Source: a virus
Virus record (IMG/VR): IMGVR_UViG_3300009514_000005
Span: 1-64,000 of that record
Direction: 5' to 3' (one strand)
DNA: 64,000 nt
Shown here: positions 1-64,000 of the stretch, one piece after another
How the letters are laid out: each line of letters opens with the position of its first letter
Position numbering within the stretch: the stretch's first letter is position 1
The notes under the pieces: generated by a model
What the model was told of the DNA's origin: nothing
Databases searched by the model: none
The model's input: only the letters and a program-made list of their open reading frames with translations
Translations under genes and position numbers: made by a program

Positions 1-315
1 ATCTTTAATAAGTAAATCCATCAACTGTTTATAGTCGTGAGTATGAACACCTGAGCCATACGCTTCGTTGAAAACATACTTGGCTGTACTGGGCCACCAC
101 TGAGCGTAGCCCTTGCCTTTTCGAAACATCCAATGATGTCCCTTCCTTGTGAACCTGATACCATGAGCCAAGCAGAAACTCTGGACGCATTCCTCATTGT
201 CTTCGTTAAAAGACCTTCGCCTATGATGCCTTCTTAACGCAGACTCTTCCGGGATATAAGGAACCAATTTACTTTTTCCAATCGTAACGCTGTCTGGTAT
301 TCTGTTGCCCCCCAT
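1..315 (-). CDS. Hypothetical protein, 3' part beyond left edge
   Basis: An open frame of 105 codons runs from an ATG at 315 off the left edge of the window. AAGGAG lies about 10 nt before the ATG, which supports the start. The N-terminal half is basic (RRHHRRR around residues 29-35) and a central stretch is rich in His, Trp and Arg. I recognise no family. It is the last gene seen in the minus-strand run. Confidence 0.65.
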   Translation of the reverse strand, partial: MGGNRIPDSVTIGKSKLVPYIPEESALRRHHRRRSFNEDNEECVQSFCLAHGIRFTRKGHHWMFRKGKGYAQWWPSTAKYVFNEAYGSGVHTHDYKQLMDLLIKD

Positions 316-329
316 AATTTCAGCACTCC

Positions 330-701
330 TTAAGCAGTCTTGTGTTTCTCAATAAACTCCCGATTCCTTTTCATGATAATCTCTTTAGCCTCAGGGGTTT
401 CCCTCCAATAACGATTCTCTGAATCATCCTCAACAAAATTCCTGAATGTAACTCTCACGGGACCACTGAGTGACCAATCCCAGTCCCTTATCCTCTTTGA
501 CTTCTTTTCTTTTTCGTCTCCACTATTACAAGTCCCACCGCTATCAAAACTAAGACCGGCTTTATCCAACAATGAATGAGCCCGACGAACACACTCAACC
601 TGCTCTTCAGTCATATCCGTTAAATCAAAATGAATCCCAACGGCTACCTCTTTTCCATAGTTAGGATGCTTCATAAGTTCTTTTTGTGTTTTACCTTTCA
701 T
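330..701 (-). CDS. Hypothetical protein, 123 aa
   Basis: Charged soluble protein with a GGTCNSGD segment in the middle and a helical Lys/Glu-rich C-terminus. GGAG stands upstream of the ATG. It ends 14 nt before the next gene, so the two are probably co-transcribed. No family recognised. Confidence 0.7.
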   Translation of the reverse strand: MKGKTQKELMKHPNYGKEVAVGIHFDLTDMTEEQVECVRRAHSLLDKAGLSFDSGGTCNSGDEKEKKSKRIRDWDWSLSGPVRVTFRNFVEDDSENRYWRETPEAKEIIMKRNREFIEKHKTA

Positions 702-717
702 TCCTCAACTCCTGATT

Positions 718-882
718 TTAGAATTTAGACCTCCCCATCCAGCAAGCAAGCCTGGTGATCCAGCTTTTACTTTTATCCTGCCACCAGTTCTGTTCGTCAC
801 AGACGTAACAATAGAACTTACCCTCGAGTGGCCCCTTGCAGTAATAACATTTGTCATCAGGCTTGCACCAAAAACTACTCAC
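718..882 (-). CDS. Small zinc-ribbon protein, 54 aa, GTG start
   Basis: The GTG start follows directly after the TAG stop of the upstream gene, so translation is probably coupled. Two CxxC knuckles (CYYC and CYVC, about ten residues apart) form a compact four-cysteine zinc site, followed by a Trp-rich basic tail. Found by reading the gap. The lack of a clear Shine-Dalgarno sequence lowers confidence. Confidence 0.55.
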   Translation of the reverse strand: MSSFWCKPDDKCYYCKGPLEGKFYCYVCDEQNWWQDKSKSWITRLACWMGRSKF

Positions 883-1251
883 CTAGAAAGTATCTTGGGC
901 TTCATTTTGAGGAGGAGTGATTGGCCGTGGCATACTTGGCCTCACAGCTTCTTTCACGTCAACAGTAACATCTTTCTCCTCTGCCTTGGCGGTAGGCTGA
1001 GTTCTTCTTCTAATGATAGCCTTTCCTTTGATCTCTGGAGATATGGGCATAAGATCATACATGCTCGTATCCTCAAGGCCAGCAAAGCCTGAGGTAGTTC
1101 GAACAGCAAGGTTCCAATTCTTATGCTGTCGGTCCCAAGTATCTTTTGGGCCATCACCCAATAAATCCTTTAGCCAAAAATCCTCTACAGTTGATTCAGG
1201 CATAATCCTGAGAACCGTCTTGTTTCCTTCTTTTACTGGCAATATTTTCAT
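883..1251 (-). CDS. Hypothetical protein, 122 aa
   Basis: AAGGAG lies 8 nt before the ATG. The first 70 residues look folded; the last 50 are Pro/Arg/Glu-rich and probably disordered. No family recognised. It sits between the HAD gene and the small zinc-ribbon gene in the same transcription unit. Confidence 0.7.
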   Translation of the reverse strand: MKILPVKEGNKTVLRIMPESTVEDFWLKDLLGDGPKDTWDRQHKNWNLAVRTTSGFAGLEDTSMYDLMPISPEIKGKAIIRRRTQPTAKAEEKDVTVDVKEAVRPSMPRPITPPQNEAQDTF

Positions 1252-1266
1252 CTACTTCTCCTTTGG

Positions 1267-1620
1267 TTAATTAGTGTGTTCTTGAATTAACTGATCCGTA
1301 ATCTCTTCCCAGTTATCTTCAAACCTGATAGCCCGATCATCAATGTAAGCGGTGGCCACAACCTTGCCTTCATCACCCATGTCGATTCGGTCATAGGGAA
1401 TGCCATGCCAATCAAGCCAACTCACCATGGCGTCAACATGATGGCTTGGACTACCGTCTTCATTGCGAAACATTTTAGAAGCTCTACAGCTTGAGATTAC
1501 TATCTCGAAATGCTGACGAAGTTTTTCCAGAGCAGCTTTAACACCAGGCTTTACCTCACCAATCTCCGGGAAAGCGTGGCCGCAAATTGTTCCATCAAAA
1601 TCAATTACTATTGTTTTCAC
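1267..1620 (-). CDS. HAD-superfamily phosphatase
   Basis: A minimal HAD hydrolase of 117 aa. Motif I is DFDGT (D7 nucleophile, D9 acid/base), motif II a Ser pair at 43-44, the motif III Lys about 86, and motif IV the acidic pair D94-D95 in YIDDRA. No cap domain is present. Such short HAD proteins are common in phages and act on small phosphates or nucleic-acid 3' phosphates; the substrate here is unknown. Translation begins at a GTG preceded by AAGGA and overlaps the upstream gene by 20 nt. Confidence 0.85.
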   Translation of the reverse strand: MKTIVIDFDGTICGHAFPEIGEVKPGVKAALEKLRQHFEIVISSCRASKMFRNEDGSPSHHVDAMVSWLDWHGIPYDRIDMGDEGKVVATAYIDDRAIRFEDNWEEITDQLIQEHTN

Positions 1621-1852
1621 TAGGTTCCTTTAGCGGTCCAATTTTATCGGTAAAAAACATTTTAGATTCTCTTCCAAACCATTTCTCTCTTTTTAAATTT
1701 GTCTTTTGAAGATTACCCAAATAACCAACAATGTTCTCAGCCAGAATAAAATCAGGCGTCTCGAGTTCATTGTCAATACTGTAGCGATTTATAAGATGCT
1801 CTAGCTCTTTTCCAAACTCACTCCATCGATCTCTTGGTTCAGGGTTGCTCAT
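1601..1852 (-). CDS. Conserved small phage protein, 83 aa
   Basis: Contains a DFILAENIVGYLGNL helix followed by a WFGRES segment, a pattern seen in many small uncharacterised phage proteins. A strong GGGAGG site precedes the ATG. It overlaps neighbours on both sides by 14-20 nt. Function unknown. Confidence 0.75.
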   Translation of the reverse strand: MSNPEPRDRWSEFGKELEHLINRYSIDNELETPDFILAENIVGYLGNLQKTNLKREKWFGRESKMFFTDKIGPLKEPSENNSN

Positions 1853-2087
1853 CTTTTTTATCCTCCCTTTTCTTTTCGTGCTCTGCCCACTGACGCCTTA
1901 TGTCTTCCTGGAAAATGCAGATAGAAAAATGGGCAATCAATGCTCCGATTAAACTAGCGTTCTTATCATCCAGCTCTGGAATATCACCAGGCAACATCTC
2001 TTGCATCCACTTAGGAAGCTTAGCTCTTTCCCTTGGACTCCGAAGGGAGTTCTTCATTATTTTCTGGAGTTCTTCAACGGTGAACAT
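1839..2087 (-). CDS. Hypothetical protein, 82 aa
   Basis: Mostly helical with a Lys/Glu-rich end (EHEKKREDKKDEQP) and one hydrophobic helix at about residues 45-60. No clear Shine-Dalgarno sequence precedes the ATG. No family recognised. It overlaps the next gene by 14 nt. Confidence 0.65.
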   Translation of the reverse strand: MFTVEELQKIMKNSLRSPRERAKLPKWMQEMLPGDIPELDDKNASLIGALIAHFSICIFQEDIRRQWAEHEKKREDKKDEQP

Positions 2088-2115
2088 TTGACGGACGTTA
2101 CTTTACAAATCGTCC

Positions 2116-2322
2116 TTAGGCAACTAAACATTTTCGATGAAGCTTTAGAAAATCAGACGCGGGGATTCTTCTACCGTAAAAATAAAAAGCCACATTCCCA
2201 TCGGGCTCTAAGTCTGCATCAAACTTTTCACAGTCTATGCCCTGCTCCATGAAAAAATACTTTATATTTTCAATGGTTAATTTCGGTAGGGACTTGGGCT
2301 TTCCGTAGATTACTTTAGGCAT
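2116..2322 (-). CDS. Hypothetical protein, 68 aa
   Basis: Short basic protein with an FMEQGIDCEKFDADLEPDG segment. The ATG has no Shine-Dalgarno sequence; TAAGAT stands 6 nt upstream, resembling the -10-near-start arrangement described for other genes here, but without a good -35. No family recognised. Confidence 0.65.
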   Translation of the reverse strand: MPKVIYGKPKSLPKLTIENIKYFFMEQGIDCEKFDADLEPDGNVAFYFYGRRIPASDFLKLHRKCLVA

Positions 2323-2357
2323 ATATAGATCTTAACAAAGTGCATTGAAATAAATAA

Positions 2358-2636
2358 CTAAGTGTTTTGTTTTTTCTTGTCTTGCTCCCACTTCCTCCCA
2401 GCGCCAGACAGAAGAGCGGATCGAATAGCTATCACTTTAATTTTAAGCTCCTCGCTTGGCGGCTCATTGTGTTCATCATAATGAGCCTGGAGGAATGCTT
2501 GGGCCATGTCAGTAAGGGCCTGACAGTATCCATGAAAGAACCCTGACTCCATATCTCTCTTGGAAATAATACCGCATTCTTTTTCAGCGTGGCTGATCAG
2601 AACAGCAAGGGTTGGGTGGATATCTTTTTCAGACAT
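2358..2636 (-). CDS. Hypothetical protein, 92 aa
   Basis: All-helical small protein with one central Cys/His stretch and a Lys/Gln-rich C-terminus (KWEQDKKKQNT). It follows the upstream gene by 1 nt. No family recognised. Confidence 0.7.
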   Translation of the reverse strand: MSEKDIHPTLAVLISHAEKECGIISKRDMESGFFHGYCQALTDMAQAFLQAHYDEHNEPPSEELKIKVIAIRSALLSGAGRKWEQDKKKQNT

Positions 2637-2637
2637 T

Positions 2638-3183
2638 TCATTTATCGTAATAACTTAAGGGTTTTATGTTTGGATCCGCGTTTTCCGTGACGACCCCAAT
2701 CGATCTAAGCTTGTAATCCTTAACTGTTTTTCCATCTATATTCCCAGACTCGCCAGCAGCAGCCGGGTAACCAGCCAGTAAAGATTCCCTGAATTTTAAT
2801 CCATTACTATTGAGAGCGATGTTAGCGGAAACATATTTATCTCCCCGCTTAATATTCGAGGCCACTCCTATATGATTTTCAAGTTTATCACTGAACCTAA
2901 AAGAAACCGGAACCTCTTTTGGAAGTTCCATGCTATCCAAATCATATATATGCCCATTCTTATTTGGCTCCCCGTTATACCTTAAGATAACGACATCTTT
3001 TAGATTTTTAACAGTATTCAAACAAGGCTCATCATCATCTTCTTCCACATATAAACAACCAAGCTCTTCCAGTAACTCTCGACTCTCCATTTCGTTTGGA
3101 GTCTTAGGTTTCCCTATAACAATTTTATGCATGTTGGCAAAAATCTCTAGCACCCTGTTTACTTTGTATTCTCTATTTTTCAT
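2638..3183 (-). CDS. Hypothetical protein, 181 aa
   Basis: The ATG at 3183 is chosen over the TTG one codon earlier because GAGGAG sits 6-7 nt upstream. An acidic patch (VEEDDDEP) lies near residue 50 and the second half is Lys/Gly/Asn rich and probably beta. No recognisable domain. Confidence 0.7.
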   Translation of the reverse strand: MKNREYKVNRVLEIFANMHKIVIGKPKTPNEMESRELLEELGCLYVEEDDDEPCLNTVKNLKDVVILRYNGEPNKNGHIYDLDSMELPKEVPVSFRFSDKLENHIGVASNIKRGDKYVSANIALNSNGLKFRESLLAGYPAAAGESGNIDGKTVKDYKLRSIGVVTENADPNIKPLSYYDK

Positions 3184-3352
3184 CAACGACTCCTCTTGGT
3201 TTCAAGCAACTCACCCTAACTCTTTGATCAATCTTTTGATCTATTAATTCAAGACTATAACCTACCAGCAGTAAACCACCAGTCGCGATACCACAAACAA
3301 CCATAAGTGAAAGTACGGTAGCGATAATAAAATCAAAAATTGAATCAAACAC
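3173..3352 (-). CDS. Small membrane protein, 59 aa, GTG start
   Basis: The GTG start shares its first base with the TAG stop of the upstream gene, a 1-nt coupling. Residues about 5-32 are strongly hydrophobic (FDFIIATVLSLMVVCGIATG, then GGLLLVGYS) and make one or two membrane helices, followed by a basic tail. It overlaps the next gene's start. Found by reading a gap between longer genes. Confidence 0.55.
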   Translation of the reverse strand: MFDSIFDFIIATVLSLMVVCGIATGGLLLVGYSLELIDQKIDQRVRVSCLKPRGVVDEK

Positions 3353-3921
3353 TAAGAAACACTTCTGGCAAAAACCTTAGCCACAGTCCTGGCCTCTTCA
3401 TGGTTTTTAATCTCGTAACCAACTCTTCTCATCTCTTGAGGAAGATCTTCAAAACCACTCATTCCCTCAGTGATCTTATCTCCTGGGGCCCAACCAAAGA
3501 TGGCCCGATGACTCCAGCCATACCATTTATCTTCAGACTCACAAAATCCAATAGAACAAACCGAATGATTTTTGTCAGCAAGCTCGGGCTGAATCCCACG
3601 CTTTTCCATGATCTCCTTGGCCTCGTCAGGGCCGCCAATGTATTCCCCTTTAAAAGTGTAGGCCGATTGTAATTCACAATCCTCAGTGCCAAAGGGCTCG
3701 CCATCTATAAGTTCTGTGCGGATCTCGTAGCCAGCCTTCTTCCTTCGCCTGGCCTTAATCTCTTTAATAGGAAGACTCTCGGTGATGGGACGATGATTCT
3801 TTTGGAATCCGTAACACATGAAGTCGTGAAACCAATTGCTTTCCCAAAGAGTTCTCCACTTGTCCAATTGATTGGAGCCCATGTTGTTGATCGCCTCTTC
3901 AAGTTTTTGCATTTGATTCAT
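3352..3921 (-). CDS. Conserved phage protein, 189 aa
   Basis: Carries a CSIGFCESEDKWYGWSHRAI segment that recurs in uncharacterised phage proteins, plus a basic stretch (RRRKK) near residue 60. Function unknown. One copy of the window-wide 14-bp palindrome lies inside its reading frame at 3863-3876. Confidence 0.75.
   Translation of the reverse strand: MNQMQKLEEAINNMGSNQLDKWRTLWESNWFHDFMCYGFQKNHRPITESLPIKEIKARRRKKAGYEIRTELIDGEPFGTEDCELQSAYTFKGEYIGGPDEAKEIMEKRGIQPELADKNHSVCSIGFCESEDKWYGWSHRAIFGWAPGDKITEGMSGFEDLPQEMRRVGYEIKNHEEARTVAKVFARSVS
3863..3876. repeat. 14-bp palindrome, copy 1 (TCCAATTGATTGGA)
   Basis: Exact copy of the dispersed palindrome TCCAAT-NN-ATTGGA. Here it is inside a coding region and reads through as SNQLD, so it was retained despite protein-coding constraint. 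Confidence 0.9.
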
Positions 3922-4118
3922 GATTTCCTCTCTTCCTCTACCCCGGCAATGACCCCATCGTAATAAGCTTCATACAAAAGTTTTGAAATATCCTCTTGAA
4001 TATCAGCAAACAAATCAATAATTGTTAAATCTAAATTATCCAACTCTCCCTCAATCTTATGCTGAAGTGCTTCCTTGTTCGACTGACTTAACTGTTTTTC
4101 TTTGCTTATCATAGACAT
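3918..4118 (-). CDS. Hypothetical protein, 66 aa
   Basis: Helical, acidic protein; the second half (LFADIQEDISKLLYEAYYDG) resembles a short coiled region. The start is uncertain: ATG codons at 4118 and 4112 lack a clear Shine-Dalgarno sequence. It overlaps the upstream gene by 62 nt and the downstream gene by 4 nt. Confidence 0.6.
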   Translation of the reverse strand: MSMISKEKQLSQSNKEALQHKIEGELDNLDLTIIDLFADIQEDISKLLYEAYYDGVIAGVEEERKS

Positions 4119-4560
4119 ATTGACTCAGTTGGTTATTAATCTCAACTTCCCAAATTGTAAAGCGCTGAGACTTTCTTTTCACAAAGCAAGCTTTGTTGTC
4201 TCTTATTAGATCAACTATTTCTTTTACATTATGAACAGTTGGAGCTTTTGGCTTTGGCTTCTCGGGTTCCTCAAAAGGATCTTCCACCCAGTCTTTATCT
4301 AAAAATGTCACTATGGTTTTTCTCAGCTTATCATAAACTACCGGGAGTCTTTCTCCCTGGAAGGTGACCCACCATTTCGAGACCCTATTGGATTGCTTAT
4401 CAATCAGGTGGGCGTAGCCCCTCTCGATCTGGCTCACCAGTAAAGCGTGATCCTCTTTCGTCATCGAGAGACCATACCTTTGCCAGAGCCTCTTCTTGGA
4501 GTGGAACTTCTGACTCTGGTCCTTGGTCATTTTTCTTTTGTTTCGCTTCGTCCTTGGCAT
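4057..4560 (-). CDS. Small phage protein with duplicated VYDK motif
   Basis: 167 aa with a basic N-terminus and a RERYG-like module: KRLWQRYGLSMTKEDHALL, then VSKWWVTFQGERLPVVYDK with a following RKTIVTFL. The motif recurs near the C-terminus as QYVYDKQRKTVKSV, suggesting an internal duplication joined by a Lys/Pro linker (EEPEKPKPKAP). Such modules occur in unnamed phage proteins. It overlaps the upstream gene by 161 nt. Confidence 0.7.
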   Translation of the reverse strand: MPRTKRNKRKMTKDQSQKFHSKKRLWQRYGLSMTKEDHALLVSQIERGYAHLIDKQSNRVSKWWVTFQGERLPVVYDKLRKTIVTFLDKDWVEDPFEEPEKPKPKAPTVHNVKEIVDLIRDNKACFVKRKSQRFTIWEVEINNQLSQYVYDKQRKTVKSVEQGSTSA

Positions 4561-4870
4561 TGAACCTAGATCTTAACCGATCAAACCTTTTCATGGTATT
4601 GGTAAACCAAACAGGAAAAGCCTCAGTCTCGTCAAACCATTTATTATATTCAACATAAGCTTCATGGGTCTTCTTGATTAATTTATTCCTGGCTCTCCAT
4701 GGATCATCTGAAAACTCTTTAGAGAAAGTAATGATTGCATCACACATTTTGTCTCTTAACTCCCAATCTTTAAACCTTAACCTACGTAGATAATCCTGAT
4801 GGAAATGATTAACACGGAGCATGATAAACAAGAAGGCTGTTGATAATAAGCAGACAACAACAAAAATCAT
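4400..4870 (-). CDS. Membrane-anchored hypothetical protein, 156 aa
   Basis: Residues 1-19 (MIFVVVCLLSTAFLFIMLR) form a single N-terminal membrane helix followed by a charged cytoplasmic or periplasmic domain. AAGGA stands before the ATG. The last 54 codons overlap the downstream gene in another frame; either both are translated there or this frame ends early through an error or frameshift. Confidence 0.6.
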   Translation of the reverse strand: MIFVVVCLLSTAFLFIMLRVNHFHQDYLRRLRFKDWELRDKMCDAIITFSKEFSDDPWRARNKLIKKTHEAYVEYNKWFDETEAFPVWFTNTMKRFDRLRSRFNAKDEAKQKKNDQGPESEVPLQEEALAKVWSLDDERGSRFTGEPDREGLRPPD

Positions 4871-4922
4871 TCAGTAATCCTTGGCCTTTTAGCCCCGTTA
4901 TCTCTATCCCAATCATTTATTT

Positions 4923-5198
4923 TCATGAAACCCTTGTCCTCGCTTTAATACCTTCGTGATGTTTCAGGTCCTCAGTGACAACTGGTATCTCCCACCAAAA
5001 TATCTCTTTACTCTTAGGGTCTTTTCTCAAAGTAAATATCCTTCCCTCTGAAGTCATTTCGCAATGCTCGACCTTTTGAAAGGTAGCCCCACAATCCCGA
5101 CACCAAATATAACAAACGCTTTGATCCCAATAATGATTCCCCGGATCCCTGGGATTATGATCTTTATTATTAATTTGAAAATGAACCTTGCCGCTCAC
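4923..5198 (-). CDS. Cys-containing hypothetical protein, 91 aa
   Basis: CYIWCRDCG at residues 29-37 gives CxxxCxxC, and HC lies at 45-46; together they could hold a zinc ion. The stop overlaps the next gene's stop region by 4 nt. No family recognised. Confidence 0.7.
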   Translation of the reverse strand: MSGKVHFQINNKDHNPRDPGNHYWDQSVCYIWCRDCGATFQKVEHCEMTSEGRIFTLRKDPKSKEIFWWEIPVVTEDLKHHEGIKARTRVS

Positions 5199-5551
5199 AA
5201 CTGATCCTCAAAATTTCCCTCAATATAAGAACCACATTCAGCACACCAGAAGAGTCCTTCGTGAGACGACTTGTCGATTCTACTTCTCGAACAACTATCC
5301 CAATGGTCAGGCCGAACCTTCTTTCCATCACTCATTCGGCCATGCTCATATCCAGTGATCTCAAAGAAATCTTCCTTGGTAATCTCATTGTAATTCTCTG
5401 CACTACCAGAATCGGATCCAACCTGACTAAACTCAGCCTTATGGTCTTCAGCTATATAACCCATTCCGTACATATGAGAATGAACCACCCCACAAATATA
5501 AATGGCCTTGTCCGATGTGTGCTTATAATATTTCCCTAATTCGAATTTCAT
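5195..5551 (-). CDS. Hypothetical protein with C-terminal CxxC, 118 aa
   Basis: Begins MKFELGKYYKHTSDKAIYI, a layout typical of small phage proteins with an N-terminal beta barrel. CAEC near residue 103 with C87 and H97 nearby suggests a zinc site. Function unknown. Confidence 0.7.
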   Translation of the reverse strand: MKFELGKYYKHTSDKAIYICGVVHSHMYGMGYIAEDHKAEFSQVGSDSGSAENYNEITKEDFFEITGYEHGRMSDGKKVRPDHWDSCSRSRIDKSSHEGLFWCAECGSYIEGNFEDQL

Positions 5552-5554
5552 AAT

Positions 5555-6016
5555 TTAATTCCCATGAACTTTACAATTTGGATTCTTATAAAATCCCGCA
5601 CAAGTGCATCGATCATCCTTCATGCTTCTTGCGGCGATTAGTTTCTCTTCAAGATCTTTAATAAATACGTGAGCCTTTCCATTCCGAAAGACCCCTTTGT
5701 CGATAGCCGCTGTCATGAATTCTTTAAGGAGGCCCGGATAATAAGCCATGGGAATATCCTTCACAATATCCACTAACTCTTCATAACTAAAGTCTTTCTT
5801 CTCGGGCTCAAGAAAATCAATCGAAGCTCCTTTGTGATTGCAATCCAAACATTCTGAATCCCCATTAAGTCTTCTCTCTGTGGAAATATTTTCACTCTTA
5901 CATTCCGGACACCTTCTCCTTGTTATTTTTATATTTAAACAATCTTCAATTGAAAGCCCCTCTGGACCGCAGAGACAATCTTTTTCATTATGCCCACACA
6001 CTAAACAACCATTCAT
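5555..6016 (-). CDS. Multi-zinc-ribbon protein, 153 aa
   Basis: Three cysteine groups: CLVCGH with CLCG at the N-terminus, a classic zinc ribbon CPEC...CLDC at residues 36-58, and CTC with C and H at the C-terminus. The middle is helical. Probably a nucleic-acid or protein adaptor; no specific family. Overlaps the upstream gene by 4 nt. Confidence 0.75.
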   Translation of the reverse strand: MNGCLVCGHNEKDCLCGPEGLSIEDCLNIKITRRRCPECKSENISTERRLNGDSECLDCNHKGASIDFLEPEKKDFSYEELVDIVKDIPMAYYPGLLKEFMTAAIDKGVFRNGKAHVFIKDLEEKLIAARSMKDDRCTCAGFYKNPNCKVHGN

Positions 6017-6330
6017 ACTTCACTCCTTTTCAAAATCTGTTCAACAGTATCAATGGGATCATCCAAATACTTTTCTGTCATAGGAAACCTGCCCTTGGGC
6101 CCCGCAAAATCTCTATAAGCTTTCCAGTCCTTCTCGATAACAAAGTCCACCTCATAAGATCCACCACATAAAAGACTGGCCAACATATCATGAACCTGGT
6201 CTTCGCTTTCAGCCTGGACAGCAAAACACTGCACCGTCTTCTCTCCTGAATACCCAGTAATAAATAAATCAACGGCATCGTTTTCTACACCTTCATCAGT
6301 GCACATTCTGGTCCAATAAGTTTTCATCAT
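6013..6330 (-). CDS. Hypothetical protein, 105 aa
   Basis: Soluble alpha/beta-looking protein (VDLFITGYSG, QCFAVQAESEDQVHDML). Two adjacent ATGs; the second fits the weak GGGG site equally well. No family recognised. Confidence 0.7.
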   Translation of the reverse strand: MMKTYWTRMCTDEGVENDAVDLFITGYSGEKTVQCFAVQAESEDQVHDMLASLLCGGSYEVDFVIEKDWKAYRDFAGPKGRFPMTEKYLDDPIDTVEQILKRSEV

Positions 6331-6412
6331 TTAACCCCGTAGTTCTTAAACCCTAATTTATTAATAAAATTATAAATTCCTTTTGGTTTATGCCTAGGAA
6401 CTCTCTATTTAC

Positions 6413-6481
6413 CTAATGCCACATAATAAACCAGGTAATAACAATTAAAAAGATTATCGCTAAAACGCCTTCCATGGTCAT
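6413..6481 (-). CDS. Micro membrane peptide, 22 aa
   Basis: The ATG overlaps the TGA of the upstream small gene. Residues 4-20 (EGVLAIIFLIVITWFIM) form a single membrane helix. Three tiny genes in a row (6413-6767) overlap stop-to-start, which supports real translation of this one. Possible regulator or lysis helper; this is inference. Confidence 0.45.
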   Translation of the reverse strand: MTMEGVLAIIFLIVITWFIMWH

Positions 6482-6615
6482 TTACACAGCTCCTCAATCT
6501 CGATTTCAGGTGTCAAAACTCTTCTTTCCTCAAACCACTTGTAGCAAACAGTAGCCTTTCGGTTTTCCTCAACTAAGAAATTATTCTCATTCCATTCATG
6601 TTCACAACCGCTCAT
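6478..6615 (-). CDS. Small acidic protein, 45 aa
   Basis: Starts on ATGA overlapping the stop of the gene before it. It has C4, H6 and two later Cys residues, with an acidic end (TPEIEIEELCK). Function unknown. Recognised from the overlap pattern and codon content. Confidence 0.55.
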   Translation of the reverse strand: MSGCEHEWNENNFLVEENRKATVCYKWFEERRVLTPEIEIEELCK

Positions 6616-6767
6616 AGCTCACCTATATAAATCCAATGCCTAGGGAATTTCTCATTCAAAGGCATCGCATACATGGTCCATCTTTTAGTAATAATAGCAA
6701 CGCCCGTCCCTTTAAACACATCTGACAGAAGTATCTCATCTTCTATAGCATCGTAGTAAACTTCCAT
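6612..6767 (-). CDS. Small protein ending in YIGEL, 51 aa
   Basis: GGGAG precedes the ATG. The protein ends in WIYIGEL and resembles the end of the gene at 14430-14624 (IVYIGEL), so the two look like diverged paralogues. First of three overlapping small genes. Confidence 0.55.
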   Translation of the reverse strand: MEVYYDAIEDEILLSDVFKGTGVAIITKRWTMYAMPLNEKFPRHWIYIGEL

Positions 6768-6939
6768 AGCTCTCCCAACACCGATAAAATACGGTTAAAA
6801 CACCGATAATGCTATATAGTGCAACATAAACGCCTTTTATAATGCCCTACAGTGCATGATTTTCTTAAACTTTAAGTAGTTCGTTCTAGTCTCCGCATAA
6901 ACTCAAAATATACTAAAAGTGGGATATCCCACCATTAAG

Positions 6940-7010
6940 CCCAGGGGCCAGGAATCTAACCTGAATCTTCCTATTAACAAAATAGGGCTTTAACATTAAG
7001 CTACCCCCGG
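6940..7010 (-). tRNA. tRNA-Thr(UGU)-like gene
   Basis: A cloverleaf folds on the minus strand: acceptor CCGGGGG/CCCCTGG (one G-U), D-stem GCTT/AAGC with a 7-nt loop, anticodon stem CCTAT/ATAGG with loop TTTGTTA (anticodon UGU), T-stem TCAGG/CCTGG with loop TTAGATT. No CCA is encoded. Oddities: T-loop position 56 is A rather than C, the D-loop lacks the usual GG, and position 37 is T. It may be a diverged functional tRNA or a decaying one. Confidence 0.6.
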
Positions 7011-7064
7011 TTAATACATGATCAACTTAATCCTTAAGGGTGTTCATAATAAATTATTTACCAT

Positions 7065-7304
7065 CTAACTAAACGTTAACCCGCCATTCAAGCAGCCATG
7101 CCTTTCCCTGCTCTTTGATCTAAACACCTTAAAAATCCTATGCTCTTCATCGGTCAAATGATGGAACCCGGTGATCATCGCTTTTTGATGTACTGTTTTT
7201 ACCGTAGTGTCCATGGCTTCGCTTATTAGCTTTTGCGTAATGCCCTTCTTTAATAAACGTGCAAGCTCCAACTCTCTTTCTCTACTCCAAGATATCTTTC
7301 CCAC
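7065..7304 (-). CDS. Helix-turn-helix protein, 79 aa
   Basis: Residues 5-45 (WSRERELELARLLKKG, then EAMDTTVKTVHQKA) read as a SANT/Myb-like or resolvase-like helix-turn-helix found in small phage regulators. Probably binds DNA. Its start overlaps the stop of the upstream gene by 1 nt. Confidence 0.65.
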   Translation of the reverse strand: MGKISWSRERELELARLLKKGITQKLISEAMDTTVKTVHQKAMITGFHHLTDEEHRIFKVFRSKSRERHGCLNGGLTFS

Positions 7305-7567
7305 TACTCTTCCTTATTGGTTTGGTTCAAGCGGTTAACGTGACTAAGCGCTTGATTGAACTCGCTTCTTTGGATGTGCCTTATAATATGCTCGTAGTCT
7401 TCGCAAGTTTTAATTAAATCCTTGGCCTCAGGATGGGCCCTCCAGATACGAGACTGGAGCCCCTTATGCATCCCCTCGGCGTAACCCCACTTCCATTCCT
7501 GGGGCTCATCCTTTCGGCTCTCGAGATGTTTCTTGGTGGCTTGGTTAATCTTTTCTTGGTATCCCAT
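7304..7567 (-). CDS. Hypothetical protein, 87 aa
   Basis: Helical, His/Glu-rich (KHLESRKDEPQEWKWGYAEG, HIIRHIQRS). Upstream of it, 7568-7809 holds no gene I can support, only very short frames such as one ending in MLEEFGP with no start codon. Confidence 0.65.
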   Translation of the reverse strand: MGYQEKINQATKKHLESRKDEPQEWKWGYAEGMHKGLQSRIWRAHPEAKDLIKTCEDYEHIIRHIQRSEFNQALSHVNRLNQTNKEE

Positions 7568-7809
7568 TTATTCCTCAACGCATCACAACCGTTTGGCACT
7601 AATTGGGGTTTATTGCCAAAAGATAGCCTTCACATTATTCCAACTATTTATCAATCTTCTTTTACTATAAAATTTTCATGGTCCGAACTCTTCTAACATA
7701 TCAACAAGTTCCCCCAACTTTGCATGAATTTTTAAATAGCGTTTTACTCAACTTCAACAATTTCCTATCCCTCGATCATAGCTTTCCCATCATAGTATCC
7801 CTATGACTG

Positions 7810-8070
7810 CTACAGATAAAGATTATGTCCCCAGGTCCATTCCAATAATTTATGGGCCAACCAATTAATAAACCTTGATCTTGGTGGAGTACATACCCAA
7901 TACCTCCCAGACTTCTCCATCTCTTCCATGTAACCATCATGGCCTTCGGCTTTCTCCCTGGCGAACCAAGCACCGCTACCACGGGTATCCTCAGCTTCTC
8001 TCTTGGCCCACAGATAAACTCTTTGGTAAGCATCTCTTTTGGATGCGTGTTCAATTCTTGACGCCATCAT
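7810..8070 (-). CDS. Hypothetical protein, 86 aa
   Basis: Charged N-terminal helix (RIEHASKRDAYQRVYLWAKR) followed by a Trp-rich end. Chosen over the overlapping frame because it shares the 4-20 nt overlap habit of its neighbours and has even codon content. No family recognised. Confidence 0.6.
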   Translation of the reverse strand: MMASRIEHASKRDAYQRVYLWAKREAEDTRGSGAWFAREKAEGHDGYMEEMEKSGRYWVCTPPRSRFINWLAHKLLEWTWGHNLYL

Positions 8071-8437
8071 TATCTCCCGACTTAATTATTTTTGGAGCAG
8101 TATCTAAAGCCAAAGCCGCTCGATCAAACCAATAACACTTACCCTTCTTAGGCTCCGGAAACACATCACAAATATCCAGAAGAGCTTCTCGATAATGCAA
8201 AACAAGATCCTTAAGATCCCCTGGTTTTAAATATGGATTTCCGGAGGGCCGCTTCCTTCCTCTTCCTAAGTATTTTCCCTTTGGTATCCGATAATAATCT
8301 TCATCATGCCAAGTCCAGTCAGGGTTCCATTCGCCGCACCTAACACATTTTGGATGTTTATATTTGGCGTCACTAAATATCCCACCACCAACTACAAGAG
8401 TGAAGCTATGCTTAAACAGGCGGCATAAAATACTCAA
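8051..8437 (-). CDS. Hypothetical protein with CxxC, 128 aa
   Basis: Residues 1-15 are mildly hydrophobic (MSILCRLFKHSFTLV). HPKCVRCGEW near residue 30 gives a CxxC with nearby Cys/His, a probable zinc site. Overlaps the upstream gene by 4 nt. Function unknown. Confidence 0.7.
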   Translation of the reverse strand: MSILCRLFKHSFTLVVGGGIFSDAKYKHPKCVRCGEWNPDWTWHDEDYYRIPKGKYLGRGRKRPSGNPYLKPGDLKDLVLHYREALLDICDVFPEPKKGKCYWFDRAALALDTAPKIIKSGDNDGVKN

Positions 8438-8793
8438 GCTAAACCCTCATGCAAGTTATCCATCATTTCTGCCATGAGGCTTTTAAGATCCGCCTCCTCC
8501 CACTTATCACCATTGTTCTCAGTATAAAAACCCCTTAAGAAAAATTTGTCATTCTCATCTTTAGAGCAGTCCACGATAAGACATCTGGCCTTATTGTTGG
8601 ATTCAACATAGACCGAGTATCTGTACAAGACATAATGCGCAGGGCTGTATTCATCAAAGCGAAACTCAACACCGTCTTCATGGTGCGTCCAATTGAGTGG
8701 ATACACGTCTTCCCTTTTGCCACCAAATTTTTCGATGTATTTATCCAGGAACTCTACGGATCTGCGCATCATATTGTCATTATCGTCAGCCAT
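8434..8793 (-). CDS. Hypothetical protein, 119 aa
   Basis: Acidic soluble protein (residues 1-25 helical, then VYPLNWTHHEDGVEFRFDEY). A one-mismatch copy of the palindrome (TCCAATTGAGTGGA) lies inside it at 8689-8702. No family recognised. Confidence 0.7.
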   Translation of the reverse strand: MADDNDNMMRRSVEFLDKYIEKFGGKREDVYPLNWTHHEDGVEFRFDEYSPAHYVLYRYSVYVESNNKARCLIVDCSKDENDKFFLRGFYTENNGDKWEEADLKSLMAEMMDNLHEGLA

Positions 8794-9159
8794 TCACGCC
8801 CTGTCGGTTGGATCATCAATAATAATTTGATCGATCTTATCACCCCTCAATTTTGTCACCACAGTTTTATCAGGGCCCCCGTGGTCAACTCCCACAGTAA
8901 AACCAGGCAGCTTAGAGGGTAAATGAATTGCTCCATCGTCCGGAACCATTGGACATCTTAATTCTAAATCATCAACAGAAACAGTGGGCCCTTGGGCACT
9001 CCACCCATGTTTAACGCCGCAAAACTTGAAACCCATATCACAATCCGCACATTTCACTGTCAGGTTTAAATCATAGAAGCCAGCCTCAACCTTCTTGTCT
9101 TCCGCAATCCGATTCACAGTGGCATCAACCTTAAAATTTAGATGCTTACAATTATCCAT
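8794..9159 (-). CDS. Hypothetical protein with Cys pairs, 121 aa
   Basis: CADCDMGFKFCG at residues 37-48 looks like a metal-binding knuckle. The C-terminal half includes VGVDHGGPDKTVVTKLRGDK, which resembles the opening of a metal-nuclease-like fold but is too short to call. Function unknown. Confidence 0.7.
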   Translation of the reverse strand: MDNCKHLNFKVDATVNRIAEDKKVEAGFYDLNLTVKCADCDMGFKFCGVKHGWSAQGPTVSVDDLELRCPMVPDDGAIHLPSKLPGFTVGVDHGGPDKTVVTKLRGDKIDQIIIDDPTDRA

Positions 9160-9487
9160 TCTCTTGCCTTTTCATCCAGTCTTCCCACTCTTCTCTTGTG
9201 AAACCCATCACCCCTAAATTGCCAGAACAATTAGCAGCACCTAAACACCAACACTCACGCGACTCACACCAGCGACCCCGCTCACCAGGCCACAAGGTTT
9301 TCATCACCTCATCGATACCAATCTTTTTAATTGTTTTCTGAAGAATCTCATTCTGGTTTTTCAGGATCTTTATTTTTGTTTCATCATCGAACTGATCCAA
9401 CGGATCTACAGGCTCTTCGAACTTCTGCTCAACACCATCAATAAACAACTTCTGTTTCTTCCTAGAATACATGCCGTCTTTTTTCAT
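9152..9487 (-). CDS. Hypothetical protein, 111 aa
   Basis: Basic N-terminus (MKKDGMYSRKKQKLF), a DDETKIKILKNQNEILQKTI helix of coiled-coil type, then a Cys cluster (CESRECWCLGAANC). May oligomerise and bind metal. No family recognised. Confidence 0.65.
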   Translation of the reverse strand: MKKDGMYSRKKQKLFIDGVEQKFEEPVDPLDQFDDETKIKILKNQNEILQKTIKKIGIDEVMKTLWPGERGRWCESRECWCLGAANCSGNLGVMGFTREEWEDWMKRQENG

Positions 9488-9490
9488 AAC

Positions 9491-9826
9491 CTACTTGTTT
9501 TTCATCGCAGCAAATTCATCATGAAGCCATCCAGATATATTCTGAGAAGCTGGATCTCCCCACCATTCACTTCTAGGCACATAGTAATCATTACCCTTGG
9601 CGACATGAAAAGCTTTATCTTCCTCATGGGGATCTGCAATCAAAAGAAACTTAGGAAGACTTCCAGACTCTCCATCGATAGCAACTAAAATACTATGGAC
9701 CAAACCGTTCAGTCTTTCCGGAATAGTTTTCTCAGTCATAAACTCTGAACCCCAATCATCCACCAAAAATTTAATATGTTCCAATAACTTTTGCTTCACT
9801 TCGTTTTTTGTATATGCCTTACTCAT
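9491..9826 (-). CDS. Hypothetical protein, 111 aa
   Basis: Soluble protein with a helical start (NEVKQKLLEHIKFLVDDWG) and the stretch KFLLIADPHEEDK. Overlaps the upstream gene by 4 nt. No family recognised. Confidence 0.7.
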   Translation of the reverse strand: MSKAYTKNEVKQKLLEHIKFLVDDWGSEFMTEKTIPERLNGLVHSILVAIDGESGSLPKFLLIADPHEEDKAFHVAKGNDYYVPRSEWWGDPASQNISGWLHDEFAAMKNK

Positions 9827-10155
9827 TGTTTGCCTCCATTAAAAAAAGGTGCCTCGCCAAATTCAGGCTTCCGATTTGCAACAGAAATTCTAAGTTGAGC
9901 TGATGCAATACGTTTACACCATGTTTCCATATCAGGCGGGATCTTTTCAGTTAGCTTTAAAATAGAATCCATAATAGAAACGTCTTTAGAGTTTTCACCT
10001 ATTCTAAGCAATAAACTTCTATACATATCTAAATGAGACTTGTGAATTCGTGAATAAAAAACTAAGCAATTGGTAAAATGCGTTAGATTATCATATTGTT
10101 CTTTAGATATTATCATCATCTCTTCTTGATCTTCCCCAGTTAATGTATTAGTCAC
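9823..10155 (-). CDS. Hypothetical protein, GTG start, 110 aa
   Basis: Starts at GTG with AAGGAG 7 nt upstream. That site lies directly after the T-run of the structured element at 10170-10296, so expression probably depends on read-through or processing there. The protein is helical with no known domain. Confidence 0.7.
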   Translation of the reverse strand: MTNTLTGEDQEEMMIISKEQYDNLTHFTNCLVFYSRIHKSHLDMYRSLLLRIGENSKDVSIMDSILKLTEKIPPDMETWCKRIASAQLRISVANRKPEFGEAPFFNGGKQ

Positions 10156-10169
10156 GTTGTTCTCCTTTT

Positions 10170-10296
10170 AAAAAAGGGACGGGCCGGATTGGTTACCGAC
10201 TGTCCAGTTACGGCTAGGGCCTCGGGTTCATGCCTGGCACAGTCACCGAGTATCCCAACACACGCATCTACCTGTCACGTCTCAGGCCGCCGTCCC
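10170..10296 (-). ncRNA. Structured RNA / complex terminator before GTG gene
   Basis: A G+C-rich island in an A+T-rich neighbourhood. On the minus strand GGGACGG pairs with CCGTCCC at the ends, and TTTTTT follows. Inside, GACTGT(G)CCAG pairs with CTGGACAGTC over a 24-nt interval. No open frame covers it. It could be a small RNA ending in an intrinsic terminator or a leader controlling the gene at 10155. No known Rfam family comes to mind. Confidence 0.5.
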
Positions 10297-10305
10297 ACAA
10301 TTTAA

Positions 10306-10665
10306 CTAAACTTCCCTAACACTAAACCCAGTCTTACTCATGGCCTTCTTAAAATGATCGTCTCGCTTCTCTTTATCGGTAGGCTCTCGAGGCTCTTCCG
10401 CCTTCAAGCCCTTTATGACTTGATCATCTATGCCTTCAGCCATTTGCCTGGCCATATCATCCATTAAAATATCCTCGATATTTTTCTTCTTCAGTATCCA
10501 GCATCTTTTCCATGTCCAGGGCTTCCACCAAATTACTTTCCGAAGATCCAAATAATAATCAGCATAATGACTGTCCCTAAAGTCATTAACTAATTCGTTA
10601 GGAATAAGTATTTCATCAACATTTTTAGTCCAGTCACGCATCTTTAACTCCAGAGAATCCAACAT
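10306..10665 (-). CDS. Hypothetical protein, 119 aa
   Basis: Basic/acidic helical protein with a Trp-rich centre (VIWWKPWTWKRCWILKKK). The start overlaps the upstream gene by 32 nt, so an internal start is possible. Function unknown. Confidence 0.65.
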   Translation of the reverse strand: MLDSLELKMRDWTKNVDEILIPNELVNDFRDSHYADYYLDLRKVIWWKPWTWKRCWILKKKNIEDILMDDMARQMAEGIDDQVIKGLKAEEPREPTDKEKRDDHFKKAMSKTGFSVREV

Positions 10666-10837
10666 GCTTCTTCATATCAACGTCCACAAAGCATTGTACA
10701 TAGTTCTGCACGTTACCTTCATTGATGGGCTTTAGTTGAACATAAGGATCCTTAAACGCACCACGAACATTCACATGCTCTTTCTTTGGATCGAATTCAA
10801 TCACCACAGTTATGACATCAGGCAAGGCTTTAGACAT
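10634..10837 (-). CDS. Hypothetical protein, 67 aa
   Basis: Small beta-looking protein (VITVVIEFDPKKEHVNV). The ATG lies 8 nt inside the end of the upstream gene. No family recognised. Confidence 0.65.
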   Translation of the reverse strand: MSKALPDVITVVIEFDPKKEHVNVRGAFKDPYVQLKPINEGNVQNYVQCFVDVDMKKHVGFSGVKDA

Positions 10838-11003
10838 CTACAATCTCCTGCTTTAATTGAAGCACCATTTTGTCTAGCGACTCCAGGGCTTCTCGCTTTG
10901 CGCTTATGCCAAAGTTTTCTTTTAGGTTTTTTACTGGCCAAACAAATGCTTTAGAGAACATCGCCCAATGATATTCAATCCAATTATCAGTATATTTACT
11001 CAT
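10830..11003 (-). CDS. Small protein, 57 aa
   Basis: Starts on an ATG overlapping the TAA of the upstream gene (ATGAGTAA) and ends inside the start of the next, so it fills the gap exactly. Amphipathic helical sequence (YHWAMFSKAFVWPVKNLKEN). Found by reading the gap. Confidence 0.6.
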   Translation of the reverse strand: MSKYTDNWIEYHWAMFSKAFVWPVKNLKENFGISAKREALESLDKMVLQLKQEIVDV

Positions 11004-11226
11004 GATCACCCCAGTCTCTTTTTGGTATCGCCCTGGGTTTTATCTGAACCCCTTTGAAATAAGAAAGCATTTCACTTGCTCCCGACTTAGGTGACTTAAC
11101 TTCGACCTGTTCCATATCAATCATGAATGCATTACCTATATCTTTAATTTGTTTATCGAAAGCCACCTGAAACTCTCGGCCCTCAAACCTTTCGGGAAGT
11201 AAAATTATGATTGGTTCTTTACTCAC
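10996..11226 (-). CDS. Hypothetical protein, 76 aa
   Basis: Soluble alpha/beta small protein (PIIILLPERFEGREFQVAFD). No family recognised. Overlaps the next small gene by 8 nt. Confidence 0.65.
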   Translation of the reverse strand: MSKEPIIILLPERFEGREFQVAFDKQIKDIGNAFMIDMEQVEVKSPKSGASEMLSYFKGVQIKPRAIPKRDWGDHE

Positions 11227-11237
11227 AACTCAAACAC

Positions 11238-11441
11238 CTATTCAATTTCGATTACCAAACGACCCATATCACCATCTTTGTACTCATTCTTGATCCCAAC
11301 TATCTTTTTACCAATTAATAATTTTAGATCTACAATATTTTTTTTGTTCCAATGCTTTGCTTTTTTTATGTATTCAGATTCAAAAACAAATTGAGTTGCA
11401 TCAAAATCCGGATGACAATCAGTGTCTATTATCACCTTCAC
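11238..11441 (-). CDS. Hypothetical protein, 67 aa
   Basis: Lys/Asp-rich small protein (MKVIIDTDCHPDFDATQFVF). Eleven nt separate it from the next gene. No family recognised. Confidence 0.65.
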   Translation of the reverse strand: MKVIIDTDCHPDFDATQFVFESEYIKKAKHWNKKNIVDLKLLIGKKIVGIKNEYKDGDMGRLVIEIE

Positions 11442-11489
11442 AACTCAAACACCTGCCCCACATCATTGTTTTCAACAATTATTCCGTAA

Positions 11490-11705
11490 TCACCCTCCAA
11501 GCTTCACCCCTTTGTATTCAACACCAGGAACACCTTCGATACCGTAGATCTTTATGTAGCACTCAGCATGTTCCAATGGTTTCTCGTCACAATAAAGATC
11601 GTGGCACATAGAACAAGCAGCACCGACATCCTTGGTCTTACCCCTGTTACTCTTTATTTCTTTTTCCATCATGTTCATTAAGTTATTTATCTTCAGGCTC
11701 ATCAC
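11490..11705 (-). CDS. Small Cys-containing protein, 71 aa
   Basis: CSMCHDLYC near the middle with a later Cys may bind zinc. The start is uncertain; internal ATGs at residues 10, 12 and 13 are equally plausible because no Shine-Dalgarno sequence precedes the first. The end of the upstream gene overlaps it. Confidence 0.55.
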   Translation of the reverse strand: MMSLKINNLMNMMEKEIKSNRGKTKDVGAACSMCHDLYCDEKPLEHAECYIKIYGIEGVPGVEYKGVKLGG

Positions 11706-11934
11706 CTTCCCTTTGTTTGATATCCAATGTCAGACTAACGATGTCACCAGGATTAAAATAAAGATCAGAGCTTTCAATATAATTTGGATTACTTAATAAC
11801 TTATTTAAAACTTTAAACAAGCTCCTTGGGTCATCACCCTCTATCTTCCAGTCTTTAAATATATGGTACTTCATTTGTCCCTCTGTCTTCTCTTTAGCCG
11901 TTGGAATATCTTTGCCATTATTGGTTACTGACAT
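11683..11934 (-). CDS. Hypothetical protein, 83 aa
   Basis: The ATG at 11934 is chosen because AAAGGA stands before it and the frame upstream overlaps another gene. Acidic protein with the strand NPGDIVSLTLDIKQ near the end. No family recognised. Confidence 0.65.
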   Translation of the reverse strand: MSVTNNGKDIPTAKEKTEGQMKYHIFKDWKIEGDDPRSLFKVLNKLLSNPNYIESSDLYFNPGDIVSLTLDIKQREGDEPEDK

Positions 11935-11935
11935 T

Positions 11936-12166
11936 TTATTTCCTTTTGTTTTTCTTGCTATCGAGTTGCTTGAAAACACTTGGCAGTAATCGGAACCGAA
12001 GAGAACCCAAACTGACTCTTTCAATCTTATCTAGGCGCTGACATATGATTTGGGTTTGCTTTAAAACATCATCCCAATCGTCAGCGAAAACTAAATCAGT
12101 TCTCTCTTCACCATTGTCAGTAAATTTTCCAGTGATTTTAAAAAGACTGGCTTCGATCCATCTCAT
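11936..12166 (-). CDS. Hypothetical protein, 76 aa
   Basis: Begins MRWIEASLFKITGKFTDNGEE, resembling small phage proteins with a WYEASVSIR-like opening strand. Ends in a Lys-rich tail (SKKNKRK). Function unknown. Confidence 0.65.
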   Translation of the reverse strand: MRWIEASLFKITGKFTDNGEERTDLVFADDWDDVLKQTQIICQRLDKIERVSLGSLRFRLLPSVFKQLDSKKNKRK

Positions 12167-12219
12167 ACAACTCCCTCAACAAATAACCATTCCCTTATGA
12201 GATACAAAATGTAAAGTGA

Positions 12220-13320
12220 TTATCCTGGCCTTCTTCTTTGGGCCGCAGGTATCGACTGGCCAGCCTTGGGGTTAGGGAGAATCATAGAGGATGGATTAGT
12301 CGTGGGCCGCTGGGCGAGAACTGGGGCATTTTTTTCGCTACCTGGCGGCTCTGGTTCTTGATCTTCTTTTGGAATCACAGGAGGTTGCACTGGCTGCTCC
12401 ACTGGGTCCTCCGCTACCACGTCCTTCATCAGGTTAACCCCTTCAGGAATATCATCCAATGTTGGACCGGGCTCCACTTGATTGGACGGAGACATATTCA
12501 AATCAGGCGGCCTTTTTTTATTGTCTAGATGCGGTGAATAACTCTCGAGAACATTTTCAACTGTCTTCATGATTCTCATCCTAGAGGCAGGATCCTCCAT
12601 CATTTTATTAATTCCTTTCCTTTGGTAAAGCGTATCGAAATCATAGCCATGGTTTATTGGAGCAGAGGTGGCCTGATCTAACTGAGATTGAGTAAGCCCC
12701 TCGGCCTCTTTTATTTCCAGCAAAACTTTTAAATACTCCAAGGCAATCTTGAATTCCTTATTAGTTCCATTCAGTAAAAACTTAAGTTCCTTCTCTCGAT
12801 CCCATCCAATGTTCACTCTTTGCTTTTGGAGAAAGAAAAGATCCACACACTCCTGGAAGATATCTATCGATCGATTCATCTTAGTTTGCTGAGTGACAAG
12901 CCGTTTGATCGGAACCTGTTTGGCCATCAACATGCTTCTTGGGACCGTTGCCTTGAAGTGCTCCACCCAAGCTCGAATCGTTGCGACTTCCTGATCCATA
13001 TATTCATTGAGCTGTTGGATCTGACGAGCAACCTCTATCGATGGCAGCCCCATGAGGATCAACTCGTAAACAGCCGAGAAGTTCTTCAGCTTCTTAATCT
13101 TCTCAACCTTGTGACTCTTCACCCATGAGGGCCACGGAGTAAACATTTGATTAGGAGGAGCGATACACTCTATAGTGGCCCCAAGACTAAGACCAGCCGA
13201 GTAAGCCATAGCCTTAGGACCTTTGTCTTTAATGAACAACCCTAGACCAATCCCCCTTAAACTTGATGTTTTGATCTTGGTATCAACAGGCGACCCCTGG
13301 GCCTTATCAACAGTATTCAT
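12220..13320 (-). CDS. Hypothetical protein with Pro-rich tail, 366 aa
   Basis: The ATG at 13320 is preferred over an upstream TTG at 13359. Residues about 50-240 are helical with HTH-like stretches (GLPSIEVARQIQQLNEYMDQ); from about residue 270 the chain is rich in Pro, Gln and Glu (QPVQPPVIPKEDQEPEPPG) and ends basic (AAQRRRPG). It could be a DNA-associated or terminase-like accessory protein, but no diagnostic motif is present. Confidence 0.7.
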   Translation of the reverse strand: MNTVDKAQGSPVDTKIKTSSLRGIGLGLFIKDKGPKAMAYSAGLSLGATIECIAPPNQMFTPWPSWVKSHKVEKIKKLKNFSAVYELILMGLPSIEVARQIQQLNEYMDQEVATIRAWVEHFKATVPRSMLMAKQVPIKRLVTQQTKMNRSIDIFQECVDLFFLQKQRVNIGWDREKELKFLLNGTNKEFKIALEYLKVLLEIKEAEGLTQSQLDQATSAPINHGYDFDTLYQRKGINKMMEDPASRMRIMKTVENVLESYSPHLDNKKRPPDLNMSPSNQVEPGPTLDDIPEGVNLMKDVVAEDPVEQPVQPPVIPKEDQEPEPPGSEKNAPVLAQRPTTNPSSMILPNPKAGQSIPAAQRRRPG

Positions 13321-13435
13321 GGAACAACCTATGCTTAAAAATGGAACCTTTAGTTCCAAGTCTGACAGAACTCATATCCTAAGACAATCCTATTCATTCA
13401 GAATGTCCAGCTAATTGCTTTACAAATTTAATATG

Positions 13436-13616
13436 GCATTGCGTTAGAATAATGAAGTTGGGCGAGTGCAGCTGCCTCCGGATTAATCTGGAAGCATACC
13501 TAGTTACTCAAGTTAAGGTTTAAGAAAAGCCCAGAGGCTCTACCGTGGGTTTAGTTATTGGGGGATTGGTAAACTCATCCTCCGGAACTATGGAAATAAG
13601 GACAGGGCCTTGGTTC
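13436..13616 (-). other. Gene-free stretch with duplicated gene end and hairpins
   Basis: No supportable open frame. 13545-13574 repeats, with about 80% identity, the end and 3' flank of the gene at 14012-14221 (14006-14035): the same frame would read VYQSPNN-stop against VYRSPSD-stop. On the minus strand TGCTTCC pairs with GGAGGCA and TGGGC with GCCCA about 75 nt apart. The stretch also serves as the leader of the gene ending at 12220. Confidence 0.45.
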
Positions 13617-13856
13617 TTAATCCGTTTTTAAACACCACCCATCTTCATCATTCCATATGGCCTCAAATTGTTTCTTGCAGTGGTCACATTTGAATTTAAG
13701 AGACCCAGATTCATCCTGAAATATCTCCTCAATGTCATACCAATTATCACAAGTCCAAAACGTTTTACCACAGAGAGGGCAGTCCACTGCTAATTGACCC
13801 ATTGTGCAATTCGGGTGATCACAGTGTGGAACCATGGTTATATCAATCTCAATCAT
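13617..13856 (-). CDS. Zinc-ribbon protein, 79 aa
   Basis: The start ATGATTGAG lies inside the stop of the 39-aa gene before it. CPLC and CDHC knuckles, with HCDHPNC at the N-terminus, give two possible zinc sites. Likely a small adaptor; no named family. Confidence 0.7.
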   Translation of the reverse strand: MIEIDITMVPHCDHPNCTMGQLAVDCPLCGKTFWTCDNWYDIEEIFQDESGSLKFKCDHCKKQFEAIWNDEDGWCLKTD

Positions 13857-13968
13857 TTCGCCCAAGGTCTTCGATTGGATGTAGCCTTTCTAGGTCAATA
13901 CACCCATCCCCCTTTTTGTGTTCCTCAATGATTTTGTTTATCAGGTTTATTTTTTCTGCCTGAGTCAT
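13849..13968 (-). CDS. Small protein, 39 aa
   Basis: GGAG stands 8 nt before the ATG and the stop overlaps the next start by 8 nt. Helical charged sequence (AEKINLINKIIEEHKKG). Found by reading the gap; function unknown. Confidence 0.55.
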   Translation of the reverse strand: MTQAEKINLINKIIEEHKKGDGCIDLERLHPIEDLGRND

Positions 13969-14011
13969 TTTTTGCACTCCATCCTGGCCCCCAACTTTTA
14001 ATCATGTGGGT

Positions 14012-14221
14012 TTAGTCGCTGGGGGATCGGTAAACCTTTACCTGGAGATTCTCCAGAGCCCCTCTTGGTTTGATCCCTACATTCACATCTAAAGAATCGG
14101 GGCCCTCAACAATGCTATCAACCTTAAAGTCCTCGATCAGCTTAGATTTCTTTAACGCACGTAGACCACTGGTAAACCTTATCCCCTTAACAAGACCCCA
14201 GATTGTTTTATAGATTTCCAT
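14012..14221 (-). CDS. Hypothetical protein, 69 aa
   Basis: Small basic/beta protein ending VKVYRSPSD. Its last codons and 3' flank are duplicated at 13545-13574. No family recognised. Confidence 0.65.
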   Translation of the reverse strand: MEIYKTIWGLVKGIRFTSGLRALKKSKLIEDFKVDSIVEGPDSLDVNVGIKPRGALENLQVKVYRSPSD

Positions 14222-14223
14222 AA

Positions 14224-14427
14224 TTACGAAATCATCTCATCCATATTGATCTCAACTTTAATGGAAGGGCCATATTCTCTTATCAGACTATTAAAAAGCT
14301 TGAGTAGATCCTCCTCGGAAACTTCTTGGGTGACAGTGGGGTTTCCTAGGCCGGAGAACTCTATTACTACGCAGTAAGGAAGCCTGGCCCCCTCTACATT
14401 TTTATGGACCTCGATTAGTTTATTCAT
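14224..14427 (-). CDS. Hypothetical protein, 67 aa
   Basis: Soluble protein with LPYCVVIEFSGLGNP and an acidic C-terminus. Two nt separate it from each neighbour, fitting one operon. Function unknown. Confidence 0.65.
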   Translation of the reverse strand: MNKLIEVHKNVEGARLPYCVVIEFSGLGNPTVTQEVSEEDLLKLFNSLIREYGPSIKVEINMDEMIS

Positions 14428-14429
14428 TA

Positions 14430-14624
14430 TTACAGCTCACCTATGTAAACGATACTCTTGTCAGCCCACAGCTCACAATTGTTTCCGTAGCTGGCCACAA
14501 AAAAATCGTCTATCTGAATGGAAGGCTTGCCCCTTGGGTTCTCGATTAGATAGGTCTGGTTATTTTCGGGGGAATAGTAAATCCCCTCCTTAGTGAGTGG
14601 TCTTTTGTTTTTCTTGATATTCAT
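14430..14624 (-). CDS. Small protein ending in YIGEL, 64 aa
   Basis: The ATG at 14624 is used because the frame upstream lies inside the previous gene, whose stop is 1 nt away, and GGAG stands before it. Ends IVYIGEL like the product of 6612-6767, so the two may be paralogues. Confidence 0.65.
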   Translation of the reverse strand: MNIKKNKRPLTKEGIYYSPENNQTYLIENPRGKPSIQIDDFFVASYGNNCELWADKSIVYIGEL

Positions 14625-14625
14625 T

Positions 14626-14892
14626 TCACTCCACAGGCTCATAGGTTTTCTCGAAAATATCTGGCTTACAGGGATAGAATTCCCCACGGACTCCCTTGAT
14701 GATCCAGTCACCAACTAAGGCCAGCATATCTCCCTCGAGGGTTTTGATTGTGATTGCGTCATTATTAAAGCTGTCTTTAGCGATTGCCCTCATACCTTCT
14801 TTAACAAACTCACAGATTTCGAAGAAATTGTTTCCTTCGTTGGTATAACGCATGGCCTCTTTTATTACTGGCTTGGTTCTAAACTTTGGCAT
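14626..14892 (-). CDS. Conserved phage protein of the GEFYPCKPDIFEKTYE type
   Basis: 88 aa starting MPKFRTKPVIKEAMRY. The pattern KPVxxEAxxY at the start and GDWIIKGVRGEFYPCKPDIF at the end defines a family found widely in phages and prophages with no assigned function. The start overlaps the upstream stop by 14 nt. Confidence 0.85.
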   Translation of the reverse strand: MPKFRTKPVIKEAMRYTNEGNNFFEICEFVKEGMRAIAKDSFNNDAITIKTLEGDMLALVGDWIIKGVRGEFYPCKPDIFEKTYEPVE

Positions 14893-15175
14893 CGAATCCC
14901 TCAAATAGTTTTACCTTATGGTTTGCCTCTTCACAGATCCAATCATCATGCTCGGTCCAATATCTGTAACAGGGATCTCCTCCGATCTGTATCTCAATAG
15001 TATGGATGGTTCCAATCAGGGCCCCCTCTTTTCTGCTGTCCCTGGGAAGATCAGTTCCCTCGTCTCGGTCAAAAACAATCTGGTCCCCTACTTTGAACTT
15101 GATTTTTTCCATTACCTTTTCAAAAGCTTTTCTATTTTCTTCAATCAATTGGCCCCCAAAATTTTGACTTTCCAC
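14879..15175 (-). CDS. Hypothetical protein, 98 aa
   Basis: The core KFKVGDQIVFDRDEG suggests a small SH3/CAP-Gly-like beta barrel with further strands (GTIHTIEIQIGGDPCYRYW). No named family. Confidence 0.7.
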   Translation of the reverse strand: MESQNFGGQLIEENRKAFEKVMEKIKFKVGDQIVFDRDEGTDLPRDSRKEGALIGTIHTIEIQIGGDPCYRYWTEHDDWICEEANHKVKLFEGFDAKV

Positions 15176-15183
15176 AAAATCAT

Positions 15184-15381
15184 TTATTGTTCATCTGCCT
15201 CAATGATGACAGCCCCCTCTTGTATGTATGGCTCAAAATGTACTGGCCCCTTCTTATTACAATTATACCCACCGTAGTCCCCGCCATGGAAATCCACCCT
15301 CGCCCAAACAGGGAGGTCACCATGCTTCTCCTTAAGAGAGTTTAAGTGCTCAACTAATTGAGATATTTTCCAAGTATCCAT
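15184..15381 (-). CDS. Hypothetical protein, 65 aa
   Basis: Starts MDTWKISQLVEHLNSLKEKHG, the common phage pattern of a helix followed by DLPVWARVDF. The ATG at 15381 is chosen because the longer frame up to 15522 covers a phased repeat array (15386-15464) and the palindrome at 15477, which look like DNA signals rather than protein. The ribosome site (GGGAAG) is weak. Confidence 0.65.
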   Translation of the reverse strand: MDTWKISQLVEHLNSLKEKHGDLPVWARVDFHGGDYGGYNCNKKGPVHFEPYIQEGAVIIEADEQ

Positions 15382-15385
15382 CAAC

Positions 15386-15464
15386 TTCCCACCATGTTCC
15401 CAGCAGGTTCCCGGTGGGTTCCCGCTTCTTTCCACCGCATTCCAACGCTTTCCACCGGACTCCC
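15386..15464. repeat. Helically phased TTCC array
   Basis: TTCC begins at 15386, 15397, 15408, 15419, 15430, 15440 and 15450, with CTCC at 15460: spacings of 11, 11, 11, 11, 10, 10 and 10 bp. The first four boxes are TTCCC, the next three TTCCA. One box per helical turn for eight turns puts all boxes on one DNA face, as in cooperative protein-binding arrays. Confidence 0.75.
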
Positions 15465-15476
15465 GCCTCTTATCAC

Positions 15477-15490
15477 TCCAATTGATTGGA
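15477..15490. repeat. 14-bp palindrome, copy 2
   Basis: Exact TCCAATTGATTGGA with one further matching base pair on each side (C...G, 16 bp in all). It lies beside the phased TTCC array, about 96 bp before the ATG at 15381. Confidence 0.9.
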
Positions 15491-15522
15491 GGCAATCTTC
15501 TCTTTACAATTTGTTTATTCAT

Positions 15523-15902
15523 TCAGGCTTATACATATAATTTAACAAAAAGGCCCCAAAACTTGAAAAATATATGTATAAATTAAATACCTTAATGATT
15601 TCAAGTATTAGGGGTTTTTCTCCAATCCATCCTATACATACCTCAAGGCAGAACTAGGAAGTAATTATGAAGATGTTTGAATAAATATACCTGGGGAACC
15701 GTAGATATACATGGCTTTGCAGGGAAAATATTAACCAATTGGCCCCCTAAGAGGGAAAATGTTAACAATATTTGGCGGGCATTGAATGTTTTGTGATCAA
15801 TAAATAACAAAAAGTTTTTGTAGACTATTGATAACAAGAATTCCGTCTTGCTAACAAAATTTTGTTAGTATGACGAAGTTATAATAAGTTTACCCTAGTT
15901 TA
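15523..15902. other. A+T-rich gene-free region
   Basis: About 380 bp without a convincing gene. It holds long A+T stretches (around 15570-15600 and 15780-15860), two GTTAAC-like boxes (near 15730 and 15763), and a GGCCCCCTAAGAGGG segment. Between the phased array (15.39-15.46 kb) and the repeats at 16.6 kb, it could be a control region or a second origin; this is inference. Confidence 0.4.
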
Positions 15903-16511
15903 TCAGGCGAGAGATCCGTCCCTTAGGAATCCATGGTAGTCCCCAACCATAATTGATCCGGCCCCGGCAGAGCAAGTGTTCCCATTTTTGGTCACATTCA
16001 CATTCGGTACAGCACCCTCCCGCACCCAGCAGTAGTGTTCCTTGTCGTCCGGTAGCGTACAGTTGCTTGCCCTGGAGTCCACGTTCCACCAACCCCCAGG
16101 AGTTTTCACGTAAAGGGTATGGCCGTCTGGCCCCTCCCGATGATACTTCCAATCGTTGTAATACATGGCCCCGGCTGGTGCATCCTCGAGAGTCAACAGG
16201 GATCCATCATCCCGCCTCTTAAAAACCTTGGAGTGAAAGATCTGCCACTTATCATCATCTTTAAATTCGTAGCCACACTCGCAAGCCTTGGGCCACTTAG
16301 GATCCTCTAAATACTTATGGTATTCAGGATGATTACTCGGATCAGCGCAAAGGGTTTTTCCCCGCACAGTCTCTATAAGATTCTTGGCGTTATGATAATG
16401 ACCACCCTTGCCATCGCTACTCGCATATCGCCTAAGGTATCTGTAATGATCTTCAGTTGTGTCCAGGAAAAAGCATTTTGTCATCCACAAATTATATAGC
16501 GTCTCACCCAT
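15903..16511 (-). CDS. Conserved phage protein, 202 aa
   Basis: Contains HREGPDGHTLYVKTPGG, WWNVDSRASNC, then CWVREG and GNTCSAGAGSI with GDYHGFLRDG near the end, a family of uncharacterised proteins found in phages of many hosts. About eight Cys residues. The ATG at 16511 has no Shine-Dalgarno sequence and follows the terminator at 16523-16550 by 12 nt, so the start or mode of expression is unusual. Confidence 0.75.
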   Translation of the reverse strand: MGETLYNLWMTKCFFLDTTEDHYRYLRRYASSDGKGGHYHNAKNLIETVRGKTLCADPSNHPEYHKYLEDPKWPKACECGYEFKDDDKWQIFHSKVFKRRDDGSLLTLEDAPAGAMYYNDWKYHREGPDGHTLYVKTPGGWWNVDSRASNCTLPDDKEHYCWVREGAVPNVNVTKNGNTCSAGAGSIMVGDYHGFLRDGSLA

Positions 16512-16522
16512 TATTCACAAAT

Positions 16523-16550
16523 AAAAAAGGGCCCCAGGAGGAGGGGCCCC
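16523..16550 (-). terminator. Intrinsic terminator
   Basis: On the minus strand GGGCCCC and GGGGCCC pair across a 7-nt loop and are followed by TTTTTTATTT. It would end transcripts from the 17-kb genes and lies immediately before the start at 16511. Confidence 0.85.
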
Positions 16551-16621
16551 GACACCAGCAAAGGAGGAAGCATTTCATCAATCGGGTTCCTTTAAATGCG
16601 TGGTCTCACTTATATAAGGGG

Positions 16622-16710
16622 GAAAAAGTGTGATTTGTTGCATTTTTTCGCACGAAAAAGTGATTACGCAAAAGTGTGTAACACCAAGATGATTACGCAA
16701 AAGTGTGTAA
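16622..16710. repeat. Direct repeats with AAAAGTG boxes
   Basis: A 21-bp direct repeat (TGATTACGCAAAAGTGTGTAA less or plus its first T) occurs at 16661-16681 and 16690-16710, 29 bp apart. Further AAAAAGTG boxes stand at about 16623 and 16655. The rest of 16551-16744 holds no gene. The repeats look like operators or iterons. Confidence 0.75.
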
Positions 16711-16723
16711 GATTTTGAATTTA

Positions 16724-16741
16724 TTACTCAAAGCTGAGTAA
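16724..16741 (-). terminator. Hairpin after the Lys-rich gene
   Basis: TTACTCA and TGAGTAA pair across a 4-nt loop just after the stop at 16745; only short T stretches follow, so termination would be weak. Confidence 0.4.
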
Positions 16742-16744
16742 AAG

Positions 16745-17092
16745 CTAACGCCTCTTCTTTTTTTTGTTTTTCTTTTTTTGCTTCCTGGATTCCTTGCTCG
16801 ATTTCTTTTTAGACTTGGAAGTTCTTTTGGTGAGACCCTTTATGTAGCTGTTTCGTAATTGAGTGAGAGCATCCTGGGTTTCTTCATCCGACCATTTTTC
16901 TGATCTAGCATACTGCGTAATGAGAGCTTCTTCCATCATGTGATGAAATCCAATACTCATCATTTCACTTCTGGCAGCCTCAGCTTTTTTGGACGCTCTT
17001 CTTTGAGCAGAAGCCCCGGAGCACAATGGCTTTTGTTTTACAGGGTTTCCTTGAGGCCCACCAGCAGGGCCTTTCTTTTGGCTGTTACTCAT
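16745..17092 (-). CDS. Lys-rich hypothetical protein, 115 aa
   Basis: The last 30 residues are almost entirely Lys, Ser and Arg, like a histone-type DNA-binding tail; the middle (MMSIGFHHMMEEALITQYAR) is helical. Possibly a DNA-binding protein. A palindrome copy lies 20 bp before its ATG. Confidence 0.65.
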   Translation of the reverse strand: MSNSQKKGPAGGPQGNPVKQKPLCSGASAQRRASKKAEAARSEMMSIGFHHMMEEALITQYARSEKWSDEETQDALTQLRNSYIKGLTKRTSKSKKKSSKESRKQKKKNKKKKRR

Positions 17093-17112
17093 TCAAAAAT
17101 TGTAAACCAGCG

Positions 17113-17126
17113 TCCAATTAATTGGA
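17113..17126. repeat. 14-bp palindrome, copy 3 (perfect TA centre)
   Basis: TCCAATTAATTGGA, the only copy with a fully symmetric centre, in the 44-bp gap between two genes. Confidence 0.9.
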
Positions 17127-17136
17127 AACCTATCGA

Positions 17137-17367
17137 CTACTTTTTCTTACGATGACAATCGTTACATATATCCATATCAATTTCCAACCAACTTAATTTT
17201 CGACCACAAGATGAACAATCTTCCTGGCACATCTCACAAACTCTAGGATGCCCTGGGGAATCAAGCAATTTGCCCCCATTCTCTGGGATAAGGTCTTCCA
17301 TTAATCCACAGCAAACACCACAAAACAAACCTTCCTGAACTCCTTCTGACATATCTCCCATATTCAT
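17137..17367 (-). CDS. Cys-rich multi-zinc protein, 76 aa
   Basis: Four CxxC-type pairs (CGVC, CEMC, CSSC, CNDC) spaced for two zinc ribbons. Ends HRKKK. Probably an adaptor that binds nucleic acid or a host protein; no named family. Confidence 0.7.
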   Translation of the reverse strand: MNMGDMSEGVQEGLFCGVCCGLMEDLIPENGGKLLDSPGHPRVCEMCQEDCSSCGRKLSWLEIDMDICNDCHRKKK

Positions 17368-17398
17368 TTCCCCTTATTGTTTCAGCCTCCCGCTATTA

Positions 17399-17653
17399 TT
17401 AATCGACCATCCATTCGCTGGCGACATCTTCCACTGATTCATATTTCCTTGGGTCGAGAATACATGCCTCTCCCTTCCGGATAAAAACCGTCACATTCCC
17501 CATGAAATCTCTAACCAAATAACCAAACTGAAGAGACTGGCCATCAGGGCCCCTTTTAACGCTTTTAACGCAAGCCTTCTCTGGACACTTGTCATCAAAA
17601 AACTTGGTGAAAAATTCTATATCTATTTTATGTGGAACAAACTTCTTACCCAT
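17399..17653 (-). CDS. Hypothetical protein, 84 aa
   Basis: Basic/acidic protein with VTVFIRKGEACILDPRKY, perhaps beta-rich. Its stop is 31 nt from the next start. No family recognised. Confidence 0.65.
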   Translation of the reverse strand: MGKKFVPHKIDIEFFTKFFDDKCPEKACVKSVKRGPDGQSLQFGYLVRDFMGNVTVFIRKGEACILDPRKYESVEDVASEWMVD

Positions 17654-17656
17654 GAT

Positions 17657-17887
17657 TTAAACCTTAATCCCGTTAAACTCTTTCTCAAATTGTTCATCTC
17701 GCTTACGCATCATGAACCCTATTTTCATTGTAATAGTTTGTTCACCATGCTTTTGCTTGAGATAATCATAGCAAGTCAAACAAAGACTTATGGGTTTCCG
17801 ATAGTTAGAAACAATCCCCAACTTAGAACAAGGTCGAACCTCAACGAATTTTTTAATCTGCGAACATGATAAACAAATACCTTTCAT
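17657..17887 (-). CDS. Small zinc-finger protein, 76 aa
   Basis: CLSC at residues 5-8 and CLTC at about 33-36 form a four-Cys zinc site of HNH-like spacing but without catalytic His residues. Overlaps the upstream gene by 4 nt. Confidence 0.7.
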   Translation of the reverse strand: MKGICLSCSQIKKFVEVRPCSKLGIVSNYRKPISLCLTCYDYLKQKHGEQTITMKIGFMMRKRDEQFEKEFNGIKV

Positions 17888-18357
17888 TTGTATTCAACCC
17901 TCGGACAAATCCTGTTCTTCACGGAAATGAAATAGTAAAGCACCAGCTCAACAAAAGATTTCTCATGCTTGTCCTGATCCCCACACTCAATATCAGCTCT
18001 GGCTACAGCGTACCTATGAGTTAAACGATCCTTCACATCACAACCAAAACAATAAAGGAAAGCAGCCGCTATGAAACACCAAGCAAATATCCCTATCCCA
18101 AACAACACGTTAATCTCTAGAAGCCCATACATAATCCAGGCCGCGAAATACATGATTGGTGCAATACCCAAACAGTAAATTAAAAAAGGAACCACTATGA
18201 AAAAAATAAAAGAAAAGAAAAGTAGCTTTCCCCAAAAGGTCCAGAAGTAAGTACAAAGACTCTTGGGCATATCACTATCCCAACCAGGACTCCCAAGTTT
18301 TTCTCCACACCAATACATCAACCTGTAATGCCAACTATTCTTTTTTATTGTTATCAT
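17884..18357 (-). CDS. Multi-pass membrane protein, 157 aa
   Basis: Three or so hydrophobic helices span residues about 38-115 (LLFFSFIFFIVVPFLIYCLG, PIMYFAAWIMYGLL, GIFAWCFIAAAFLYCFG) with charged ends. Sits in the host inner membrane; could be superinfection-exclusion or transport related, but nothing in it says which. Confidence 0.75.
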   Translation of the reverse strand: MITIKKNSWHYRLMYWCGEKLGSPGWDSDMPKSLCTYFWTFWGKLLFFSFIFFIVVPFLIYCLGIAPIMYFAAWIMYGLLEINVLFGIGIFAWCFIAAAFLYCFGCDVKDRLTHRYAVARADIECGDQDKHEKSFVELVLYYFISVKNRICPRVEYK

Positions 18358-18632
18358 TTGCCCTCCACAAATAACGAGTGATCACCAAACAACCCTTCAG
18401 TTACTCCATGCTTTTTCAAGGTTTCTAAAAACTTCCCCCCATGAAATTTAATCTCCAAATGAGACCGAGACCATATCCCGATAAGATCCAATTTAGTAAT
18501 CTTCGACCCTGGCCGATTAACAGAAGAACTCACTGAAAGATTCTCAGGTAAAAGCTCAATGTTATCTATTATTTCATGCAAGGCTTGTTTCATTTTCTTT
18601 TCAACGCCAGGCTGGAAATATTTGTGCATCAT
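18354..18632 (-). CDS. Hypothetical protein, 92 aa
   Basis: Soluble; helical start (MKQALHEIIDNIELLPENL) then beta stretches. Two adjacent ATGs at the start. Overlaps the membrane-protein gene by 4 nt. Confidence 0.65.
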   Translation of the reverse strand: MMHKYFQPGVEKKMKQALHEIIDNIELLPENLSVSSSVNRPGSKITKLDLIGIWSRSHLEIKFHGGKFLETLKKHGVTEGLFGDHSLFVEGK

Positions 18633-18646
18633 TCACCCCTCTCTGC

Positions 18647-18871
18647 TTAGCCATCTTTACTTAAACCCTTTGCGTATTTATCATACGACTTCCAACTTAG
18701 TTTAACCGTGGCCCCAGACATTGGACAAAAACTAGGAATCAAATGGTTGTCTGGATAATAATAATACTTCTTAATGTTCATATGATTTTTTTTGCACCGA
18801 GCATCCCTTGTTCCCTGGCCATAAGTAAAAGGCTCAGAGTAAGGACAGTTAGTGCAATCCGTTACCAACAT
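18647..18871 (-). CDS. Cys-containing small protein, 74 aa
   Basis: CTNC near the N-terminus, then single Cys residues at about 27 and 49, consistent with a four-Cys zinc site (C-x2-C...C...C). YYYYPDNHLIPSFCP in the middle. Function unknown. Confidence 0.65.
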   Translation of the reverse strand: MLVTDCTNCPYSEPFTYGQGTRDARCKKNHMNIKKYYYYPDNHLIPSFCPMSGATVKLSWKSYDKYAKGLSKDG

Positions 18872-18873
18872 TC

Positions 18874-19038
18874 TTATTCCTCGTAACCTAAAAAAATTCT
18901 GATTGCTTTTGTGGTTGGGCTCTTCTCATCCCATTCTTCAGCGGCCCACTCTAGATAATGATTTGGAACATCTTCGATGGTCTCCCCAGCATATTTTCCA
19001 AAGGGGACCTTTAACTTACCGGCTTCCTCTTTCGTCAT
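18874..19038 (-). CDS. DUF3820-like protein, 54 aa
   Basis: Core VPFGKYAGETIEDVPNHYLE matches the (M/V)PFGKYKG...(D/E)VP..YL.W signature of the DUF3820 family, small proteins also present in many phages. The frame overlaps the upstream stop by 23 nt. Found by reading the gap. Confidence 0.7.
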   Translation of the reverse strand: MTKEEAGKLKVPFGKYAGETIEDVPNHYLEWAAEEWDEKSPTTKAIRIFLGYEE

Positions 19039-19240
19039 TTTCAACCTCTTCAACGATTACTCTAAACAACCTGGGCTTGGTTTTGGCCCCGATGATCCCT
19101 TCTTCTTTGTCATACTTAATAGTTTTCTTCATCTCATTAATAGACTTATGGAGAGAGGAAGGCTCAACATTATAATGCATCAACGTATGATTAAGAGACT
19201 CATTTCTAATTTGATACCCATAACCGAGAACCTTTCTCAT
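19016..19240 (-). CDS. Hypothetical protein, 74 aa
   Basis: Basic helical protein with a KTKPRLFRVIVEEVEND strand-like end. Two nt after the cold-shock gene. No family recognised. Confidence 0.65.
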   Translation of the reverse strand: MRKVLGYGYQIRNESLNHTLMHYNVEPSSLHKSINEMKKTIKYDKEEGIIGAKTKPRLFRVIVEEVENDERGSR

Positions 19241-19242
19241 TG

Positions 19243-19452
19243 CTACCCCATTTTTTTAATACTGACATAGGTTGCCCTTCGGCCAGTATCAGTATCATTG
19301 GCCTCGAAATCTACCTCTTGGCCCTCGCTCAAAGATGCAAAACCTTCCATATCGATAACCGTGTGATGCACCATGACATCCATTTTTTTATTGTCTAGGA
19401 TAAACCCGTAACCCTTTTTATTGTTGAACCATTTAACTCTTCCTTGTTCCAT
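19243..19452 (-). CDS. Cold-shock-domain protein
   Basis: 69 aa starting MEQGRVKWFNNKKGYGFI; the upstream extension to 19494 lies inside another gene. RNP1 is present as KGYGFI and RNP2 as VMVHH, where VFVHF is usual, so one aromatic is replaced. The chain then reads GQEVDFEANDTDTGRRATYV, as in CspA. The family binds single-stranded RNA and melts structures; here it may aid translation of phage messages. Confidence 0.9.
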   Translation of the reverse strand: MEQGRVKWFNNKKGYGFILDNKKMDVMVHHTVIDMEGFASLSEGQEVDFEANDTDTGRRATYVSIKKMG

Positions 19453-19912
19453 GTGTATCCTCGTGGTTATCCTTAATCTTTTTATCAAAACCAAACATTC
19501 TCCTGGCGTCCATGACTGCTAGGAATTCACTGAAATTATGCCACTCATGGCGCTTGTTTAGCCACCAATTAAAAACATCCTCCTCAGTTGTTTCTCTCTC
19601 AGGATCCTTCATTCCGCATTCATACCCCTTTTCGAAGCCATGATAAGCCGCAGGTTCCATGTAATCTCCATTGGCCCACCGCTTATAAGTTTCCTCGATC
19701 CGAGCCTTAAGATAAACATTTGACTTCCCCGTATTTAAACTCACAGTTCGAATATAGAAATGTAACATGCGTTGGCCCTCCCCAGTATAATTCGGGTTAG
19801 CATGAAGATACTCAGCTTGAACCTCTCTTTTTAATTCGTTAGCCTCATCCCAACTGCCAATGGAAACAGCCATGGGAGCATCGTTCAAGCAAATCACATA
19901 AGCCTTATCCAT
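19433..19912 (-). CDS. Hypothetical protein, 159 aa
   Basis: Start reads MDKAYVICLNDAPMAVSIGS, a strand pattern seen in small phage proteins that describe user-input-like domains; centre with many aromatic residues. Overlaps both neighbours. Function unknown. Confidence 0.7.
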   Translation of the reverse strand: MDKAYVICLNDAPMAVSIGSWDEANELKREVQAEYLHANPNYTGEGQRMLHFYIRTVSLNTGKSNVYLKARIEETYKRWANGDYMEPAAYHGFEKGYECGMKDPERETTEEDVFNWWLNKRHEWHNFSEFLAVMDARRMFGFDKKIKDNHEDTHGTRKS

Positions 19913-20276
19913 CGATCACCTCTTGAATTACATTTAAAGCAAAGCCATCTTCCAGATAAACATTGCGACGACCCTTTTTTTCCTCAAGGGACCACATCCC
20001 AAATCGAGATAAAATATCATTAACCATCTCCGGAACCGGAGGCTCCTTACCTTTTTTTGAAATAGAAAGATGATGGCACCAAAGAGAATCTGGATGAAGC
20101 TCCATAGAATAAACAATCTTCATGTTTCCATTTACCATCACATGATTTGGATCTTCACCAACAGGAACAAGATCTTCAGGAATTCCATTTCTAAGATCTA
20201 TAGGATTAGCTAGAGCATGAGTTTTTAATCTCATTATCTCTCGCTTTATTACTGCTGAATCAAAAATGAATTGCAT
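19905..20276 (-). CDS. Hypothetical protein, 123 aa
   Basis: Contains WCHHLSISKKGKEPP followed by VNDILSRFG, a motif order seen in uncharacterised phage proteins. Soluble; function unknown. Confidence 0.7.
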   Translation of the reverse strand: MQFIFDSAVIKREIMRLKTHALANPIDLRNGIPEDLVPVGEDPNHVMVNGNMKIVYSMELHPDSLWCHHLSISKKGKEPPVPEMVNDILSRFGMWSLEEKKGRRNVYLEDGFALNVIQEVIDG

Positions 20277-20289
20277 TTTTTATCCGCCA

Positions 20290-20466
20290 TTAGATAGGAG
20301 GGGGACGCTTTGCAGCAAGAGGTTTGGTTACTTCTTTCCCTGGCAAAACCACCCTCTTCCACCTACCATCGTAACAGTTATAAACCCACAACCTTCCTTC
20401 ATCATCCATGATAGCTGTTTTGTTATCCATGGTTTCCATCTTCACAATTTTAATTGGCACCTGCAT
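20290..20466 (-). CDS. Small protein, 58 aa
   Basis: GGAG of a one-mismatch palindrome copy lies 8 nt before the ATG. Contains DEGRLWVYNCYDGRWKRVVL and a Pro-rich end (AAKRPPPI). Too short for usual gene callers; the ribosome site and codon content support it. Confidence 0.65.
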   Translation of the reverse strand: MQVPIKIVKMETMDNKTAIMDDEGRLWVYNCYDGRWKRVVLPGKEVTKPLAAKRPPPI

Positions 20467-20474
20467 TTAGTCAC

Positions 20475-20488
20475 TCCAATCAACTGGA
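20475..20488. repeat. Palindrome copy with one mismatch
   Basis: TCCAATCAACTGGA: one base differs from the consensus. On the minus strand its end supplies GGAG for the 58-aa gene, the same position seen at 46246, 52040 and 61039. Confidence 0.75.
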
Positions 20489-20546
20489 CCCAGGGACACC
20501 ATTCTTTACCGTCACTGTATCTGAATGGCTTCTTGCAAAATAAGAT

Positions 20547-22187
20547 CTAACCCTTGCCCAATAATCTTTTAGCATATTCTTTTATGACTCGATCATCACT
20601 TAATTGTTTTTCTTTCTTCTTAAACGGATCAAAGATTCCATCAGACTGAGATTTCTTTACCCCGCATATATCTACAACGATTGGATCCGACCCTGAATCC
20701 GAAACGAGAAAAATAGCTGTTACTTGCTTCTCCTGGCCCCTTCTTGCTAGTCGCCCTGAAACCTGGTCATGTATAGTCGAAGACCAATCCAACTCTCCAA
20801 AGACCACATAGGAACAATTCTCAACATACTGAAGGCCATCAAGACCTATTCCTGATCTAAGAGATATAAACATCACCCTGCTTTGCCCGGAGATGAAATC
20901 CTTTTTTGATTTAACCTTCTGAGATGGGCTCTCGGATCCAGTGTACATGCATGGATTATAATCAGATAATTCCTTCAACCAAATATCGTAACATGCACGA
21001 TGCCATCCCGCTAACAAGACTTGCTCATCATTCTCTAAGATCATCTTCACGTACTCAGCAACATATTTAGCCTTGGAAATTCCAGTGGCTTTTCTAACCA
21101 TCACTGAAAGCTCTCTTGATGCCTGGCCCTTCTCAACGAAAGACCCCTGAAGGACACTGACAGCGAGAGTCTTGGCTCTTTTTTCCATGTTATCTATAGC
21201 GGCCTGATCGAATCCAACAGTGTGAACAATCTTATTTACTCCCTTGGCCCCAGTTTCAGTTCTTCTTATATACGCAAACTGATCATGAAGGTAAGACCCA
21301 AGGGCTTTTGGATCACTCACCCTGCCCCCATAATTTAACCATTCCCTACCAAACTCAGCTCGAGTTCCAAGAATGCCGGGCTTGATTACTGAATAGATAT
21401 TAAAAGTTTCATCACCGTAATTCACGATCGGGGTTCCAGAAAGAGCCAAACAATTCACAACACCATCAGCAATCTTTTTACAAGACTGGTGCTTACTGGA
21501 CTCGACTCTTCTTACCTCCTGAATCTCATCCAACACAAATGTTTTGAGGTCCATACAAATTAAAGTATCAATCCATTTTGTTATGTTGGTGTATTTGAAT
21601 ATGTAAACATCATGGGGATCTAGTGGATAAGTTTTGCCAGTCTTAACAATATGGACCTTTAGATCACAAAACTCTTGAAACATATCAAACCACTGTCCTT
21701 GAAGGTGAGGCTGAACCACAACAATAGCTGGCAAAAACTCTGGCTTCATCAAGCATCCAATAGCTTCAACAGTTTTTCCTGCGCCTATAATATCTGCAAT
21801 AAGAAGCCTGTTAACTTTCCAGAAAAGCTCAACCGCAACAGCCTGTGGTTTATAAAGCTCCTTGCCCTCCCGAAAACCCACATCGATTCTTGGGACGTAA
21901 TCAGAACTAAGAATCTTATAATTTTCTTCCTGTAGACTCCTGAACCCATCAGCCCCATCAATCAAAGCATCGGCATGAGACTTGGACATCATCATTGGAT
22001 ATCTAGCCAAAAACCATTCCAAGTCACAGCAAATCTCTTTAGTGTTCTTAAAAAAGAAAGGAGTTGTTTCCGTCTTGGCTATGTGAGGGAAAAGATTTTT
22101 TAATTTAATGGCAACGTGTGGGGGAATACCTGAAAGGCACCATCTACTTTCTGATTCAATTAATTGGAGATCCCCATAGGTCTTCAT
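20547..22187 (-). CDS. SNF2-family DEAD/H helicase
   Basis: 546 aa from the ATG at 22187, which overlaps the nuclease stop (ATGA). Helicase motifs appear in order: Q-like PQAVAV, motif I IGAGKT (usual GLGKT), motif II DEIQ in place of DEAH, motif III LSGTP, and motif VI QVSGRLARRGQ. Residues 1-120 are a phage-specific N-terminus. SNF2 proteins translocate on duplex DNA. With the nuclease encoded just upstream it forms a helicase-nuclease pair used in phage recombination or replication. Confidence 0.9.
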   Translation of the reverse strand: MKTYGDLQLIESESRWCLSGIPPHVAIKLKNLFPHIAKTETTPFFFKNTKEICCDLEWFLARYPMMMSKSHADALIDGADGFRSLQEENYKILSSDYVPRIDVGFREGKELYKPQAVAVELFWKVNRLLIADIIGAGKTVEAIGCLMKPEFLPAIVVVQPHLQGQWFDMFQEFCDLKVHIVKTGKTYPLDPHDVYIFKYTNITKWIDTLICMDLKTFVLDEIQEVRRVESSKHQSCKKIADGVVNCLALSGTPIVNYGDETFNIYSVIKPGILGTRAEFGREWLNYGGRVSDPKALGSYLHDQFAYIRRTETGAKGVNKIVHTVGFDQAAIDNMEKRAKTLAVSVLQGSFVEKGQASRELSVMVRKATGISKAKYVAEYVKMILENDEQVLLAGWHRACYDIWLKELSDYNPCMYTGSESPSQKVKSKKDFISGQSRVMFISLRSGIGLDGLQYVENCSYVVFGELDWSSTIHDQVSGRLARRGQEKQVTAIFLVSDSGSDPIVVDICGVKKSQSDGIFDPFKKKEKQLSDDRVIKEYAKRLLGKG

Positions 22188-22534
22188 AACATTCCACGAC
22201 TCAAGCTGAAATAATAGCAAGGTTTACCGTTAATCTCTTCAGGAAACCCCATTGATTTATTGGTGGCCAAAATAAAAGCCTTCACCTTTTCATACTGAAC
22301 GTATCTCTCACACTGTCTAAATGTTTTTTCGGCTCCACCACCTATCTTGACCTCGACAGCTATCTCATCATCAATTAAAAAATCAACAATATCTCTTGGA
22401 GATAACCTATACTCTCTTCTTGCTTTAAAACCTTCTTGTTTGAAAATTTCCCACATCTCCTGCTGAACATTTTTTTCACTAGAGAGTGTAAAAGAATTAC
22501 CTGAAAGAGCGTCAAAGATCTTCTGGATTCTCAT
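22184..22534 (-). CDS. PD-(D/E)XK-type nuclease, 116 aa
   Basis: The core RDIVDFLIDDEIAVEVKIGG has the Asp and ExK of the restriction-nuclease fold; a conserved Gln/Arg helix (TFRQCERYVQY) and FILATN strand follow, as in VRR-NUC and Holliday-resolvase-type small nucleases. It overlaps the SNF2 helicase gene, suggesting joint action. Specific family uncertain. Confidence 0.75.
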   Translation of the reverse strand: MRIQKIFDALSGNSFTLSSEKNVQQEMWEIFKQEGFKARREYRLSPRDIVDFLIDDEIAVEVKIGGGAEKTFRQCERYVQYEKVKAFILATNKSMGFPEEINGKPCYYFSLSRGML

Positions 22535-22937
22535 CCACCACCCCTAACTTATCTTTTATCTGAACAAGGCTATTTTTAATTTCAAAAAGCTCTTCCAGTA
22601 TAAATGCCTGGAAATCCCTCTTCTCTTTGTTCTCAAATTCTTGATCATCTTGTGACTTGGAAATTAATTTTATCTTAATTTTAGAAAGTTTTTTTTCAAT
22701 CTTAAATTTATATTCAAGGAATTCTTTTTTCCACTCAATAAATTCAGCCTTCTGACTACCAACATGCTTCGATTTAACATTTGCAAAACTCAACTCAATC
22801 TCTTTTTTCATGGTGACTAATTCAGATTTCCACTCCCTTAAGTTGGAATCTAAAAACGCCAGCTCCTCAGGAGACGCATCTCCCTCAATCTCCCTAGAGA
22901 CCATACTTTTAGTAACCTCAGTTATCTCCTGATCCAT
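22512..22937 (-). CDS. Coiled-coil protein, 141 aa
   Basis: Almost entirely Lys/Glu/Leu heptad-like sequence (KMEIELSFANVKS region, EKKLSKIKIKLISKSQ), a long coiled coil. Overlaps the nuclease gene by 23 nt. Probably a structural or adaptor protein of the nuclease-helicase set. Confidence 0.7.
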   Translation of the reverse strand: MDQEITEVTKSMVSREIEGDASPEELAFLDSNLREWKSELVTMKKEIELSFANVKSKHVGSQKAEFIEWKKEFLEYKFKIEKKLSKIKIKLISKSQDDQEFENKEKRDFQAFILEELFEIKNSLVQIKDKLGVVDENPEDL

Positions 22938-23330
22938 TTATTTTCCTCTCAAATTCTGCACCCACTCTCTCCTCTTCTGGTTACAGATTTGCTTTCGACT
23001 CATCCAGGTTCTATGAATTCTTCCTTGTTTCAACGAAGGCCCCAGCTTGGTGGGATTAAGCGCAGGTGGGATATCCCACATCTCTTTCTGCCGAACCATA
23101 CTCGCGTAAACATGGGCCTCTCTCTCTGTATAGAAATAAAATTCTCGATACCAATATTTCTTTTTAGATCTTGGGAAGCTATTCCTAAGAGCAATAGAGC
23201 TTGGAACAGTAGTGGTATAAGTGACATTGCATGTGTTTCCATCGGTGTAAGCTGTACGAGTGTAATCAGTAGCATTGGAATCAACTATTGCAACCATAAC
23301 TTCCTTGTTCACCCTTATTTGTATGTTCAC
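22938..23330 (-). CDS. Basic hypothetical protein, 130 aa
   Basis: Begins MNIQIRVNKEVMVAIVDSN; Lys/Arg-rich second half (RSKKKYWYREFYFYTEREAH). A nucleic-acid binding role is possible. No family recognised. Confidence 0.65.
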   Translation of the reverse strand: MNIQIRVNKEVMVAIVDSNATDYTRTAYTDGNTCNVTYTTTVPSSIALRNSFPRSKKKYWYREFYFYTEREAHVYASMVRQKEMWDIPPALNPTKLGPSLKQGRIHRTWMSRKQICNQKRREWVQNLRGK

Positions 23331-23375
23331 TAAAAGCTGAACATAGCTTTGGTAATTTATAAATAGTTAAAACCA

Positions 23376-23699
23376 TTAACTAAAAAAACTTATTGCCTCT
23401 TGTTTAATTCGTTCAATATTCACCTTAATTCCGGATCTACCACAGTGAGGACATATATGCGGATCCATCATTTCACCCCATCTCGATCCACACTCCCTAC
23501 ATTCCCATTGATCACCAGGTTCAAAGAAACACCAGGCTTCGTGTAGATTGGTAACGAACTTTGCAAACGGAATCTTAACCACCAAGGCCCTCTCAAACGA
23601 ATTATTACTAGCTGGACTAAAGGCCGCCCTGGCTTGTTCTAAACTAAAAAGAACCACATCATTCCTAAATAAACCTATAATCGGACCTTGATTACTCAT
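23376..23699 (-). CDS. Zinc-ribbon protein, 107 aa
   Basis: Classical CREC...CPHC ribbon at residues about 65-85 after an unassigned N-terminus with KFVTNLHEAWCFFEPG. Likely a small nucleic-acid adaptor. Overlaps the upstream gene by 8 nt. Confidence 0.7.
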   Translation of the reverse strand: MSNQGPIIGLFRNDVVLFSLEQARAAFSPASNNSFERALVVKIPFAKFVTNLHEAWCFFEPGDQWECRECGSRWGEMMDPHICPHCGRSGIKVNIERIKQEAISFFS

Positions 23700-23985
23700 G
23701 CTTCGCCACCTCTATCTTGGATTCCCAACTGTCTTCCAAGGATTGATCATCAGAATAATAAAACTGAAATGGTTCATTGTTCTGATTGTTGTTGCTATAT
23801 GGGCCATGGCCAGCAAGATGAATCGCACCACGCTCAACACAAACACCCACCAATTCTTTAGAGGGATGAGGCTTGGAAACAATCATATTATCCTCTCTAG
23901 GCTTCCCACAAATTTCACAAGGCTCAAGCGTAATCACTTTTCTTAGTACAAAATTCTTCAACAATCTATATAGATTACGAACCAA
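23692..23985 (-). CDS. Zinc-finger-like hypothetical protein, start uncertain
   Basis: CEICGKPRED near residue 23 starts a possible zinc finger, completed by a later Cys and His (CVERGAIHLAGH). The reading frame opens at a TTG at 23985 without a ribosome site; an internal start is possible. Upstream lies the 24-kb structured region. Confidence 0.55.
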   Translation of the reverse strand: MVRNLYRLLKNFVLRKVITLEPCEICGKPREDNMIVSKPHPSKELVGVCVERGAIHLAGHGPYSNNNQNNEPFQFYYSDDQSLEDSWESKIEVAKHE

Positions 23986-24038
23986 ATTACATTAATTTTT
24001 AAAAAAATTATTCACATCTTACCTTTTCAATCAGCCTC

Positions 24039-24074
24039 TTAACCTTGAATATAGTTCTTCTTATTCAAGGTTAA
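24039..24074. other. 13-bp perfect inverted repeat hairpin
   Basis: TTAACCTTGAATA and its exact complement stand 10 nt apart, giving one of the longest perfect stems in the window. No T-run follows on either strand, so it is not a classical terminator; it could be an RNase III or protein-binding site. Confidence 0.7.
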
Positions 24075-24075
24075 A

Positions 24076-24163
24076 TGGTGAGCCCCGGAAGACTTTCACT
24101 TCCTGTTCTTTTGCCCAGCCGAAGCTGTCCTCCCCTGGTTTGTATCCCAGAGGCCAAGGGCCC
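24076..24163 (-). ncRNA. Cloverleaf-like structured RNA ending in ACCA
   Basis: On the minus strand GGGCCCT pairs with GGGGCTC (two G-U pairs) to enclose three hairpins: CCTCTGG/CCAGGGG, CAGC-UUCG-GCTG, and GGAAG/CTTCC with a 7-nt loop; the 3' end reads ACCA. The overall form recalls a tRNA, but the D and anticodon arms are not canonical. No reading frame covers it. It may be a tRNA-like or regulatory RNA. Confidence 0.4.
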
Positions 24164-24166
24164 ATA

Positions 24167-24682
24167 TTATTTTGGCTTCAAAACCGAAATCGTTCTTTTG
24201 CTTTTAACATTCTCACCAAGATAATTAGGAGAAAAATCTAAATGCATCTGCCATTCAGCAGTAAATGAATCCGTCTCCATAATTTTTCTAAACTGACCAA
24301 CTGAATGAATATGATCATCAGCCGTACCTAATACCACTCTCTTAGCGCCCTTAAGCAGATGAAGGAATTTATCCCATCCTTTATCATCTAAATGCATTTC
24401 CAATCCAAGGACAACTACTCCATATCCTAAGCGGAATTCGATAATGCCATCTTTAATTGGATCATTCTCTGGGTATTTTCCTTTCACACGATGAACTCTA
24501 TCTTTCCAGTAACCCTCAACCGTTGGACTGATAACCACTATCCTCTTATCCGGACTCATGAATCTATCAATTGAACACTTGTTGTATCCACCCAATTCAA
24601 TTACCTGGTCATAATCTTTTAAGAAATGAGCCGCAATTGCATATCTACTTTGAAAAACTTCAGTCTCCAAATAAGGCCACAT
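24167..24682 (-). CDS. SAM-methyltransferase-like protein, 171 aa
   Basis: IELGGYNKCSIDRF looks like motif I of a class I methyltransferase (acidic end of strand 1 then Gly loop), followed by strands IVVISP and VVVLGLEM. Catalytic residues cannot be assigned. It directly follows the next methyltransferase gene, so the pair may modify the same target. Confidence 0.55.
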   Translation of the reverse strand: MWPYLETEVFQSRYAIAAHFLKDYDQVIELGGYNKCSIDRFMSPDKRIVVISPTVEGYWKDRVHRVKGKYPENDPIKDGIIEFRLGYGVVVLGLEMHLDDKGWDKFLHLLKGAKRVVLGTADDHIHSVGQFRKIMETDSFTAEWQMHLDFSPNYLGENVKSKRTISVLKPK

Positions 24683-25282
24683 CTAAATACTCCTTGTAAT
24701 AATCGCTACGCCCATTCCAATTCTTAAATTCATTACCTGCCAGGATTTATCCGCCCGAAGTTGTTCAACAAGTAACCAAACTCCAGCCGTTCTTGGGATC
24801 GTATCGTGAAGAGTGATGAACCCATCTTTCCTGAGATTCTTTGAATACATATTAAAATCATGCCTCACCCCCTCGTAAGAATGATCAGCGTCAATATGAA
24901 GATACCCGATGTCGCACACAGCAAAATCCGGCCAAGCATCTTCAGTTTTTTTCCTCACGATCTGAACATCAAAATCCTTTGTGAAGCTCGTTTCTTTGTC
25001 GTGGTAGTTTGGTTCACCCCACCCAGCCTCAGGCATGTTGGCGTCAACTAAATAGGTTGTGGAGTCACAGTGGATCCCTAAATCATACTGGGCAAGCCTC
25101 ATTATCTTGGGAACAAATCCACCACCAGACCCGAGGCAAATAGAACAGGAAGATCGAGACATATAAGCCAGAGCGTAATAAAGCATTCCCCCACCAAGGA
25201 ACCCATCTTTGGCCCCATGACTTGGCAAAAATTTATCATCTTCTGAAAGCTTTTCTACCCAATCTTGATCAATAAACTTCAT
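24683..25282 (-). CDS. Class I SAM-dependent methyltransferase
   Basis: 199 aa of the Methyltransf_24 type: SICLGSGGGFVP (motif I), TYLVDAN (motif II), then LHIDADHSYEGVRHDF and KDGFITLHDT, the hallmark acidic/His metal-site pattern of small-molecule or sugar methyltransferases. Possible partner of the glycosyltransferases at 38.6-41.6 kb. Its upstream region carries dense repeats (25285-25447). Confidence 0.85.
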   Translation of the reverse strand: MKFIDQDWVEKLSEDDKFLPSHGAKDGFLGGGMLYYALAYMSRSSCSICLGSGGGFVPKIMRLAQYDLGIHCDSTTYLVDANMPEAGWGEPNYHDKETSFTKDFDVQIVRKKTEDAWPDFAVCDIGYLHIDADHSYEGVRHDFNMYSKNLRKDGFITLHDTIPRTAGVWLLVEQLRADKSWQVMNLRIGMGVAIITRSI

Positions 25283-25284
25283 TC

Positions 25285-25447
25285 AAATATCCAACCAATA
25301 TCCAATTTCTAGCATTAACTTATAGCAAATTTCTTAGATTGATTCATGTGTTTACAATAACTTACAAATCAAAAACCCCATTTTTTCGCATTAACTACTA
25401 GCAATTCTCTGCACTAACTACTAGTAAATATCCAGCCAATATCCAAT
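25285..25447. repeat. Intergenic repeat cluster
   Basis: Two 22-bp direct repeats (AAATATCCA then CCAATATCCAAT with one variable base) at 25285-25306 and 25426-25447. Three 17-bp repeats of the type GCAYTAACTNNTAGYAA at 25312-25328, 25388-25404 and 25411-25427. A palindrome copy adjoins at 25442. This would be the promoter/operator region of the methyltransferase genes downstream. Confidence 0.8.
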
Positions 25448-25455
25448 CAATTGGA
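25442..25455. repeat. 14-bp palindrome, copy 4
   Basis: Exact TCCAATCAATTGGA. On the minus strand its TCCAATTGA supplies the last two codons and TGA stop of the gene ending at 25447. Confidence 0.9.
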
Positions 25456-25647
25456 CTTTTGACACTCCCCACAAGACCGGGATAATCCATTGGTTAAATT
25501 CCTCACGTTGACCCACTTCTGCATCCCACACTCACATACGCAAAGCCAATGAATGTGCTGACTTTTCTTAGCGTATTTTCTTTTCCACTCACCCATCACT
25601 GTCCACTCCCCAAACTTCTTCCCCGTTAGATCCAATCTTTTTGGCAT
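25447..25647 (-). CDS. AP2/HNH-associated zinc domain protein, 66 aa
   Basis: Pattern LTGKKFGEWTVMG...WLCVCECG followed by LTNGLSRSCGEC is the small domain found at the N-terminus of phage AP2/HNH homing-type endonucleases. Here it stands alone with no nuclease following, so it may be a remnant or a free DNA-binding unit. The upstream gene overlaps it by 59 nt. Confidence 0.7.
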   Translation of the reverse strand: MPKRLDLTGKKFGEWTVMGEWKRKYAKKSQHIHWLCVCECGMQKWVNVRNLTNGLSRSCGECQKSN

Positions 25648-25978
25648 TTATAATCCCCCTGGCCCCGAGTTTTACAACGCACGAACGAGACTCCTTGGTC
25701 CACTTAAATCTTATGTTAAGATTATCACCATCAACCTCAACACCCTCATGAATAGCCCATTTCTTTTCATCTCGAACAAGATATCCATCCGACTGAAGTT
25801 CAAGTCCCATTAGCGATTTATAAAAAATCTTTACAATATCTTCTCTTAAAGCAGCAACACTGGTATCGAAAACAACCTTCTTAAAAGATTCATCAAAAGC
25901 CTCTTCGATCTTTTCAACAGCTTCCTCTGGAGACATATCTCCAACTACGAAACCTTGATTGTGTCCACCGTTTCCCAT
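25589..25978 (-). CDS. Hypothetical protein, 129 aa
   Basis: Helical N-terminus (SPEEAVEKIEEAFDESFKK) and beta C-terminus (VEVDGDNLNIRFKWTKESRS). The last 20 codons overlap the AP2-like gene in another frame. No family recognised. Confidence 0.65.
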   Translation of the reverse strand: MGNGGHNQGFVVGDMSPEEAVEKIEEAFDESFKKVVFDTSVAALREDIVKIFYKSLMGLELQSDGYLVRDEKKWAIHEGVEVDGDNLNIRFKWTKESRSCVVKLGARGIINAKKIGSNGEEVWGVDSDG

Positions 25979-26193
25979 GATTCACTCATCTCTTTTATTT
26001 GTTCACAAATCCAATCCCTAGCCTCTTCTTCGGATACAAAATTTATTATTTGTAAATCTCCTTCTGGCGGAACTGGTTGTTTAGCCCACTTCCAAAAATC
26101 CATAATCTTAGCCTGAACACGAAAAACGCCTTTTCTTTTTACAATTTTATACTGACTCGGCTTAAAAGCTTTAAAAAACATTTCTTCCCACAT
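25945..26193 (-). CDS. Hypothetical protein, 82 aa
   Basis: ATG at 26193 overlaps the TGA of the upstream gene (TGATG). Basic N-terminus, acidic C-terminus (FVSEEEARDWICEQIKEMSE). No family recognised. Confidence 0.65.
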   Translation of the reverse strand: MWEEMFFKAFKPSQYKIVKRKGVFRVQAKIMDFWKWAKQPVPPEGDLQIINFVSEEEARDWICEQIKEMSESWETVDTIKVS

Positions 26194-26348
26194 CACTTCT
26201 TAACCCTCATAATTCTTTTCCTAAGAGCGTTAACCATCCTCTTAGCCTCTTGACAAGCTCCAATCACAGTAAAAGGAACCTTGACTGTATCCTGATAAAC
26301 AAGAGCCATATTCTCATCAACAACTTTAATTATTATCTTAAGATTCAT
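26193..26348 (-). CDS. Small protein, 51 aa
   Basis: ATG overlaps the upstream TGA (ATGA) and the stop overlaps the next ATG, so it is locked into the operon. Begins MNLKIIIKVVDENMALVYQD; ends basic (RKRIMRVKK). Found by reading the gap. Confidence 0.65.
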   Translation of the reverse strand: MNLKIIIKVVDENMALVYQDTVKVPFTVIGACQEAKRMVNALRKRIMRVKK

Positions 26349-26695
26349 GGATACCTTTCAACCGGAGACCCGGAAGGTTTAACAACCTGGGGGATCTCTT
26401 TTTTTAGTTCAGGAATTGGCGGCTGGGGTTTTGGCTGCGGAGTTGGCTGCGGAGTTACAACTGAGACTGGCTTGGGTTTCTCCAACTGATTTTTATATTT
26501 CCTAGCTTCTTCTTGTTCAATCTTAATCATCCACTTGAGCTTTTTGTTTTGCTCTTTAATATTAATAAACTCATTAAATATCTTCGGAAGATCCTTATAG
26601 AAAAGCTCTTGGAAATCATCATTGTTAAGATCAAGCTTTTTAACCGCTTTATATCTTGTTTTAATTTTATCTAAATCTATTTCAACTTCCTTCAC
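26345..26695 (-). CDS. Pro-rich hypothetical protein, 116 aa
   Basis: Helical first 70 residues (KLDLNNDDFQELFYKDL, KNKKLKWMIKIEQEE-like) then a Pro/Gln/Lys stretch (VTPQPTPQPKPQPPIPE), probably disordered. Function unknown. Confidence 0.65.
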   Translation of the reverse strand: MKEVEIDLDKIKTRYKAVKKLDLNNDDFQELFYKDLPKIFNEFINIKEQNKKLKWMIKIEQEEARKYKNQLEKPKPVSVVTPQPTPQPKPQPPIPELKKEIPQVVKPSGSPVERYP

Positions 26696-27030
26696 TCTTT
26701 TCCCTTTTTAGACAAGTCCAATACCTCCACCTCTTCCCTGTTGGTGAACCTAAGAAGCCTGACCGGGATGCCAGTTGATGATGCCACTCTCTCGGCAATT
26801 GGCCTCATAGACTCAACCCTGGCCCTGTCAGCACCAATCATAGGCATGGCCATTCCATCCTTTGCCTGAAAAGCAGGAATGCCTTCGTTACCATCCCTAG
26901 AGTCTACCGTAACCCAGGCCCACATTTCATTAACCCTGTATTTATTTTTAGGGGCAATAAAAATACACTTCGGACAAGCTGGCCCCTTTTCGGAATTAAC
27001 TAAATCTATTTCACAATTAGGACACTTCAT
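26692..27030 (-). CDS. Zinc-ribbon protein, 112 aa
   Basis: N-terminal ribbon CPNC...CPKC (residues 3-19) followed by an unassigned domain with VTVDSRDGNEGIPAFQ. Probably an adaptor or transcription-related protein. Overlaps the DUF3850 gene by 14 nt. Confidence 0.7.
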   Translation of the reverse strand: MKCPNCEIDLVNSEKGPACPKCIFIAPKNKYRVNEMWAWVTVDSRDGNEGIPAFQAKDGMAMPMIGADRARVESMRPIAERVASSTGIPVRLLRFTNREEVEVLDLSKKGKE

Positions 27031-27286
27031 TTGTTGTTTTTCCCTTTAGCTTAATTGAAAGAATAGCCCAACCTTTTTGAAGCCCAAACTGACCACCTTT
27101 CATCATGTATGTCACTTCGGCTTTTACTTCTCGCCCAGTATGACCACCGCCTCTTTCAAACTCCTTAAGAGCTAAAATATCACCAAGCTGATAATCACGA
27201 TCATTTTTCCTAACCTCAAAAGTCTTGTTGCCTTTTATGACTTCTTCAAAATAAGGAATCAATATTTTCAAATCATGTTGTCTCAT
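27017..27286 (-). CDS. DUF3850/ASCH-type PUA-fold protein
   Basis: 89 aa with LKILIPYFEEVIKGNKTFEV then RKNDRDYQLGDILALKEFE and a final ILSIKL strand: the defining layout of DUF3850, an ASCH/PUA-like domain thought to bind RNA or modified bases. Common in phage genomes. Confidence 0.85.
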   Translation of the reverse strand: MRQHDLKILIPYFEEVIKGNKTFEVRKNDRDYQLGDILALKEFERGGGHTGREVKAEVTYMMKGGQFGLQKGWAILSIKLKGKTTNEVS

Positions 27287-27295
27287 TTTAAACCC

Positions 27296-28036
27296 TTAAA
27301 TAAAAGATTGCTGTTCGCTCTTCTTATTTAAAATACTGACCTCAAAATCACAAGATTCTTTGAAATCCTGAAAACTATATTGCCTAATCTTTCGTGTCCA
27401 AGCCTTGATATCATAATCAAAAAAGAATCCCTTAGCCTTAGCCTTATAATTATCATCAAACTTTTGATGGCTTCTAATGTCAATGAGAGGAGTCGATGCA
27501 GCTCTACAGACTTCTTCCATATCATAATCACCTTTCTCTATAACCTGGATCATCATTAAAGCATCCGTAAAGGCTCTGTGGCCAAATGGATTGGCAAGCC
27601 CGTGATCTGCTGCAATATGATTCACCGATCTTCCTTTTATGTTGGGACCATATGGAATCTCATGTAAGAAATCCATCCAATTAACTACCGGAACATTTAC
27701 CGCCCATCGCTTACACTCTCTTTCAAACATTGCTTGATCAAAAGTAAAGTTAGCCGCCATGGTGAAATCACATCTAGACATTTCAGCACAAACCCTCGAT
27801 AAAACCCTATTAGGTTCAATGCCATATTTATCTATCATTTCTTCACAGATTCCGTTTACAGCGGTAATACTAGGATCAATCAGCTCATCTTTGTTTAAAG
27901 ACTTTAAAAGATAACCACCCATTCTCACAATACCAAGAACTAGATCATAAACCACATATCCTACTTCGATTACTTTTGAATTTGGTTCATCGGGGAGACC
28001 TGTTGTCTCTGTATCAAAAAACAATATACTACTCAC
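27296..28036 (-). CDS. DnaQ-type 3'-5' exonuclease
   Basis: 246 aa. Exo I is FFDTETTGLP (D8, E10), Exo II lies in NFTFDQAMFERE (Asp), and Exo III is GHRAFTDALMM with the catalytic His and Asp, which fits the DEDDh class. Such proteins proofread, trim RNA or degrade DNA. No polymerase domain is attached. Overlaps the YkgJ gene by 8 nt. Confidence 0.9.
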   Translation of the reverse strand: MSSILFFDTETTGLPDEPNSKVIEVGYVVYDLVLGIVRMGGYLLKSLNKDELIDPSITAVNGICEEMIDKYGIEPNRVLSRVCAEMSRCDFTMAANFTFDQAMFERECKRWAVNVPVVNWMDFLHEIPYGPNIKGRSVNHIAADHGLANPFGHRAFTDALMMIQVIEKGDYDMEEVCRAASTPLIDIRSHQKFDDNYKAKAKGFFFDYDIKAWTRKIRQYSFQDFKESCDFEVSILNKKSEQQSFI

Positions 28037-28673
28037 GATTCATCCTTTCTAGCAACATCCTTGGCATAGTTCCTGATTTGGCTACATTCATTGAAGCCGC
28101 CGTTAATATTTCTGCTTCGTTTACTATCACATTTTTAACCTGCCCATTTGGGTAATTCTGAACATTGCAAAGTTCTGGATCCGATAAGGCAAAATATTTT
28201 CTACAAGTATTTGGCCGATGCTCATAAACCTTGCAAAGACCAGTATTGCCATCAAGAAAAACACAAGACCAATCCTCTTTATTTTGTTGATGCCATTCCG
28301 TAAAATTAGATTGTCTCTTAAGCTTTAGCTCATCTATTGCGATATTTTCTTTTTTAGCATAAGAAACAAGAAGATCAGCCTCGTCATCGCTTATGATTAC
28401 CTCGAGCTTACAACAATGACAACATCCAGCCCTACAGGTGACTCCAGCATTATCATTTTTAAATGATTGCTGAATTGATTTATCGATCTCAACATGCCAG
28501 CTATAAGCTCGGCTCTTTGGATCAAAAACATGTTTCTTCATTTTTTCATATTGGTTCATATAATGATAAAGCATCTCTGCAACCTGCTTCTGCAACCGTG
28601 GACCGATTTGTTTCAGATATGCTTGAAACCCATAAGACATCCAAGTAAGTTCTTTCTTTTTTGTCAAAGCCAT
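28029..28673 (-). CDS. YkgJ-type cysteine-cluster protein
   Basis: 214 aa. CRAGCCHCCKLEV gives the CxxxCCxCC knot and a later CKVYEHRPNTCRKY plus a Cys completes the set that binds a zinc or Fe-S centre in the YkgJ (UPF0153) family. Biochemical role of the family is unknown. The N-terminal 80 residues are a helical extension. Confidence 0.85.
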   Translation of the reverse strand: MALTKKKELTWMSYGFQAYLKQIGPRLQKQVAEMLYHYMNQYEKMKKHVFDPKSRAYSWHVEIDKSIQQSFKNDNAGVTCRAGCCHCCKLEVIISDDEADLLVSYAKKENIAIDELKLKRQSNFTEWHQQNKEDWSCVFLDGNTGLCKVYEHRPNTCRKYFALSDPELCNVQNYPNGQVKNVIVNEAEILTAASMNVAKSGTMPRMLLERMNRE

Positions 28674-28927
28674 ACTTTAATTCCCGCCCTTTTCGTTTCC
28701 GATTCAATAAATCTTAACTCAATGCCAAATGAATCATTTCTTGGTATAGTCTCTTTTATTATCTTCCAAGAAGCCTGCATTTCATGAAAGCCAAGGTCTA
28801 TCAATAAATCTTTAAGCAAAACAAGATACCTCGCAGCGATATCGGCCTGCTCATTGGTATTGCACCCAACCACAACTTTTTTGGCTTTAACCAAGCAGCG
28901 TTCAATAAACTTTTCTTCATCACACAT
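28664..28927 (-). CDS. Hypothetical protein, 87 aa
   Basis: Alpha/beta sequence with LVKAKKVVVGCNTNEQADIA and a long amphipathic helix. Overlaps the YkgJ gene by 10 nt. No family recognised. Confidence 0.65.
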   Translation of the reverse strand: MCDEEKFIERCLVKAKKVVVGCNTNEQADIAARYLVLLKDLLIDLGFHEMQASWKIIKETIPRNDSFGIELRFIESETKRAGIKVWL

Positions 28928-28971
28928 GATTATCCAATACGATAAAATTTACCTTATGTAAATAAATTTGA

Positions 28972-29262
28972 TCAACTATCGGGACAGTGGCGAAGCCTCT
29001 GAGATAACACTGAAAATTCAAATTTTATTACTTCTATACGACAAAATTCAGCCATGCTACTCATACAATCCAGCTCTGCCTTTTTACATCCAAGCCCCAT
29101 AGTTATTAAGTGACAACGCATAAACACATATCGCTTAACGTAGTCGGACTCCATCGCTCTATATTCCATACATTGCTGGCTTACATCGTCTTTCGCAGCA
29201 ATAATGTCGCATCCTTTATTTGGAATCAAAAAACAAGATACGATTAAAGACTGAAGGATCAT
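28972..29262 (-). CDS. Cys-rich hypothetical protein, 96 aa
   Basis: Hydrophobic start (MILQSLIVSCFLIP) that may be an export signal, then eight or so Cys residues, suggesting disulfides in a periplasmic protein. No Shine-Dalgarno sequence: TACAAT stands 6 nt before the ATG and the start lies within a 22-bp palindrome (29260-29281). Confidence 0.6.
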   Translation of the reverse strand: MILQSLIVSCFLIPNKGCDIIAAKDDVSQQCMEYRAMESDYVKRYVFMRCHLITMGLGCKKAELDCMSSMAEFCRIEVIKFEFSVLSQRLRHCPDS

Positions 29263-29281
29263 CCATTAATTGTAATGGATG
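29260..29281 (-). promoter_or_regulatory. 22-bp palindrome over start codon and -10 box
   Basis: CATCCATTA and TAATGGATG pair perfectly around 4 nt. It contains the ATG of the 96-aa gene and overlaps the -10-like TACAAT, so a bound repressor or an RNA hairpin would block expression. Confidence 0.6.
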
Positions 29282-29334
29282 CCTTGCTATTAAACATTTA
29301 AAAATCTTTTAAAGAAACTGTCTTACCTTTTAGA

Positions 29335-29628
29335 TCAACAATTCCCAACTGGGCCTTTATAATAATCAGCATGTAAGGAATTAAACATATCAACCCACTT
29401 TCCATCTGTTGTTCTAAAAAAAATAGTTAGATCAAAGGTTTTCATCATTTGAACGAAATCTCTAAACCATTCCTCATTCTCAGGATCCATGGCGATCAAT
29501 TCGTCTTCATGCTCCGCTCGAGTTTTATTCTCTTTTTCAATCAAAAAAGACTCCATAATTTTTTCTGCTTGAGAAAAAGTACCAGCAAATTCTATTTTGT
29601 TTTTTTCTTCATCCACAATTTTAAACAT
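29335..29628 (-). CDS. Hypothetical protein, 97 aa
   Basis: The ATG at 29628 is chosen because AAGGAG lies 7 nt before it; the frame upstream overlaps the PAPS-reductase-like gene. Helical, acidic (KENKTRAEHEDELIAMDPEN). No family recognised. Confidence 0.65.
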   Translation of the reverse strand: MFKIVDEEKNKIEFAGTFSQAEKIMESFLIEKENKTRAEHEDELIAMDPENEEWFRDFVQMMKTFDLTIFFRTTDGKWVDMFNSLHADYYKGPVGNC

Positions 29629-29638
29629 ATTCTCTCCT

Positions 29639-30529
29639 TTATATTTCAAAAGTTTCATCAACCTTCACTCCAATAAAATCCTCAAGACTGATCGGACCAT
29701 TCTTATCAGCAAACATGGTATGACCAATCTCTTTTTCCTTTTCAACATACTGCTTAAAAACATTGGGATTTTCTTTTGCAGAGACCCTAAGATCACTCTT
29801 CTTTGCCATGATACAAAACATACAACTTAATCGACTCATCCCTTTTGCATAGGCCCAATGTAATCTTTGACCAGCATCCTCGACAACACCGAGAAGATCT
29901 TCCAGCGAATAATTAAAAATAGGATACCAATCATAAACAAATCTTTTTCCATTAGGCTTGCTAAGATTATTAACCCTTTTAACTCTCCCTTTTTTATCCA
30001 GCTTTCCTTCTGGATGATTCATTTTTTCAAACAAAGCAAGACGTTTGCTAAGACCAATAGTGAGGGCTTCGCCAGTTTTCTTGAAGTGATCTTTATCAAC
30101 ACCTTGCTTTCGGCCATCAGATTCACCGGCTCTGATTCCAACACAGTTCACGGCATACTTAGCACCACGCTCTTTCATGATTGCACGAATGAGAACATCG
30201 ATTGGGCCAGTCTTTTGGCCGGAAGTACACTGACGGTACTTGGGCGATGGCCACATCCCACGCTTGGTAACCATCTCCATAAAGGTTTCATTGGCCACGA
30301 CAACCCTAAGATCGTGATCGCCAACAGTTGCCTTAATGTGATCAAAGGTTCCAGACCAGTCTGCCCCTGGAAGATCAGCATGAACCACGACGATCTGACT
30401 CTTGGGAACGATCCTTTCGATCTCGATCATCTGGGCTTGGGAGTCCTTGCCTCCTGAATGACTCACAAAAAATATGGCCCCTAAGTCTATCAATTTTTTT
30501 ACTTCATCCAGATTTACTAAGCCCCTCAT
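29639..30529 (-). CDS. PAPS-reductase-fold (ATP-pyrophosphatase) protein 1
   Basis: 296 aa. SGGKDS at residues 25-30 is the PP-loop of adenine-nucleotide alpha-hydrolases, the next strand VVVHADLPG carries the expected acidic residue, and SCMFC near the C-terminus gives a CxxC metal or thiol site. The family includes PAPS reductases and DndC-type sulfur-transfer proteins; phages often carry members of unknown substrate. It has its own promoter (30562-30590). Confidence 0.85.
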   Translation of the reverse strand: MRGLVNLDEVKKLIDLGAIFFVSHSGGKDSQAQMIEIERIVPKSQIVVVHADLPGADWSGTFDHIKATVGDHDLRVVVANETFMEMVTKRGMWPSPKYRQCTSGQKTGPIDVLIRAIMKERGAKYAVNCVGIRAGESDGRKQGVDKDHFKKTGEALTIGLSKRLALFEKMNHPEGKLDKKGRVKRVNNLSKPNGKRFVYDWYPIFNYSLEDLLGVVEDAGQRLHWAYAKGMSRLSCMFCIMAKKSDLRVSAKENPNVFKQYVEKEKEIGHTMFADKNGPISLEDFIGVKVDETFEI

Positions 30530-30561
30530 ACGTTCCCCTTGTTAATTGTTAATCTGATACT

Positions 30562-30590
30562 AGTATCGCATATTCTTTACATTGTGTAAA
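30562..30590 (-). promoter_or_regulatory. Sigma70-type promoter with two palindromes
   Basis: TTTACA and GATACT stand 17 bp apart on the minus strand, about 35 nt before the ATG at 30529. CTTTACA-CAA-TGTAAAG overlaps the -35 and GATACTAGTATC the -10, both perfect inverted repeats that could be repressor sites. Confidence 0.75.
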
Positions 30591-30693
30591 GATAATCGTG
30601 TATTTTTTTCATTGTTTTAATCAATAGATTACAGCGGGTTAGAAGATCCCAAGAATATTTTTTAGTGTTGAAATCATTGATGAATTTTAAATA

Positions 30694-31656
30694 TTAAGAA
30701 AAACTCTTTAGATTTGGGACTTTTAGCTCCCCTTCGGAATAGCCAGACCCAAGGGCCATGATCCCCTTGCGATTCATTACAGATGCCTGATATTTCTTAT
30801 ATGACTTCAGGGATCTCAGCCAAGCCAGTATAAAAAGCTTCTGCTGCCCAAGAGAGGCATTTTCCAAAACACCCTTCCAATGGAGTGCATTTCTCCTGGA
30901 GTCCTTCCAGGCGGCATAAGAGCTATCCCTAGAGGCACACCAGTTAAGTATCTGAGACAAGACATAAGTAAGCCCATCGGTTCTTATCCGCTCAGATACA
31001 ATTTGATAGCTCAATCCTTTCAGGCTTCCGTTTTGAACCACCACGTCAAAGAAGAAACAAAATTCACTAAACAGTATTGGATCATCCCAAGATATTTCTT
31101 CTTCGCCCTGCTTCCATCCAATACCATAACGAAGGGCTCTCTCCCCGATCTCCAAAGATTCTTCTGTCTGGATCTTAATCATTTCTTTTGATCCCCAAAG
31201 GGATTGAAGCTCCTTAATATAAGGGCTTAAAACTTTCGATCCTCTAGACCATGTAGCGATTTCTTTAAAGCTATCGCTAGGTCTTTGATTCACTAAATAA
31301 AGATAATCATCTCCAAGGGTAGGCATATATGCATAAAGCAAGTCACGGCCAAACTCTAAGACAAATTTTTGAACTAATCTCTGATGATCACCCAGGCCCC
31401 ATGTCCATCCAAGTGCCCCAGCGGTTAGGCCCATGTTATCAAAATTTCCAACTATATTTGAAAAAGGATCACCATTACCCTCAAAATCTGAGGATATCTT
31501 TAAAGCACAACACGTTGCCGATTTTAAATTCGTCTCGTCGACAAGATTATTTATAGGCGTCTCGCTAAGCACTGCATCACCATCGGATCCTCCAATTGAT
31601 TGGACCTCTTCTATTGCTATAGGTTTTCTTTTTTTTCTAAACCAACCAAAACACAT
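30694..31656 (-). CDS. Probable cell-wall lysin, 320 aa
   Basis: A segment at residues about 50-90 reads ISSDFEGNGDPFSNIV then GNFDNMGLTAGALGWTWGLG. This Glu-Gly then GNFD...GLT.GALGW pattern occurs in lysozyme/chitosanase-like peptidoglycan hydrolases of phages, with the Glu as presumed catalyst. The basic N-terminus (FRKKRKP) and lack of a signal peptide fit an internal or virion-carried enzyme. Alternative: an unrelated helical protein. Confidence 0.6.
   Translation of the reverse strand: MCFGWFRKKRKPIAIEEVQSIGGSDGDAVLSETPINNLVDETNLKSATCCALKISSDFEGNGDPFSNIVGNFDNMGLTAGALGWTWGLGDHQRLVQKFVLEFGRDLLYAYMPTLGDDYLYLVNQRPSDSFKEIATWSRGSKVLSPYIKELQSLWGSKEMIKIQTEESLEIGERALRYGIGWKQGEEEISWDDPILFSEFCFFFDVVVQNGSLKGLSYQIVSERIRTDGLTYVLSQILNWCASRDSSYAAWKDSRRNALHWKGVLENASLGQQKLFILAWLRSLKSYKKYQASVMNRKGIMALGSGYSEGELKVPNLKSFS
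31591..31604. repeat. 14-bp palindrome, copy 5
   Basis: Exact TCCAATTGATTGGA inside the N-terminal coding part of the lysin gene, read as QSIGG. Confidence 0.9.
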
Positions 31657-31734
31657 TTTAAAATCCCTTGATTTTTCAACCTACTAGAAGAACAATCAAT
31701 CGAGCCGATTTAATCCAAGGTAGGATTAACGCTT

Positions 31735-31766
31735 AAGGACCGGAGCAAGGAAGCTTCCCGGTCCTT
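31735..31766. terminator. Strong G+C-rich hairpin after parB-like gene
   Basis: AAGGACCGG pairs with CCGGTCCTT across 14 nt. TTTATT follows on the plus strand and only TTAAGC on the minus strand, so it may slow or terminate transcription from either side. A second inverted repeat (TTAATCC/GGATTAA) lies at 31710-31729. Confidence 0.55.
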
Positions 31767-32545
31767 TATTGTTGAGAAGCCAATAAAGTCTCCATCTTCT
31801 GAGCCAACCCCTGAAGTAACGGCTGCAATTCATTATTCACATCAACACCAACCTTAGCCGAAGCATCGACAATAATCTTTATCGCGTTAAAAGTTTCAGT
31901 ATTAGCATGAATCAAAACATGATCTTTTTTACCATGAGAAAAAATTACAAAATTACTCGACAAAGAATTCCCGTGGTCCTTAAATATCCGGTCCAAAAAG
32001 CTGGCAAACTTATCGGGACTATTTTTTATCGACTCACTGTTCTCTAATTTGTTGATTAAGTTATCCGGAAGACCTGAGTTTTTCAGTTGCTTTGAAACAT
32101 CCTTCACCATCTTCTTCCAAACATTATCCTGAGTAACGGCAAAAATCTGCTGCAAAGAATCGTGTCCAAACTTCTGGGACATTCTCTCATACATTTTAAC
32201 AAATTTATCATTATTAACCTTTCCCTGAATCGCATTAAGACGAAAGGTAACCAAATCAAAAAGATCTCGATCCTGCCATTTTTCATCAGTATGAACAACC
32301 GCTGGGATATATTCCAGCCCAGCAATCTTGGCCGCTCTCCATCTGTGCTCCCCGCCAAGAATTATATAATTACCATCTTCTTTCGGAACGACATTGATTG
32401 GATCTAAAAAACCAACTTCCCTAATCTCTTCAGCAAGCCTTTCTAAAGTCTTTTCATCCATTTGATTGGTGTTATCTTCATTTGCAATTAATGCATCAAC
32501 ATGAATATCAACAGACTTTAGCGATCCTTCTTTAGTCTTCTCCAT
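31766..32545 (-). CDS. ParB-like DNA-binding/CTPase-fold protein
   Basis: 259 aa. The N-terminal domain has LIANEDNTNQM and the box II motif GGEHRWRAAK (about residues 64-73), which binds CTP in ParB. The usual ParB HTH is not obvious; the rest is helical. Phage ParB-like proteins may partition, load or nick DNA. Start at 32545 with GGGAG upstream. It is a candidate reader of the window's dispersed palindrome, though nothing in the sequence proves this. Confidence 0.85.
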   Translation of the reverse strand: MEKTKEGSLKSVDIHVDALIANEDNTNQMDEKTLERLAEEIREVGFLDPINVVPKEDGNYIILGGEHRWRAAKIAGLEYIPAVVHTDEKWQDRDLFDLVTFRLNAIQGKVNNDKFVKMYERMSQKFGHDSLQQIFAVTQDNVWKKMVKDVSKQLKNSGLPDNLINKLENSESIKNSPDKFASFLDRIFKDHGNSLSSNFVIFSHGKKDHVLIHANTETFNAIKIIVDASAKVGVDVNNELQPLLQGLAQKMETLLASQQ

Positions 32546-33401
32546 CACTATTCTCCCTAGATGTTATCTCGGCCAAATAATCTGATCCGTATAAAATCTC
32601 TCTTTCTTCATCATCAAACACAACAATCCTTAGCCCAAAAATACTTTCATACTTTTTCAAAAAACCAACAGCAAAGTCTTTTCCTTCTTCATCAAAGTTG
32701 TTGCTGCCAATAAAATCCTGAGCAATACAAGCCAGAGCCCCGCCATTTGTAATCCCGTTGCTAGTTTCCTTAACCATGTCAATAGCTTTTCCAACGGTAA
32801 TATGATCCTGGGCAGAAAATGAAAATGAAACATGCTTTGTGGATGCTTCTGCTCCGGTTCCACTAATATTATCTGAAATTTCTTCTGCCCTTTTTCCGGC
32901 CTCCTGAGGATCATCCGGGATAAGACTTTTCAAATATCTTTTTACTTCTTTATTTAAAGTCTCAACATTCATACTTTGAGCCTTATTCACCCACTCATCT
33001 ACGTTTTCATGGTTGGCAACATGAACTAACTCTTTAGCCTTGCTCCATCCGACTGACATCACCTTTTCGAAAACAGATTTATTGCTTTGGCGATAATAAA
33101 GAAGCTCATAAATCTGAATCAGATAAAGAGCCTTTGTGATTTTAAACTCCACCTCAATAGAAACATATTCCTTAAAGCTTCCATAATTCCAATTTCGGAA
33201 CCATTCCTTTTTATTCACACACCAAAGAAGATGACACAGTTCACGGTAATCGTTATCAATGCGATCTCTAAGCTCTTTGACTCGGTCCCTGACATTATTT
33301 GAATCCATCCCATCAACTGTATTCTCAACCGCAATCATTGGCTGAGTGTCTGGAACAAATTCCTGAACACTGGTTTCATCAACAACATCTTCATTAGACA
33401 T
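32532..33401 (-). CDS. Putative DNA-binding partner of ParB-like protein, 289 aa
   Basis: Helical core WNYGSFKEYVSIEVEF...VGWSKAKELVHVANHENVDE resembles an HTH region found in phage proteins next to ParB-like genes. Overlaps the ParB-like gene by 14 nt. The C-terminus is acidic. Function inferred only from context. Confidence 0.65.
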   Translation of the reverse strand: MSNEDVVDETSVQEFVPDTQPMIAVENTVDGMDSNNVRDRVKELRDRIDNDYRELCHLLWCVNKKEWFRNWNYGSFKEYVSIEVEFKITKALYLIQIYELLYYRQSNKSVFEKVMSVGWSKAKELVHVANHENVDEWVNKAQSMNVETLNKEVKRYLKSLIPDDPQEAGKRAEEISDNISGTGAEASTKHVSFSFSAQDHITVGKAIDMVKETSNGITNGGALACIAQDFIGSNNFDEEGKDFAVGFLKKYESIFGLRIVVFDDEEREILYGSDYLAEITSRENSDGED

Positions 33402-33412
33402 AACTTCTCCCC

Positions 33413-34258
33413 TTATACTTCAGCGAAACAAAGACTCGACACAGAACACTCTTTAGCCTTCTTGCATTTTGAAGTATCACAAGCAGTTCTTGGCGGAAGA
33501 ATTTTAGTGTCTAGTCCGTTCTTTACAGATTGTATCTTTGACCTCACATCTTCAATAAGTATTTTATCAAATCTTTGAACGTACTGCGTAATAAGGCTTT
33601 CATCCTTGTCAAAATAAACAATGATCCCTCTGGGTATTTGAGCAAGCCACATATAAATATTAGTCTGATATTTATGAGACTCTAACGCATTACGCCTTTG
33701 ATTGGTAATATATCGGAACGCCTGGCCATTAGAAGTTTTTAACTCGAGCAGCCATTCGGCTCCATCATAAGGAGACACAATAATTCCATCCGGTTTAGCG
33801 CTTATAGGATAACCTTCTGGCCCATGGAACTTCATCTCTTGGTATCTAAATTCGGATTCAGCCTTGCATCCATCATGACAAGTTTTTGGCCTCAAGCAAT
33901 TATGATAGCTTTTGCCACAAGCCAAACAATGCCAATGCCCCTTAAGCCATCCCCATTTTCCAAACCAATTATCCTGAGCCCATTGATGAAAAGCGTTGCC
34001 AACATCAAAAGTCATCTGAAGATTATGAGAAATTGTCTCTGTCTCTTGAATATTATTAAGGCTTCTCAACACTTCCTTGCGCGGACAAAGCTCATACATC
34101 CTAGATGGCCAAAAATTATCACCAGGCTTGTGAGGCTCGCGGATTCTTTCAGTTGTTAATTTCTTTTTAGTCTCCACCAAAAGATCAAAATCTTGTGTGG
34201 TATATTTTTTAAGCTTGGGGCTCATGCCAGATGATTTCAAAACTGAAGCTAAGCTCAT
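33413..34258 (-). CDS. Cas4/RecB-like exonuclease with Cys cluster
   Basis: 281 aa. Motifs in order: GNAFHQW (His), AKPDGIIV (Asp), WLLELKTSN (ExK), then YQTNIYMWL (QxxxY). A C-terminal run of four Cys (CDTSKCKKAKEC...C) could hold an Fe-S cluster as in Cas4. A second Cys/His block (CLACGKSYHNC...C) is inserted before the nuclease core. Likely a 5'-3' DNA exonuclease used in recombination. Overlaps the upstream gene by 4 nt. Confidence 0.85.
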   Translation of the reverse strand: MSLASVLKSSGMSPKLKKYTTQDFDLLVETKKKLTTERIREPHKPGDNFWPSRMYELCPRKEVLRSLNNIQETETISHNLQMTFDVGNAFHQWAQDNWFGKWGWLKGHWHCLACGKSYHNCLRPKTCHDGCKAESEFRYQEMKFHGPEGYPISAKPDGIIVSPYDGAEWLLELKTSNGQAFRYITNQRRNALESHKYQTNIYMWLAQIPRGIIVYFDKDESLITQYVQRFDKILIEDVRSKIQSVKNGLDTKILPPRTACDTSKCKKAKECSVSSLCFAEV

Positions 34259-34869
34259 TTCTTAATCTCCATTAACCTTTTTTCTATCAACATTGGTCTC
34301 CATTTTTCTTTGTCTTTTTGAAATGCAGCTATCAAATTTTTATAATATTTAATTCTTTGGCCAAGTCGATCTTCTGGCCTTATTTTATCCCCACCAAGCT
34401 CATGCCATATTTTTGAAAAAACATCTCTAACACCCTTTGGTTGCGACCGAAGTTCATTAAATTCTTTTAAAATTGTGTTATCTATTTCATTGCAATAAGC
34501 AACTACCTTGTCTAAGTCTGGATTCCTAAAATCGCCCAACCTGACCTTGCCAAATGTTTTATAAACCTTCAGAACGCTATCGATCATTTCTTTACCAGCA
34601 AACTGCAAAACGACAATATCTCTGGCGTAAACCACCACTTTATCCTTATCCTCATAACTGGGATCTCCGGTTATAACTATAGGCATATCAGATAACGTGC
34701 TATCGAAAACAATCTGAGCGTCTCTGGCCCTAAACTCAAAATCATCGGCCTCCCAGGGAGTAACCCATTTAGTAAAAACATACTTCCTGCTAACGCTAAT
34801 CTCTTTAGCCCGGAGCCTCCTTGCGCATCCCTCAACGTGATCCCGCTCTAGATCATTTTTGTAATTCAA
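34255..34869 (-). CDS. Hypothetical protein, 204 aa
   Basis: Soluble; beta region at residues 60-100 (DMPIVITGDPSYEDKDKVVV) and helices after. Between the nuclease gene and a family protein, it may belong to the recombination set. No domain recognised. Confidence 0.65.
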   Translation of the reverse strand: MNYKNDLERDHVEGCARRLRAKEISVSRKYVFTKWVTPWEADDFEFRARDAQIVFDSTLSDMPIVITGDPSYEDKDKVVVYARDIVVLQFAGKEMIDSVLKVYKTFGKVRLGDFRNPDLDKVVAYCNEIDNTILKEFNELRSQPKGVRDVFSKIWHELGGDKIRPEDRLGQRIKYYKNLIAAFQKDKEKWRPMLIEKRLMEIKK

Positions 34870-35339
34870 AATAAATCCTTATTGTCTTCGGAATTATCTT
34901 TAACGTATTGCTTAAGCTCAGATATTTCTTTTCCTATTCTAGCCTCGATATATTCGGTAATCTGATCATGAGTTTTATTTATATTATCCATGATGCTCTT
35001 AGGTATTTCCTTTCCAACAGGGACACTAACTCCGACCGATACCTTGGCAGATTCGTACTTCCCAAGATTTACCGTGTGAGAGTAATCCATCCAGATACGA
35101 GCAGGGTTTCCTTCAAAAAATTTTTCATCAATTAATTCCTTATCATCTTTTAAAACCTTGGCCTTGGAAACTTCATCATTTTTTTTGGGATCATGTTTTC
35201 GGATTTCAGCTTTAGTGCTGATTTTTGTAGATACAGACATCACTTCTTTTCCGTCAGCATTGTCTTCCGTGATTACTTCTTTTGTTTTTTTACTAAAAAA
35301 CTTTGGGTTGATTGTTGATTTTTTCTTTTTTGGCGGCAT
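34866..35339 (-). CDS. Conserved phage protein (VNLGKYES type), 157 aa
   Basis: The ATG at 35339 is favoured by GGGAG upstream. Basic N-terminus (MPPKKKKSTINPKFF) and the segment HTVNLGKYESAKVSVGVSVP, which recurs in phage proteins encoded beside exonuclease genes. Probably a recombination accessory; biochemical role unknown. Confidence 0.7.
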   Translation of the reverse strand: MPPKKKKSTINPKFFSKKTKEVITEDNADGKEVMSVSTKISTKAEIRKHDPKKNDEVSKAKVLKDDKELIDEKFFEGNPARIWMDYSHTVNLGKYESAKVSVGVSVPVGKEIPKSIMDNINKTHDQITEYIEARIGKEISELKQYVKDNSEDNKDLF

Positions 35340-35402
35340 TAAATCCACTCCCTTTTTATGGTATATCTTCAAAACTTCTTTGATTAACCCAATGTCCATT
35401 CT

Positions 35403-36086
35403 TTAAGCTTCAGCCTTTGCTTCTTTTTTCTGCCTAGCCTGACCAGCCACGATCCTTAAGTGATCACTCTGGACCAAAGTAACGCCTGCAATCTTAGCGT
35501 TCTTGTCTTCTCGGTTAGCATTTTCTTCTTTAAGTTTTTTCTTGATGGCTGTTTTGTCAATAGATACCGAAACGCAGCCATCAATTAACTCCTTTTCTTC
35601 GGGAGTAATATCATCACCCATCTCACGACCTATTACAAGATTACACCAATCTTTCCATCTTTCTTTATCCGTAAAAGAAAACTTATCCTTTACGGAAACA
35701 TCATAATTTTTATACTCATCTGGGACCTCTTCTTCGTTATCGATACGAAGAGATGGAGTGCTGTTTTGGATTCTGGCAACATAAGCCATTCCGTCAATAC
35801 GCTTTTTCTTATTCATGCTAACGGCTTGATAGGTAAGCTCCTTAGTCAAAGAAATTCTAGAGTTAACGGCCTCAATTTGTTTTTTAAGGGCAATCAAATA
35901 AGAATCAAGACCGCTTAAATACATCGCTACTTTATCAATCTTTCCGCCAACAATGTTTTTAGCTTGCTCATGCAGCTCTAAAAGATCATCACCAACTGAT
36001 CCACCCTGCGATTCTATTTCGGCCTCTATTGCAGCAAAATTCTCAGCCAACTCCATCAACGAATACTTTCTACTAACTAATTCCAT
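35403..36086 (-). CDS. Gp157-family protein
   Basis: 227 aa from the ATG with GGGAGGT upstream. Layout matches siphovirus Gp157: helical start (AIEAEIESQGG), a KIDKVAMYLSGLDSYLIALK helix, then NSTPSLRIDNEEEVPDEYK followed by DKTAIKKKLKEEN and GVTLVQSDHLRIV. An extra acidic insert lies in the middle. Family function unclear, usually encoded with recombination genes. Confidence 0.8.
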   Translation of the reverse strand: MELVSRKYSLMELAENFAAIEAEIESQGGSVGDDLLELHEQAKNIVGGKIDKVAMYLSGLDSYLIALKKQIEAVNSRISLTKELTYQAVSMNKKKRIDGMAYVARIQNSTPSLRIDNEEEVPDEYKNYDVSVKDKFSFTDKERWKDWCNLVIGREMGDDITPEEKELIDGCVSVSIDKTAIKKKLKEENANREDKNAKIAGVTLVQSDHLRIVAGQARQKKEAKAEA

Positions 36087-37488
36087 AATGTAACCTCCCG
36101 CGTTTTTTTGTTCTTTTATATTCATCAAAGTCTTCGAAAACTTGTTCTCCAAAAACTTCCCATCCTTTTGCTTTGTATTTGTTTCGCCTCGAGTTAGCCA
36201 AGATCATTGCGTCTGGAGACTGAGAATCAACCAAATCTAAAACAATTGGCTGTTTCTTCCCTTCCAACAACCTCAGGATTCTACCTACTGGCTGCTCAAT
36301 CGCTTGAGAAGGAGAAGCGAAAATAAGAGTATCGAGGCGCTCAACGTTAAATCCAACTCCAACCAATTGGGTAGTGGCACAAATAACCTTGGCCTTTACC
36401 CCCTCTTCTCTTTCCTGCTTATTTCTTTTACCCGTTAAAAGACCGACAGTGATTCCGGTCCCATCTAGCCTATTCAAAAGTTCATAATAAATATCCTCTA
36501 TATGACCAACCCTCTCAGATAGAATCAAAATGTTTCTACCAGCTTTAGCCGCCTTAACTGATTGCCTGTAAATGATTTCATTTCTAGTGCTAGACTTAAC
36601 CATGGATTTCAAAATCCAATTCTTTTTCCTATCAAGGCTTGCGGTGCTATTCGATGTCCATGTAAAACCAGTATCCACAAAATAAATCTTTGGCTCTAAT
36701 ATCTTTACTGTGTTCATCCCGGAAACAACCGGACCAACATTATACTTAAAAACATCTTCAGCGTTATCTGCTCTCTTTAAAGTACCTGAGAGCCCCAAAA
36801 TATATCGAGCGCCAAAACGGGGAACTGCTTTGGAAAACTCTGGAGCCCCCAGGAGATGACATTCATCACAAATGATGAGGCCAAATTCTTCAAAAACCCA
36901 AGGTGAATAATATTTTTGTGAAAGACTCTGAACCATTCCTATACAAATGTCGTTACCCTTTATCTCCATCTTGTCAGCAAAGAGTCTTCCGTATTTCCAG
37001 GTTGGAAGGAATTTTTTAATACCATCCTCAATCCATTGATCAAGTAAAACAGAAGTATGAACAATAACTAAAGTTTTAACATTTAATCTTCTAGCTATTT
37101 CTAAAGATAAAAAAGTCTTGCCTCCGCCTGTTTTGACTTCAGCAATAGCGCCACCAAAATGGTTCTCCTTCATTGCTTCAATACATTTAACAATGATCTC
37201 TTCCTGACCTTCTCTTGGACAGCAAACTGCATTGGCAGAAGAAACATCGCTGCTTGAAAAACAAGGTGCGAACTCCCCTTCAACATGATTGCGAAGATAA
37301 GTAACGTAGTAACCACGAGGAACGCCAACCCAATCACCCTCTTCCGCCCAAAGATGAATTGGTTCAATTTTTTCCTGAAACGAAGTAGTCTTCCTCGGGA
37401 TGATAGTGAGATCTTGTTTGATCTTCTCACGCATTCCAAAGCCTACAGCGTTACGCTTAAAGCGCACATATCCTCGTGGTATTGGCAT
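36073..37488 (-). CDS. SF2 DEAD/H helicase, UvsW/XPB-like
   Basis: 471 aa. Motif I TGGGKT (about 120-125), motif II DECH, motif III LSGTLKRADN, motif VI QPVGRILR, with a unique 100-residue N-terminus. This arrangement is like T4 UvsW, which unwinds branched DNA and R-loops in recombination-driven replication. Gp157-like and SSB-like genes flank it. Confidence 0.9.
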   Translation of the reverse strand: MPIPRGYVRFKRNAVGFGMREKIKQDLTIIPRKTTSFQEKIEPIHLWAEEGDWVGVPRGYYVTYLRNHVEGEFAPCFSSSDVSSANAVCCPREGQEEIIVKCIEAMKENHFGGAIAEVKTGGGKTFLSLEIARRLNVKTLVIVHTSVLLDQWIEDGIKKFLPTWKYGRLFADKMEIKGNDICIGMVQSLSQKYYSPWVFEEFGLIICDECHLLGAPEFSKAVPRFGARYILGLSGTLKRADNAEDVFKYNVGPVVSGMNTVKILEPKIYFVDTGFTWTSNSTASLDRKKNWILKSMVKSSTRNEIIYRQSVKAAKAGRNILILSERVGHIEDIYYELLNRLDGTGITVGLLTGKRNKQEREEGVKAKVICATTQLVGVGFNVERLDTLIFASPSQAIEQPVGRILRLLEGKKQPIVLDLVDSQSPDAMILANSRRNKYKAKGWEVFGEQVFEDFDEYKRTKKRGRLHYGIS

Positions 37489-37523
37489 TAATCAACTCCT
37501 AATCAAATAATTAACGCTATACG

Positions 37524-38258
37524 CTAGAAGGGAATATCGTCTTCAGTAAAACTAGGTGGCTGATTATTCGGATCAGTCACATGGTTACTGGCACCTTTAT
37601 CCACATTTTCAGTTGTTCCGCCAAATGGATCCTGATTAAATTCGTCTCGGCCAGAAGCATACTGATCACCACCATTGGCGGAATACTTCATAATAGAAGA
37701 AATTCTATCAGGACTTAACGGCTCCATAACGGATACAAAATCATATGGCTTTCTTGCAAATTCATTAAGCTTATCTAACGGAATAGAATCAATGTCGGTC
37801 TCGCCAACAACCTCAAAATCATTTCCAGAAGAAGGAGACTTCTTCCCGTCTCTCGTAATCTTAACCTTCTTGCCGACCAAGGATCCTCCGGCACTCTTTC
37901 TTCTTCTGTCAAGAGTATCAATACCATCACCCTTAATACCTATAGCTCTTTTAGAAAAAAACCTCTTGGTTCCCTGCTTGTCTACATAAGGAGTTAAATC
38001 TAAAATAGTGTAATACTCAGCATATGAAGAATATGATCCAGAGAAAATAACTGAGTTTTCTTCTGACTCAGTAAAGTTTTTAAACCTACCACCAACTTTT
38101 GCTAAATATTCTTTAATCCCAAACTGAGCATCATCAAGAAATAAAACTGTTCTCGACTCCCCAGGCTTCAAAAAGAATCTAAACAAATCATGTGAATGCA
38201 TTTTATTTTTACGAAAATCCTCACGATTATTATCACCAGGCTTTGAATACCAACTCAT
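37524..38258 (-). CDS. ssb: Single-strand DNA-binding protein with SSB-type tail
   Basis: 244 aa; the beta-rich N-terminal part is probably OB-fold (RTVLFLDDAQFG, NSVIFSG), though too diverged for certainty. The C-terminal 40 residues are Gly/Asp/Asn-rich and end FTEDDIPF, matching the DDDIPF tip of bacterial SSB that recruits host and phage enzymes. AAGGAG precedes the ATG. Context and tail support the call. Confidence 0.75.
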   Translation of the reverse strand: MSWYSKPGDNNREDFRKNKMHSHDLFRFFLKPGESRTVLFLDDAQFGIKEYLAKVGGRFKNFTESEENSVIFSGSYSSYAEYYTILDLTPYVDKQGTKRFFSKRAIGIKGDGIDTLDRRRKSAGGSLVGKKVKITRDGKKSPSSGNDFEVVGETDIDSIPLDKLNEFARKPYDFVSVMEPLSPDRISSIMKYSANGGDQYASGRDEFNQDPFGGTTENVDKGASNHVTDPNNQPPSFTEDDIPF

Positions 38259-38340
38259 CTTAATCTCCTTATACTGTCATCAAGTGACGTTTACATTTTG
38301 TCTATCAAGATAATCACACGGGAGATAAGTTGGGAAGAAA

Positions 38341-38637
38341 TTATTTTAAGTCTTCTGTTTTAATATCTGACTTATATTTATTGTCACCGTAAAGACTTCT
38401 CGCCTCTTGAACATCAGGACTAATATCTTTATCCATAATGAATTTACGCAGTACGTCTGTAGTGACCTGAACCATGACATGCCCTTTCATAGCGCGGTTA
38501 ATGATCATTTGGTCTGGCTCTAGTTTTACCATTGACTCATCACGACTTAAGGCAAATAAAGCACCAGCAACCCCAACTGCAATACCAAAAATAAAACCTA
38601 TAACGGAAATCAATATCAAATAACTCTGAGAAATCAT
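38341..38637 (-). CDS. Single-pass membrane protein, 98 aa
   Basis: Residues 5-31 (SYLILISVIGFIFGIAVGVAGALFALS, described in part here) form one membrane helix; the rest is charged and cytoplasmic or periplasmic. Overlaps the glycosyltransferase gene by 4 nt and may anchor or assist it. Confidence 0.7.
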   Translation of the reverse strand: MISQSYLILISVIGFIFGIAVGVAGALFALSRDESMVKLEPDQMIINRAMKGHVMVQVTTDVLRKFIMDKDISPDVQEARSLYGDNKYKSDIKTEDLK

Positions 38638-40382
38638 GTCATCACCTCGCTGGCCGCTCTTACCACTTCGTCTGAAGTAATATCAGACAAGCATTGCATT
38701 GTCCCAATTTTGCATCCAACAAAAGTTACCGGAGGCTTTTCTTCGTGAAGGCAAAACCTGCATTCAACCTTCGGAACCAAAGCGATTGTCTTGGCCTGCC
38801 TATGGGAAACCCTATACTCTGGACTGGCAACAGTAAATAAACCAACAACAGGAATACTGGTGGTCATGGCCACATGAAAAAGACCCGAATCCATTCCAAT
38901 AAAAACGTTAGCTCTTTGCATTAATTCTCTAATTTCGTGTATGGAAAGATTGTTTACAAGATTCAATGTATTCTTAAATAGGTCGGCCACAAAATCTCCA
39001 CCCTTTCCAACAACAACAACTTTGTTCCCAGCACTAGCAAGTGACCTAGTTACGGCCATCCAGTTTTGTCTGGACCACGTTCTTGTTGGCCAAGACTGAG
39101 CCATATGAACAATAACTATCTTATCTTTGTTTAAATCAATGCCAGAAATTTTCCCTTTTAAAAGCTGATAATCATTTTCATCAGAGAACAATTCTGGAGC
39201 CGGATCAAAATCTAGACCACCAAATACAGCATTGGCATAAGCTTCTGCGATATGCATCTTTGGGCTTCTCTCGTAAACCTGATCCAAATCATAAATCACA
39301 TTAGATGGAATCTGATCTTTTCTAGAGACAACATTTGCAACATTAGGATTACCTTTAAAAATATTTTTAGACCCGGTAGACACCCAAATGTCTTTGTCTG
39401 GATGCCTTCTTTTTAATTCGCTAATAATTCCAGTAGTAAGCAAAACATCACCAAGGGCTCCGGTTCTTACCACTCCGATTATTTTTTTATCAAAATCATT
39501 TTCCTTAAAAGATTTCTTTCCAGATCCATCAAAAACCATTCTCTCTGATCCCTTTGGTTTAACGCTGACAGAATTAAGCAACTCAAGATTTGCCTCATTA
39601 ACGAAGCCATCAAGTTCTGTCATGTTTAAATTGGCAACTAGATTGCTAAATTTCTTAGCCGTGTTCATCTCCTTTATTAGCCAACTGCGACCTTTAACTA
39701 TTTTTGTCTGGACAGTGTTTCCCCTAGTGCCGCCTTCTTCATGTATAGCCTTAACGTCTGAAGAATAATAAACCCTCCATCCATTCCTCCACGCTCTAAT
39801 GCAATATTCCGTATCTTCACAGGAAAGAAAATAGTCCTCATTCAACATTCCGATATCATCAATCATTGATTTTCTAATCGCAAACAATGCCCCCGTCACC
39901 CCAATTAGATAAGACGGCTTAAGAATTACCGGAGAATATGCTGGAGGCTTATGCCATCCTCTATGAGTAAAGTTTGTGCTGACCCGCTCTATACCACCAT
40001 GCTGAACGCTTCCATCTGGATACAAAAGAAGACCACCTACAATGCCAATCTTTTGATGGACATTAAATGCCTCTTCCAAATACTGCACGACTGGCTGAAT
40101 GAATTTAATATCATTATTAACCAGCACAACGATGTCTCCTTTTGCTTGAGCAATCCCCTTGTTAACCGTCTTAGCAAACCCTGAATTGATAACATTGAAA
40201 TCAAAAACATAGCCTCTGGAATGACAAGCATTTCTAAGCTGACTTCTTATACTCTCGTCACTACCATCATCAACAACAATAACTTCATGATCTACGCCAT
40301 TGTGCTCTTCAAAAGTTCCAAGACAATGAGACATAGTCATATTCAAATGATTAACTGTTGGAACTATAAATGAAAATTTCAT
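38634..40382 (-). CDS. Two-domain glycosyltransferase, GT2-GT9 fusion
   Basis: 582 aa. Residues 1-240 are GT2: FIVPTVNH, VIVVDDGSDES (DxD region), VVLVNNDI, LFAIRKSMIDDIG and CEDTEYCIR. Residues about 300-580 are GT9, as in heptosyltransferases: GVVRTGALGDVLLTTG, VHMAQSWPTRTW, FIGMDSGLFHVA and a SPEYRV end. The protein could build sugar chains on LPS-like or virion targets. No signal peptide. Confidence 0.85.
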   Translation of the reverse strand: MKFSFIVPTVNHLNMTMSHCLGTFEEHNGVDHEVIVVDDGSDESIRSQLRNACHSRGYVFDFNVINSGFAKTVNKGIAQAKGDIVVLVNNDIKFIQPVVQYLEEAFNVHQKIGIVGGLLLYPDGSVQHGGIERVSTNFTHRGWHKPPAYSPVILKPSYLIGVTGALFAIRKSMIDDIGMLNEDYFLSCEDTEYCIRAWRNGWRVYYSSDVKAIHEEGGTRGNTVQTKIVKGRSWLIKEMNTAKKFSNLVANLNMTELDGFVNEANLELLNSVSVKPKGSERMVFDGSGKKSFKENDFDKKIIGVVRTGALGDVLLTTGIISELKRRHPDKDIWVSTGSKNIFKGNPNVANVVSRKDQIPSNVIYDLDQVYERSPKMHIAEAYANAVFGGLDFDPAPELFSDENDYQLLKGKISGIDLNKDKIVIVHMAQSWPTRTWSRQNWMAVTRSLASAGNKVVVVGKGGDFVADLFKNTLNLVNNLSIHEIRELMQRANVFIGMDSGLFHVAMTTSIPVVGLFTVASPEYRVSHRQAKTIALVPKVECRFCLHEEKPPVTFVGCKIGTMQCLSDITSDEVVRAASEVMT

Positions 40383-41596
40383 GGGTTAACTCCACATTTA
40401 AAGAAACGATCCCAATCATGGGCAACTTTTAGTATTGAATAATTTTCTTCCAAAAATTTTCTGTTGGAATCTAGCCTTTCCATCTTCTCTTCATCAGGAC
40501 AGTTGATGGCATACCGAAGCTTACTATTCCAATCCCAGTCTAAGTTCTGGGCCTCATACCCCCTATTGATAGCGTCGCTATAAGTAACAGACCTTGAAGC
40601 AACAGGTAAAATGTTGAGAGCATTATATTCAATTACTTTTAAACAACTTTTAGCCCAATTAAACGGAAGATCAACAACCGGAGCAATCCCGATATCTCCC
40701 TCTCGAAATATAGCTTTATAAAGAGAAAAATATTGAGCCATTGGAACTAATGAAAAACAAAACAATCTATCTACGGGAATTATTTCAAAAAATGATCTAT
40801 GGATATATCCAACGAATCCAAAGATTACGTCTTCTTCCTGATTAACAATTCTTTTAATAGCTGGGATCACAATCTCTAAATCTTTTTCATGAGTTGGAGA
40901 CCCACCCCATCCGATAAATTTCTTACCCTTTCTGGCTTCTAAAAATTCAGCAGAAGGAATCCTGTCTGTTTCTGGATTTTGATGTGTATATCTTTTGCCC
41001 CTCTTCATTACCACGAAATCATTAGCAGGAGGAGTCACATCGATAAGCTCAATATCCAAGGCGTTTTTAATAACATGAATATTTTTATTATACTCAAGAT
41101 AACTATCACGAAGAGATGGAGTCGTAACGGTTAAAGCATTTGCCGTTGTTAACATTTCCTTAATAATATCTTTTCTTGGCTTGTAATATTGATATCCGGT
41201 GTTCCATTCTGGCACCTTAATGTATTCGTCATCGCTTTCCATCACGACTGGCTTTTTAACGTCTTCCTTGATCATCTTCATCATCCTAAGATGATCTAAA
41301 CTAGTGGGCCTTTGAAACACAATCACATCGGCCCACTCGATAAGATCCATTACTTTGTTCTGCCATTCGGAAATATTTTCAGAAAATGGTTTTTTGCATC
41401 CTACGCATTTCCATTCTCCTTCTTCAAAAAAAGTTCTCTCCTGAATGCCCTTGTCTCGGCATCCATCACAAAGAGCAACCTGTTCTAAAAGCTCTTCTCT
41501 TACTTCATTACCAAGCTCTACAATATGTGGTGTTGGGATTAATACCCGGATCCAATAACAAGAGTCTCTTTTCTTAACGAGATAACCAATTTTCAT
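40379..41596 (-). CDS. Glycosyltransferase (GT4-like) with zinc knuckle
   Basis: 405 aa. C-terminal GT-B features: FIGWGGSPTHEKDLE, GDIGIAPVVDLPFNWAKS and KVIEYNALNILPVAS. An unusual N-terminal insert carries CDGCRDKG and CVGCKKP, two CxxC pairs that suit a zinc ribbon. Overlaps the GT2-GT9 gene by 4 nt, so the enzymes probably act in one pathway. Confidence 0.8.
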   Translation of the reverse strand: MKIGYLVKKRDSCYWIRVLIPTPHIVELGNEVREELLEQVALCDGCRDKGIQERTFFEEGEWKCVGCKKPFSENISEWQNKVMDLIEWADVIVFQRPTSLDHLRMMKMIKEDVKKPVVMESDDEYIKVPEWNTGYQYYKPRKDIIKEMLTTANALTVTTPSLRDSYLEYNKNIHVIKNALDIELIDVTPPANDFVVMKRGKRYTHQNPETDRIPSAEFLEARKGKKFIGWGGSPTHEKDLEIVIPAIKRIVNQEEDVIFGFVGYIHRSFFEIIPVDRLFCFSLVPMAQYFSLYKAIFREGDIGIAPVVDLPFNWAKSCLKVIEYNALNILPVASRSVTYSDAINRGYEAQNLDWDWNSKLRYAINCPDEEKMERLDSNRKFLEENYSILKVAHDWDRFFKCGVNP

Positions 41597-41598
41597 CT

Positions 41599-42657
41599 CT
41601 AAACAACCTCCTTCAACTCAATCCATAGTAAATTATTCATGGCGGAATTTAAATCCGATTCACTGTAATCACCAGGATCTTTTCCTTTTAAAGAATCAAT
41701 CACGTCAAAATAGAAATCTTCTTTTTCCCACTTGCCAGGCTTGCTTCCATCTCTCTTCTCAAATAATGTATTTTTTTTAACCCCGGCTATCCCACACTTC
41801 AAGCCTTTGATTAAAAGAAGTTTTCCAAATTCTTCAGCAAATTGCAATCCCTGACCATCATCATCTGCGTCAGGAAAAAATACAACCTCTTTAAACCATT
41901 TCCTAATTTTCATAATTTGCTCATCACCCAGGCTAGTGCCCATTGACCCAAGAGTATTAATGACGCCAAGTTTTTCCAGGTTGAACACATCAAAAAATCC
42001 TTCAACGATATGGACTCGTTTCATATCTCTATCGACAAACTTCTCTCCAAATAAATATTTCTCTTTTTTAAATCCTCTCTCATGCAAATACTTTGGCTTT
42101 TGCTCTCCAGTCACGTCTCGGCCAGATGCGCCAACAAGGGTCCCGGTGAAATCCCTAACTGGTATCATCATTCTTTTTTTGTACTGACTGTATCCTATCT
42201 CCCAACGATTTATTTGCTCCTTTGTCATTCCTTTTTCTATAGCAATATTAGGAACAAGCTTTAACCAAATCTTGAGATCGTCTTCAGAAACAACTTTTCT
42301 TTTCTTGCCCTTCCAGTTAACTAAATTTTTCGTATATGTTCCATGTCCTTCATAGGTAGACAATTTTGTCCATCCACTCTTTGGTCTATCTATCGATGCT
42401 GCAAATTCATAAGGAGCTGCATTCCCGGAATGATCTCTATACAGTCTGGCGAGCTTCATTGCTGAGCCTTGGTTTTGACATGACCAACATTTAAATACCG
42501 CTGGATCTCCGGCCTTGGCTGTCATACTTGGATTTTTATCTACGCCAGACGGATGAGTCCATTGAGCCAAAGGACATTTTACATAGTACTGGCCCCTGGA
42601 TCCCTTGGCCCTTGTGTTCATCATTTGAAATAAAGTTTCCAACTGTGATTCAGTCAT
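41599..42657 (-). CDS. dnaG: DNA primase, DnaG-type
   Basis: 352 aa. N-terminal zinc finger of the CHC2 kind (VKCPLAQWTHPSG...FKCWSCQNQG). TOPRIM core: EGFFDVF, then DADDDGQG with the acidic triad. It lacks the long C-terminal helicase-binding domain of host DnaG. It makes RNA primers beside the DnaB-like helicase encoded next to it. Confidence 0.9.
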   Translation of the reverse strand: MTESQLETLFQMMNTRAKGSRGQYYVKCPLAQWTHPSGVDKNPSMTAKAGDPAVFKCWSCQNQGSAMKLARLYRDHSGNAAPYEFAASIDRPKSGWTKLSTYEGHGTYTKNLVNWKGKKRKVVSEDDLKIWLKLVPNIAIEKGMTKEQINRWEIGYSQYKKRMMIPVRDFTGTLVGASGRDVTGEQKPKYLHERGFKKEKYLFGEKFVDRDMKRVHIVEGFFDVFNLEKLGVINTLGSMGTSLGDEQIMKIRKWFKEVVFFPDADDDGQGLQFAEEFGKLLLIKGLKCGIAGVKKNTLFEKRDGSKPGKWEKEDFYFDVIDSLKGKDPGDYSESDLNSAMNNLLWIELKEVV

Positions 42658-42659
42658 GC

Positions 42660-43934
42660 TTAAAAATTATCATCATCGTAAAAATTCATATTTCCCCTGG
42701 ATTCTCCATTACCAGGTTTTTCAAAATCTCCTATTTCACTAAAATCCATATTTACCATATCCCAATTAATCTCGAGAGGATCCCCGGATGTTTCCCCCTC
42801 TCTTACCTTCAGTGGATGAATATGCATTCTTCCATCTTGCTTTTGTTCTTTGTTTTGAGAAAGGGCAAAAATATTTGTAGCATTCCAGCCAATAACATCT
42901 GACAAGGCCAAATGCTCAGTTCCCACCTTGCCCTTGGTTTTAGTTGCTTCTCGATTAAGCTGAGTAGTTCCAATGAGAGGCATTTTATGTCTTTGAGCGT
43001 AAGTTTTAAAATCCTCCACTACTTCAGCCATGTTATCAAATCTGTTTTTTCCCCCAGCCTTAACTCGATAACACGAATCAATAATCACAATATCGGCATT
43101 CGATCGATCCATTGCGATATCAATATCAACAGAAGTAAGTCCTTTTTGATGCTCTAAAATATCTATGCCTTTATGATTTCTTAATTCGGTTAATTGTTCA
43201 AAAAATTTCTCTCTATTAAAAGTTCCAAGCTTTCCTTTTCGAATGGCTGCATATTGAATTTGGGTTTTAATTGCATAAAGTCTTTGAGCGATATCTTCCT
43301 TGGTCATCTCAGCAGAAATAAACAACACCTTTCTTCCTGCTACATGGGCTTTTAACGCCACCATGATAGCCCAAAAACTTTTTCCAACGCCAGATCTTGC
43401 AACACAAAAACTAATATCTCCAGGAAACCATCCCATGGTCCACTCATCCATTGATGGCCAAGGAGTTGGAATTCCCCGAATCCCAGATTCAGCATCTAAA
43501 TATTTTTGCTTAATAGAGTCAGTTAAAGCGAATACATCAATCAATTCAAAATCAGTCATACCTTCTTGATCTTGAATCTTTAAAAATTTTCGAAGTAGCT
43601 CAAGGGCATCTCTTGGCTTATCCTCTATGGTCAGCAGAGAAACTTCGGTTCCTAGATCCGACAAATCTCGACTAAGACTTCTATCTAAAATCTTCTCGGA
43701 CCAATGCTCAATAGGGGTTGATTCGTTTGGAATATCAAGATTAAATTCTGCCTTTACGGCAACGCTAGAAGGAACTTTTCCATGCTTTTGATAAAATACT
43801 TGAATAAATTTCCAAATATCTTTAGATATTCCATCAATGTGTTTTTCTTTGATTCCTTTTTTAAGAGCGGTGGCATAGCCATCATCCATGATTATTTTGC
43901 CAATCAATCCCAAATCAATATCTTTATCTTCCAT
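42660..43934 (-). CDS. dnaB: Replicative DnaB-type helicase
   Basis: 424 aa. Walker A SGVGKS at 181-186, Walker B IVIIDS, and a DnaB-type RLYAIKTQ/LIGTTQLNR pattern, with a short helical N-terminal domain. The C-terminus ends NFYDDDNF, acidic with an aromatic end, similar to an SSB tail. Ring helicase for fork progress. Confidence 0.9.
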   Translation of the reverse strand: MEDKDIDLGLIGKIIMDDGYATALKKGIKEKHIDGISKDIWKFIQVFYQKHGKVPSSVAVKAEFNLDIPNESTPIEHWSEKILDRSLSRDLSDLGTEVSLLTIEDKPRDALELLRKFLKIQDQEGMTDFELIDVFALTDSIKQKYLDAESGIRGIPTPWPSMDEWTMGWFPGDISFCVARSGVGKSFWAIMVALKAHVAGRKVLFISAEMTKEDIAQRLYAIKTQIQYAAIRKGKLGTFNREKFFEQLTELRNHKGIDILEHQKGLTSVDIDIAMDRSNADIVIIDSCYRVKAGGKNRFDNMAEVVEDFKTYAQRHKMPLIGTTQLNREATKTKGKVGTEHLALSDVIGWNATNIFALSQNKEQKQDGRMHIHPLKVREGETSGDPLEINWDMVNMDFSEIGDFEKPGNGESRGNMNFYDDDNF

Positions 43935-43942
43935 TCAACACC

Positions 43943-44569
43943 TCAATCAAACTTTATACAGATTCCTTTGCGAACAATATAAGACATCATGTTAGACATA
44001 ACTTTTTCTAATTCATCCATGTCCAAATGAGAGGCAAAAATAGTTGGCTTCAGGTTGTCATATCTTTTTCTAAGAATCTGATCCAAATAATGATTACAGA
44101 ATTTTGTATCAGCCCCAACATCATATAATCCTAAACATCTAACCGAACTCAAATGTTCAATCGCTGACCTATCATCTATCTCTGAAGTTGATTCAACCCA
44201 TGTCCTTAAATTCAAAACTGAAATACAAAAAGATGTATAGCGATGACGCTGGAAAAATTTCAACAAAATAGCCATTGCGGTTTCAGCCATAGCCATATCT
44301 TCTTTGTTCACCAATAAAAGACTCTTCTCCATATAGCCATCGGCATTTTTCCATCTATCAACAAATATTTTTAACTTGGGTAAAATATCCTCAGGAATAT
44401 CAGAACGCTGAACATCCCAAAGTCTCTTAGGAAGGTTCATGTCCCGATAAATCGAAGGACCAAGTTTGATCTTTAAAGTTCCTCCATCGGTAACTTCGTA
44501 GACCTTCGATGTGTATCCAGACTCTTCGAGGATTCTTTTTTGGATTTCCTTATCGACTCCAGGGTCCAT
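43943..44569 (-). CDS. DnaC-like helicase loader with degenerate P-loop
   Basis: 208 aa; ATG at 44569 with GGAGG upstream. The layout follows DnaC/IstB AAA+ loaders: SLLLVNKEDMAMAETAMAIL aligns with Walker A but lacks GxxGxGKT, VRCLGLYDVG aligns with Walker B (Asp kept) and LRKRYDNLKPTIFASHL with the sensor strand. ATP hydrolysis may be lost. It overlaps the initiator gene by 97 nt. Confidence 0.7.
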   Translation of the reverse strand: MDPGVDKEIQKRILEESGYTSKVYEVTDGGTLKIKLGPSIYRDMNLPKRLWDVQRSDIPEDILPKLKIFVDRWKNADGYMEKSLLLVNKEDMAMAETAMAILLKFFQRHRYTSFCISVLNLRTWVESTSEIDDRSAIEHLSSVRCLGLYDVGADTKFCNHYLDQILRKRYDNLKPTIFASHLDMDELEKVMSNMMSYIVRKGICIKFD

Positions 44570-45858
44570 CGTCCCTCCTTTATTTTTTTGCATGTCGCGT
44601 ACCTCCACTCTACAGTCATCTCATCAAATCGGGGATCCTCTGAAAGAGCCCTCCCAGACGGAACAAACTCATCCCAATGATCACGAAGAAACTCCCAGTT
44701 CTCGACGATATATGTCATAAGCTCTTTGGCCTGTTCAAGCCCAAGATCACCAATCATGCCTTTGGCATCCTTCGTCTGGCTGGATCTGATCTCATTGTGG
44801 CAGCTATACCCAGATTTCCTCATGACCTCGGAAAACGCCTTGTAAAGCTTCTTTGCCTTGTGGGATATGTTCTGGTCTATCCCAGGGCCCTTTCTCTTCT
44901 TAGGCGAAGAGCTAGCCATCTCCTTGTCCCGCTCCTTCTTTCGTTGGTAAGCTCTTTTGTCGGCTTCCCGTTTTTTCTCTTTCTGAGCTTCATACCAATC
45001 GTCAGGCCCCTTTTTGGGTTTGGCGTATTTCTTCTTGTCGAAAGGCAATAGCTCTTCATTGGCGTTACCATCATCATGGACATGTCCACCTAACCCCATG
45101 ATTACTTTATGACTAGCCTTGCTATCATCATCTTGCGTCATTTTTTCGCGGCCCCCGGCGTTATACCTATCGCATTGTGTCGTCTTCTGACCCGTCACAG
45201 CATCATTGTACACCATGTCGTAATCAATGCCCCTTGTCAGGTTACAGTACATTGTGTCGTAATGATTCCTCTTGTCATTATAGTACAGTACGTCATCATA
45301 GTACGTTGCGTCGTAATGATTCCCCTTGTCACATTCTTTTACGACACTTTGTGTTAACCTGTTTTTACACAGGGGGTCACTTAGTCTTGTTAAATGAGTA
45401 TTATTAACCTTAGTCTTATTAGTGTTCATTTTTTGAACTACCTGGTGTTCATTTATTGAACTAGGGGTAGTGCAATTATTGAACTCCATCATGTACCCCC
45501 CCTGCGTTATCAGTTCATTTTTTGAACCTACTCCATTATTTGGAGAGACATCGTCCCAAAGAGGTTTAGGCGTAGCGTTAAGCATCCATGATTCTGGCCC
45601 TAAGCACTCGTAATTATTAGACTTTCCGCAGTCATTTCGCCTTACATCAACTAAGCCCTTAATGGTTAATTCTTTCAAAACTTTAGCTATAGTTGCCCTG
45701 CTTTTAAGTCCACTTAGCTCCATTAGCTTTTTATAACTAGGAAAAGCCGGATTAAAATGAGCCAAAACACAGTAAACCCGAAAAGCAGATGGAGAAATGT
45801 TCTCTCCAGCCCTAATAAGGTCGTTTGGGATCATGGTAAAATTCTTATTTTTCTTCAA
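44473..45858 (-). CDS. Replication initiator with winged helix and internal iterons
   Basis: 461 aa. Residues 8-95 form a winged helix (SPSAFRVYCVLAHFN, SYKKLMELSGLKSRATIAK, LKELTIKGLVDVRRND). A low-complexity middle (about 175-229) is encoded by DNA iterons. The C-terminal part has a Lys-rich segment and a helical domain. Gene order initiator-loader-helicase-primase mirrors lambda O-P organisation. Confidence 0.8.
   Translation of the reverse strand: MKKNKNFTMIPNDLIRAGENISPSAFRVYCVLAHFNPAFPSYKKLMELSGLKSRATIAKVLKELTIKGLVDVRRNDCGKSNNYECLGPESWMLNATPKPLWDDVSPNNGVGSKNELITQGGYMMEFNNCTTPSSINEHQVVQKMNTNKTKVNNTHLTRLSDPLCKNRLTQSVVKECDKGNHYDATYYDDVLYYNDKRNHYDTMYCNLTRGIDYDMVYNDAVTGQKTTQCDRYNAGGREKMTQDDDSKASHKVIMGLGGHVHDDGNANEELLPFDKKKYAKPKKGPDDWYEAQKEKKREADKRAYQRKKERDKEMASSSPKKRKGPGIDQNISHKAKKLYKAFSEVMRKSGYSCHNEIRSSQTKDAKGMIGDLGLEQAKELMTYIVENWEFLRDHWDEFVPSGRALSEDPRFDEMTVEWRYATCKKIKEGRWTLESIRKSKKESSKSLDTHRRSTKLPMEEL
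45171..45348. repeat. Iterons inside initiator gene, candidate replication origin
   Basis: About 31-bp units begin GTAC and end CTTGTCA with GTCGTAAT in the middle: 45208-45239, 45247-45277 and 45301-45331, plus a partial unit at 45171-45197 and an inverted TTACGACAC at 45340-45348. Two copies differ by 1 nt in length, so the same DNA is read in different codon phases. Confidence 0.75.
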
Positions 45859-45891
45859 AACAACTCCTTTTGTATGTGGGGAATCGGCAAA

Positions 45892-46239
45892 TCAAGAACC
45901 TGAACTCACAAGACAAAGATGGCCTTTGGCAATCAAAGGGACTTCATGCGATGCACCAATGCTAAACTTCCAAGATTCTTGGCCAAGACAAAAATAAGAA
46001 TTTGGGGATTCGAAAGAATCACCTTGCTCTATTTTAATCAAACCCTTGCTAGCCAGTTCTTTTAGAGTCTTAGAAATAGTCGTGTCACTTTTGACGCCAC
46101 TAAGTATCCTGAAATCCTCATAAGCAATAAAGGCATGTTCAGATCTCAAAATGATTGCATAAAAAAGAAAAGCCCGAGGAGAAAGCTCTGCTTCATCAAG
46201 AACCTCTGCTGGAATCATTAACAAACCATCTTTAACCAT
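45892..46239 (-). CDS. Winged-helix paralogue of the initiator N-terminus
   Basis: 115 aa starting MVKDGLLMIPAEVLDEAELS. It matches residues 1-100 of the initiator in order: SPRAFLFYAIILRSEHAFIA, EDFRILSGVKSDTTISKTLKEL, ASKGLIKI and CLGQESWKF. It lacks the C-terminal domains, so it may regulate the origin by competing for sites. ATG at 46239 follows the palindrome-borne GGAG. Confidence 0.75.
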   Translation of the reverse strand: MVKDGLLMIPAEVLDEAELSPRAFLFYAIILRSEHAFIAYEDFRILSGVKSDTTISKTLKELASKGLIKIEQGDSFESPNSYFCLGQESWKFSIGASHEVPLIAKGHLCLVSSGS

Positions 46240-46245
46240 ATCAGC

Positions 46246-46259
46246 TCCAATCAATTGGA
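46246..46259. repeat. 14-bp palindrome, copy 6
   Basis: Exact TCCAATCAATTGGA, with GGAG on the minus strand 6 nt before the paralogue's ATG. Confidence 0.9.
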
Positions 46260-46260
46260 C

Positions 46261-46395
46261 AAAAAAGGGACGCCCTCCCTTGTTATGTGGAAATTATGCT
46301 GATCTCCATAAGACCAAGAAGAAAGGCGTCCCAGGTGACTCCCTAAGGAGGCAACTCTAAAATATAAAACTTTTCCAGAAATCGAAGATCAGCAT
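46261..46395 (-). ncRNA. Structured leader/terminator element
   Basis: GGGACGCC and GGCGTCCC (46325-46332 and 46267-46274) pair on the minus strand, followed by TTTTTT and then the palindrome. ATGCTGATC (46296-46304) is the inverse of GATCAGCAT (46387-46395). The 230-bp gap between two genes otherwise holds only frames of 8-13 codons. Confidence 0.5.
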
Positions 46396-46488
46396 GGAGG
46401 AATGGTTTCACTAGCTGAATTGGCTGGCAAGTGCTTTGTTAAGACACCCAGTACAAGAAGTACATTACTATTTGTAATTTAACGGATA

Positions 46489-47376
46489 TTAATATTTACT
46501 CATTACGCAATGACCATGAGACATCTTATACTCTTTAAGCTCCTCATCAGTCATATAACCATATTTAGCAACCGCTTCATTAAGTTTTTCTGGCAAAAAT
46601 TTACGACCCCAAACTCCAAGGTTTTTATTTCCCTTATCCTCATTGGCTTTTAATTTGTTTTCTTCTATTCGAACCCAATCTTGATAGTCTTCCGGATGAA
46701 ACCTATAGAGCCAAAGTAATTCAATCTCGTTCATAAATGGACAAAGAATACAATTTGATGGAACCGGAACTTGGTTACCAGTTGAAGAAATATATTCCTG
46801 GCATCCTTTTCTGTCTAAACCAAGATCCACCAGTGGATAAATATGATTAATGGATTTTTTTCTCCACTTCATGGAATCCTTAGATGGATCTGCCATTCTT
46901 TTTTCTTCTCCAGAGGCAATACCAATCATCATTTTAATTTTTCCATACCGCTCTGCAAATCGAAGAAAGGCTTTCTTTCTTCCTTTGTCAACTCCATATT
47001 TCTTATGAAGCCAATCCTCTAAAAATTTATAGATAGGTTGAATCTTAAGTTTATCAGTGCAGGTTTTAGGGAAAGCTTTGGATCCAACAGTATTTTTAAG
47101 ATTATAAAAACCTCTCAACGACTGCCAAGAATCATAATGATATCCCATGTCACTGGTAAGGTGAACAAACTCAATTTTGTTTTTACCGCAAAATTTTTTA
47201 ATATTTTCAACATGACTATAAGTGTCCCGATGTTCATCACCAGTATCAGACATAATTACCAAAAAATCATTTGGAGCATATTTAGATCGGAACCCCTGAT
47301 CGTAAACATATTTGTAAAGGAGAGTAGTTGAATCCTGCCCTCCTCCAAATGATAAAATCGTTAACTGATCACTCAT
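46489..47376 (-). CDS. PAPS-reductase-fold protein 2
   Basis: 295 aa. PP-loop variant FGGGQDS at residues 10-16, the conserved ISDTGDEHRDTYSHV-type second motif (here IMSDTGDEHRDTY), CxxC in NCILCPF, and a C-terminal SHGHCVMSKY, typical of a common phage family annotated as PAPS reductase. True substrate unknown. Confidence 0.85.
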   Translation of the reverse strand: MSDQLTILSFGGGQDSTTLLYKYVYDQGFRSKYAPNDFLVIMSDTGDEHRDTYSHVENIKKFCGKNKIEFVHLTSDMGYHYDSWQSLRGFYNLKNTVGSKAFPKTCTDKLKIQPIYKFLEDWLHKKYGVDKGRKKAFLRFAERYGKIKMMIGIASGEEKRMADPSKDSMKWRKKSINHIYPLVDLGLDRKGCQEYISSTGNQVPVPSNCILCPFMNEIELLWLYRFHPEDYQDWVRIEENKLKANEDKGNKNLGVWGRKFLPEKLNEAVAKYGYMTDEELKEYKMSHGHCVMSKY

Positions 47377-47393
47377 AACTTTTCCCCATGCCC

Positions 47394-48959
47394 TTATTTT
47401 TTAGGGGAGTTAACATAATGAAGTTCGCTCTTGGCTCTCGTGATAGCCACATAAATCAAATTATCCTCTTGGTTTTTCTGCCAATTCTGAACGGCATATT
47501 TCGAAGGAAGAAGCCAGCGATCCAAGAAGAAAACCCTTATACACTCTAAGCCTTTTGACTTATGAACAGTGGAAAGGTTTACCAAGTTTTGGCTTAGGAC
47601 CGCTCCGTTTCTCACCTCTTCTTTTTGGAAAAGATTCTCAATTGATTTGATTAATTCCGAAACAGAGTTTGCTCCACTCATCTCAATAAAAATTTCTACA
47701 ACCTCAACTCTATCTTCAATTCTGGAAACATCAGCTTTAGGACTTTTTTCAAGAAGTCTTTCGATCTCTCTTTCCTTCCAATTATCAAGTTTCTCAGTGA
47801 GCTTAACAAGATTCTTAGCCTTCATTCTTTCAATGAGAGAAACAATTCCCTTGGCCAAATCTCTACCAAGAATGGTGGCTGGTACTCGATCACCAATTAA
47901 TCTATAGGCCAATCGAATAAGAGGAGCCGTATTCCTACAAACAACCAGATCACCCTTGCGAAACATATCAGTTTGATATTCTCCACGATCCTCAACATGA
48001 CCCTCAGGAGCCCCATCAAAAGCTTCGATATGATCAACCACCTCTTGAGCTTCCTCTACAATTTTTTGTGGACATCGATAAGAAGTCGAAAGAGGAAGTC
48101 TCTTACAGTTAAAAGTTTTAACGATATTTTCCATAGAATCAGAATCAGCTCCTCTAAATCCATAGATAGCCTGACAAGGATCCCCAACAGCAACAAGCCT
48201 TCCATTTCTTTTTAAAGTTTTCGCAATAAGAGATCTTTGAATTTTGGAAACATCCTGGGCTTCATCAACGAAAACAAAATCATTGGTGAACATAGGAATA
48301 TTAAAAATAACTGGAAGGTAAAGCTGATCATCAAAATCAATCATTTCATCACGCTTTTCGATTCCAACCTTGAGAAGAATCCTGGCCATCTCAACCATTT
48401 TTTCACGATCTTTTCCTGGATCAAATTCCTCTTCGGTATCAGATTCAAATTTACTTCCACCTTCATTGGGCTGAATATCATAACGATCAATCAGATCATC
48501 CCAAACTGAATCCTCATCCTTAGTGAGAGCGTTTAAATCCATCCCGCTAGGAACGATTCCGATACCTTTTGCAAGCCCAACAAGCTTAACCGCTGCGGAT
48601 CCCAATCTCTCAATGGTTCTTTCGGTATAGTCTGGGGAGATATAATCATTGAAAAGTTTCCAAGTCTTCTGAGTCTCAAGATTAGGCCGACCATCAACAT
48701 ATCTTGCCCAAGCACCGTGACCAAGACCATTCAAAGTCTTTGCGATAACATGACCCGGAACACGATCACTCAATTCATTGGCGATGCTTTTATTAAAAGC
48801 CAAAAAGATCACCCTTTTATTTTGAGGAATTAATTCCAAAGCCTTAATAATAGTTGTTGTCTTTCCGGATCCTGCAACTGCCTCCACGACAGCAGATCCC
48901 TCACCGTTTTTAATAAACTCAAAAACCGCTTCCTGATACTTGCTTGGTTTAAAACTCAT
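47394..48959 (-). CDS. UvrD/PcrA-type SF1A helicase
   Basis: 521 aa. Motifs: AGSGKT (29-34), AFNKSIANEL, VFVDEAQD, GDPCQAIYGFRGAD, LSTSYRCP, STVHKSKGLE and YVAITRAKSEL. It is compact, without the large 1B/2B insertions of host UvrD. GGAGG precedes the ATG and a good promoter lies upstream (48997-49025). Confidence 0.93.
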   Translation of the reverse strand: MSFKPSKYQEAVFEFIKNGEGSAVVEAVAGSGKTTTIIKALELIPQNKRVIFLAFNKSIANELSDRVPGHVIAKTLNGLGHGAWARYVDGRPNLETQKTWKLFNDYISPDYTERTIERLGSAAVKLVGLAKGIGIVPSGMDLNALTKDEDSVWDDLIDRYDIQPNEGGSKFESDTEEEFDPGKDREKMVEMARILLKVGIEKRDEMIDFDDQLYLPVIFNIPMFTNDFVFVDEAQDVSKIQRSLIAKTLKRNGRLVAVGDPCQAIYGFRGADSDSMENIVKTFNCKRLPLSTSYRCPQKIVEEAQEVVDHIEAFDGAPEGHVEDRGEYQTDMFRKGDLVVCRNTAPLIRLAYRLIGDRVPATILGRDLAKGIVSLIERMKAKNLVKLTEKLDNWKEREIERLLEKSPKADVSRIEDRVEVVEIFIEMSGANSVSELIKSIENLFQKEEVRNGAVLSQNLVNLSTVHKSKGLECIRVFFLDRWLLPSKYAVQNWQKNQEDNLIYVAITRAKSELHYVNSPKK

Positions 48960-48996
48960 TAAGCCTCCTTCAAATTAATATCCAAAACCTACCCCC

Positions 48997-49025
48997 ATTA
49001 TCAGGTATATTCATCTAAATGTAAA
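48997..49025 (-). promoter_or_regulatory. Sigma70-type promoter for UvrD gene
   Basis: TTTACA and GATAAT are 17 bp apart on the minus strand, 38 nt before the ATG. It shares CTTTACATTTA, ATACCTGATAAT-type bases with the promoter at 57762, so it is a repeated phage promoter. Confidence 0.8.
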
Positions 49026-49122
49026 GATAATTTCTTGACAAAACGTATTTTATTTACCCTAGAAATATCAACCACTTAAGACTTGCCAAGTCAAATAGAA
49101 AGGCTAATGGTATGATTTGGAT

Positions 49123-49314
49123 ATGAAGCTCTTTGTAAAAACCATCTCCTGGCGATTTATAGCTATGTCTACAACCGGCTTGATCTCTTACGTTCTCACG
49201 GGTTCAATTGAGATAGCGACTAGTATCATGAGCGTTGAAGTGGTGATAAAAAGTCTTTTATATTATGCTCACGAAAAGATATGGATTAAATACGGAGGAT
49301 CCCATGAAAAATAG
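49123..49314 (+). CDS. DUF2061 membrane protein
   Basis: 63 aa. MKLFVKTISWRFIAMSTTGL then SYVLTGSIEIA and LLYYAHEKIWIKYG match the DUF2061 signature of two membrane helices. In bacteria DUF2061 genes occur near sulfate-assimilation genes, and an APS kinase follows here. The ATG at 49123 has TATGAT 6 nt before it and no Shine-Dalgarno sequence. Confidence 0.85.
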   Translation: MKLFVKTISWRFIAMSTTGLISYVLTGSIEIATSIMSVEVVIKSLLYYAHEKIWIKYGGSHEK

Positions 49315-50227
49315 AGCAATCTGGCTTACCGGCCTCCCGTGTGCGGGGAAAACCACTATAGCTCAAGAACTTGTAAAACTCATCCCAAACTCCACCATTC
49401 TCGATGGAGACATAATTCGATCAGGGCCCCTAGGCCAAGGGGTAGGGTTTTCCAAAGAAGACAGAGAAGCCCATATTAAGCGAATGGGGCATATAGCAAA
49501 AATTCTCTTAGACTCTGGGATAACCCCAATCTGTTCCTTCGTTTCTCCGTCAAGAGAAACCAGGGAAGAGATTAAAGAGTTCATAGGTAAAGATCGGTTC
49601 TTTGAGATTTTCATAGATCCTCCCTTGGAGGTATGCATCAAAAGAGACGTTAAGGGAATGTATGCTAAAGCCATGCGTGGCGAGATCCAAAATTTTACTG
49701 GAATCGATGCAACTTACGAAAAGCCAACTAACCCAAGCCTAAGAATTGATACCGATAAAATCTCCCTAAAAGACACGGTTAATTTTATTGTAGGCAAACT
49801 TAAAATTTATCCAGAAAGAGCTGCCTTTTTTATTGGCCGATGGAACGGTGCCTTACATTTGGGGCATGAGGAAATTTTCAATCAAGAATTAAGCAAAGGC
49901 AAAAGGATTGTTCTTCTCATTAGAAACGTTAGGCCAGACGAAAAAAATCCTTGGACCGCTAAAGAAGTCAAGGAAATGCTGGACTATAGATACAAAGATA
50001 ATGACAGTGTAAGCACTATGATTGTTCCAGATCTTGAGAGTGTTAACTACGGTAGAGGCGTTGGATATGAAGTAAAAGAGATAAAGGTTTCAGGAAAGAT
50101 AGCCGGGATCAGTGGAACAAAATGCAGAGAAATGATTCAAGACAATAACCCTGAATGGAAAAAACTAGTATCTCATAATGTTATTGAATTTTTAGAGCTG
50201 AAATATAGCAAAGAAAATAAAAAATAA
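49304..50227 (+). CDS. cysC: APS kinase fused to HxGH nucleotidyltransferase
   Basis: 307 aa, ATG after GGAGG; overlaps the DUF2061 gene by 11 nt. Residues 1-165 are CysC-type: P-loop GLPCAGKTT, DGDIIR, SFVSPSRETRE and a KAMRGEIQNFTGI-like lid. Residues 170-307 are cytidylyltransferase-like with FIGRWNGALHLGHEE (HxGH), PDLESVNYGRGVGY and ISGTKCREM. The kinase makes PAPS from APS; the second domain might make APS or another adenylate. Confidence 0.85.
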   Translation: MKNRAIWLTGLPCAGKTTIAQELVKLIPNSTILDGDIIRSGPLGQGVGFSKEDREAHIKRMGHIAKILLDSGITPICSFVSPSRETREEIKEFIGKDRFFEIFIDPPLEVCIKRDVKGMYAKAMRGEIQNFTGIDATYEKPTNPSLRIDTDKISLKDTVNFIVGKLKIYPERAAFFIGRWNGALHLGHEEIFNQELSKGKRIVLLIRNVRPDEKNPWTAKEVKEMLDYRYKDNDSVSTMIVPDLESVNYGRGVGYEVKEIKVSGKIAGISGTKCREMIQDNNPEWKKLVSHNVIEFLELKYSKENKK

Positions 50228-50257
50228 CTTAGCCCGAAATGCGGTTAGAATAGAACC

Positions 50258-50905
50258 ATGGAAAAAACAATCATAGTGATAGGGCAAGCCAGAAGTGGAA
50301 CATCCATGGCCGGAGGATTCCTGCAAACACTTGGTGTTCAGATGAGCGGGGCTGATAACAAATCACCTCAAAACCCAAAAGGGAGCTTTGAGGATCCGAA
50401 GTTCATAGGGATCACAACAAAAGTAACATCAGCCAAAAAAGCAAACACCCCTATAGAGGATATAAAAAAAGAATTCGAGCCTCTTTTTATTCAAAATATT
50501 AACGAAAAAAATCAACTCCATGGCTTATGGGGATTCAAAAGCGCCCTTAGCCATGAGTCTTTAGAGTTTATTATTCCTAACATTAGAAACCCTCATTTCG
50601 TTGTGACCTTTAGGAATGTTTACAGAAACGCAATGTCCTGGAAAATCCATGTAAAAGAAAGATACAAAACGGAAGTTACGATTCACCAAGCTCTTTCTAA
50701 GGTGTCCAAGGGAATTTGGGATGTATGCGAAGCTTTAGAAAAGCATCAAAACATTCCTTGTCATTTTACAACCTACGAAGAAATGAGATTTGATCCAGTA
50801 GGGCAGGGAAGAAGAATGGCCCAATTTATTGGGCTACCATACCCCGAGGAAATTGAGGCCAAGATCAAAGATTTCATCGTTATGGGATATTCAACAGTTA
50901 AATAG
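50258..50905 (+). CDS. PAPS-dependent sulfotransferase
   Basis: 215 aa. IVIGQARSGTSMAGG carries the 5'-phosphosulfate loop (RSGTS) and VTFRNVYRNAMSW the 3'-phosphate site, both in family order. It would use the PAPS made by the gene before it. Acceptor unknown: glycan, lipid or protein. TAGAAT stands 6 nt before the ATG. Overlaps the opposite-strand methyltransferase by 8 nt. Confidence 0.85.
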   Translation: MEKTIIVIGQARSGTSMAGGFLQTLGVQMSGADNKSPQNPKGSFEDPKFIGITTKVTSAKKANTPIEDIKKEFEPLFIQNINEKNQLHGLWGFKSALSHESLEFIIPNIRNPHFVVTFRNVYRNAMSWKIHVKERYKTEVTIHQALSKVSKGIWDVCEALEKHQNIPCHFTTYEEMRFDPVGQGRRMAQFIGLPYPEEIEAKIKDFIVMGYSTVK

Positions 50906-51428
50906 ACTTCTGAGCACAAAGATAAAATCCATATTTAAACGGAAGGTTTATATCGGATCCATGATCAACCACAACCATACTGTTTCCGTAATAAGCCCTG
51001 AATCTTCTTAAAAATATTTCATGATAATAAGCATGGTAATGCTCAGCGTTCCATAAATTATCATATGCTGAATCATCTGGAAGATAGAGAAAAAGCTTTC
51101 CCCCTGGTTTTATAAAATGAATCCAATCATCCAAGGCTCTAAAGTCATTTGGAACATGCTCAAGACAATGAGACGAGAAGAGACAGTCGTATTGGGCAAC
51201 ATGATCAGGAAGCAATTCGGATAGCCTATAAATATCCTCTATCTGTGGAGGGTTGAAATCTACCCCAGGAAGTTTTCTGCCATCAATCCCAAAAGCTTCA
51301 GGCTTTATTTTGTCAGGACCACAACCAATCTCGATAACTTTCCCGCCACAGTACTGCATAGCGATATGTCTTATCTTTGCCGTCTCGCTTACAAAATCTC
51401 CTTCGCAACATCCCAAACTTTTACCCAT
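50898..51428 (-). CDS. SAM-dependent methyltransferase, Methyltransf_11 type
   Basis: 176 aa. Motif I VIEIGCGPDK, later CLFSSHCLEHVPND and IKPGGKLFLYLPDD, as in class I small-molecule methyltransferases. Close to the sulfotransferase operon but on the other strand. Substrate unknown. Confidence 0.85.
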   Translation of the reverse strand: MGKSLGCCEGDFVSETAKIRHIAMQYCGGKVIEIGCGPDKIKPEAFGIDGRKLPGVDFNPPQIEDIYRLSELLPDHVAQYDCLFSSHCLEHVPNDFRALDDWIHFIKPGGKLFLYLPDDSAYDNLWNAEHYHAYYHEIFLRRFRAYYGNSMVVVDHGSDINLPFKYGFYLCAQKSI

Positions 51429-52033
51429 TAGATCACCTCGTCAACGATTCCTAATTTTTTAGCATCAAGAGCTGTCATATAACTTTCTTTGTTTTCCATC
51501 AACTCTTCAAGTTTTGTTTTGGCAACTTTTTTCCCAAGGCGTTTTTTTTCAACATCACCTATCTCAACGGTTTTCTTATGCCGGATCTCTCTATAAAGAA
51601 TATCGATGATCCTTTTCTTTTCAAGTTTGAGGGAAGCCAGGATCCCGGCGGCCTCGGTCTCATTAGTGCCCATAAGAAGACTGGACTCCCTTGGGCCATG
51701 GAACATAAAGATTGAATCCTTGCTACTTTTTCTCCAATCACCACAAGCAGCAATGGTAGTGGCGGCACTCATACAGTCACCTAAAACATAAGTAATCACA
51801 GTGCCTTCAAATAATTTAAGAGAATTAATAATCGAAATCGCCGAAGCGCAGCAGCCACCATAAGAATTTATGAAAACCGTGACTTCATTTATTCTTTCTT
51901 TTTCTGCTACGTTGTTCCAATAGAAAACTTTACCCTGAACATCCTCAGCCATCTCTTCATTGATTTCACCGAAAATTTTTATGGCACCATTATCTAACTC
52001 AGATTCTAGGACAAAATCTGTTTCCTGAGCCAT
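51428..52033 (-). CDS. clpP: ClpP-like serine protease
   Basis: 201 aa; ATG at 52033 after the GGAG of a palindrome. Fold markers: VFINSYGGCCASAISI, then GDCMSAATTIAACG where Ser is the nucleophile, and FMFHGP with the His. Position and size fit ClpP/SppA proteins that phages use as prohead protease or regulator. No capsid gene lies nearby in this window. Confidence 0.85.
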   Translation of the reverse strand: MAQETDFVLESELDNGAIKIFGEINEEMAEDVQGKVFYWNNVAEKERINEVTVFINSYGGCCASAISIINSLKLFEGTVITYVLGDCMSAATTIAACGDWRKSSKDSIFMFHGPRESSLLMGTNETEAAGILASLKLEKKRIIDILYREIRHKKTVEIGDVEKKRLGKKVAKTKLEELMENKESYMTALDAKKLGIVDEVI

Positions 52034-52039
52034 AAGCCC

Positions 52040-52053
52040 TCCAATCAATTGGA
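52040..52053. repeat. 14-bp palindrome, copy 7
   Basis: Exact TCCAATCAATTGGA. Minus strand: its TGA is the RusA stop, and its end GGAGG is the ClpP ribosome site. Confidence 0.9.
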
Positions 52054-52494
52054 GAGATTTTTCAAAAGACCTACTGCGTTTTTGAATGCCTTCTTCTTTT
52101 CCTTGTCTATAGGCTCAAAGATCATCACAGTGCGATCAACCAGGGCCTCTCCATCGTCCCGTATTTTTATTCTAGCCTGTTTTACGAGACGGTCATTGGA
52201 TAAAATACCGGCCTTTTCTGCGCAGTCATAGGCCATATTCATCAGGTTATCCATGTCGGCCATGCAAACCCTTGTAAAATCAAAGTAAAGTGTGGCCCGG
52301 ATTCTTCCGGTCAAAGGCTCCTTTAGCCCTGACTCAGCGAGTTGCCCCTTCAGAATTTTTATAGCCCCTTCCTCATATTCTCTTTTGGCCTTAGTTTTTC
52401 CTAAAAAATGCTTGCCAGTCTTTTTGTTTTTAAAGATTGGGCGGCCATTTTTTTTAGTGGTGGGTCGAACTGGAATCTCAAATCTATACTTCAT
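52045..52494 (-). CDS. rusA: RusA-type Holliday junction resolvase
   Basis: 149 aa. Hallmark MADMDNLMNMAYDCAEKAGI with the acidic metal site then LSNDRLV and ARIKIRDDGEA. RusA dimers cut four-way junctions at CC. Works with the UvrD, Cas4-like and UvsW-like enzymes in recombination. Confidence 0.92.
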   Translation of the reverse strand: MKYRFEIPVRPTTKKNGRPIFKNKKTGKHFLGKTKAKREYEEGAIKILKGQLAESGLKEPLTGRIRATLYFDFTRVCMADMDNLMNMAYDCAEKAGILSNDRLVKQARIKIRDDGEALVDRTVMIFEPIDKEKKKAFKNAVGLLKNLSN

Positions 52495-53654
52495 TTTCTC
52501 TCGTATTTTTTCCCGTAAATATAAGCAAAGTCACCAGGTACCATAATATGATCTGGAGTTGCTACCTTTTTTTCTGTATCAATATGAACAACTAAAAAAC
52601 TGTTTGTCCACTTATCTCGACCTTCCACATATTCAGCCCTGGTTTCAGCTATACATCCAACAGTTTGCCACCAAATTTTACCCATCGGAATGTTTGAAGT
52701 TGTGATGAGTTCTGGCCTATGGGTATGACCACTTGCTCCAGAAATACCCATGCTTAAATCTTTGAAGTGAGATACGAGAAAGGTATCATAATAAACCTTA
52801 TAGTTCTCTTTTATCTCTTCATTTATATCTCCGTTTTGAAAAGCAGCTAAATCTAATTTGCAAACTAAATTAATTTCAAATTCATCCAACCCAAAAACAT
52901 CTGATAGAGATAGCCCCATAACATCAGAAAGTATAATTCTTATGTTTGGAGTTTTGTCAGCCAAAAGCTTTAAAAGCCTAAAGCAATGATTCCCAGCTAT
53001 GAGATCAATTTGAGAATCAGGGCAAGCTCTTCTAAGTTCTCCGAAAATATTTTTTTTAACAAAATTAAATCTTCCAACAATATCGTAAGAACGTGGATCA
53101 ATGCTGAACCTAGACGCCTCGTACAAATCATATACGTCACCAGCCATGCAAATAACATCAGGCTGAAGCCTCCTTGCTGTATCTACAAAACAAGAAAGAA
53201 CAAAGCGATCTGCATGTTTGTCATGAAAATCTGAGCCAACAAGAATTGTTTTAAATCTCTTTTTATCTCTATTCTTTTTTACAAATTTTTCATGATATGG
53301 AAGAACCTCTACTTCATAAAAATTTCTGTAGACATCAAGAGAAGCATGTTTTGCTATTTTCCTTTCCAGTGAATGTTGATTGCGAGAAAGCTCTAATCCA
53401 GCCTGCCTTCTAAACTCTAAAAAAGTTCCAAAGAATTGAGACCAAGTAGCATCCGAATAATTTCCATGAATTCTATAAAAATTTCTTGTAATGTGTTTTA
53501 ACGGAAAGGCTTCCTGAACTTTTCTTAAATCATCGATGCAGTCTTCTTCGGTAGCCTTAGAGTTGAATTTCTTTTTTCTCTCAGATAAAAGAGCAAGCTC
53601 AGATTGGTTTTGGCGTTTTTTCTTGGGAGCTTTTTTCGCTTTACCCTTTGCCAT
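52491..53654 (-). CDS. Calcineurin-like phosphoesterase, Mre11-like
   Basis: 387 aa. Metal motifs SDFHDKH, AGDVYDLY, GNHC, SHFKD and SGHTHRP in order. The first 130 residues hold a helical domain (ATWSQFFGTFLEFRRQAGL) like phage DNA-binding arms. Probably a DNA nuclease of the recombination set; no SbcC partner is present here. Confidence 0.85.
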   Translation of the reverse strand: MAKGKAKKAPKKKRQNQSELALLSERKKKFNSKATEEDCIDDLRKVQEAFPLKHITRNFYRIHGNYSDATWSQFFGTFLEFRRQAGLELSRNQHSLERKIAKHASLDVYRNFYEVEVLPYHEKFVKKNRDKKRFKTILVGSDFHDKHADRFVLSCFVDTARRLQPDVICMAGDVYDLYEASRFSIDPRSYDIVGRFNFVKKNIFGELRRACPDSQIDLIAGNHCFRLLKLLADKTPNIRIILSDVMGLSLSDVFGLDEFEINLVCKLDLAAFQNGDINEEIKENYKVYYDTFLVSHFKDLSMGISGASGHTHRPELITTSNIPMGKIWWQTVGCIAETRAEYVEGRDKWTNSFLVVHIDTEKKVATPDHIMVPGDFAYIYGKKYERK

Positions 53655-53764
53655 CTACCCTCCGCTAGTTTCGATATGTCAACGAGAACTAACTATAGTG
53701 TAGAGGGTAAACGGAATTTTGTGCAAACTTTTAACTACTTATGACGCATGTGTTACTATTGACC

Positions 53765-53935
53765 ATGGATAATAAACCTGAGAAAAAAGAGGATAAATTT
53801 TGTCCAGAATGCAGTTGTTACCTAAGATGCCATCCAGAATGGCCTCACAAGTATTTAAAGTGCGGAGTGTGTGGATTTACAAGAATGAAAAATTCATTTA
53901 AGAAAAAACCCAGTATTTCCCAGCAATCTTCTTAG
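53765..53935 (+). CDS. Small zinc-ribbon protein, 56 aa
   Basis: CPECSCYLRC and CGVC form a zinc ribbon in a Lys-rich chain. ATG at 53765 with TACTAT 5 nt before it and no Shine-Dalgarno sequence. Its end overlaps the convergent gene by 38 nt. One of few plus-strand genes. Confidence 0.7.
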   Translation: MDNKPEKKEDKFCPECSCYLRCHPEWPHKYLKCGVCGFTRMKNSFKKKPSISQQSS

Positions 53936-54116
53936 ATTCATCAAAAAGCTCTATATCGAAATAATCAACGTAGTCCTTCCAGTTTACTCCGTATAGCTTA
54001 TAGATCTCTCTCACTTTTAAAACAATGGATTTCTTTGTGATCTTTTCATGTGCTCGTAAAAGCTTCACAATGGCAAAAATAATAACCTTGTCAGTTAACT
54101 TAAAATCAATCCTCAT
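53898..54116 (-). CDS. Hypothetical protein, 72 aa
   Basis: Basic helical N-terminus (KLTDKVIIFAIVKLLRAHEK) and acidic C-terminus. Overlaps the upstream gene by 11 nt. No family recognised. Confidence 0.65.
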   Translation of the reverse strand: MRIDFKLTDKVIIFAIVKLLRAHEKITKKSIVLKVREIYKLYGVNWKDYVDYFDIELFDESKKIAGKYWVFS

Positions 54117-54897
54117 TTTTTACCACCCTCACTTTATCGCTTACAAGAGGAGCCCCATCAGGTCCTTTCTCATGATCCTTCACCCAAGTATATCCCTCAA
54201 CACAATACTGGTCTTCACGATCTTTCCCAAGCCCATTATGCTTTCTCCAGTGACCTCTTACTAGCCATCTATGACTCCAATCAATTGGAAAGGCACGTTT
54301 AGGAGTATAATTAGGTCGATTCTTTTTTGGAGTTACATGAATTATTTTCCTTATTTTAATCATCTCCCTGTCTTTACCTGATCCGATTCTTATTTTTTCA
54401 TTAACTTTCTGCTCACCTTTTGACTCTTGCTTGAATCTGTTTAGGAAATTATCTAATATAAAATCATTAGCGACCCCATCAGCATGAGCATCCACCGGAA
54501 AAGAAAGAATATGCGATGTTTTATCTGTCTGAATAAGATTGTAAAAATGAAATTTACCAGGTTTTTTCTCAACACAAACAATACAAGCAGTATAAACCTT
54601 AAGAGGATCATCATCTTTTGGAACCGATACCCATCCATTTAAATATTCATAAGAGCAAACCTTAAAAGGTGCCCACAGTTTTGCATCAATATTTTGTTCA
54701 GCATCTAAAGGATTTTGAGGATCAGAAAGACTATACACAAATGGCTTAACTTTTTTGATGTATCTAGAAAATTCCCCAACCTCTTCCTTGGTAGCCTCCC
54801 TGAGCTGCTTTGCCTCAGGATTACAATGAATGCACTGGAAAACCATAAAGTTTTTAGGGTTTCTGGCAACCTCAATCATTTTTTTCAACTGAATCAA
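54106..54897 (-). CDS. Conserved phage protein, 263 aa
   Basis: The C-terminal half has IDWSHRWLVRGHWRKH then YCVEGYTWVKDHEKGPDG, a block found in uncharacterised actinophage and prophage proteins. N-terminal Cys/His (CIHC) may bind metal. Function unknown; a palindrome copy lies inside. Confidence 0.7.
   Translation of the reverse strand: MIQLKKMIEVARNPKNFMVFQCIHCNPEAKQLREATKEEVGEFSRYIKKVKPFVYSLSDPQNPLDAEQNIDAKLWAPFKVCSYEYLNGWVSVPKDDDPLKVYTACIVCVEKKPGKFHFYNLIQTDKTSHILSFPVDAHADGVANDFILDNFLNRFKQESKGEQKVNEKIRIGSGKDREMIKIRKIIHVTPKKNRPNYTPKRAFPIDWSHRWLVRGHWRKHNGLGKDREDQYCVEGYTWVKDHEKGPDGAPLVSDKVRVVKNED
54276..54289. repeat. 14-bp palindrome, copy 8
   Basis: Exact TCCAATCAATTGGA within the gene above, read as PIDWS. 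Confidence 0.9.
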
Positions 54898-54909
54898 TTT
54901 ATTCTCCTT

Positions 54910-55287
54910 TTATTCCTGGTTCAACGCTCTCCATAAAACATCCAAAAATTCTCCATTTGTTTTTGTTGGGTCTATTGAATTTATTTCATCCAAAAAATCC
55001 AAGACAACTTTTTTAATTTCTCCGGGAATATTTTCATTCTTTTTGAATTTAAAATGACTATTATTAAATTTAATTTCAAGAATCTTTAAATCCTTAATTT
55101 GTAAAACAATTTCAAAATCATTTTTATATTCAAGATGAAAACTTGGATTTCCAAAAGGTTCTTTATAGACACGAAAAATATATCCATCTTTATTCCCAAC
55201 TTTTGCCATTTCTTGTAAAAGATTTTTTCCGGGAATGCCAAACCCATCAGTTTTTTCAGTCATTACCTCTTTTTTATTCTTATCCAT
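54910..55287 (-). CDS. Hypothetical protein, 125 aa
   Basis: Contains GNPSFHLEYKNDFEIVLQ then IKDLKILEIK. Such a block occurs in small proteins often paired with DNA-binding antitoxin-like proteins; here a ribbon-helix-helix gene lies 9 nt upstream. Toxin role is only a guess. Confidence 0.6.
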   Translation of the reverse strand: MDKNKKEVMTEKTDGFGIPGKNLLQEMAKVGNKDGYIFRVYKEPFGNPSFHLEYKNDFEIVLQIKDLKILEIKFNNSHFKFKKNENIPGEIKKVVLDFLDEINSIDPTKTNGEFLDVLWRALNQE

Positions 55288-55296
55288 GTCTATCTC

Positions 55297-55479
55297 CTAC
55301 CTTTCATCTTTTGTACAAATTTGGATAAACTGCCTAACTAATTCCGAGAAAGAAGTGAACCCAAGCTTTTCTTTCATATTCTTTAGTTTCTCATATTCAG
55401 ATTTAGTTACTCTGATCTGGACCTGTTTGCTTAGCTTCTCGCTAGGCTTCCATTGAGAATCTTTCCTTACCTTATCCAT
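55297..55479 (-). CDS. Ribbon-helix-helix DNA-binding protein, 60 aa
   Basis: KLSKQVQIRVTKSEYEKLK supplies the beta strand and first helix, GFTSFSELVRQFI the second helix of an RHH dimer. These bind short inverted repeats and usually repress their own operon. It could also read the dispersed palindrome. Confidence 0.8.
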   Translation of the reverse strand: MDKVRKDSQWKPSEKLSKQVQIRVTKSEYEKLKNMKEKLGFTSFSELVRQFIQICTKDER

Positions 55480-55625
55480 AGCTCTCTCCTTTTCCCCGGA
55501 GGCATATACTTAAGAACCGACATGGCTTTTTGCTCTAGTTCTTCCTCTGTAGTATTCGGAGAACACCAAACAAAAAGAGTGTATAGCCTTTCTCTAAACA
55601 TCACTGTTACGTTCTTTCCAAACAT
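55467..55625 (-). CDS. Small basic protein, 52 aa
   Basis: AGGAGG precedes the ATG. Begins MFGKNVTVMFRERLYTLFVW; Lys/Arg-rich end (GKRRELWIR) that overlaps the RHH start by 13 nt. Found by reading the gap; function unknown. Confidence 0.65.
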   Translation of the reverse strand: MFGKNVTVMFRERLYTLFVWCSPNTTEEELEQKAMSVLKYMPPGKRRELWIR

Positions 55626-55634
55626 GAATCCTCC

Positions 55635-56423
55635 TTATTTAATTTCAGTCATGGTTTCTCCCATTTTTATCGAAACGGGACTTTTTTCGAATTCCACCGG
55701 ATCAGCGACAAGTTTTTTATCAACATAATAAAACTTTAATTTTCCAACGAGTTTATTCATATTGATTTCCGCTGTCATATAAACAACTGGCTTATCTTTT
55801 GAAAAGTCCCCGATTAAATACGGGCCATGATTAGCGTTTCCGGTATTACATATCAAAATATGCAGAAGAATCTTGTCGAGAAACACTCTCGCGGAAAACA
55901 ACTTAGATTCTTTAGGGCAAGTTATTAATGATTTGTGAGGAAATACTTTTGTCGCTTTTACAGTCTTCCCGTTTTTTAACTCCTGAACCTCCATGGGATA
56001 TCCAACATGATTATAAAACTTCCACTTACCCTCTTGCTTGTTCTCTAAATAATTTCCTTCAGATGTTTTCTCCATGGTTTTTGGATCCCAAAAAACAGTG
56101 TGCCCATGATGAATGACATTATTCACCACTTTGTTTTGATACATAATCCTCGAAGCTAAGCTAAAATTACCCATGGCCGACATTTTTTCCGCTATTGCCT
56201 TGGCTCTCTTGTCGACAGATGTGGTAGCTTTCACACATCCTGCCATAAAACTATTTATTCTTTTGGCGTAAGCAAAAGTTTTCTTTAGCGGTGGCGGACA
56301 TTTATCTTGAGCCAACCATTCTTTGCCGCCCACCAAAGATCTAAGAGTATTTTCTCCGGCACTGAACTGAGCATCTGAACTCATCGAAGCTAATAAAATT
56401 ATTGCAAACATTAAAATTTTCAT
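55635..56423 (-). CDS. Secreted MORN-repeat-like protein, 262 aa
   Basis: Residues 1-20 (MKILMFAIILLASMSSDAQF) form a signal peptide. A MORN-type stretch GNYLENKQEGKWKFYNHVGY lies in the middle and an Ig/beta-looking domain ends the chain. Exported to the periplasm or outer surface; role unknown. Confidence 0.65.
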   Translation of the reverse strand: MKILMFAIILLASMSSDAQFSAGENTLRSLVGGKEWLAQDKCPPPLKKTFAYAKRINSFMAGCVKATTSVDKRAKAIAEKMSAMGNFSLASRIMYQNKVVNNVIHHGHTVFWDPKTMEKTSEGNYLENKQEGKWKFYNHVGYPMEVQELKNGKTVKATKVFPHKSLITCPKESKLFSARVFLDKILLHILICNTGNANHGPYLIGDFSKDKPVVYMTAEINMNKLVGKLKFYYVDKKLVADPVEFEKSPVSIKMGETMTEIK

Positions 56424-56617
56424 ATTTTCCCCCTAAGGTTATCAGCCATTTCATTAAGCATATTTTTTTCTTCATCTGGTCGAATACAGTCCGAACAAAT
56501 TCCTTGATAAATTTTTTGCGTTTGCCTAGATGAGTGAATCGGATCAACCAATGTTGTCACTTTCTTCCCACACCTTGGGCAATTCATATAAGTTATCCTT
56601 GGTTTACGTCTTTTCAT
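56420..56617 (-). CDS. Zinc-ribbon protein, 65 aa
   Basis: CPRCGKKV and CSDCIRP give a four-Cys ribbon after a basic start (MKRRKPRITY). Overlaps neighbours by 4 nt. Likely an adaptor. Confidence 0.65.
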   Translation of the reverse strand: MKRRKPRITYMNCPRCGKKVTTLVDPIHSSRQTQKIYQGICSDCIRPDEEKNMLNEMADNLRGKI

Positions 56618-57063
56618 TCCTCTTCCATCTCCCTTAAAAATTTAACTACAACTCCAAACACCATTTGCTTTTCAAGAAGCTGACCATGCATGATTTCGCT
56701 CATTAGCGTAAATCCAGGGCCGAGTTCTTCTTTCGCCTGATCTACCCAACCTGGCCTCGTAAGATGAGACGAAAGCCATTTTAAAAGATCACTGCTATAA
56801 ATATCGGCATCGATATCACAGTAACAATCCAGCATCTCTTCGAGATTATCCTCGTCACACTCGGAGATGTTAACCAGGGATTCCCAGACAAACTTGTGTC
56901 TGTAATCCTTCGGGGCAAGACTATCTTCCTCGTGAGCCTTATAAGCCATGTCTTTAATCCATTCCGGATGCCCATCTTTCAGACAGAAAAATTCTTCGCC
57001 ATTATCCCTAGTCTTTTTTTCGAACCAAGACTCTGCTTCTTTTGCTAATTTAATTACGCTCAT
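56614..57063 (-). CDS. Conserved phage protein, 149 aa
   Basis: ATG at 57063 with GGAGG upstream. Segment PEWIKDMAYKAHEEDSLAPK is seen in small unassigned phage proteins; the rest is helical and acidic (EDNLEEMLDCYCDID). Function unknown. Confidence 0.7.
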   Translation of the reverse strand: MSVIKLAKEAESWFEKKTRDNGEEFFCLKDGHPEWIKDMAYKAHEEDSLAPKDYRHKFVWESLVNISECDEDNLEEMLDCYCDIDADIYSSDLLKWLSSHLTRPGWVDQAKEELGPGFTLMSEIMHGQLLEKQMVFGVVVKFLREMEEE

Positions 57064-57077
57064 CACCGCCTCCGTTA

Positions 57078-57335
57078 TTAGTCTAATCCTTTAACTAGTT
57101 TGATTGGATCCCCGCCACACTCTTTAACCAACTCCATAGCTCGATAAAATTCTTTTACTTCGATCATGTAAACATCTTCTTTTTTGGCCGAATAACAACC
57201 ATGATAATTAGATCCAAAAAAATCTATCCATCCAGCATGATTCCTGTTCTCACCAGGGATGTGGTATCCAAACTGGCCTTTGAAATATTGTTTTCCAGAT
57301 GTATAAAAATTCCTTTTAAGAATTACGATTTTCAT
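57078..57335 (-). CDS. Hypothetical protein, 85 aa
   Basis: Small beta protein (MKIVILKRNFYTSGKQYFKG) with a Gly/Tyr-rich centre. Its stop region overlaps nothing. No family recognised. Confidence 0.65.
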   Translation of the reverse strand: MKIVILKRNFYTSGKQYFKGQFGYHIPGENRNHAGWIDFFGSNYHGCYSAKKEDVYMIEVKEFYRAMELVKECGGDPIKLVKGLD

Positions 57336-57755
57336 CTAAGCCTCCTCATTAAAAGCTTCTTCCCAGGGCCCATAGTGCCTATACCGTTGCATCCAATAAC
57401 TGGTTTCACCCATGTCGAACTGAACGCTCATCCCAGGAGCGATTCCAAATTTCTGATAAAAGTCTTGAATACTCATATCGATGATCACTTTATTATTAGT
57501 GTCAGCGATTTTGGCTCGGCCATTAATCTCAAGCCAGGCGAGTTGAAAGTGAGTGTTTGAAAAACCATGGGCAAGGCGACAAGTCCTATCGTTCCAATGG
57601 TATTTGTTTTTCATCATGAAGTGGATCTGCCAAGTGAACTGAGGCCGGGCATAGCCTTCAGGAACCGCTTCCCATTTTTTGGCCCAAGGGAAAAGCTTTT
57701 TCCAAGCCCTGACCCCGATTCCTACTTTTGGACATTTCTTCAGTTTCCTTTTCAT
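57336..57755 (-). CDS. Hypothetical protein, 139 aa, probably leaderless
   Basis: Lys-rich N-terminus then aromatic-rich middle (QFTWQIHFMMKNKYHWN). The -10 GATAAT of a strong promoter ends 6 nt before the ATG, so transcription would start at or next to the start codon; no Shine-Dalgarno sequence. Function unknown. Confidence 0.7.
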   Translation of the reverse strand: MKRKLKKCPKVGIGVRAWKKLFPWAKKWEAVPEGYARPQFTWQIHFMMKNKYHWNDRTCRLAHGFSNTHFQLAWLEINGRAKIADTNNKVIIDMSIQDFYQKFGIAPGMSVQFDMGETSYWMQRYRHYGPWEEAFNEEA

Positions 57756-57761
57756 ACCTAG

Positions 57762-57790
57762 ATTATCAGGTATTCTGGTTTAAATGTAAA
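57762..57790 (-). promoter_or_regulatory. Sigma70-type promoter, leaderless gene
   Basis: TTTACA and GATAAT 17 bp apart on the minus strand with the same flank as the promoter at 48997-49025 (CTTTACATTTA and AATACCTGATAAT). Confidence 0.8.
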
Positions 57791-57871
57791 GAGGTTTTAT
57801 TGACATAACGTAGGACAAAAATAGGTCTAGGATTTCAGTGAGATAAGAGCCAGGACCGCTGGCCCCAAAGA

Positions 57872-58039
57872 CTAATTTGCCGGACTGCGGTCTAGTTGCA
57901 CCACCCCATCTTCGTTCTGAACCCAATTTTTAAGCCCTCCACTATGGCCTTCAATATCGGTAACAACGATTCCATCATCGTAAGTCATATCTGGAGCATG
58001 ATCTTTCACCACATAAATGTCCCTAGGAACTTGCGTCAA
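57872..58039 (-). CDS. Small protein, 55 aa, TTG start
   Basis: The TTG directly follows the TAG of the HNH gene (TAGTTG), as at 883. Soluble sequence with YVVKDHAPDMTYDDGIVVTD. Found by reading the gap; the rare start lowers confidence. Confidence 0.55.
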   Translation of the reverse strand: MTQVPRDIYVVKDHAPDMTYDDGIVVTDIEGHSGGLKNWVQNEDGVVQLDRSPAN

Positions 58040-58402
58040 CTAAGATGCATGAAATTTTGGATTTTCTGGATCAAAAGGGGGTATCTCATCAATTCTGGGG
58101 CCTTCAGAGCCCTCGTCATAGAGCCTATTGAAGTGTTCAACCTGGGCCCAGAAATCAACCTTAAACCGCTCCTGGGTAGTTTTAGCCCCCTTACTGTGGA
58201 CCCAACCCATGTGATGATGAGGACATAGAGGAATTGCGGTCTTGTCGGCCCCAAAAGCACCTCTAGATTTAACATGATGGGCGTGAACAGGATAGGCCCC
58301 GCATTTCGGAATACAGCAGTTGAAAGAATGAAGCCACCAAAGATAGCGAGGATCTAAATCCCTATAACATTTCTTCTTAGATTTTTTTGGTTTCGGAATC
58401 AT
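58040..58402 (-). CDS. HNH endonuclease-like protein
   Basis: 120 aa. CCIPKCG supplies zinc ligands, then AHHVKSRGAFGADKTAIP and LCPHHHMGWVH complete the His-Asn/His metal finger (His-His, then Asp/Asn position occupied by Asp). Small free-standing HNH proteins of phages often nick DNA at packaging or recombination sites. Confidence 0.8.
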   Translation of the reverse strand: MIPKPKKSKKKCYRDLDPRYLWWLHSFNCCIPKCGAYPVHAHHVKSRGAFGADKTAIPLCPHHHMGWVHSKGAKTTQERFKVDFWAQVEHFNRLYDEGSEGPRIDEIPPFDPENPKFHAS

Positions 58403-58604
58403 TAATGCTGTAACTCTCTGGGTCAGAAGAAACCTTACGAAGATTATCTTGCTTGCCGCAATTTGGACAAGGGGTTTTACAAATAATTTTACCTATTGAT
58501 CCAACAAACTTTGTATGACTTCTAAAGTACTGATCACACCTACAATGACAACTATCTTCTCTATATTTATCAATCTCAGTCCAATCTATTTTAAGGGTTT
58601 CCAC
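58377..58604 (-). CDS. Cys-rich small protein, 75 aa
   Basis: CHCRCDQYF and CKTPCPNCG give two zinc knuckles. Overlaps the HNH gene by 26 nt. Possible partner of the nuclease; function unknown. Confidence 0.65.
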   Translation of the reverse strand: METLKIDWTEIDKYREDSCHCRCDQYFRSHTKFVGSIGKIICKTPCPNCGKQDNLRKVSSDPESYSINDSETKKI

Positions 58605-58608
58605 GTTA

Positions 58609-59013
58609 TTATGCCCTCATGAAAATTGGGGGTACAATCCAAATAAGATCACCTGGATTGGCTGGGTCAAAACTAACAACAGGACTACTCGAATCATAAA
58701 ACTTTAAATTATCCATATCTAGAGCGTAAATTTTAAAATCAAGTTTTTTATCCAAAGTATCCAAACAAAGTTTTTTTAGCGTAAATAATTCATCATCTTC
58801 AGATAATGGTATTTGTTCTTCAGAATCCAAATCTATTTCATACTTAGGTAGCAATACAAAAAAATCCCATTCCTCTTCTTCTTCGTCATAAGGTAAAACA
58901 TCAACTCGATAAGCAGAAAAATCACGCGGTATAATCGAACCCCATTCTGGGTCAAGCCTTCTGTCTAGATTTATTCTTGGCCGTTTTACCTCTCTAAATT
59001 CTTCTTTCTCCAT
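58609..59013 (-). CDS. Acidic hypothetical protein, 134 aa
   Basis: EEEEEW-type acidic run near residue 45, beta strands after. No family recognised. Ends 5 nt from the next gene. Confidence 0.65.
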   Translation of the reverse strand: MEKEEFREVKRPRINLDRRLDPEWGSIIPRDFSAYRVDVLPYDEEEEEWDFFVLLPKYEIDLDSEEQIPLSEDDELFTLKKLCLDTLDKKLDFKIYALDMDNLKFYDSSSPVVSFDPANPGDLIWIVPPIFMRA

Positions 59014-59044
59014 AGGTATATTTTACCCCAGGATAAGAAAATCA

Positions 59045-59248
59045 TCATACAGCAATTTGAATTCTGTCTCTTGCTCCATTTAATATTTTGCGAATTACTT
59101 CTGATCTAGAGCTTACATCGAGATCATCTTTTACCTTATCAATCCAGCCAACCATTTCTTGAGACATGCGCAAATAGATCATAACGTCTTTGGTATCTTT
59201 GCCCTTCTCTAATATAATATCTTTTTTAGGACTTTTTTTCTTACTCAT
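59045..59248 (-). CDS. Ribbon-helix-helix DNA-binding protein, 67 aa
   Basis: DVMIYLRMSQEMVGWIDKVK then DVSSRSEVIRKILNG is a CopG-type RHH layout, with a Lys-rich N-terminal extension. Probably a repressor; overlaps the upstream gene by 8 nt. Confidence 0.75.
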   Translation of the reverse strand: MSKKKSPKKDIILEKGKDTKDVMIYLRMSQEMVGWIDKVKDDLDVSSRSEVIRKILNGARDRIQIAV

Positions 59249-59636
59249 TTTTATTCCCTCCGTTCAATACGCTTCGTAATGGGGGTTGCTGATTCCCTGG
59301 CATTTGAAGCCCCATGCGTTCTGCCCTTATTTTTGTAAGTAATGTTTCATAAGATGCTATCTGTTTTTTATCAAAATCATTTTCAGGATCTAAAAACCCA
59401 TGAGTTAAAAAATCATCAAAATTAAACTTACAGCTATTTGATCCAATAAATAAATGATCAGGATATAAATAAAACTGATGATTCCCTGGAGCCATCGGAA
59501 CCTCAATTCCTCTGATAACATTCCTTAGAGTTACCATTGTTTTTCCTTCGTCTTCTTCAACATATTTCCCGAAGACATAGGCCGTAACGCCTGGCGAAGG
59601 ATCCTTTAAAGCACCAACCCATATTTTATCTTTCAT
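59241..59636 (-). CDS. Hypothetical protein, 131 aa
   Basis: Beta-rich N-terminal half (DKIWVGALKDPSPGVTAYVF) and Asn/Gly-rich end. Overlaps the epimerase gene by 11 nt. No family recognised. Confidence 0.65.
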   Translation of the reverse strand: MKDKIWVGALKDPSPGVTAYVFGKYVEEDEGKTMVTLRNVIRGIEVPMAPGNHQFYLYPDHLFIGSNSCKFNFDDFLTHGFLDPENDFDKKQIASYETLLTKIRAERMGLQMPGNQQPPLRSVLNGGNKNE

Positions 59637-60621
59637 TTAATTTCTCCTTATACCAATCAACAGTTTTAATTAGATCATTCATAAAGGTTTTCTCTTCCAT
59701 ATAATTTTGGAGCCCAAAATCATCCGTTGTGTTTCTTCCTAGAGCATAACGAACATCATGACCAGGTCTATCCGCTATGGACTTAATTAGCTCTTGAGGT
59801 TTGCCTAATAAACCAAGGATTAATCGAGCCATAACAATATTTGGAATCTCCTGGGTTCCGGTAATATGAAGGACTTCTCCCGGAGGAAAGAAGGTTGCTA
59901 TGGAAACATCTCTCGTAAATTTACAAACATGATCGATATGGACCCATTCCCTACTTTGATATCCGTCACCATAAATAGGGATGCTCTCATCTTGAAGGGC
60001 CTTCCTGATAACGGTAGGAATAAATTTTTCATCATGCTGATAAGGGCCAAAAATATTTACACATCGAGTCGTAACAACCGGAAGAGAAAAGGTCTTAATA
60101 TAGGCTTGGGCCAAGCATTCCTGGGCTGCTTTTGTTGCCGAATAAACGGACCCACAATTAAAAACGGATCGTTCATAAGCCTTACCCTCGGAAAGACAAG
60201 CGACAACCTCATCAGTGCCGAATAAAAGAATCTGCTCTAATTCCTTGATCTCTCTAGCCACCTCAAAAAGTTCAAGGGTTCCTCTTACGTTATCGTCGAC
60301 GAATTGCCTTGGGCCCATAATAGAGCGATCAACATGAGACTGAGCAGCCAAGTGAATAATTCGATTAAATCCCTGTTCTTTGCAAAATTTTTTCAAATCT
60401 CTTCCGAAAGTTCCAAGACGATACGTAACCGTTTTTTCTCCTTCATTATAAAGAAACGTAAAATCATTTATTTTGCTTGTATCGAAGGTATTGATCTCGT
60501 CAATGCCTGGCCTTAAGTTATCCATATCGAGGCCGATAACTTCAAAACCATCAAATGATCTCAAGAAAGGAATTAGATTTCTTCCAACAAATCCATCAGA
60601 ACCAGTAACTAAAATTTTCAT
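59626..60621 (-). CDS. NAD-dependent epimerase/dehydratase, RmlB-like
   Basis: 331 aa short-chain dehydrogenase. GSDGFVGRN (7-15) is the NAD loop; catalytic YSATK (YxxxK); HLAAQSHVDRSIMGP and TTRCVNIFGPYQHDEKFIP typical of dTDP-glucose 4,6-dehydratase. The catalytic Asp-Glu pair is approximated by GTDEVVA. Probably makes a sugar nucleotide for the glycosyltransferases at 38.6-41.6 kb. Confidence 0.85.
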   Translation of the reverse strand: MKILVTGSDGFVGRNLIPFLRSFDGFEVIGLDMDNLRPGIDEINTFDTSKINDFTFLYNEGEKTVTYRLGTFGRDLKKFCKEQGFNRIIHLAAQSHVDRSIMGPRQFVDDNVRGTLELFEVAREIKELEQILLFGTDEVVACLSEGKAYERSVFNCGSVYSATKAAQECLAQAYIKTFSLPVVTTRCVNIFGPYQHDEKFIPTVIRKALQDESIPIYGDGYQSREWVHIDHVCKFTRDVSIATFFPPGEVLHITGTQEIPNIVMARLILGLLGKPQELIKSIADRPGHDVRYALGRNTTDDFGLQNYMEEKTFMNDLIKTVDWYKEKLNER

Positions 60622-60656
60622 AAAAAAAGCTCCTAAAGGTATAACCTATAAGGAGC
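60622..60656 (-). terminator. Intrinsic terminator overlapping epimerase SD
   Basis: On the minus strand GCTCC and GGAGC enclose a second stem TATAGGT/ACCTTTA (one T-T mismatch), followed by TTTTTTT and then ATG. The 3' arm contains AGGAG, the epimerase ribosome site, so termination and translation are linked. Confidence 0.8.
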
Positions 60657-60691
60657 CTATACAGAGTGTAATGTTTGTGCAAGACAAAGTG

Positions 60692-61030
60692 TTAAACAGC
60701 GCTTACCGAAAACTTAGCATGACTACCGTCAACTAGGGATTTAATCCTAACGCCTCTTTTCCCTGGATTACGAATAACCCGCTCTGATCCAGCCCTAACG
60801 ATTCCGCCTGCCTCTTCGTTGCCGCTTTGGTTAACCCATTGATAGGCAATATCATTTGCGGCATCTTCGTTTTCTATATGGATAGAGCTGGCCTGAAACC
60901 CAAATGCGAAATCATTGTCGGCAAAATTATTTGTCGATGTTTCTTCGCCACTAAAAAAGAAATAATCTGTAACCGAATTTCCGAATCCCGATGTTTTACC
61001 CGAAAACTCTCCTGTTCCTGACACGCTCAT
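60692..61030 (-). CDS. Possible virion protein, 112 aa
   Basis: Gly/Ser/Asn-rich beta-looking protein (MSVSGTGEFSGKTSGFGNSV, IENEDAANDIAYQWVNQSG) ending in KFSVSAV, like tail or capsid decoration proteins. No firm family. Begins the structural side of the window. Confidence 0.5.
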   Translation of the reverse strand: MSVSGTGEFSGKTSGFGNSVTDYFFFSGEETSTNNFADNDFAFGFQASSIHIENEDAANDIAYQWVNQSGNEEAGGIVRAGSERVIRNPGKRGVRIKSLVDGSHAKFSVSAV

Positions 61031-61038
61031 AATCTAAC

Positions 61039-61052
61039 TCCAATTGATTGGA
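61039..61052. repeat. 14-bp palindrome, copy 9
   Basis: Exact TCCAATTGATTGGA; minus-strand GGAG lies 8 nt before the ATG at 61030, and the upstream gene ends 1 nt away. Confidence 0.9.
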
Positions 61053-61253
61053 CTATCCCTCAGTGAGAATTTTACGCTCCCTGACCTCGTTTATGTTTTG
61101 TTTTGATGCAATGTGTTTTTTTAATGCATTACTAATAACGTCAGTAACCGCTTTATTTTCTTTTTTGGCGATTTCGAAAAGCTGATTATAAGAATCTGGA
61201 TCTATTCCCATCATGTAAATATCACCCATATCTTTTGGTTTTTCATTTTCCAT
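61053..61253 (-). CDS. Small helical protein, 66 aa
   Basis: ATG at 61253 with AAGGAG upstream. PDSYNQLFEIAKKENKAVTD then a helix to KKHIASK resembles the helices of ribbon-helix-helix proteins. No firm family. Confidence 0.6.
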   Translation of the reverse strand: MENEKPKDMGDIYMMGIDPDSYNQLFEIAKKENKAVTDVISNALKKHIASKQNINEVRERKILTEG

Positions 61254-61283
61254 CGTCAACTCCTTTTCTCGATCATAGCATAA

Positions 61284-62087
61284 TTAAAAAATACTTTTTA
61301 CAGCACTGAGAAGATTTGGGCTCTTTGGCGGCTGAGTTCCAACCCTATTAACATTGTCCTGTAGGTTATATCTATCTTTCCAGTGTTGTTCAATACTTGT
61401 CCTATCAACATAACCCCAATTACTTCCAATTTGAATGCTTTCAGCAAAAGACAAGCTAACCGTAACAATCCTAGGTTGGCCACCTCTGAAAAAAGATTCA
61501 TAAGTTACGTCACACTGAAGCATTAAACAACTCACGGAATCAAGGAAAGACCCGAAGACCCCGCTTGTAACTCCGCTATTGGGTAAATACAAAATCAATT
61601 GAGGAGGAGGTTTTGCTAATCTATTTTTATAAGTTGGATAAGTTTTTGATCTAAGCCAAGCTACAGCAGCGGCTACGTCTACATTGAACCTATTTCCTGT
61701 TCCGGCCTTTATTGTATTCAAGGTAGATGTTCTGTTATCTCTAAACCTATCAATTGTTGCCGTACGATTTGTGCGATCATTTTGAGCAACAGCGCTGAAT
61801 GTAATATCTTCAGGAGGCTGTTCGTCAGAAGTGAAAGTGGCCGAAAAGCTAATCACTCTCGCATTACCATGAAGCCATTGATAAAGAGGATGAGATCCAC
61901 CAATGGCATTTTTGGTAATATATTCAACGCCTCTTGAGTCGTCGATTGTTTCTGGGTAATACTGAAAAGCCCTGGCGGTATCATAAAGAATATTGCCATC
62001 GCTATCCAGCTCAACAAGAGATGCCAGAGCAACCTTTCGATCTTCCCTTGTGCTTAGCACCTTTGAGACTGAACTTATAATAGACAT
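61284..62087 (-). CDS. Baseplate/tail-tube-type protein
   Basis: 267 aa with ARAFQYYPETIDDSRGVEYI, then AIGGSHPLYQWLHGN and SFSATFTSDE: the order of the contractile-system tube/LysM adaptor family whose start is FQxNPExI...GGSHP. C-terminal beta region VTVSLSFAESIQIG. Suggests a contractile-tail phage; the exact slot (tube initiator or baseplate wedge) is uncertain. Confidence 0.7.
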   Translation of the reverse strand: MSIISSVSKVLSTREDRKVALASLVELDSDGNILYDTARAFQYYPETIDDSRGVEYITKNAIGGSHPLYQWLHGNARVISFSATFTSDEQPPEDITFSAVAQNDRTNRTATIDRFRDNRTSTLNTIKAGTGNRFNVDVAAAVAWLRSKTYPTYKNRLAKPPPQLILYLPNSGVTSGVFGSFLDSVSCLMLQCDVTYESFFRGGQPRIVTVSLSFAESIQIGSNWGYVDRTSIEQHWKDRYNLQDNVNRVGTQPPKSPNLLSAVKSIF

Positions 62088-62118
62088 CTATTCGATTCCT
62101 TACGAAAAATAACTATCT

Positions 62119-62412
62119 CTATCTTACTATTTTTGGCTTAGTTTTTCTCTTCTTCTTTGCAGCTTTTTTCTTTGGCCGTTTCTTGGTGGCCTTTTCCCAA
62201 TTACCATCAATTTCCTGACCGTCAGTCACAGTGGATGCCTGATCTTCCACCCGACCCTTTTCGGTCATTTCCTGCGTTCTTTTATTGACCTGCTTTTTAA
62301 GCCACCGGAACAAAAAGAATGCCCCAATACTAAAAAGACCACCCACGATCCAAGAAATTGGACCACTGTTAAAAAATTTTAAAACTGATTCGATTAATCC
62401 TACTGGCTCCAT
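62119..62412 (-). CDS. Small membrane protein with Lys-rich tail, 97 aa
   Basis: ATG at 62412 after GGGAG. One membrane helix at about 15-37 (ISWIVGGLFSIGAFFLF), then a Lys-rich tail (KKRPKKKAAKKKRKTK). Could be an accessory to lysis; no family recognised. Confidence 0.65.
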   Translation of the reverse strand: MEPVGLIESVLKFFNSGPISWIVGGLFSIGAFFLFRWLKKQVNKRTQEMTEKGRVEDQASTVTDGQEIDGNWEKATKKRPKKKAAKKKRKTKPKIVR

Positions 62413-63320
62413 GACCAACTCCCTTTTTTCCATTCACCTATTACAGATCTTCCCTTCACAGTGAGAAGCCTTAATACATGGGGATCTTTCTTTTTGAATT
62501 TGAACTTCGCCTTGGTTTTAAACTTATGCTTGTCGTCCAAAACAATTACTGAAGTTGACGGATCCCCTTCTACTTCAATCTTACCATTTTTATGACGCAC
62601 TATGGGGATTGGAAGTGGGGCAAATCCAGAATCATACACAGCCACCAAAACATTCAAGTAAACATCAGGGAACTGCCCCTGGGAAATATACCCGTCAAGA
62701 ACACAAATCCTGGGCCCCGTTTTTGCCAAAGCCTCATTGAGTTTAATCTCCGCAATCCCACCTGTTAAAGTGAGGTTTTTTCTATAGGCTATCCCGCATC
62801 CATTCAGCTCCACGCTGACTTGACCGACCCCGCCCACATCAACCCTAAGGTACGAATCCAAGCTCCCTGTGAGCTTTCTAGTGTCTCCCAACCAAGTCTC
62901 ACCATCTGTCATCCTAATAGCCAAATATCCCCTAAAGGAATGAATCTGGATCCCGGAGTTTTCTTCATTGGGAAGCTCCGGAGAAACCGTCATAGAAATC
63001 AAACAATCCCGATCAATTTTTCCAGGAATAATAATTGGAATTTCTTCTGACCCATCGTACCGAAAAGAGTAATCAATTGAGCATCGGCCTGAATAAACCT
63101 TGATCGATCCCTTGTAATAGGAAGCGATTTTAATACCCAAGTTTTGATATTTTTTTCCCTTTTCGAGAGAGCAAACTCCAAGACCATTCCACCTCTTTCC
63201 ACAGGCGATGATTTCTGCTGAAGGATAAATAGACTGAATCGCAGGAAGAGCGGGATCCGGCCTAACTTTACCGGCACAACCAACAAGAACAAAGATAAGA
63301 GAAAAAATTAAATACTTCAT
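62400..63320 (-). CDS. Lipoprotein, 306 aa
   Basis: MKYLIFSLIFVLVGCAGK is a signal peptide with lipobox LVGC, so the chain is anchored in a membrane and exported. The rest is beta-rich with Cys pairs. Overlaps the small membrane gene by 13 nt. May serve in lysis or surface exclusion; no family recognised. Confidence 0.75.
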   Translation of the reverse strand: MKYLIFSLIFVLVGCAGKVRPDPALPAIQSIYPSAEIIACGKRWNGLGVCSLEKGKKYQNLGIKIASYYKGSIKVYSGRCSIDYSFRYDGSEEIPIIIPGKIDRDCLISMTVSPELPNEENSGIQIHSFRGYLAIRMTDGETWLGDTRKLTGSLDSYLRVDVGGVGQVSVELNGCGIAYRKNLTLTGGIAEIKLNEALAKTGPRICVLDGYISQGQFPDVYLNVLVAVYDSGFAPLPIPIVRHKNGKIEVEGDPSTSVIVLDDKHKFKTKAKFKFKKKDPHVLRLLTVKGRSVIGEWKKGSWSWSQ

Positions 63321-63331
63321 GATGACCTCCT

Positions 63332-63359
63332 AAAAAAAGAGCCTAGCATAAAACTAGGC
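63332..63359 (-). terminator. Intrinsic terminator before lipoprotein gene
   Basis: On the minus strand GCCTAG and CTAGGC pair across 7 nt, then TCTTTTTTT, followed at once by AGGAGG, the lipoprotein ribosome site. Confidence 0.8.
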
Positions 63360-63389
63360 CCAATACTCATAACAGGAGGATTCAAACGG

Positions 63390-63689
63390 CTATTTTGTTC
63401 TTTGGGGTAAAACTTTATCAATAAGATCCGCAAGCTTTTCGGCAATCGCAGAAACCTTATGCAAAGTTTTTGCAGCCAAATGAATAATAGATAAAGGCTT
63501 TTCTGTTTTAAATAGTCTTAACCCTAGCTCTACAGCTCCAGCGATGACCAAAATGCCTTTTCCTTCTCCGGGAATTAAGGCCAAAATTTTGTCAAAAATG
63601 TCCGGACCTGCGACCTCTTGAGCAAACGCTATCACTGGATAAATAAAAGCCAATATAAATATTGAAATTGTTAAATATAGATTTTTCAT
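63390..63689 (-). CDS. Small membrane/exported protein, 99 aa
   Basis: Residues 1-22 (MKNLYLTISIFILAFIYPVI in part) look like a signal or first membrane helix, and GILVIAGAVELGLRLF a second. Overlaps the holin gene by 4 nt, so it probably belongs to the lysis cassette. Confidence 0.65.
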   Translation of the reverse strand: MKNLYLTISIFILAFIYPVIAFAQEVAGPDIFDKILALIPGEGKGILVIAGAVELGLRLFKTEKPLSIIHLAAKTLHKVSAIAEKLADLIDKVLPQRTK

Positions 63690-64000
63690 GGTTTCTCCTT
63701 TGTTTCTTCCTCTTTATTATCCTTCATTACCTTCAAAAATTTAACTAAATTTTTCGGTACCGGAATTCCTATTTGACAAGAGTTTTCTAAAATAGACAAG
63801 CCCTCAGTAATTGCCAGGAAAGACTCTATCATGGTAGCTGCCGCTTTTATTGGAAGCACCCTGTCAACCAAATTACCTGTCGCAACAAGGATAAAATAAA
63901 CACAAACCTTTACTGCAACTCTGCAAAATTCTGGAGTATTTAAATCACCTGTTTTGGCAGACTTTATAACTCCTAAAATAGTATCGAAAATGATTAGGCA
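63686..64000 (-). CDS. Holin, PF05105-like, 5' part beyond right edge
   Basis: The frame is open to the edge. DTILGVIKSAKTGDLNTPEF, then VYFILVATGNLVDRVLP, AAATMIESFLAITEGLSILEN and IPVPKNLVKFLKVMK follow the layout of the TcdE/phage_holin_4 family: membrane helices and the closing EGLSILEN...PxPK motif. Forms the membrane lesion that ends infection. Confidence 0.85.
   Translation of the reverse strand, partial: CLIIFDTILGVIKSAKTGDLNTPEFCRVAVKVCVYFILVATGNLVDRVLPIKAAATMIESFLAITEGLSILENSCQIGIPVPKNLVKFLKVMKDNKEEETKEKP

Follow-up and report, generated by a model that had tools for sequence, protein, structure and literature searches.

KorB of the IncP plasmid RK2 has a ParB-family HTH and dispersed palindromic operators (OB) on one mobile genome; these precede promoters by either 4–10 bp or 45 to >1000 bp (PMC11790492). 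The Noc binding site (NBS) of Bacillus, a YR-centred palindrome of 16 bp, occurs throughout a whole replicon. Proteins of the ParB/Noc family have an N-terminal CTPase domain in the chain that carries the HTH, and they clamp and slide on DNA in a CTP-dependent manner. In the cluster A mycobacteriophages (L5 repressor), many stoperators are spread phage-wide, most of them away from promoters, autoregulation is probable and the repressor gene adjoins a cas4-family gene (PMC6550527). Here, we analysed a 64,000-nt stretch of DNA (the window) belonging to a 134,619-bp phage record (G000), which holds a recurrent 14-bp palindrome and a gene, X (32532–33401, minus strand), encoding a 289-aa protein of PHROG_17202. 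Overall, the best explanation, to which we assign a probability of roughly 0.7, is that the palindromes are operator-like sites of X and that X is a genome-wide silencer. The sites, their distribution, their association with X and the matched specificity switches are computational findings, whereas binding, dimerisation and silencing are inferred.

X may resemble KorB in its predicted ParB-type HTH and does so in its dispersed palindromic sites, which in Vibrio phages often lie 7–10 bp upstream of the −35 box. However, KorB has its own CTPase domain while X has none, the sites of X are more numerous (about 10–60 per genome) and often intragenic, and a KorA partner for X is not known. Noc is the closest fold match of X in the PDB (7nfu) and NBS is similar to the X sites in palindromy, YR centre and distribution, but X has no ParB_N domain, the two sequences are unrelated by profile search and the X sites occur near promoters. 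As in the cluster A phages, a Cas4-like gene (33413–34258, minus strand) adjoins X; in contrast, stoperators lack symmetry and mostly share one orientation, whereas the X sites are palindromic and keep their half-site core even between very distant phages. Literature searches found no published description of the X/palindrome system, and a search with the exact string of the palindrome returned only unrelated papers.

The palindrome TCCAATYRATTGGA is present in nine exact copies in the window, all of them where the sequence-only reading had placed them, and in 16 copies in the whole record, where a dinucleotide model predicts 0.037. No exact copy arose in 20 order-3 Markov simulations of the record, and the runner-up palindromes of the same 6+2+6 layout occurred twice each. 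When up to two mismatches were allowed, the window contained 20 matches versus 6.8 in dinucleotide shuffles (maximum of 13 among 100 shuffles). The excess, hundreds-fold above expectation, is confirmed as real. All 16 exact sites have a YR centre (TG/CA in 13, CG in two and TA in one). The near matches reported previously at 20475 and 22155 were found there, while those given as 8689 and 12475 start at 8688 and 12473. A further near match is located at 62349.

The sequence TCCAATTGATTGGA occurs at 3863–3876, inside ORF 3352–3921, and at 15477–15490, TCCAATTAATTGGA lies at 17113–17126, and TCCAATCAATTGGA at 25442–25455, 3 nt before a good plus-strand promoter-like match (TTGACA-N17-GATAAT). The site at 31591–31604 is inside ORF 30694–31656, approximately 160 bp downstream of a gene for a ParB_N protein, and that at 54276–54289 is inside ORF 54106–54897. 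These two and the first one read QSIGG, PIDWS and SNQLD, respectively, as the sequence-only reading had it. The site at 46246–46259 is 6 nt before the ATG at 46239 (minus strand) and provides its GGAG, that at 52040–52053 is 6 nt before the ATG at 52033 and overlaps the end of the upstream gene, and that at 61039–61052 lies between genes 61053–61259 and 60692–61030, 8 nt before an ATG. Together with the one-mismatch site at 20475–20488, 8 nt before the ATG at 20466, these show the GGAG–ATG spacing of 6–8 nt described earlier. Another one-mismatch site (12473–12486) is in ORF 12220–13359, whose ortholog in the related phage G002 has an exact site in another alignment column, and a two-mismatch site (36358–36371) in the helicase gene 36073–37488 occupies the same codon as the exact site G002:68623.

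The palindrome travels together with X. A dispersed TSCAA-N4-TTGSA in multiple copies was present in each of the 13 X-bearing phages that were read at length, in two of them in degenerate form. The de novo palindrome scan of X-bearing isolates revealed 25 copies of TGCAAT-2-ATTGCA in DLP3, 25 copies of TGCAATTAATTGCA in V-YDF132 and the same architecture in RHph_Y1_11, RcZahn, JP1, HJ05 and RcDurkin, while the degenerate forms amounted to 42 sites in KarBoss (0.8 expected) and 15 in 1.215.A (0.6 expected). Palindromic putative cognate sites of 14–16 bp, as in the ParB/Noc family, are present (e.g., TTGCAATTAATTGCAA and TCCAATYRATTGGA). In 50 further X-bearing IMG/VR records, picked via the X sequence, 680 copies of TGCAAN4TTGCA were counted in 3.61 Mb and at least two sites were found in 42 records, compared with a single hit for the reversed-motif control and with two TGCAAN4TTGCA in 45 records chosen without regard to X. 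Five site-poor X records were read at length and four showed variants, such as GGCAAT-2-ATTGCC in 46 copies; no site family was detected in the divergent X record G138. In a 4.1-Mb MAG, 25 of the 27 sites were on the 95.6-kb contig bearing X. Of the 13 phages, 8 have a site in the 250 nt upstream of X (0.88 expected), although no site is near X in G000 or within 250 nt upstream of it in G002. Together with the fold and the specificity switches described below, these data make X very probably the binder of the palindromes. The X family spans phages of Vibrio, Stenotrophomonas, Rhizobium, Rhodobacter, Agrobacterium and Aeromonas as well as dozens of uncultured phages.

The profile of PHROG_17202, a family of unknown function, matched X with E = 4e-22 and its ortholog in the site-bearing genome G071 with E = 1.6e-65, and neither a function nor a binding site was attached to it in the sources found. 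The predicted model of X contains HTH helices at residues 76–84 and 88–103 (pLDDT 84), and its most similar PDB structures are the DNA-binding domains of Noc and ParB (Foldseek, 7nfu with probability 0.89 and 6t1f with 0.82, E = 1.5–2.1, all above 1). The profile search of PDB sequences with X recovered neither of them, no Pfam match was obtained in X, and the N-terminal ParB CTPase domain is absent from its chain; PF02195 sits in the separate neighbouring protein (31766–32548, minus strand, 260 aa), a possible partner with a CTPase-like fold, whose gene shares 17 bp with the end of X. The model gave no support to an RHH domain at the C-terminal end of X, as it has no strand before helices 197–213 and 219–233. 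X would be a ParB/Noc-like HTH protein lacking the CTPase domain, binding TSCAA-N4-TTGSA probably as a dimer. For the family, this means a likely function and a likely DNA target.

In the X tree, three branches with good support show a change of the sites from TGC to TCC, and on each of them Ser/Thr takes the place of Arg at the N-terminal end of the predicted recognition helix, which in X starts at T89 (codon 33135–33137). The three independent switches are all concordant, although three events are too few for significance alone. Arg occupies this column in 82 of 89 X proteins and Ser/Thr in all four TCC phages, and the column is the top TGC/TCC separator among 225. The exceptions are RcDurkin (Ser) and JP1 (Ala), which have TGC sites. 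With 13 genomes, the column test does not settle the matter, since separating columns exist in other module proteins as well, one of them, in DnaB, being equally good; the 48-protein test and the tree are the better evidence. Arg at the start of the helix may read the G of TGCAA, while Ser/Thr accompanies TCCAA, so that Ser/Thr-type X would recognise TCC sites like TCCAATTGATTGGA and Arg-type X TGC sites like TGCAATTGATTGCA. This simple predicted rule is directly testable in cultured phages. The switches themselves form a natural specificity series beyond the classic ParB/Noc pair.

KorB-like promoter-proximal placement was seen in V-YDF132, KarBoss and 1.215.A, while promoter-like matches near the sites were few in G000, DLP3, JP1 and others, and outside the Vibrio phages the sites were mostly at gene junctions or within genes. 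In V-YDF132, 13 of 25 sites are intergenic versus 6% expected, and about half are intragenic. Spacing was more even than chance in 7 of 11 genomes and not above random in the other four; it extends over whole genomes including structural and replication genes. Sites upstream of −35 boxes, at gene junctions and within genes make X most likely a silencer or a transcription roadblock covering the entire phage genome, which would work like KorB with its dispersed operators or like the mycobacteriophage stoperators, where repressor binding blocks transcript elongation. Judged by the position of the sites in 8 of 13 phages, X probably regulates its own promoter. We would give about even odds that silencing is its main role. 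The even spacing suggests that X may also organise or mark DNA. The system also lends itself to the question of whether regularly placed sites that cover a phage genome serve to control it.

The strongest competitor of silencing, distinctly the less probable of the two, is a Noc- or partition-like system. X would then decorate the entire genome for its organisation, condensation, segregation or marking, the ParB_N protein might serve as a separate clamp and the phage tubulin as a motor, and regulation would be a secondary effect; we give organisation or partition as the main role of X a similarly modest probability. The even spacing across whole genomes, the intragenic half of the V-YDF132 sites, the Noc/ParB-like fold of the model, the overlap of the ParB_N gene with X in G000, the tubulin/TubZ-like GTPase in G000 and G002, and the isolation of the related phage DLP5 as a phagemid (PMC5834331, PMC7326821) all agree with it. 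On the other hand, the promoter-proximal geometry in Vibrio phages and the likely autoregulation favour transcription control, no relative of the ParB_N protein was found in G071, and the tubulin had no match in INPHARED, thus it is not a general part of the system. A two-piece ParB combining both roles appears rather unlikely: X would read the DNA and the separate ParB_N protein would be the CTP clamp, loaded or positioned by X at tens of evenly spaced sites, silencing and organising the genome in phages of many hosts.

The earlier proposal that a protein encoded in this window, possibly a regulator, has the palindrome as its phage-wide DNA site is supported by the evidence on X, while the binders it named did not hold. 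That the ParB_N protein itself binds the sites is very improbable: it bears the ParB family name, is present in most of the phages and adjoins X, but such palindromes are absent from Kitkat, which encodes a relative of it, no relative was detected in the site-bearing G071, and no HTH domain was detected after its ParB_N domain. Since the predicted domain of X is Noc/ParB-like, the ParB suggestion was structurally near the mark and picked the wrong gene. The small RHH-like genes (59045, 61053 and 85320) were rejected for the lack of detectable counterparts in the site-bearing genomes G062 and G071. It is improbable, if somewhat less so, that the sites serve a host protein or a different member of the replication module (Cas4-like nuclease, helicase, SSB-like protein, primase and DnaB, found with X in all 13 phages) and that X, having no known function, only co-travels with them; the remaining module members are enzymes, while X has a predicted HTH, matched specificity switches and sites at its own promoter, and the retention of the site across unrelated hosts (Vibrio, Stenotrophomonas, Rhizobium and Rhodobacter) speaks against the host as its source. 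Chance, codon bias or an RNA hairpin signal retains a negligible probability. In its favour, the GGAG of some ribosome-binding sites comes from the palindrome and a 5-bp stem is conceivable in the RNA, but this reading is already refuted by the counts; moreover, the reading frame of the sites and the side of the gene on which they lie vary, homologous sites differ only in palindrome-preserving ways, and the layout recurs in other phages with a different base.

Conservation in relatives, one of the two points on which the sequence-only reading had staked its proposal, was observed in G002, whose portal protein is 52% identical to that of G000 and which has 21 exact copies of TCCAATYRATTGGA, all YR-centred. 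In the orthologous helicases, an intragenic site (119122 in G000 and 133374 in G002) has the same codon position and frame in both phages, with a synonymous TCA to TCG change. The motif of G000 was also found in G062 and G071 (12 exact sites in the latter), and the common ground of these genomes is mainly the replication module including X. No exact copies were found in the distant portal relatives immuto, Mel-JY01, RM378 and SP-15 or in 30 records with tail-sheath relatives. T4-like structural kinship was ruled out as the carrier of the motif, as X-bearing unrelated siphovirus-type phages have the sites. In the terminase of G000, the conserved patterns lie within an intein-like HNH region.

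The palindrome TCCAAT-YR-ATTGGA was found in nine exact copies in the window, as the sequence-only reading had counted, and in 16 copies in the full 134,619-bp phage record (G000), where 0.037 would be expected from dinucleotide composition. The claimed excess over random sequence was upheld, as none of the 20 order-3 Markov simulations of the record contained the exact palindrome; the remaining 6+2+6 palindromes occurred at most twice each. In the earlier list of near matches, two coordinates were shifted by 1-2 bases and the near match at 62349 had been overlooked; the others stand. The centre was YR in every G000 copy, which would fit a two-fold symmetric binder bending or opening the central step. 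Directly after one site, at 25442-25490, there is a strong TTGACA-17-GATAAT promoter-like match, and the genes around it lie on the other strand.

The head and tail genes of G000 are T4-like (portal, tail sheath), and its only long relative in IMG/VR is the 160-kb record G002 (portal 52% identical). Absence of the sites from close relatives had been named as grounds for rejecting the idea of a phage-wide site; G002 contains 21 exact copies, all with a YR centre. Gene order is mostly kept between the two, and the majority of the sites lie at differing places. At G000 119122 and G002 133374, the site occupies the same codon and frame of orthologous helicases (FQSIGV), and the two sequences differ by a synonymous change that preserves the palindrome. 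The sites at G000 36358 (two mismatches) and G002 68623 (exact) also share one codon. The motif was absent from the distant portal and tail-sheath relatives of G000.

Scanning IMG/VR with the 14-mer yielded mainly chance singletons, plus two site-rich contigs, G062 (23 copies in 102 kb) and G071 (12 copies in 94 kb), which have mainly a replication and recombination module in common with G000. G062 is unusually dense, with 61 TCCAAN4TTGGA in 100 kb (L228-L232), approximately one per 1.6 kb. The candidate DNA binder present in all four site-bearing records was X, a 289-aa protein encoded at 32532-33401 on the minus strand. The earlier expectation that the binder is made in the window would hold for X; the proposed ParB-like candidate was not found in G071, and the small RHH-like proteins had no counterpart in G062 or G071. 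The latter are encoded at 59045-59248, 61053-61259 and G000 85320-85547, all kept in G002; RHH_1 Pfam matches were sub-threshold in two of them and lacking for 61053-61259.

X belongs to PHROG_17202, a family annotated as of unknown function, and was found in cultured phages of Stenotrophomonas, Vibrio, Rhizobium, Rhodobacter and Aeromonas. TCCAATNNATTGGA occurred in none of the 10 isolate records checked. A de novo palindrome scan, run without the motif as input, revealed the architecture of the G000 site with one base altered: TGCAAT-2-ATTGCA in DLP3 and TGCAATTAATTGCA in V-YDF132 (25 copies each), GTGCAA-4-TTGCAC in RHph_Y1_11 (11 copies), and similar sites in RcZahn, JP1, HJ05 and RcDurkin; KarBoss and 1.215.A carry degenerate forms. 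No such palindromes were detected in Kitkat, which has a relative of the adjacent ParB_N protein and lacks X, or in immuto, which lacks X. Scanning IMG/VR by the X sequence gave 80 loci. TGCAAN4TTGCA occurred 680 times in 3.61 Mb across 50 X-bearing records vs twice in 45 comparison records, which were not chosen for X rather than individually X-free. Five X records with few sites were read at length; four had other outer bases (GGCAAT, GCAAT, CGCAA), and the fifth, G138, had no site family. In a MAG, 25 of 27 sites lay on the X-bearing contig. An X relative also occurs at 49063-49587 of the 109-kb Rhizobium bangladeshense plasmid record NZ_CP071625.1, possibly a phage-plasmid, and another, with a TGCAAN4TTGCA cluster, at ~2.57-2.69 Mb of the Reyranella massiliensis chromosome contig NZ_HE997181.1, which suggests an integrated prophage.

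That X binds the palindromes is the best-supported step and very probable. One position of X, Arg in 82 of 89 proteins, was Ser or Thr in all four phages with TCC half-sites; the exceptions among 44 TGC phages were one Ser (RcDurkin) and one Ala (JP1). It was the best TCC/TGC separator of 225 columns (Fisher p = 2.6e-5, uncorrected for kinship). In the 13-genome set, separating columns occurred in other module proteins as well, thus the residue-site argument requires the larger set. In the maximum-likelihood tree, TCC sites fell on three separately supported branches, with residue and site switching together in all three, a number of events too few to reach significance in a sign test. L358, the nearest tree relative of G071, combines Arg with 22 TGC sites. 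In the X model (pLDDT 84) the position corresponds to residue 89, one residue into an HTH helix (88-103), an apt parallel to ParB, in which R173 of the recognition helix forms a bond with a guanine close to the outer end of the parS half-site (PMC7383237).

Compared with the PDB, the X model matched notably only Noc (7nfu, probability 0.89) and Caulobacter ParB (6t1f, 0.82), which we count as a resemblance in predicted fold, short of proof, because the E-values exceeded 1. X was not classed as a ParB, since its chain lacks the CTPase domain. The CTPase domain, PF02195 (E 4e-15), was found in the adjacent gene (31766-32548), which in G000 shares 17 bp with X and whose 260-aa product had no detectable HTH domain. 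Relatives of this ParB_N protein are present in most X phages; in V-YDF132, JP1 and RcDurkin they are encoded next to the large terminase or at a distance of one gene from it. In its mode of action X may resemble KorB or Noc. The X system has features in common with the cluster A stoperators (PMC6550527): autoregulation is probable, the neighbouring gene is cas4-like and many sites lie away from promoters; however, X sites are symmetric, unlike stoperators, and therefore the two systems are not the same.

As the main role of X we favour genome-wide silencing or roadblocking, with a probability of about 0.5; service mainly in organisation or partition ranks next, as a tentative alternative. The 250 nt upstream of X held a site in 8 of 13 phages (0.88 expected; 8 was reached in 0 of 200,000 simulations), and no site in G000 or G002. 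In V-YDF132, 13 of 25 sites were intergenic vs 6% expected, a start codon followed within 100 nt in 16 of 25 vs 3.5 expected, and a TTGACA/TATAAT-like pair came after 11 sites, nearly all at 7-10 bp, an offset that holds for 23 of 49 promoter-like matches pooled from 13 phages. Proximal KorB operators precede promoters by 4-10 bp (PMC11790492). Many further sites are intragenic, and spacing was evener than random (p < 0.01) in 7 of 11 genomes, including G000. DLP3 lysogenises its host and DLP5 was obtained in phagemid form (PMC7326821, PMC5834331), so at least some X-bearing phages are temperate, a lifestyle compatible with silencing and with organisation or partition alike. A literature search found no text with these sites in a phage context.

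Outside the window, G000 117022-118236 (L003:13022-14236) encodes a tubulin/FtsZ/TubZ-like GTPase (Pfam Tubulin 3e-13, TubZ-like_C 1e-5) with 47% identity in G002, 49% in the fragment L008 and no tblastn match in INPHARED phages. The putative large terminase subunit (G000 113863-116949, L003:9863-12949) has 1028 aa vs ~680 aa in its G002 ortholog, and carries an insert resembling an HNH endonuclease, which is probably an intein. Two PAPS-reductase-like genes lie at 29639-30529 and 46489-47376 of the window.
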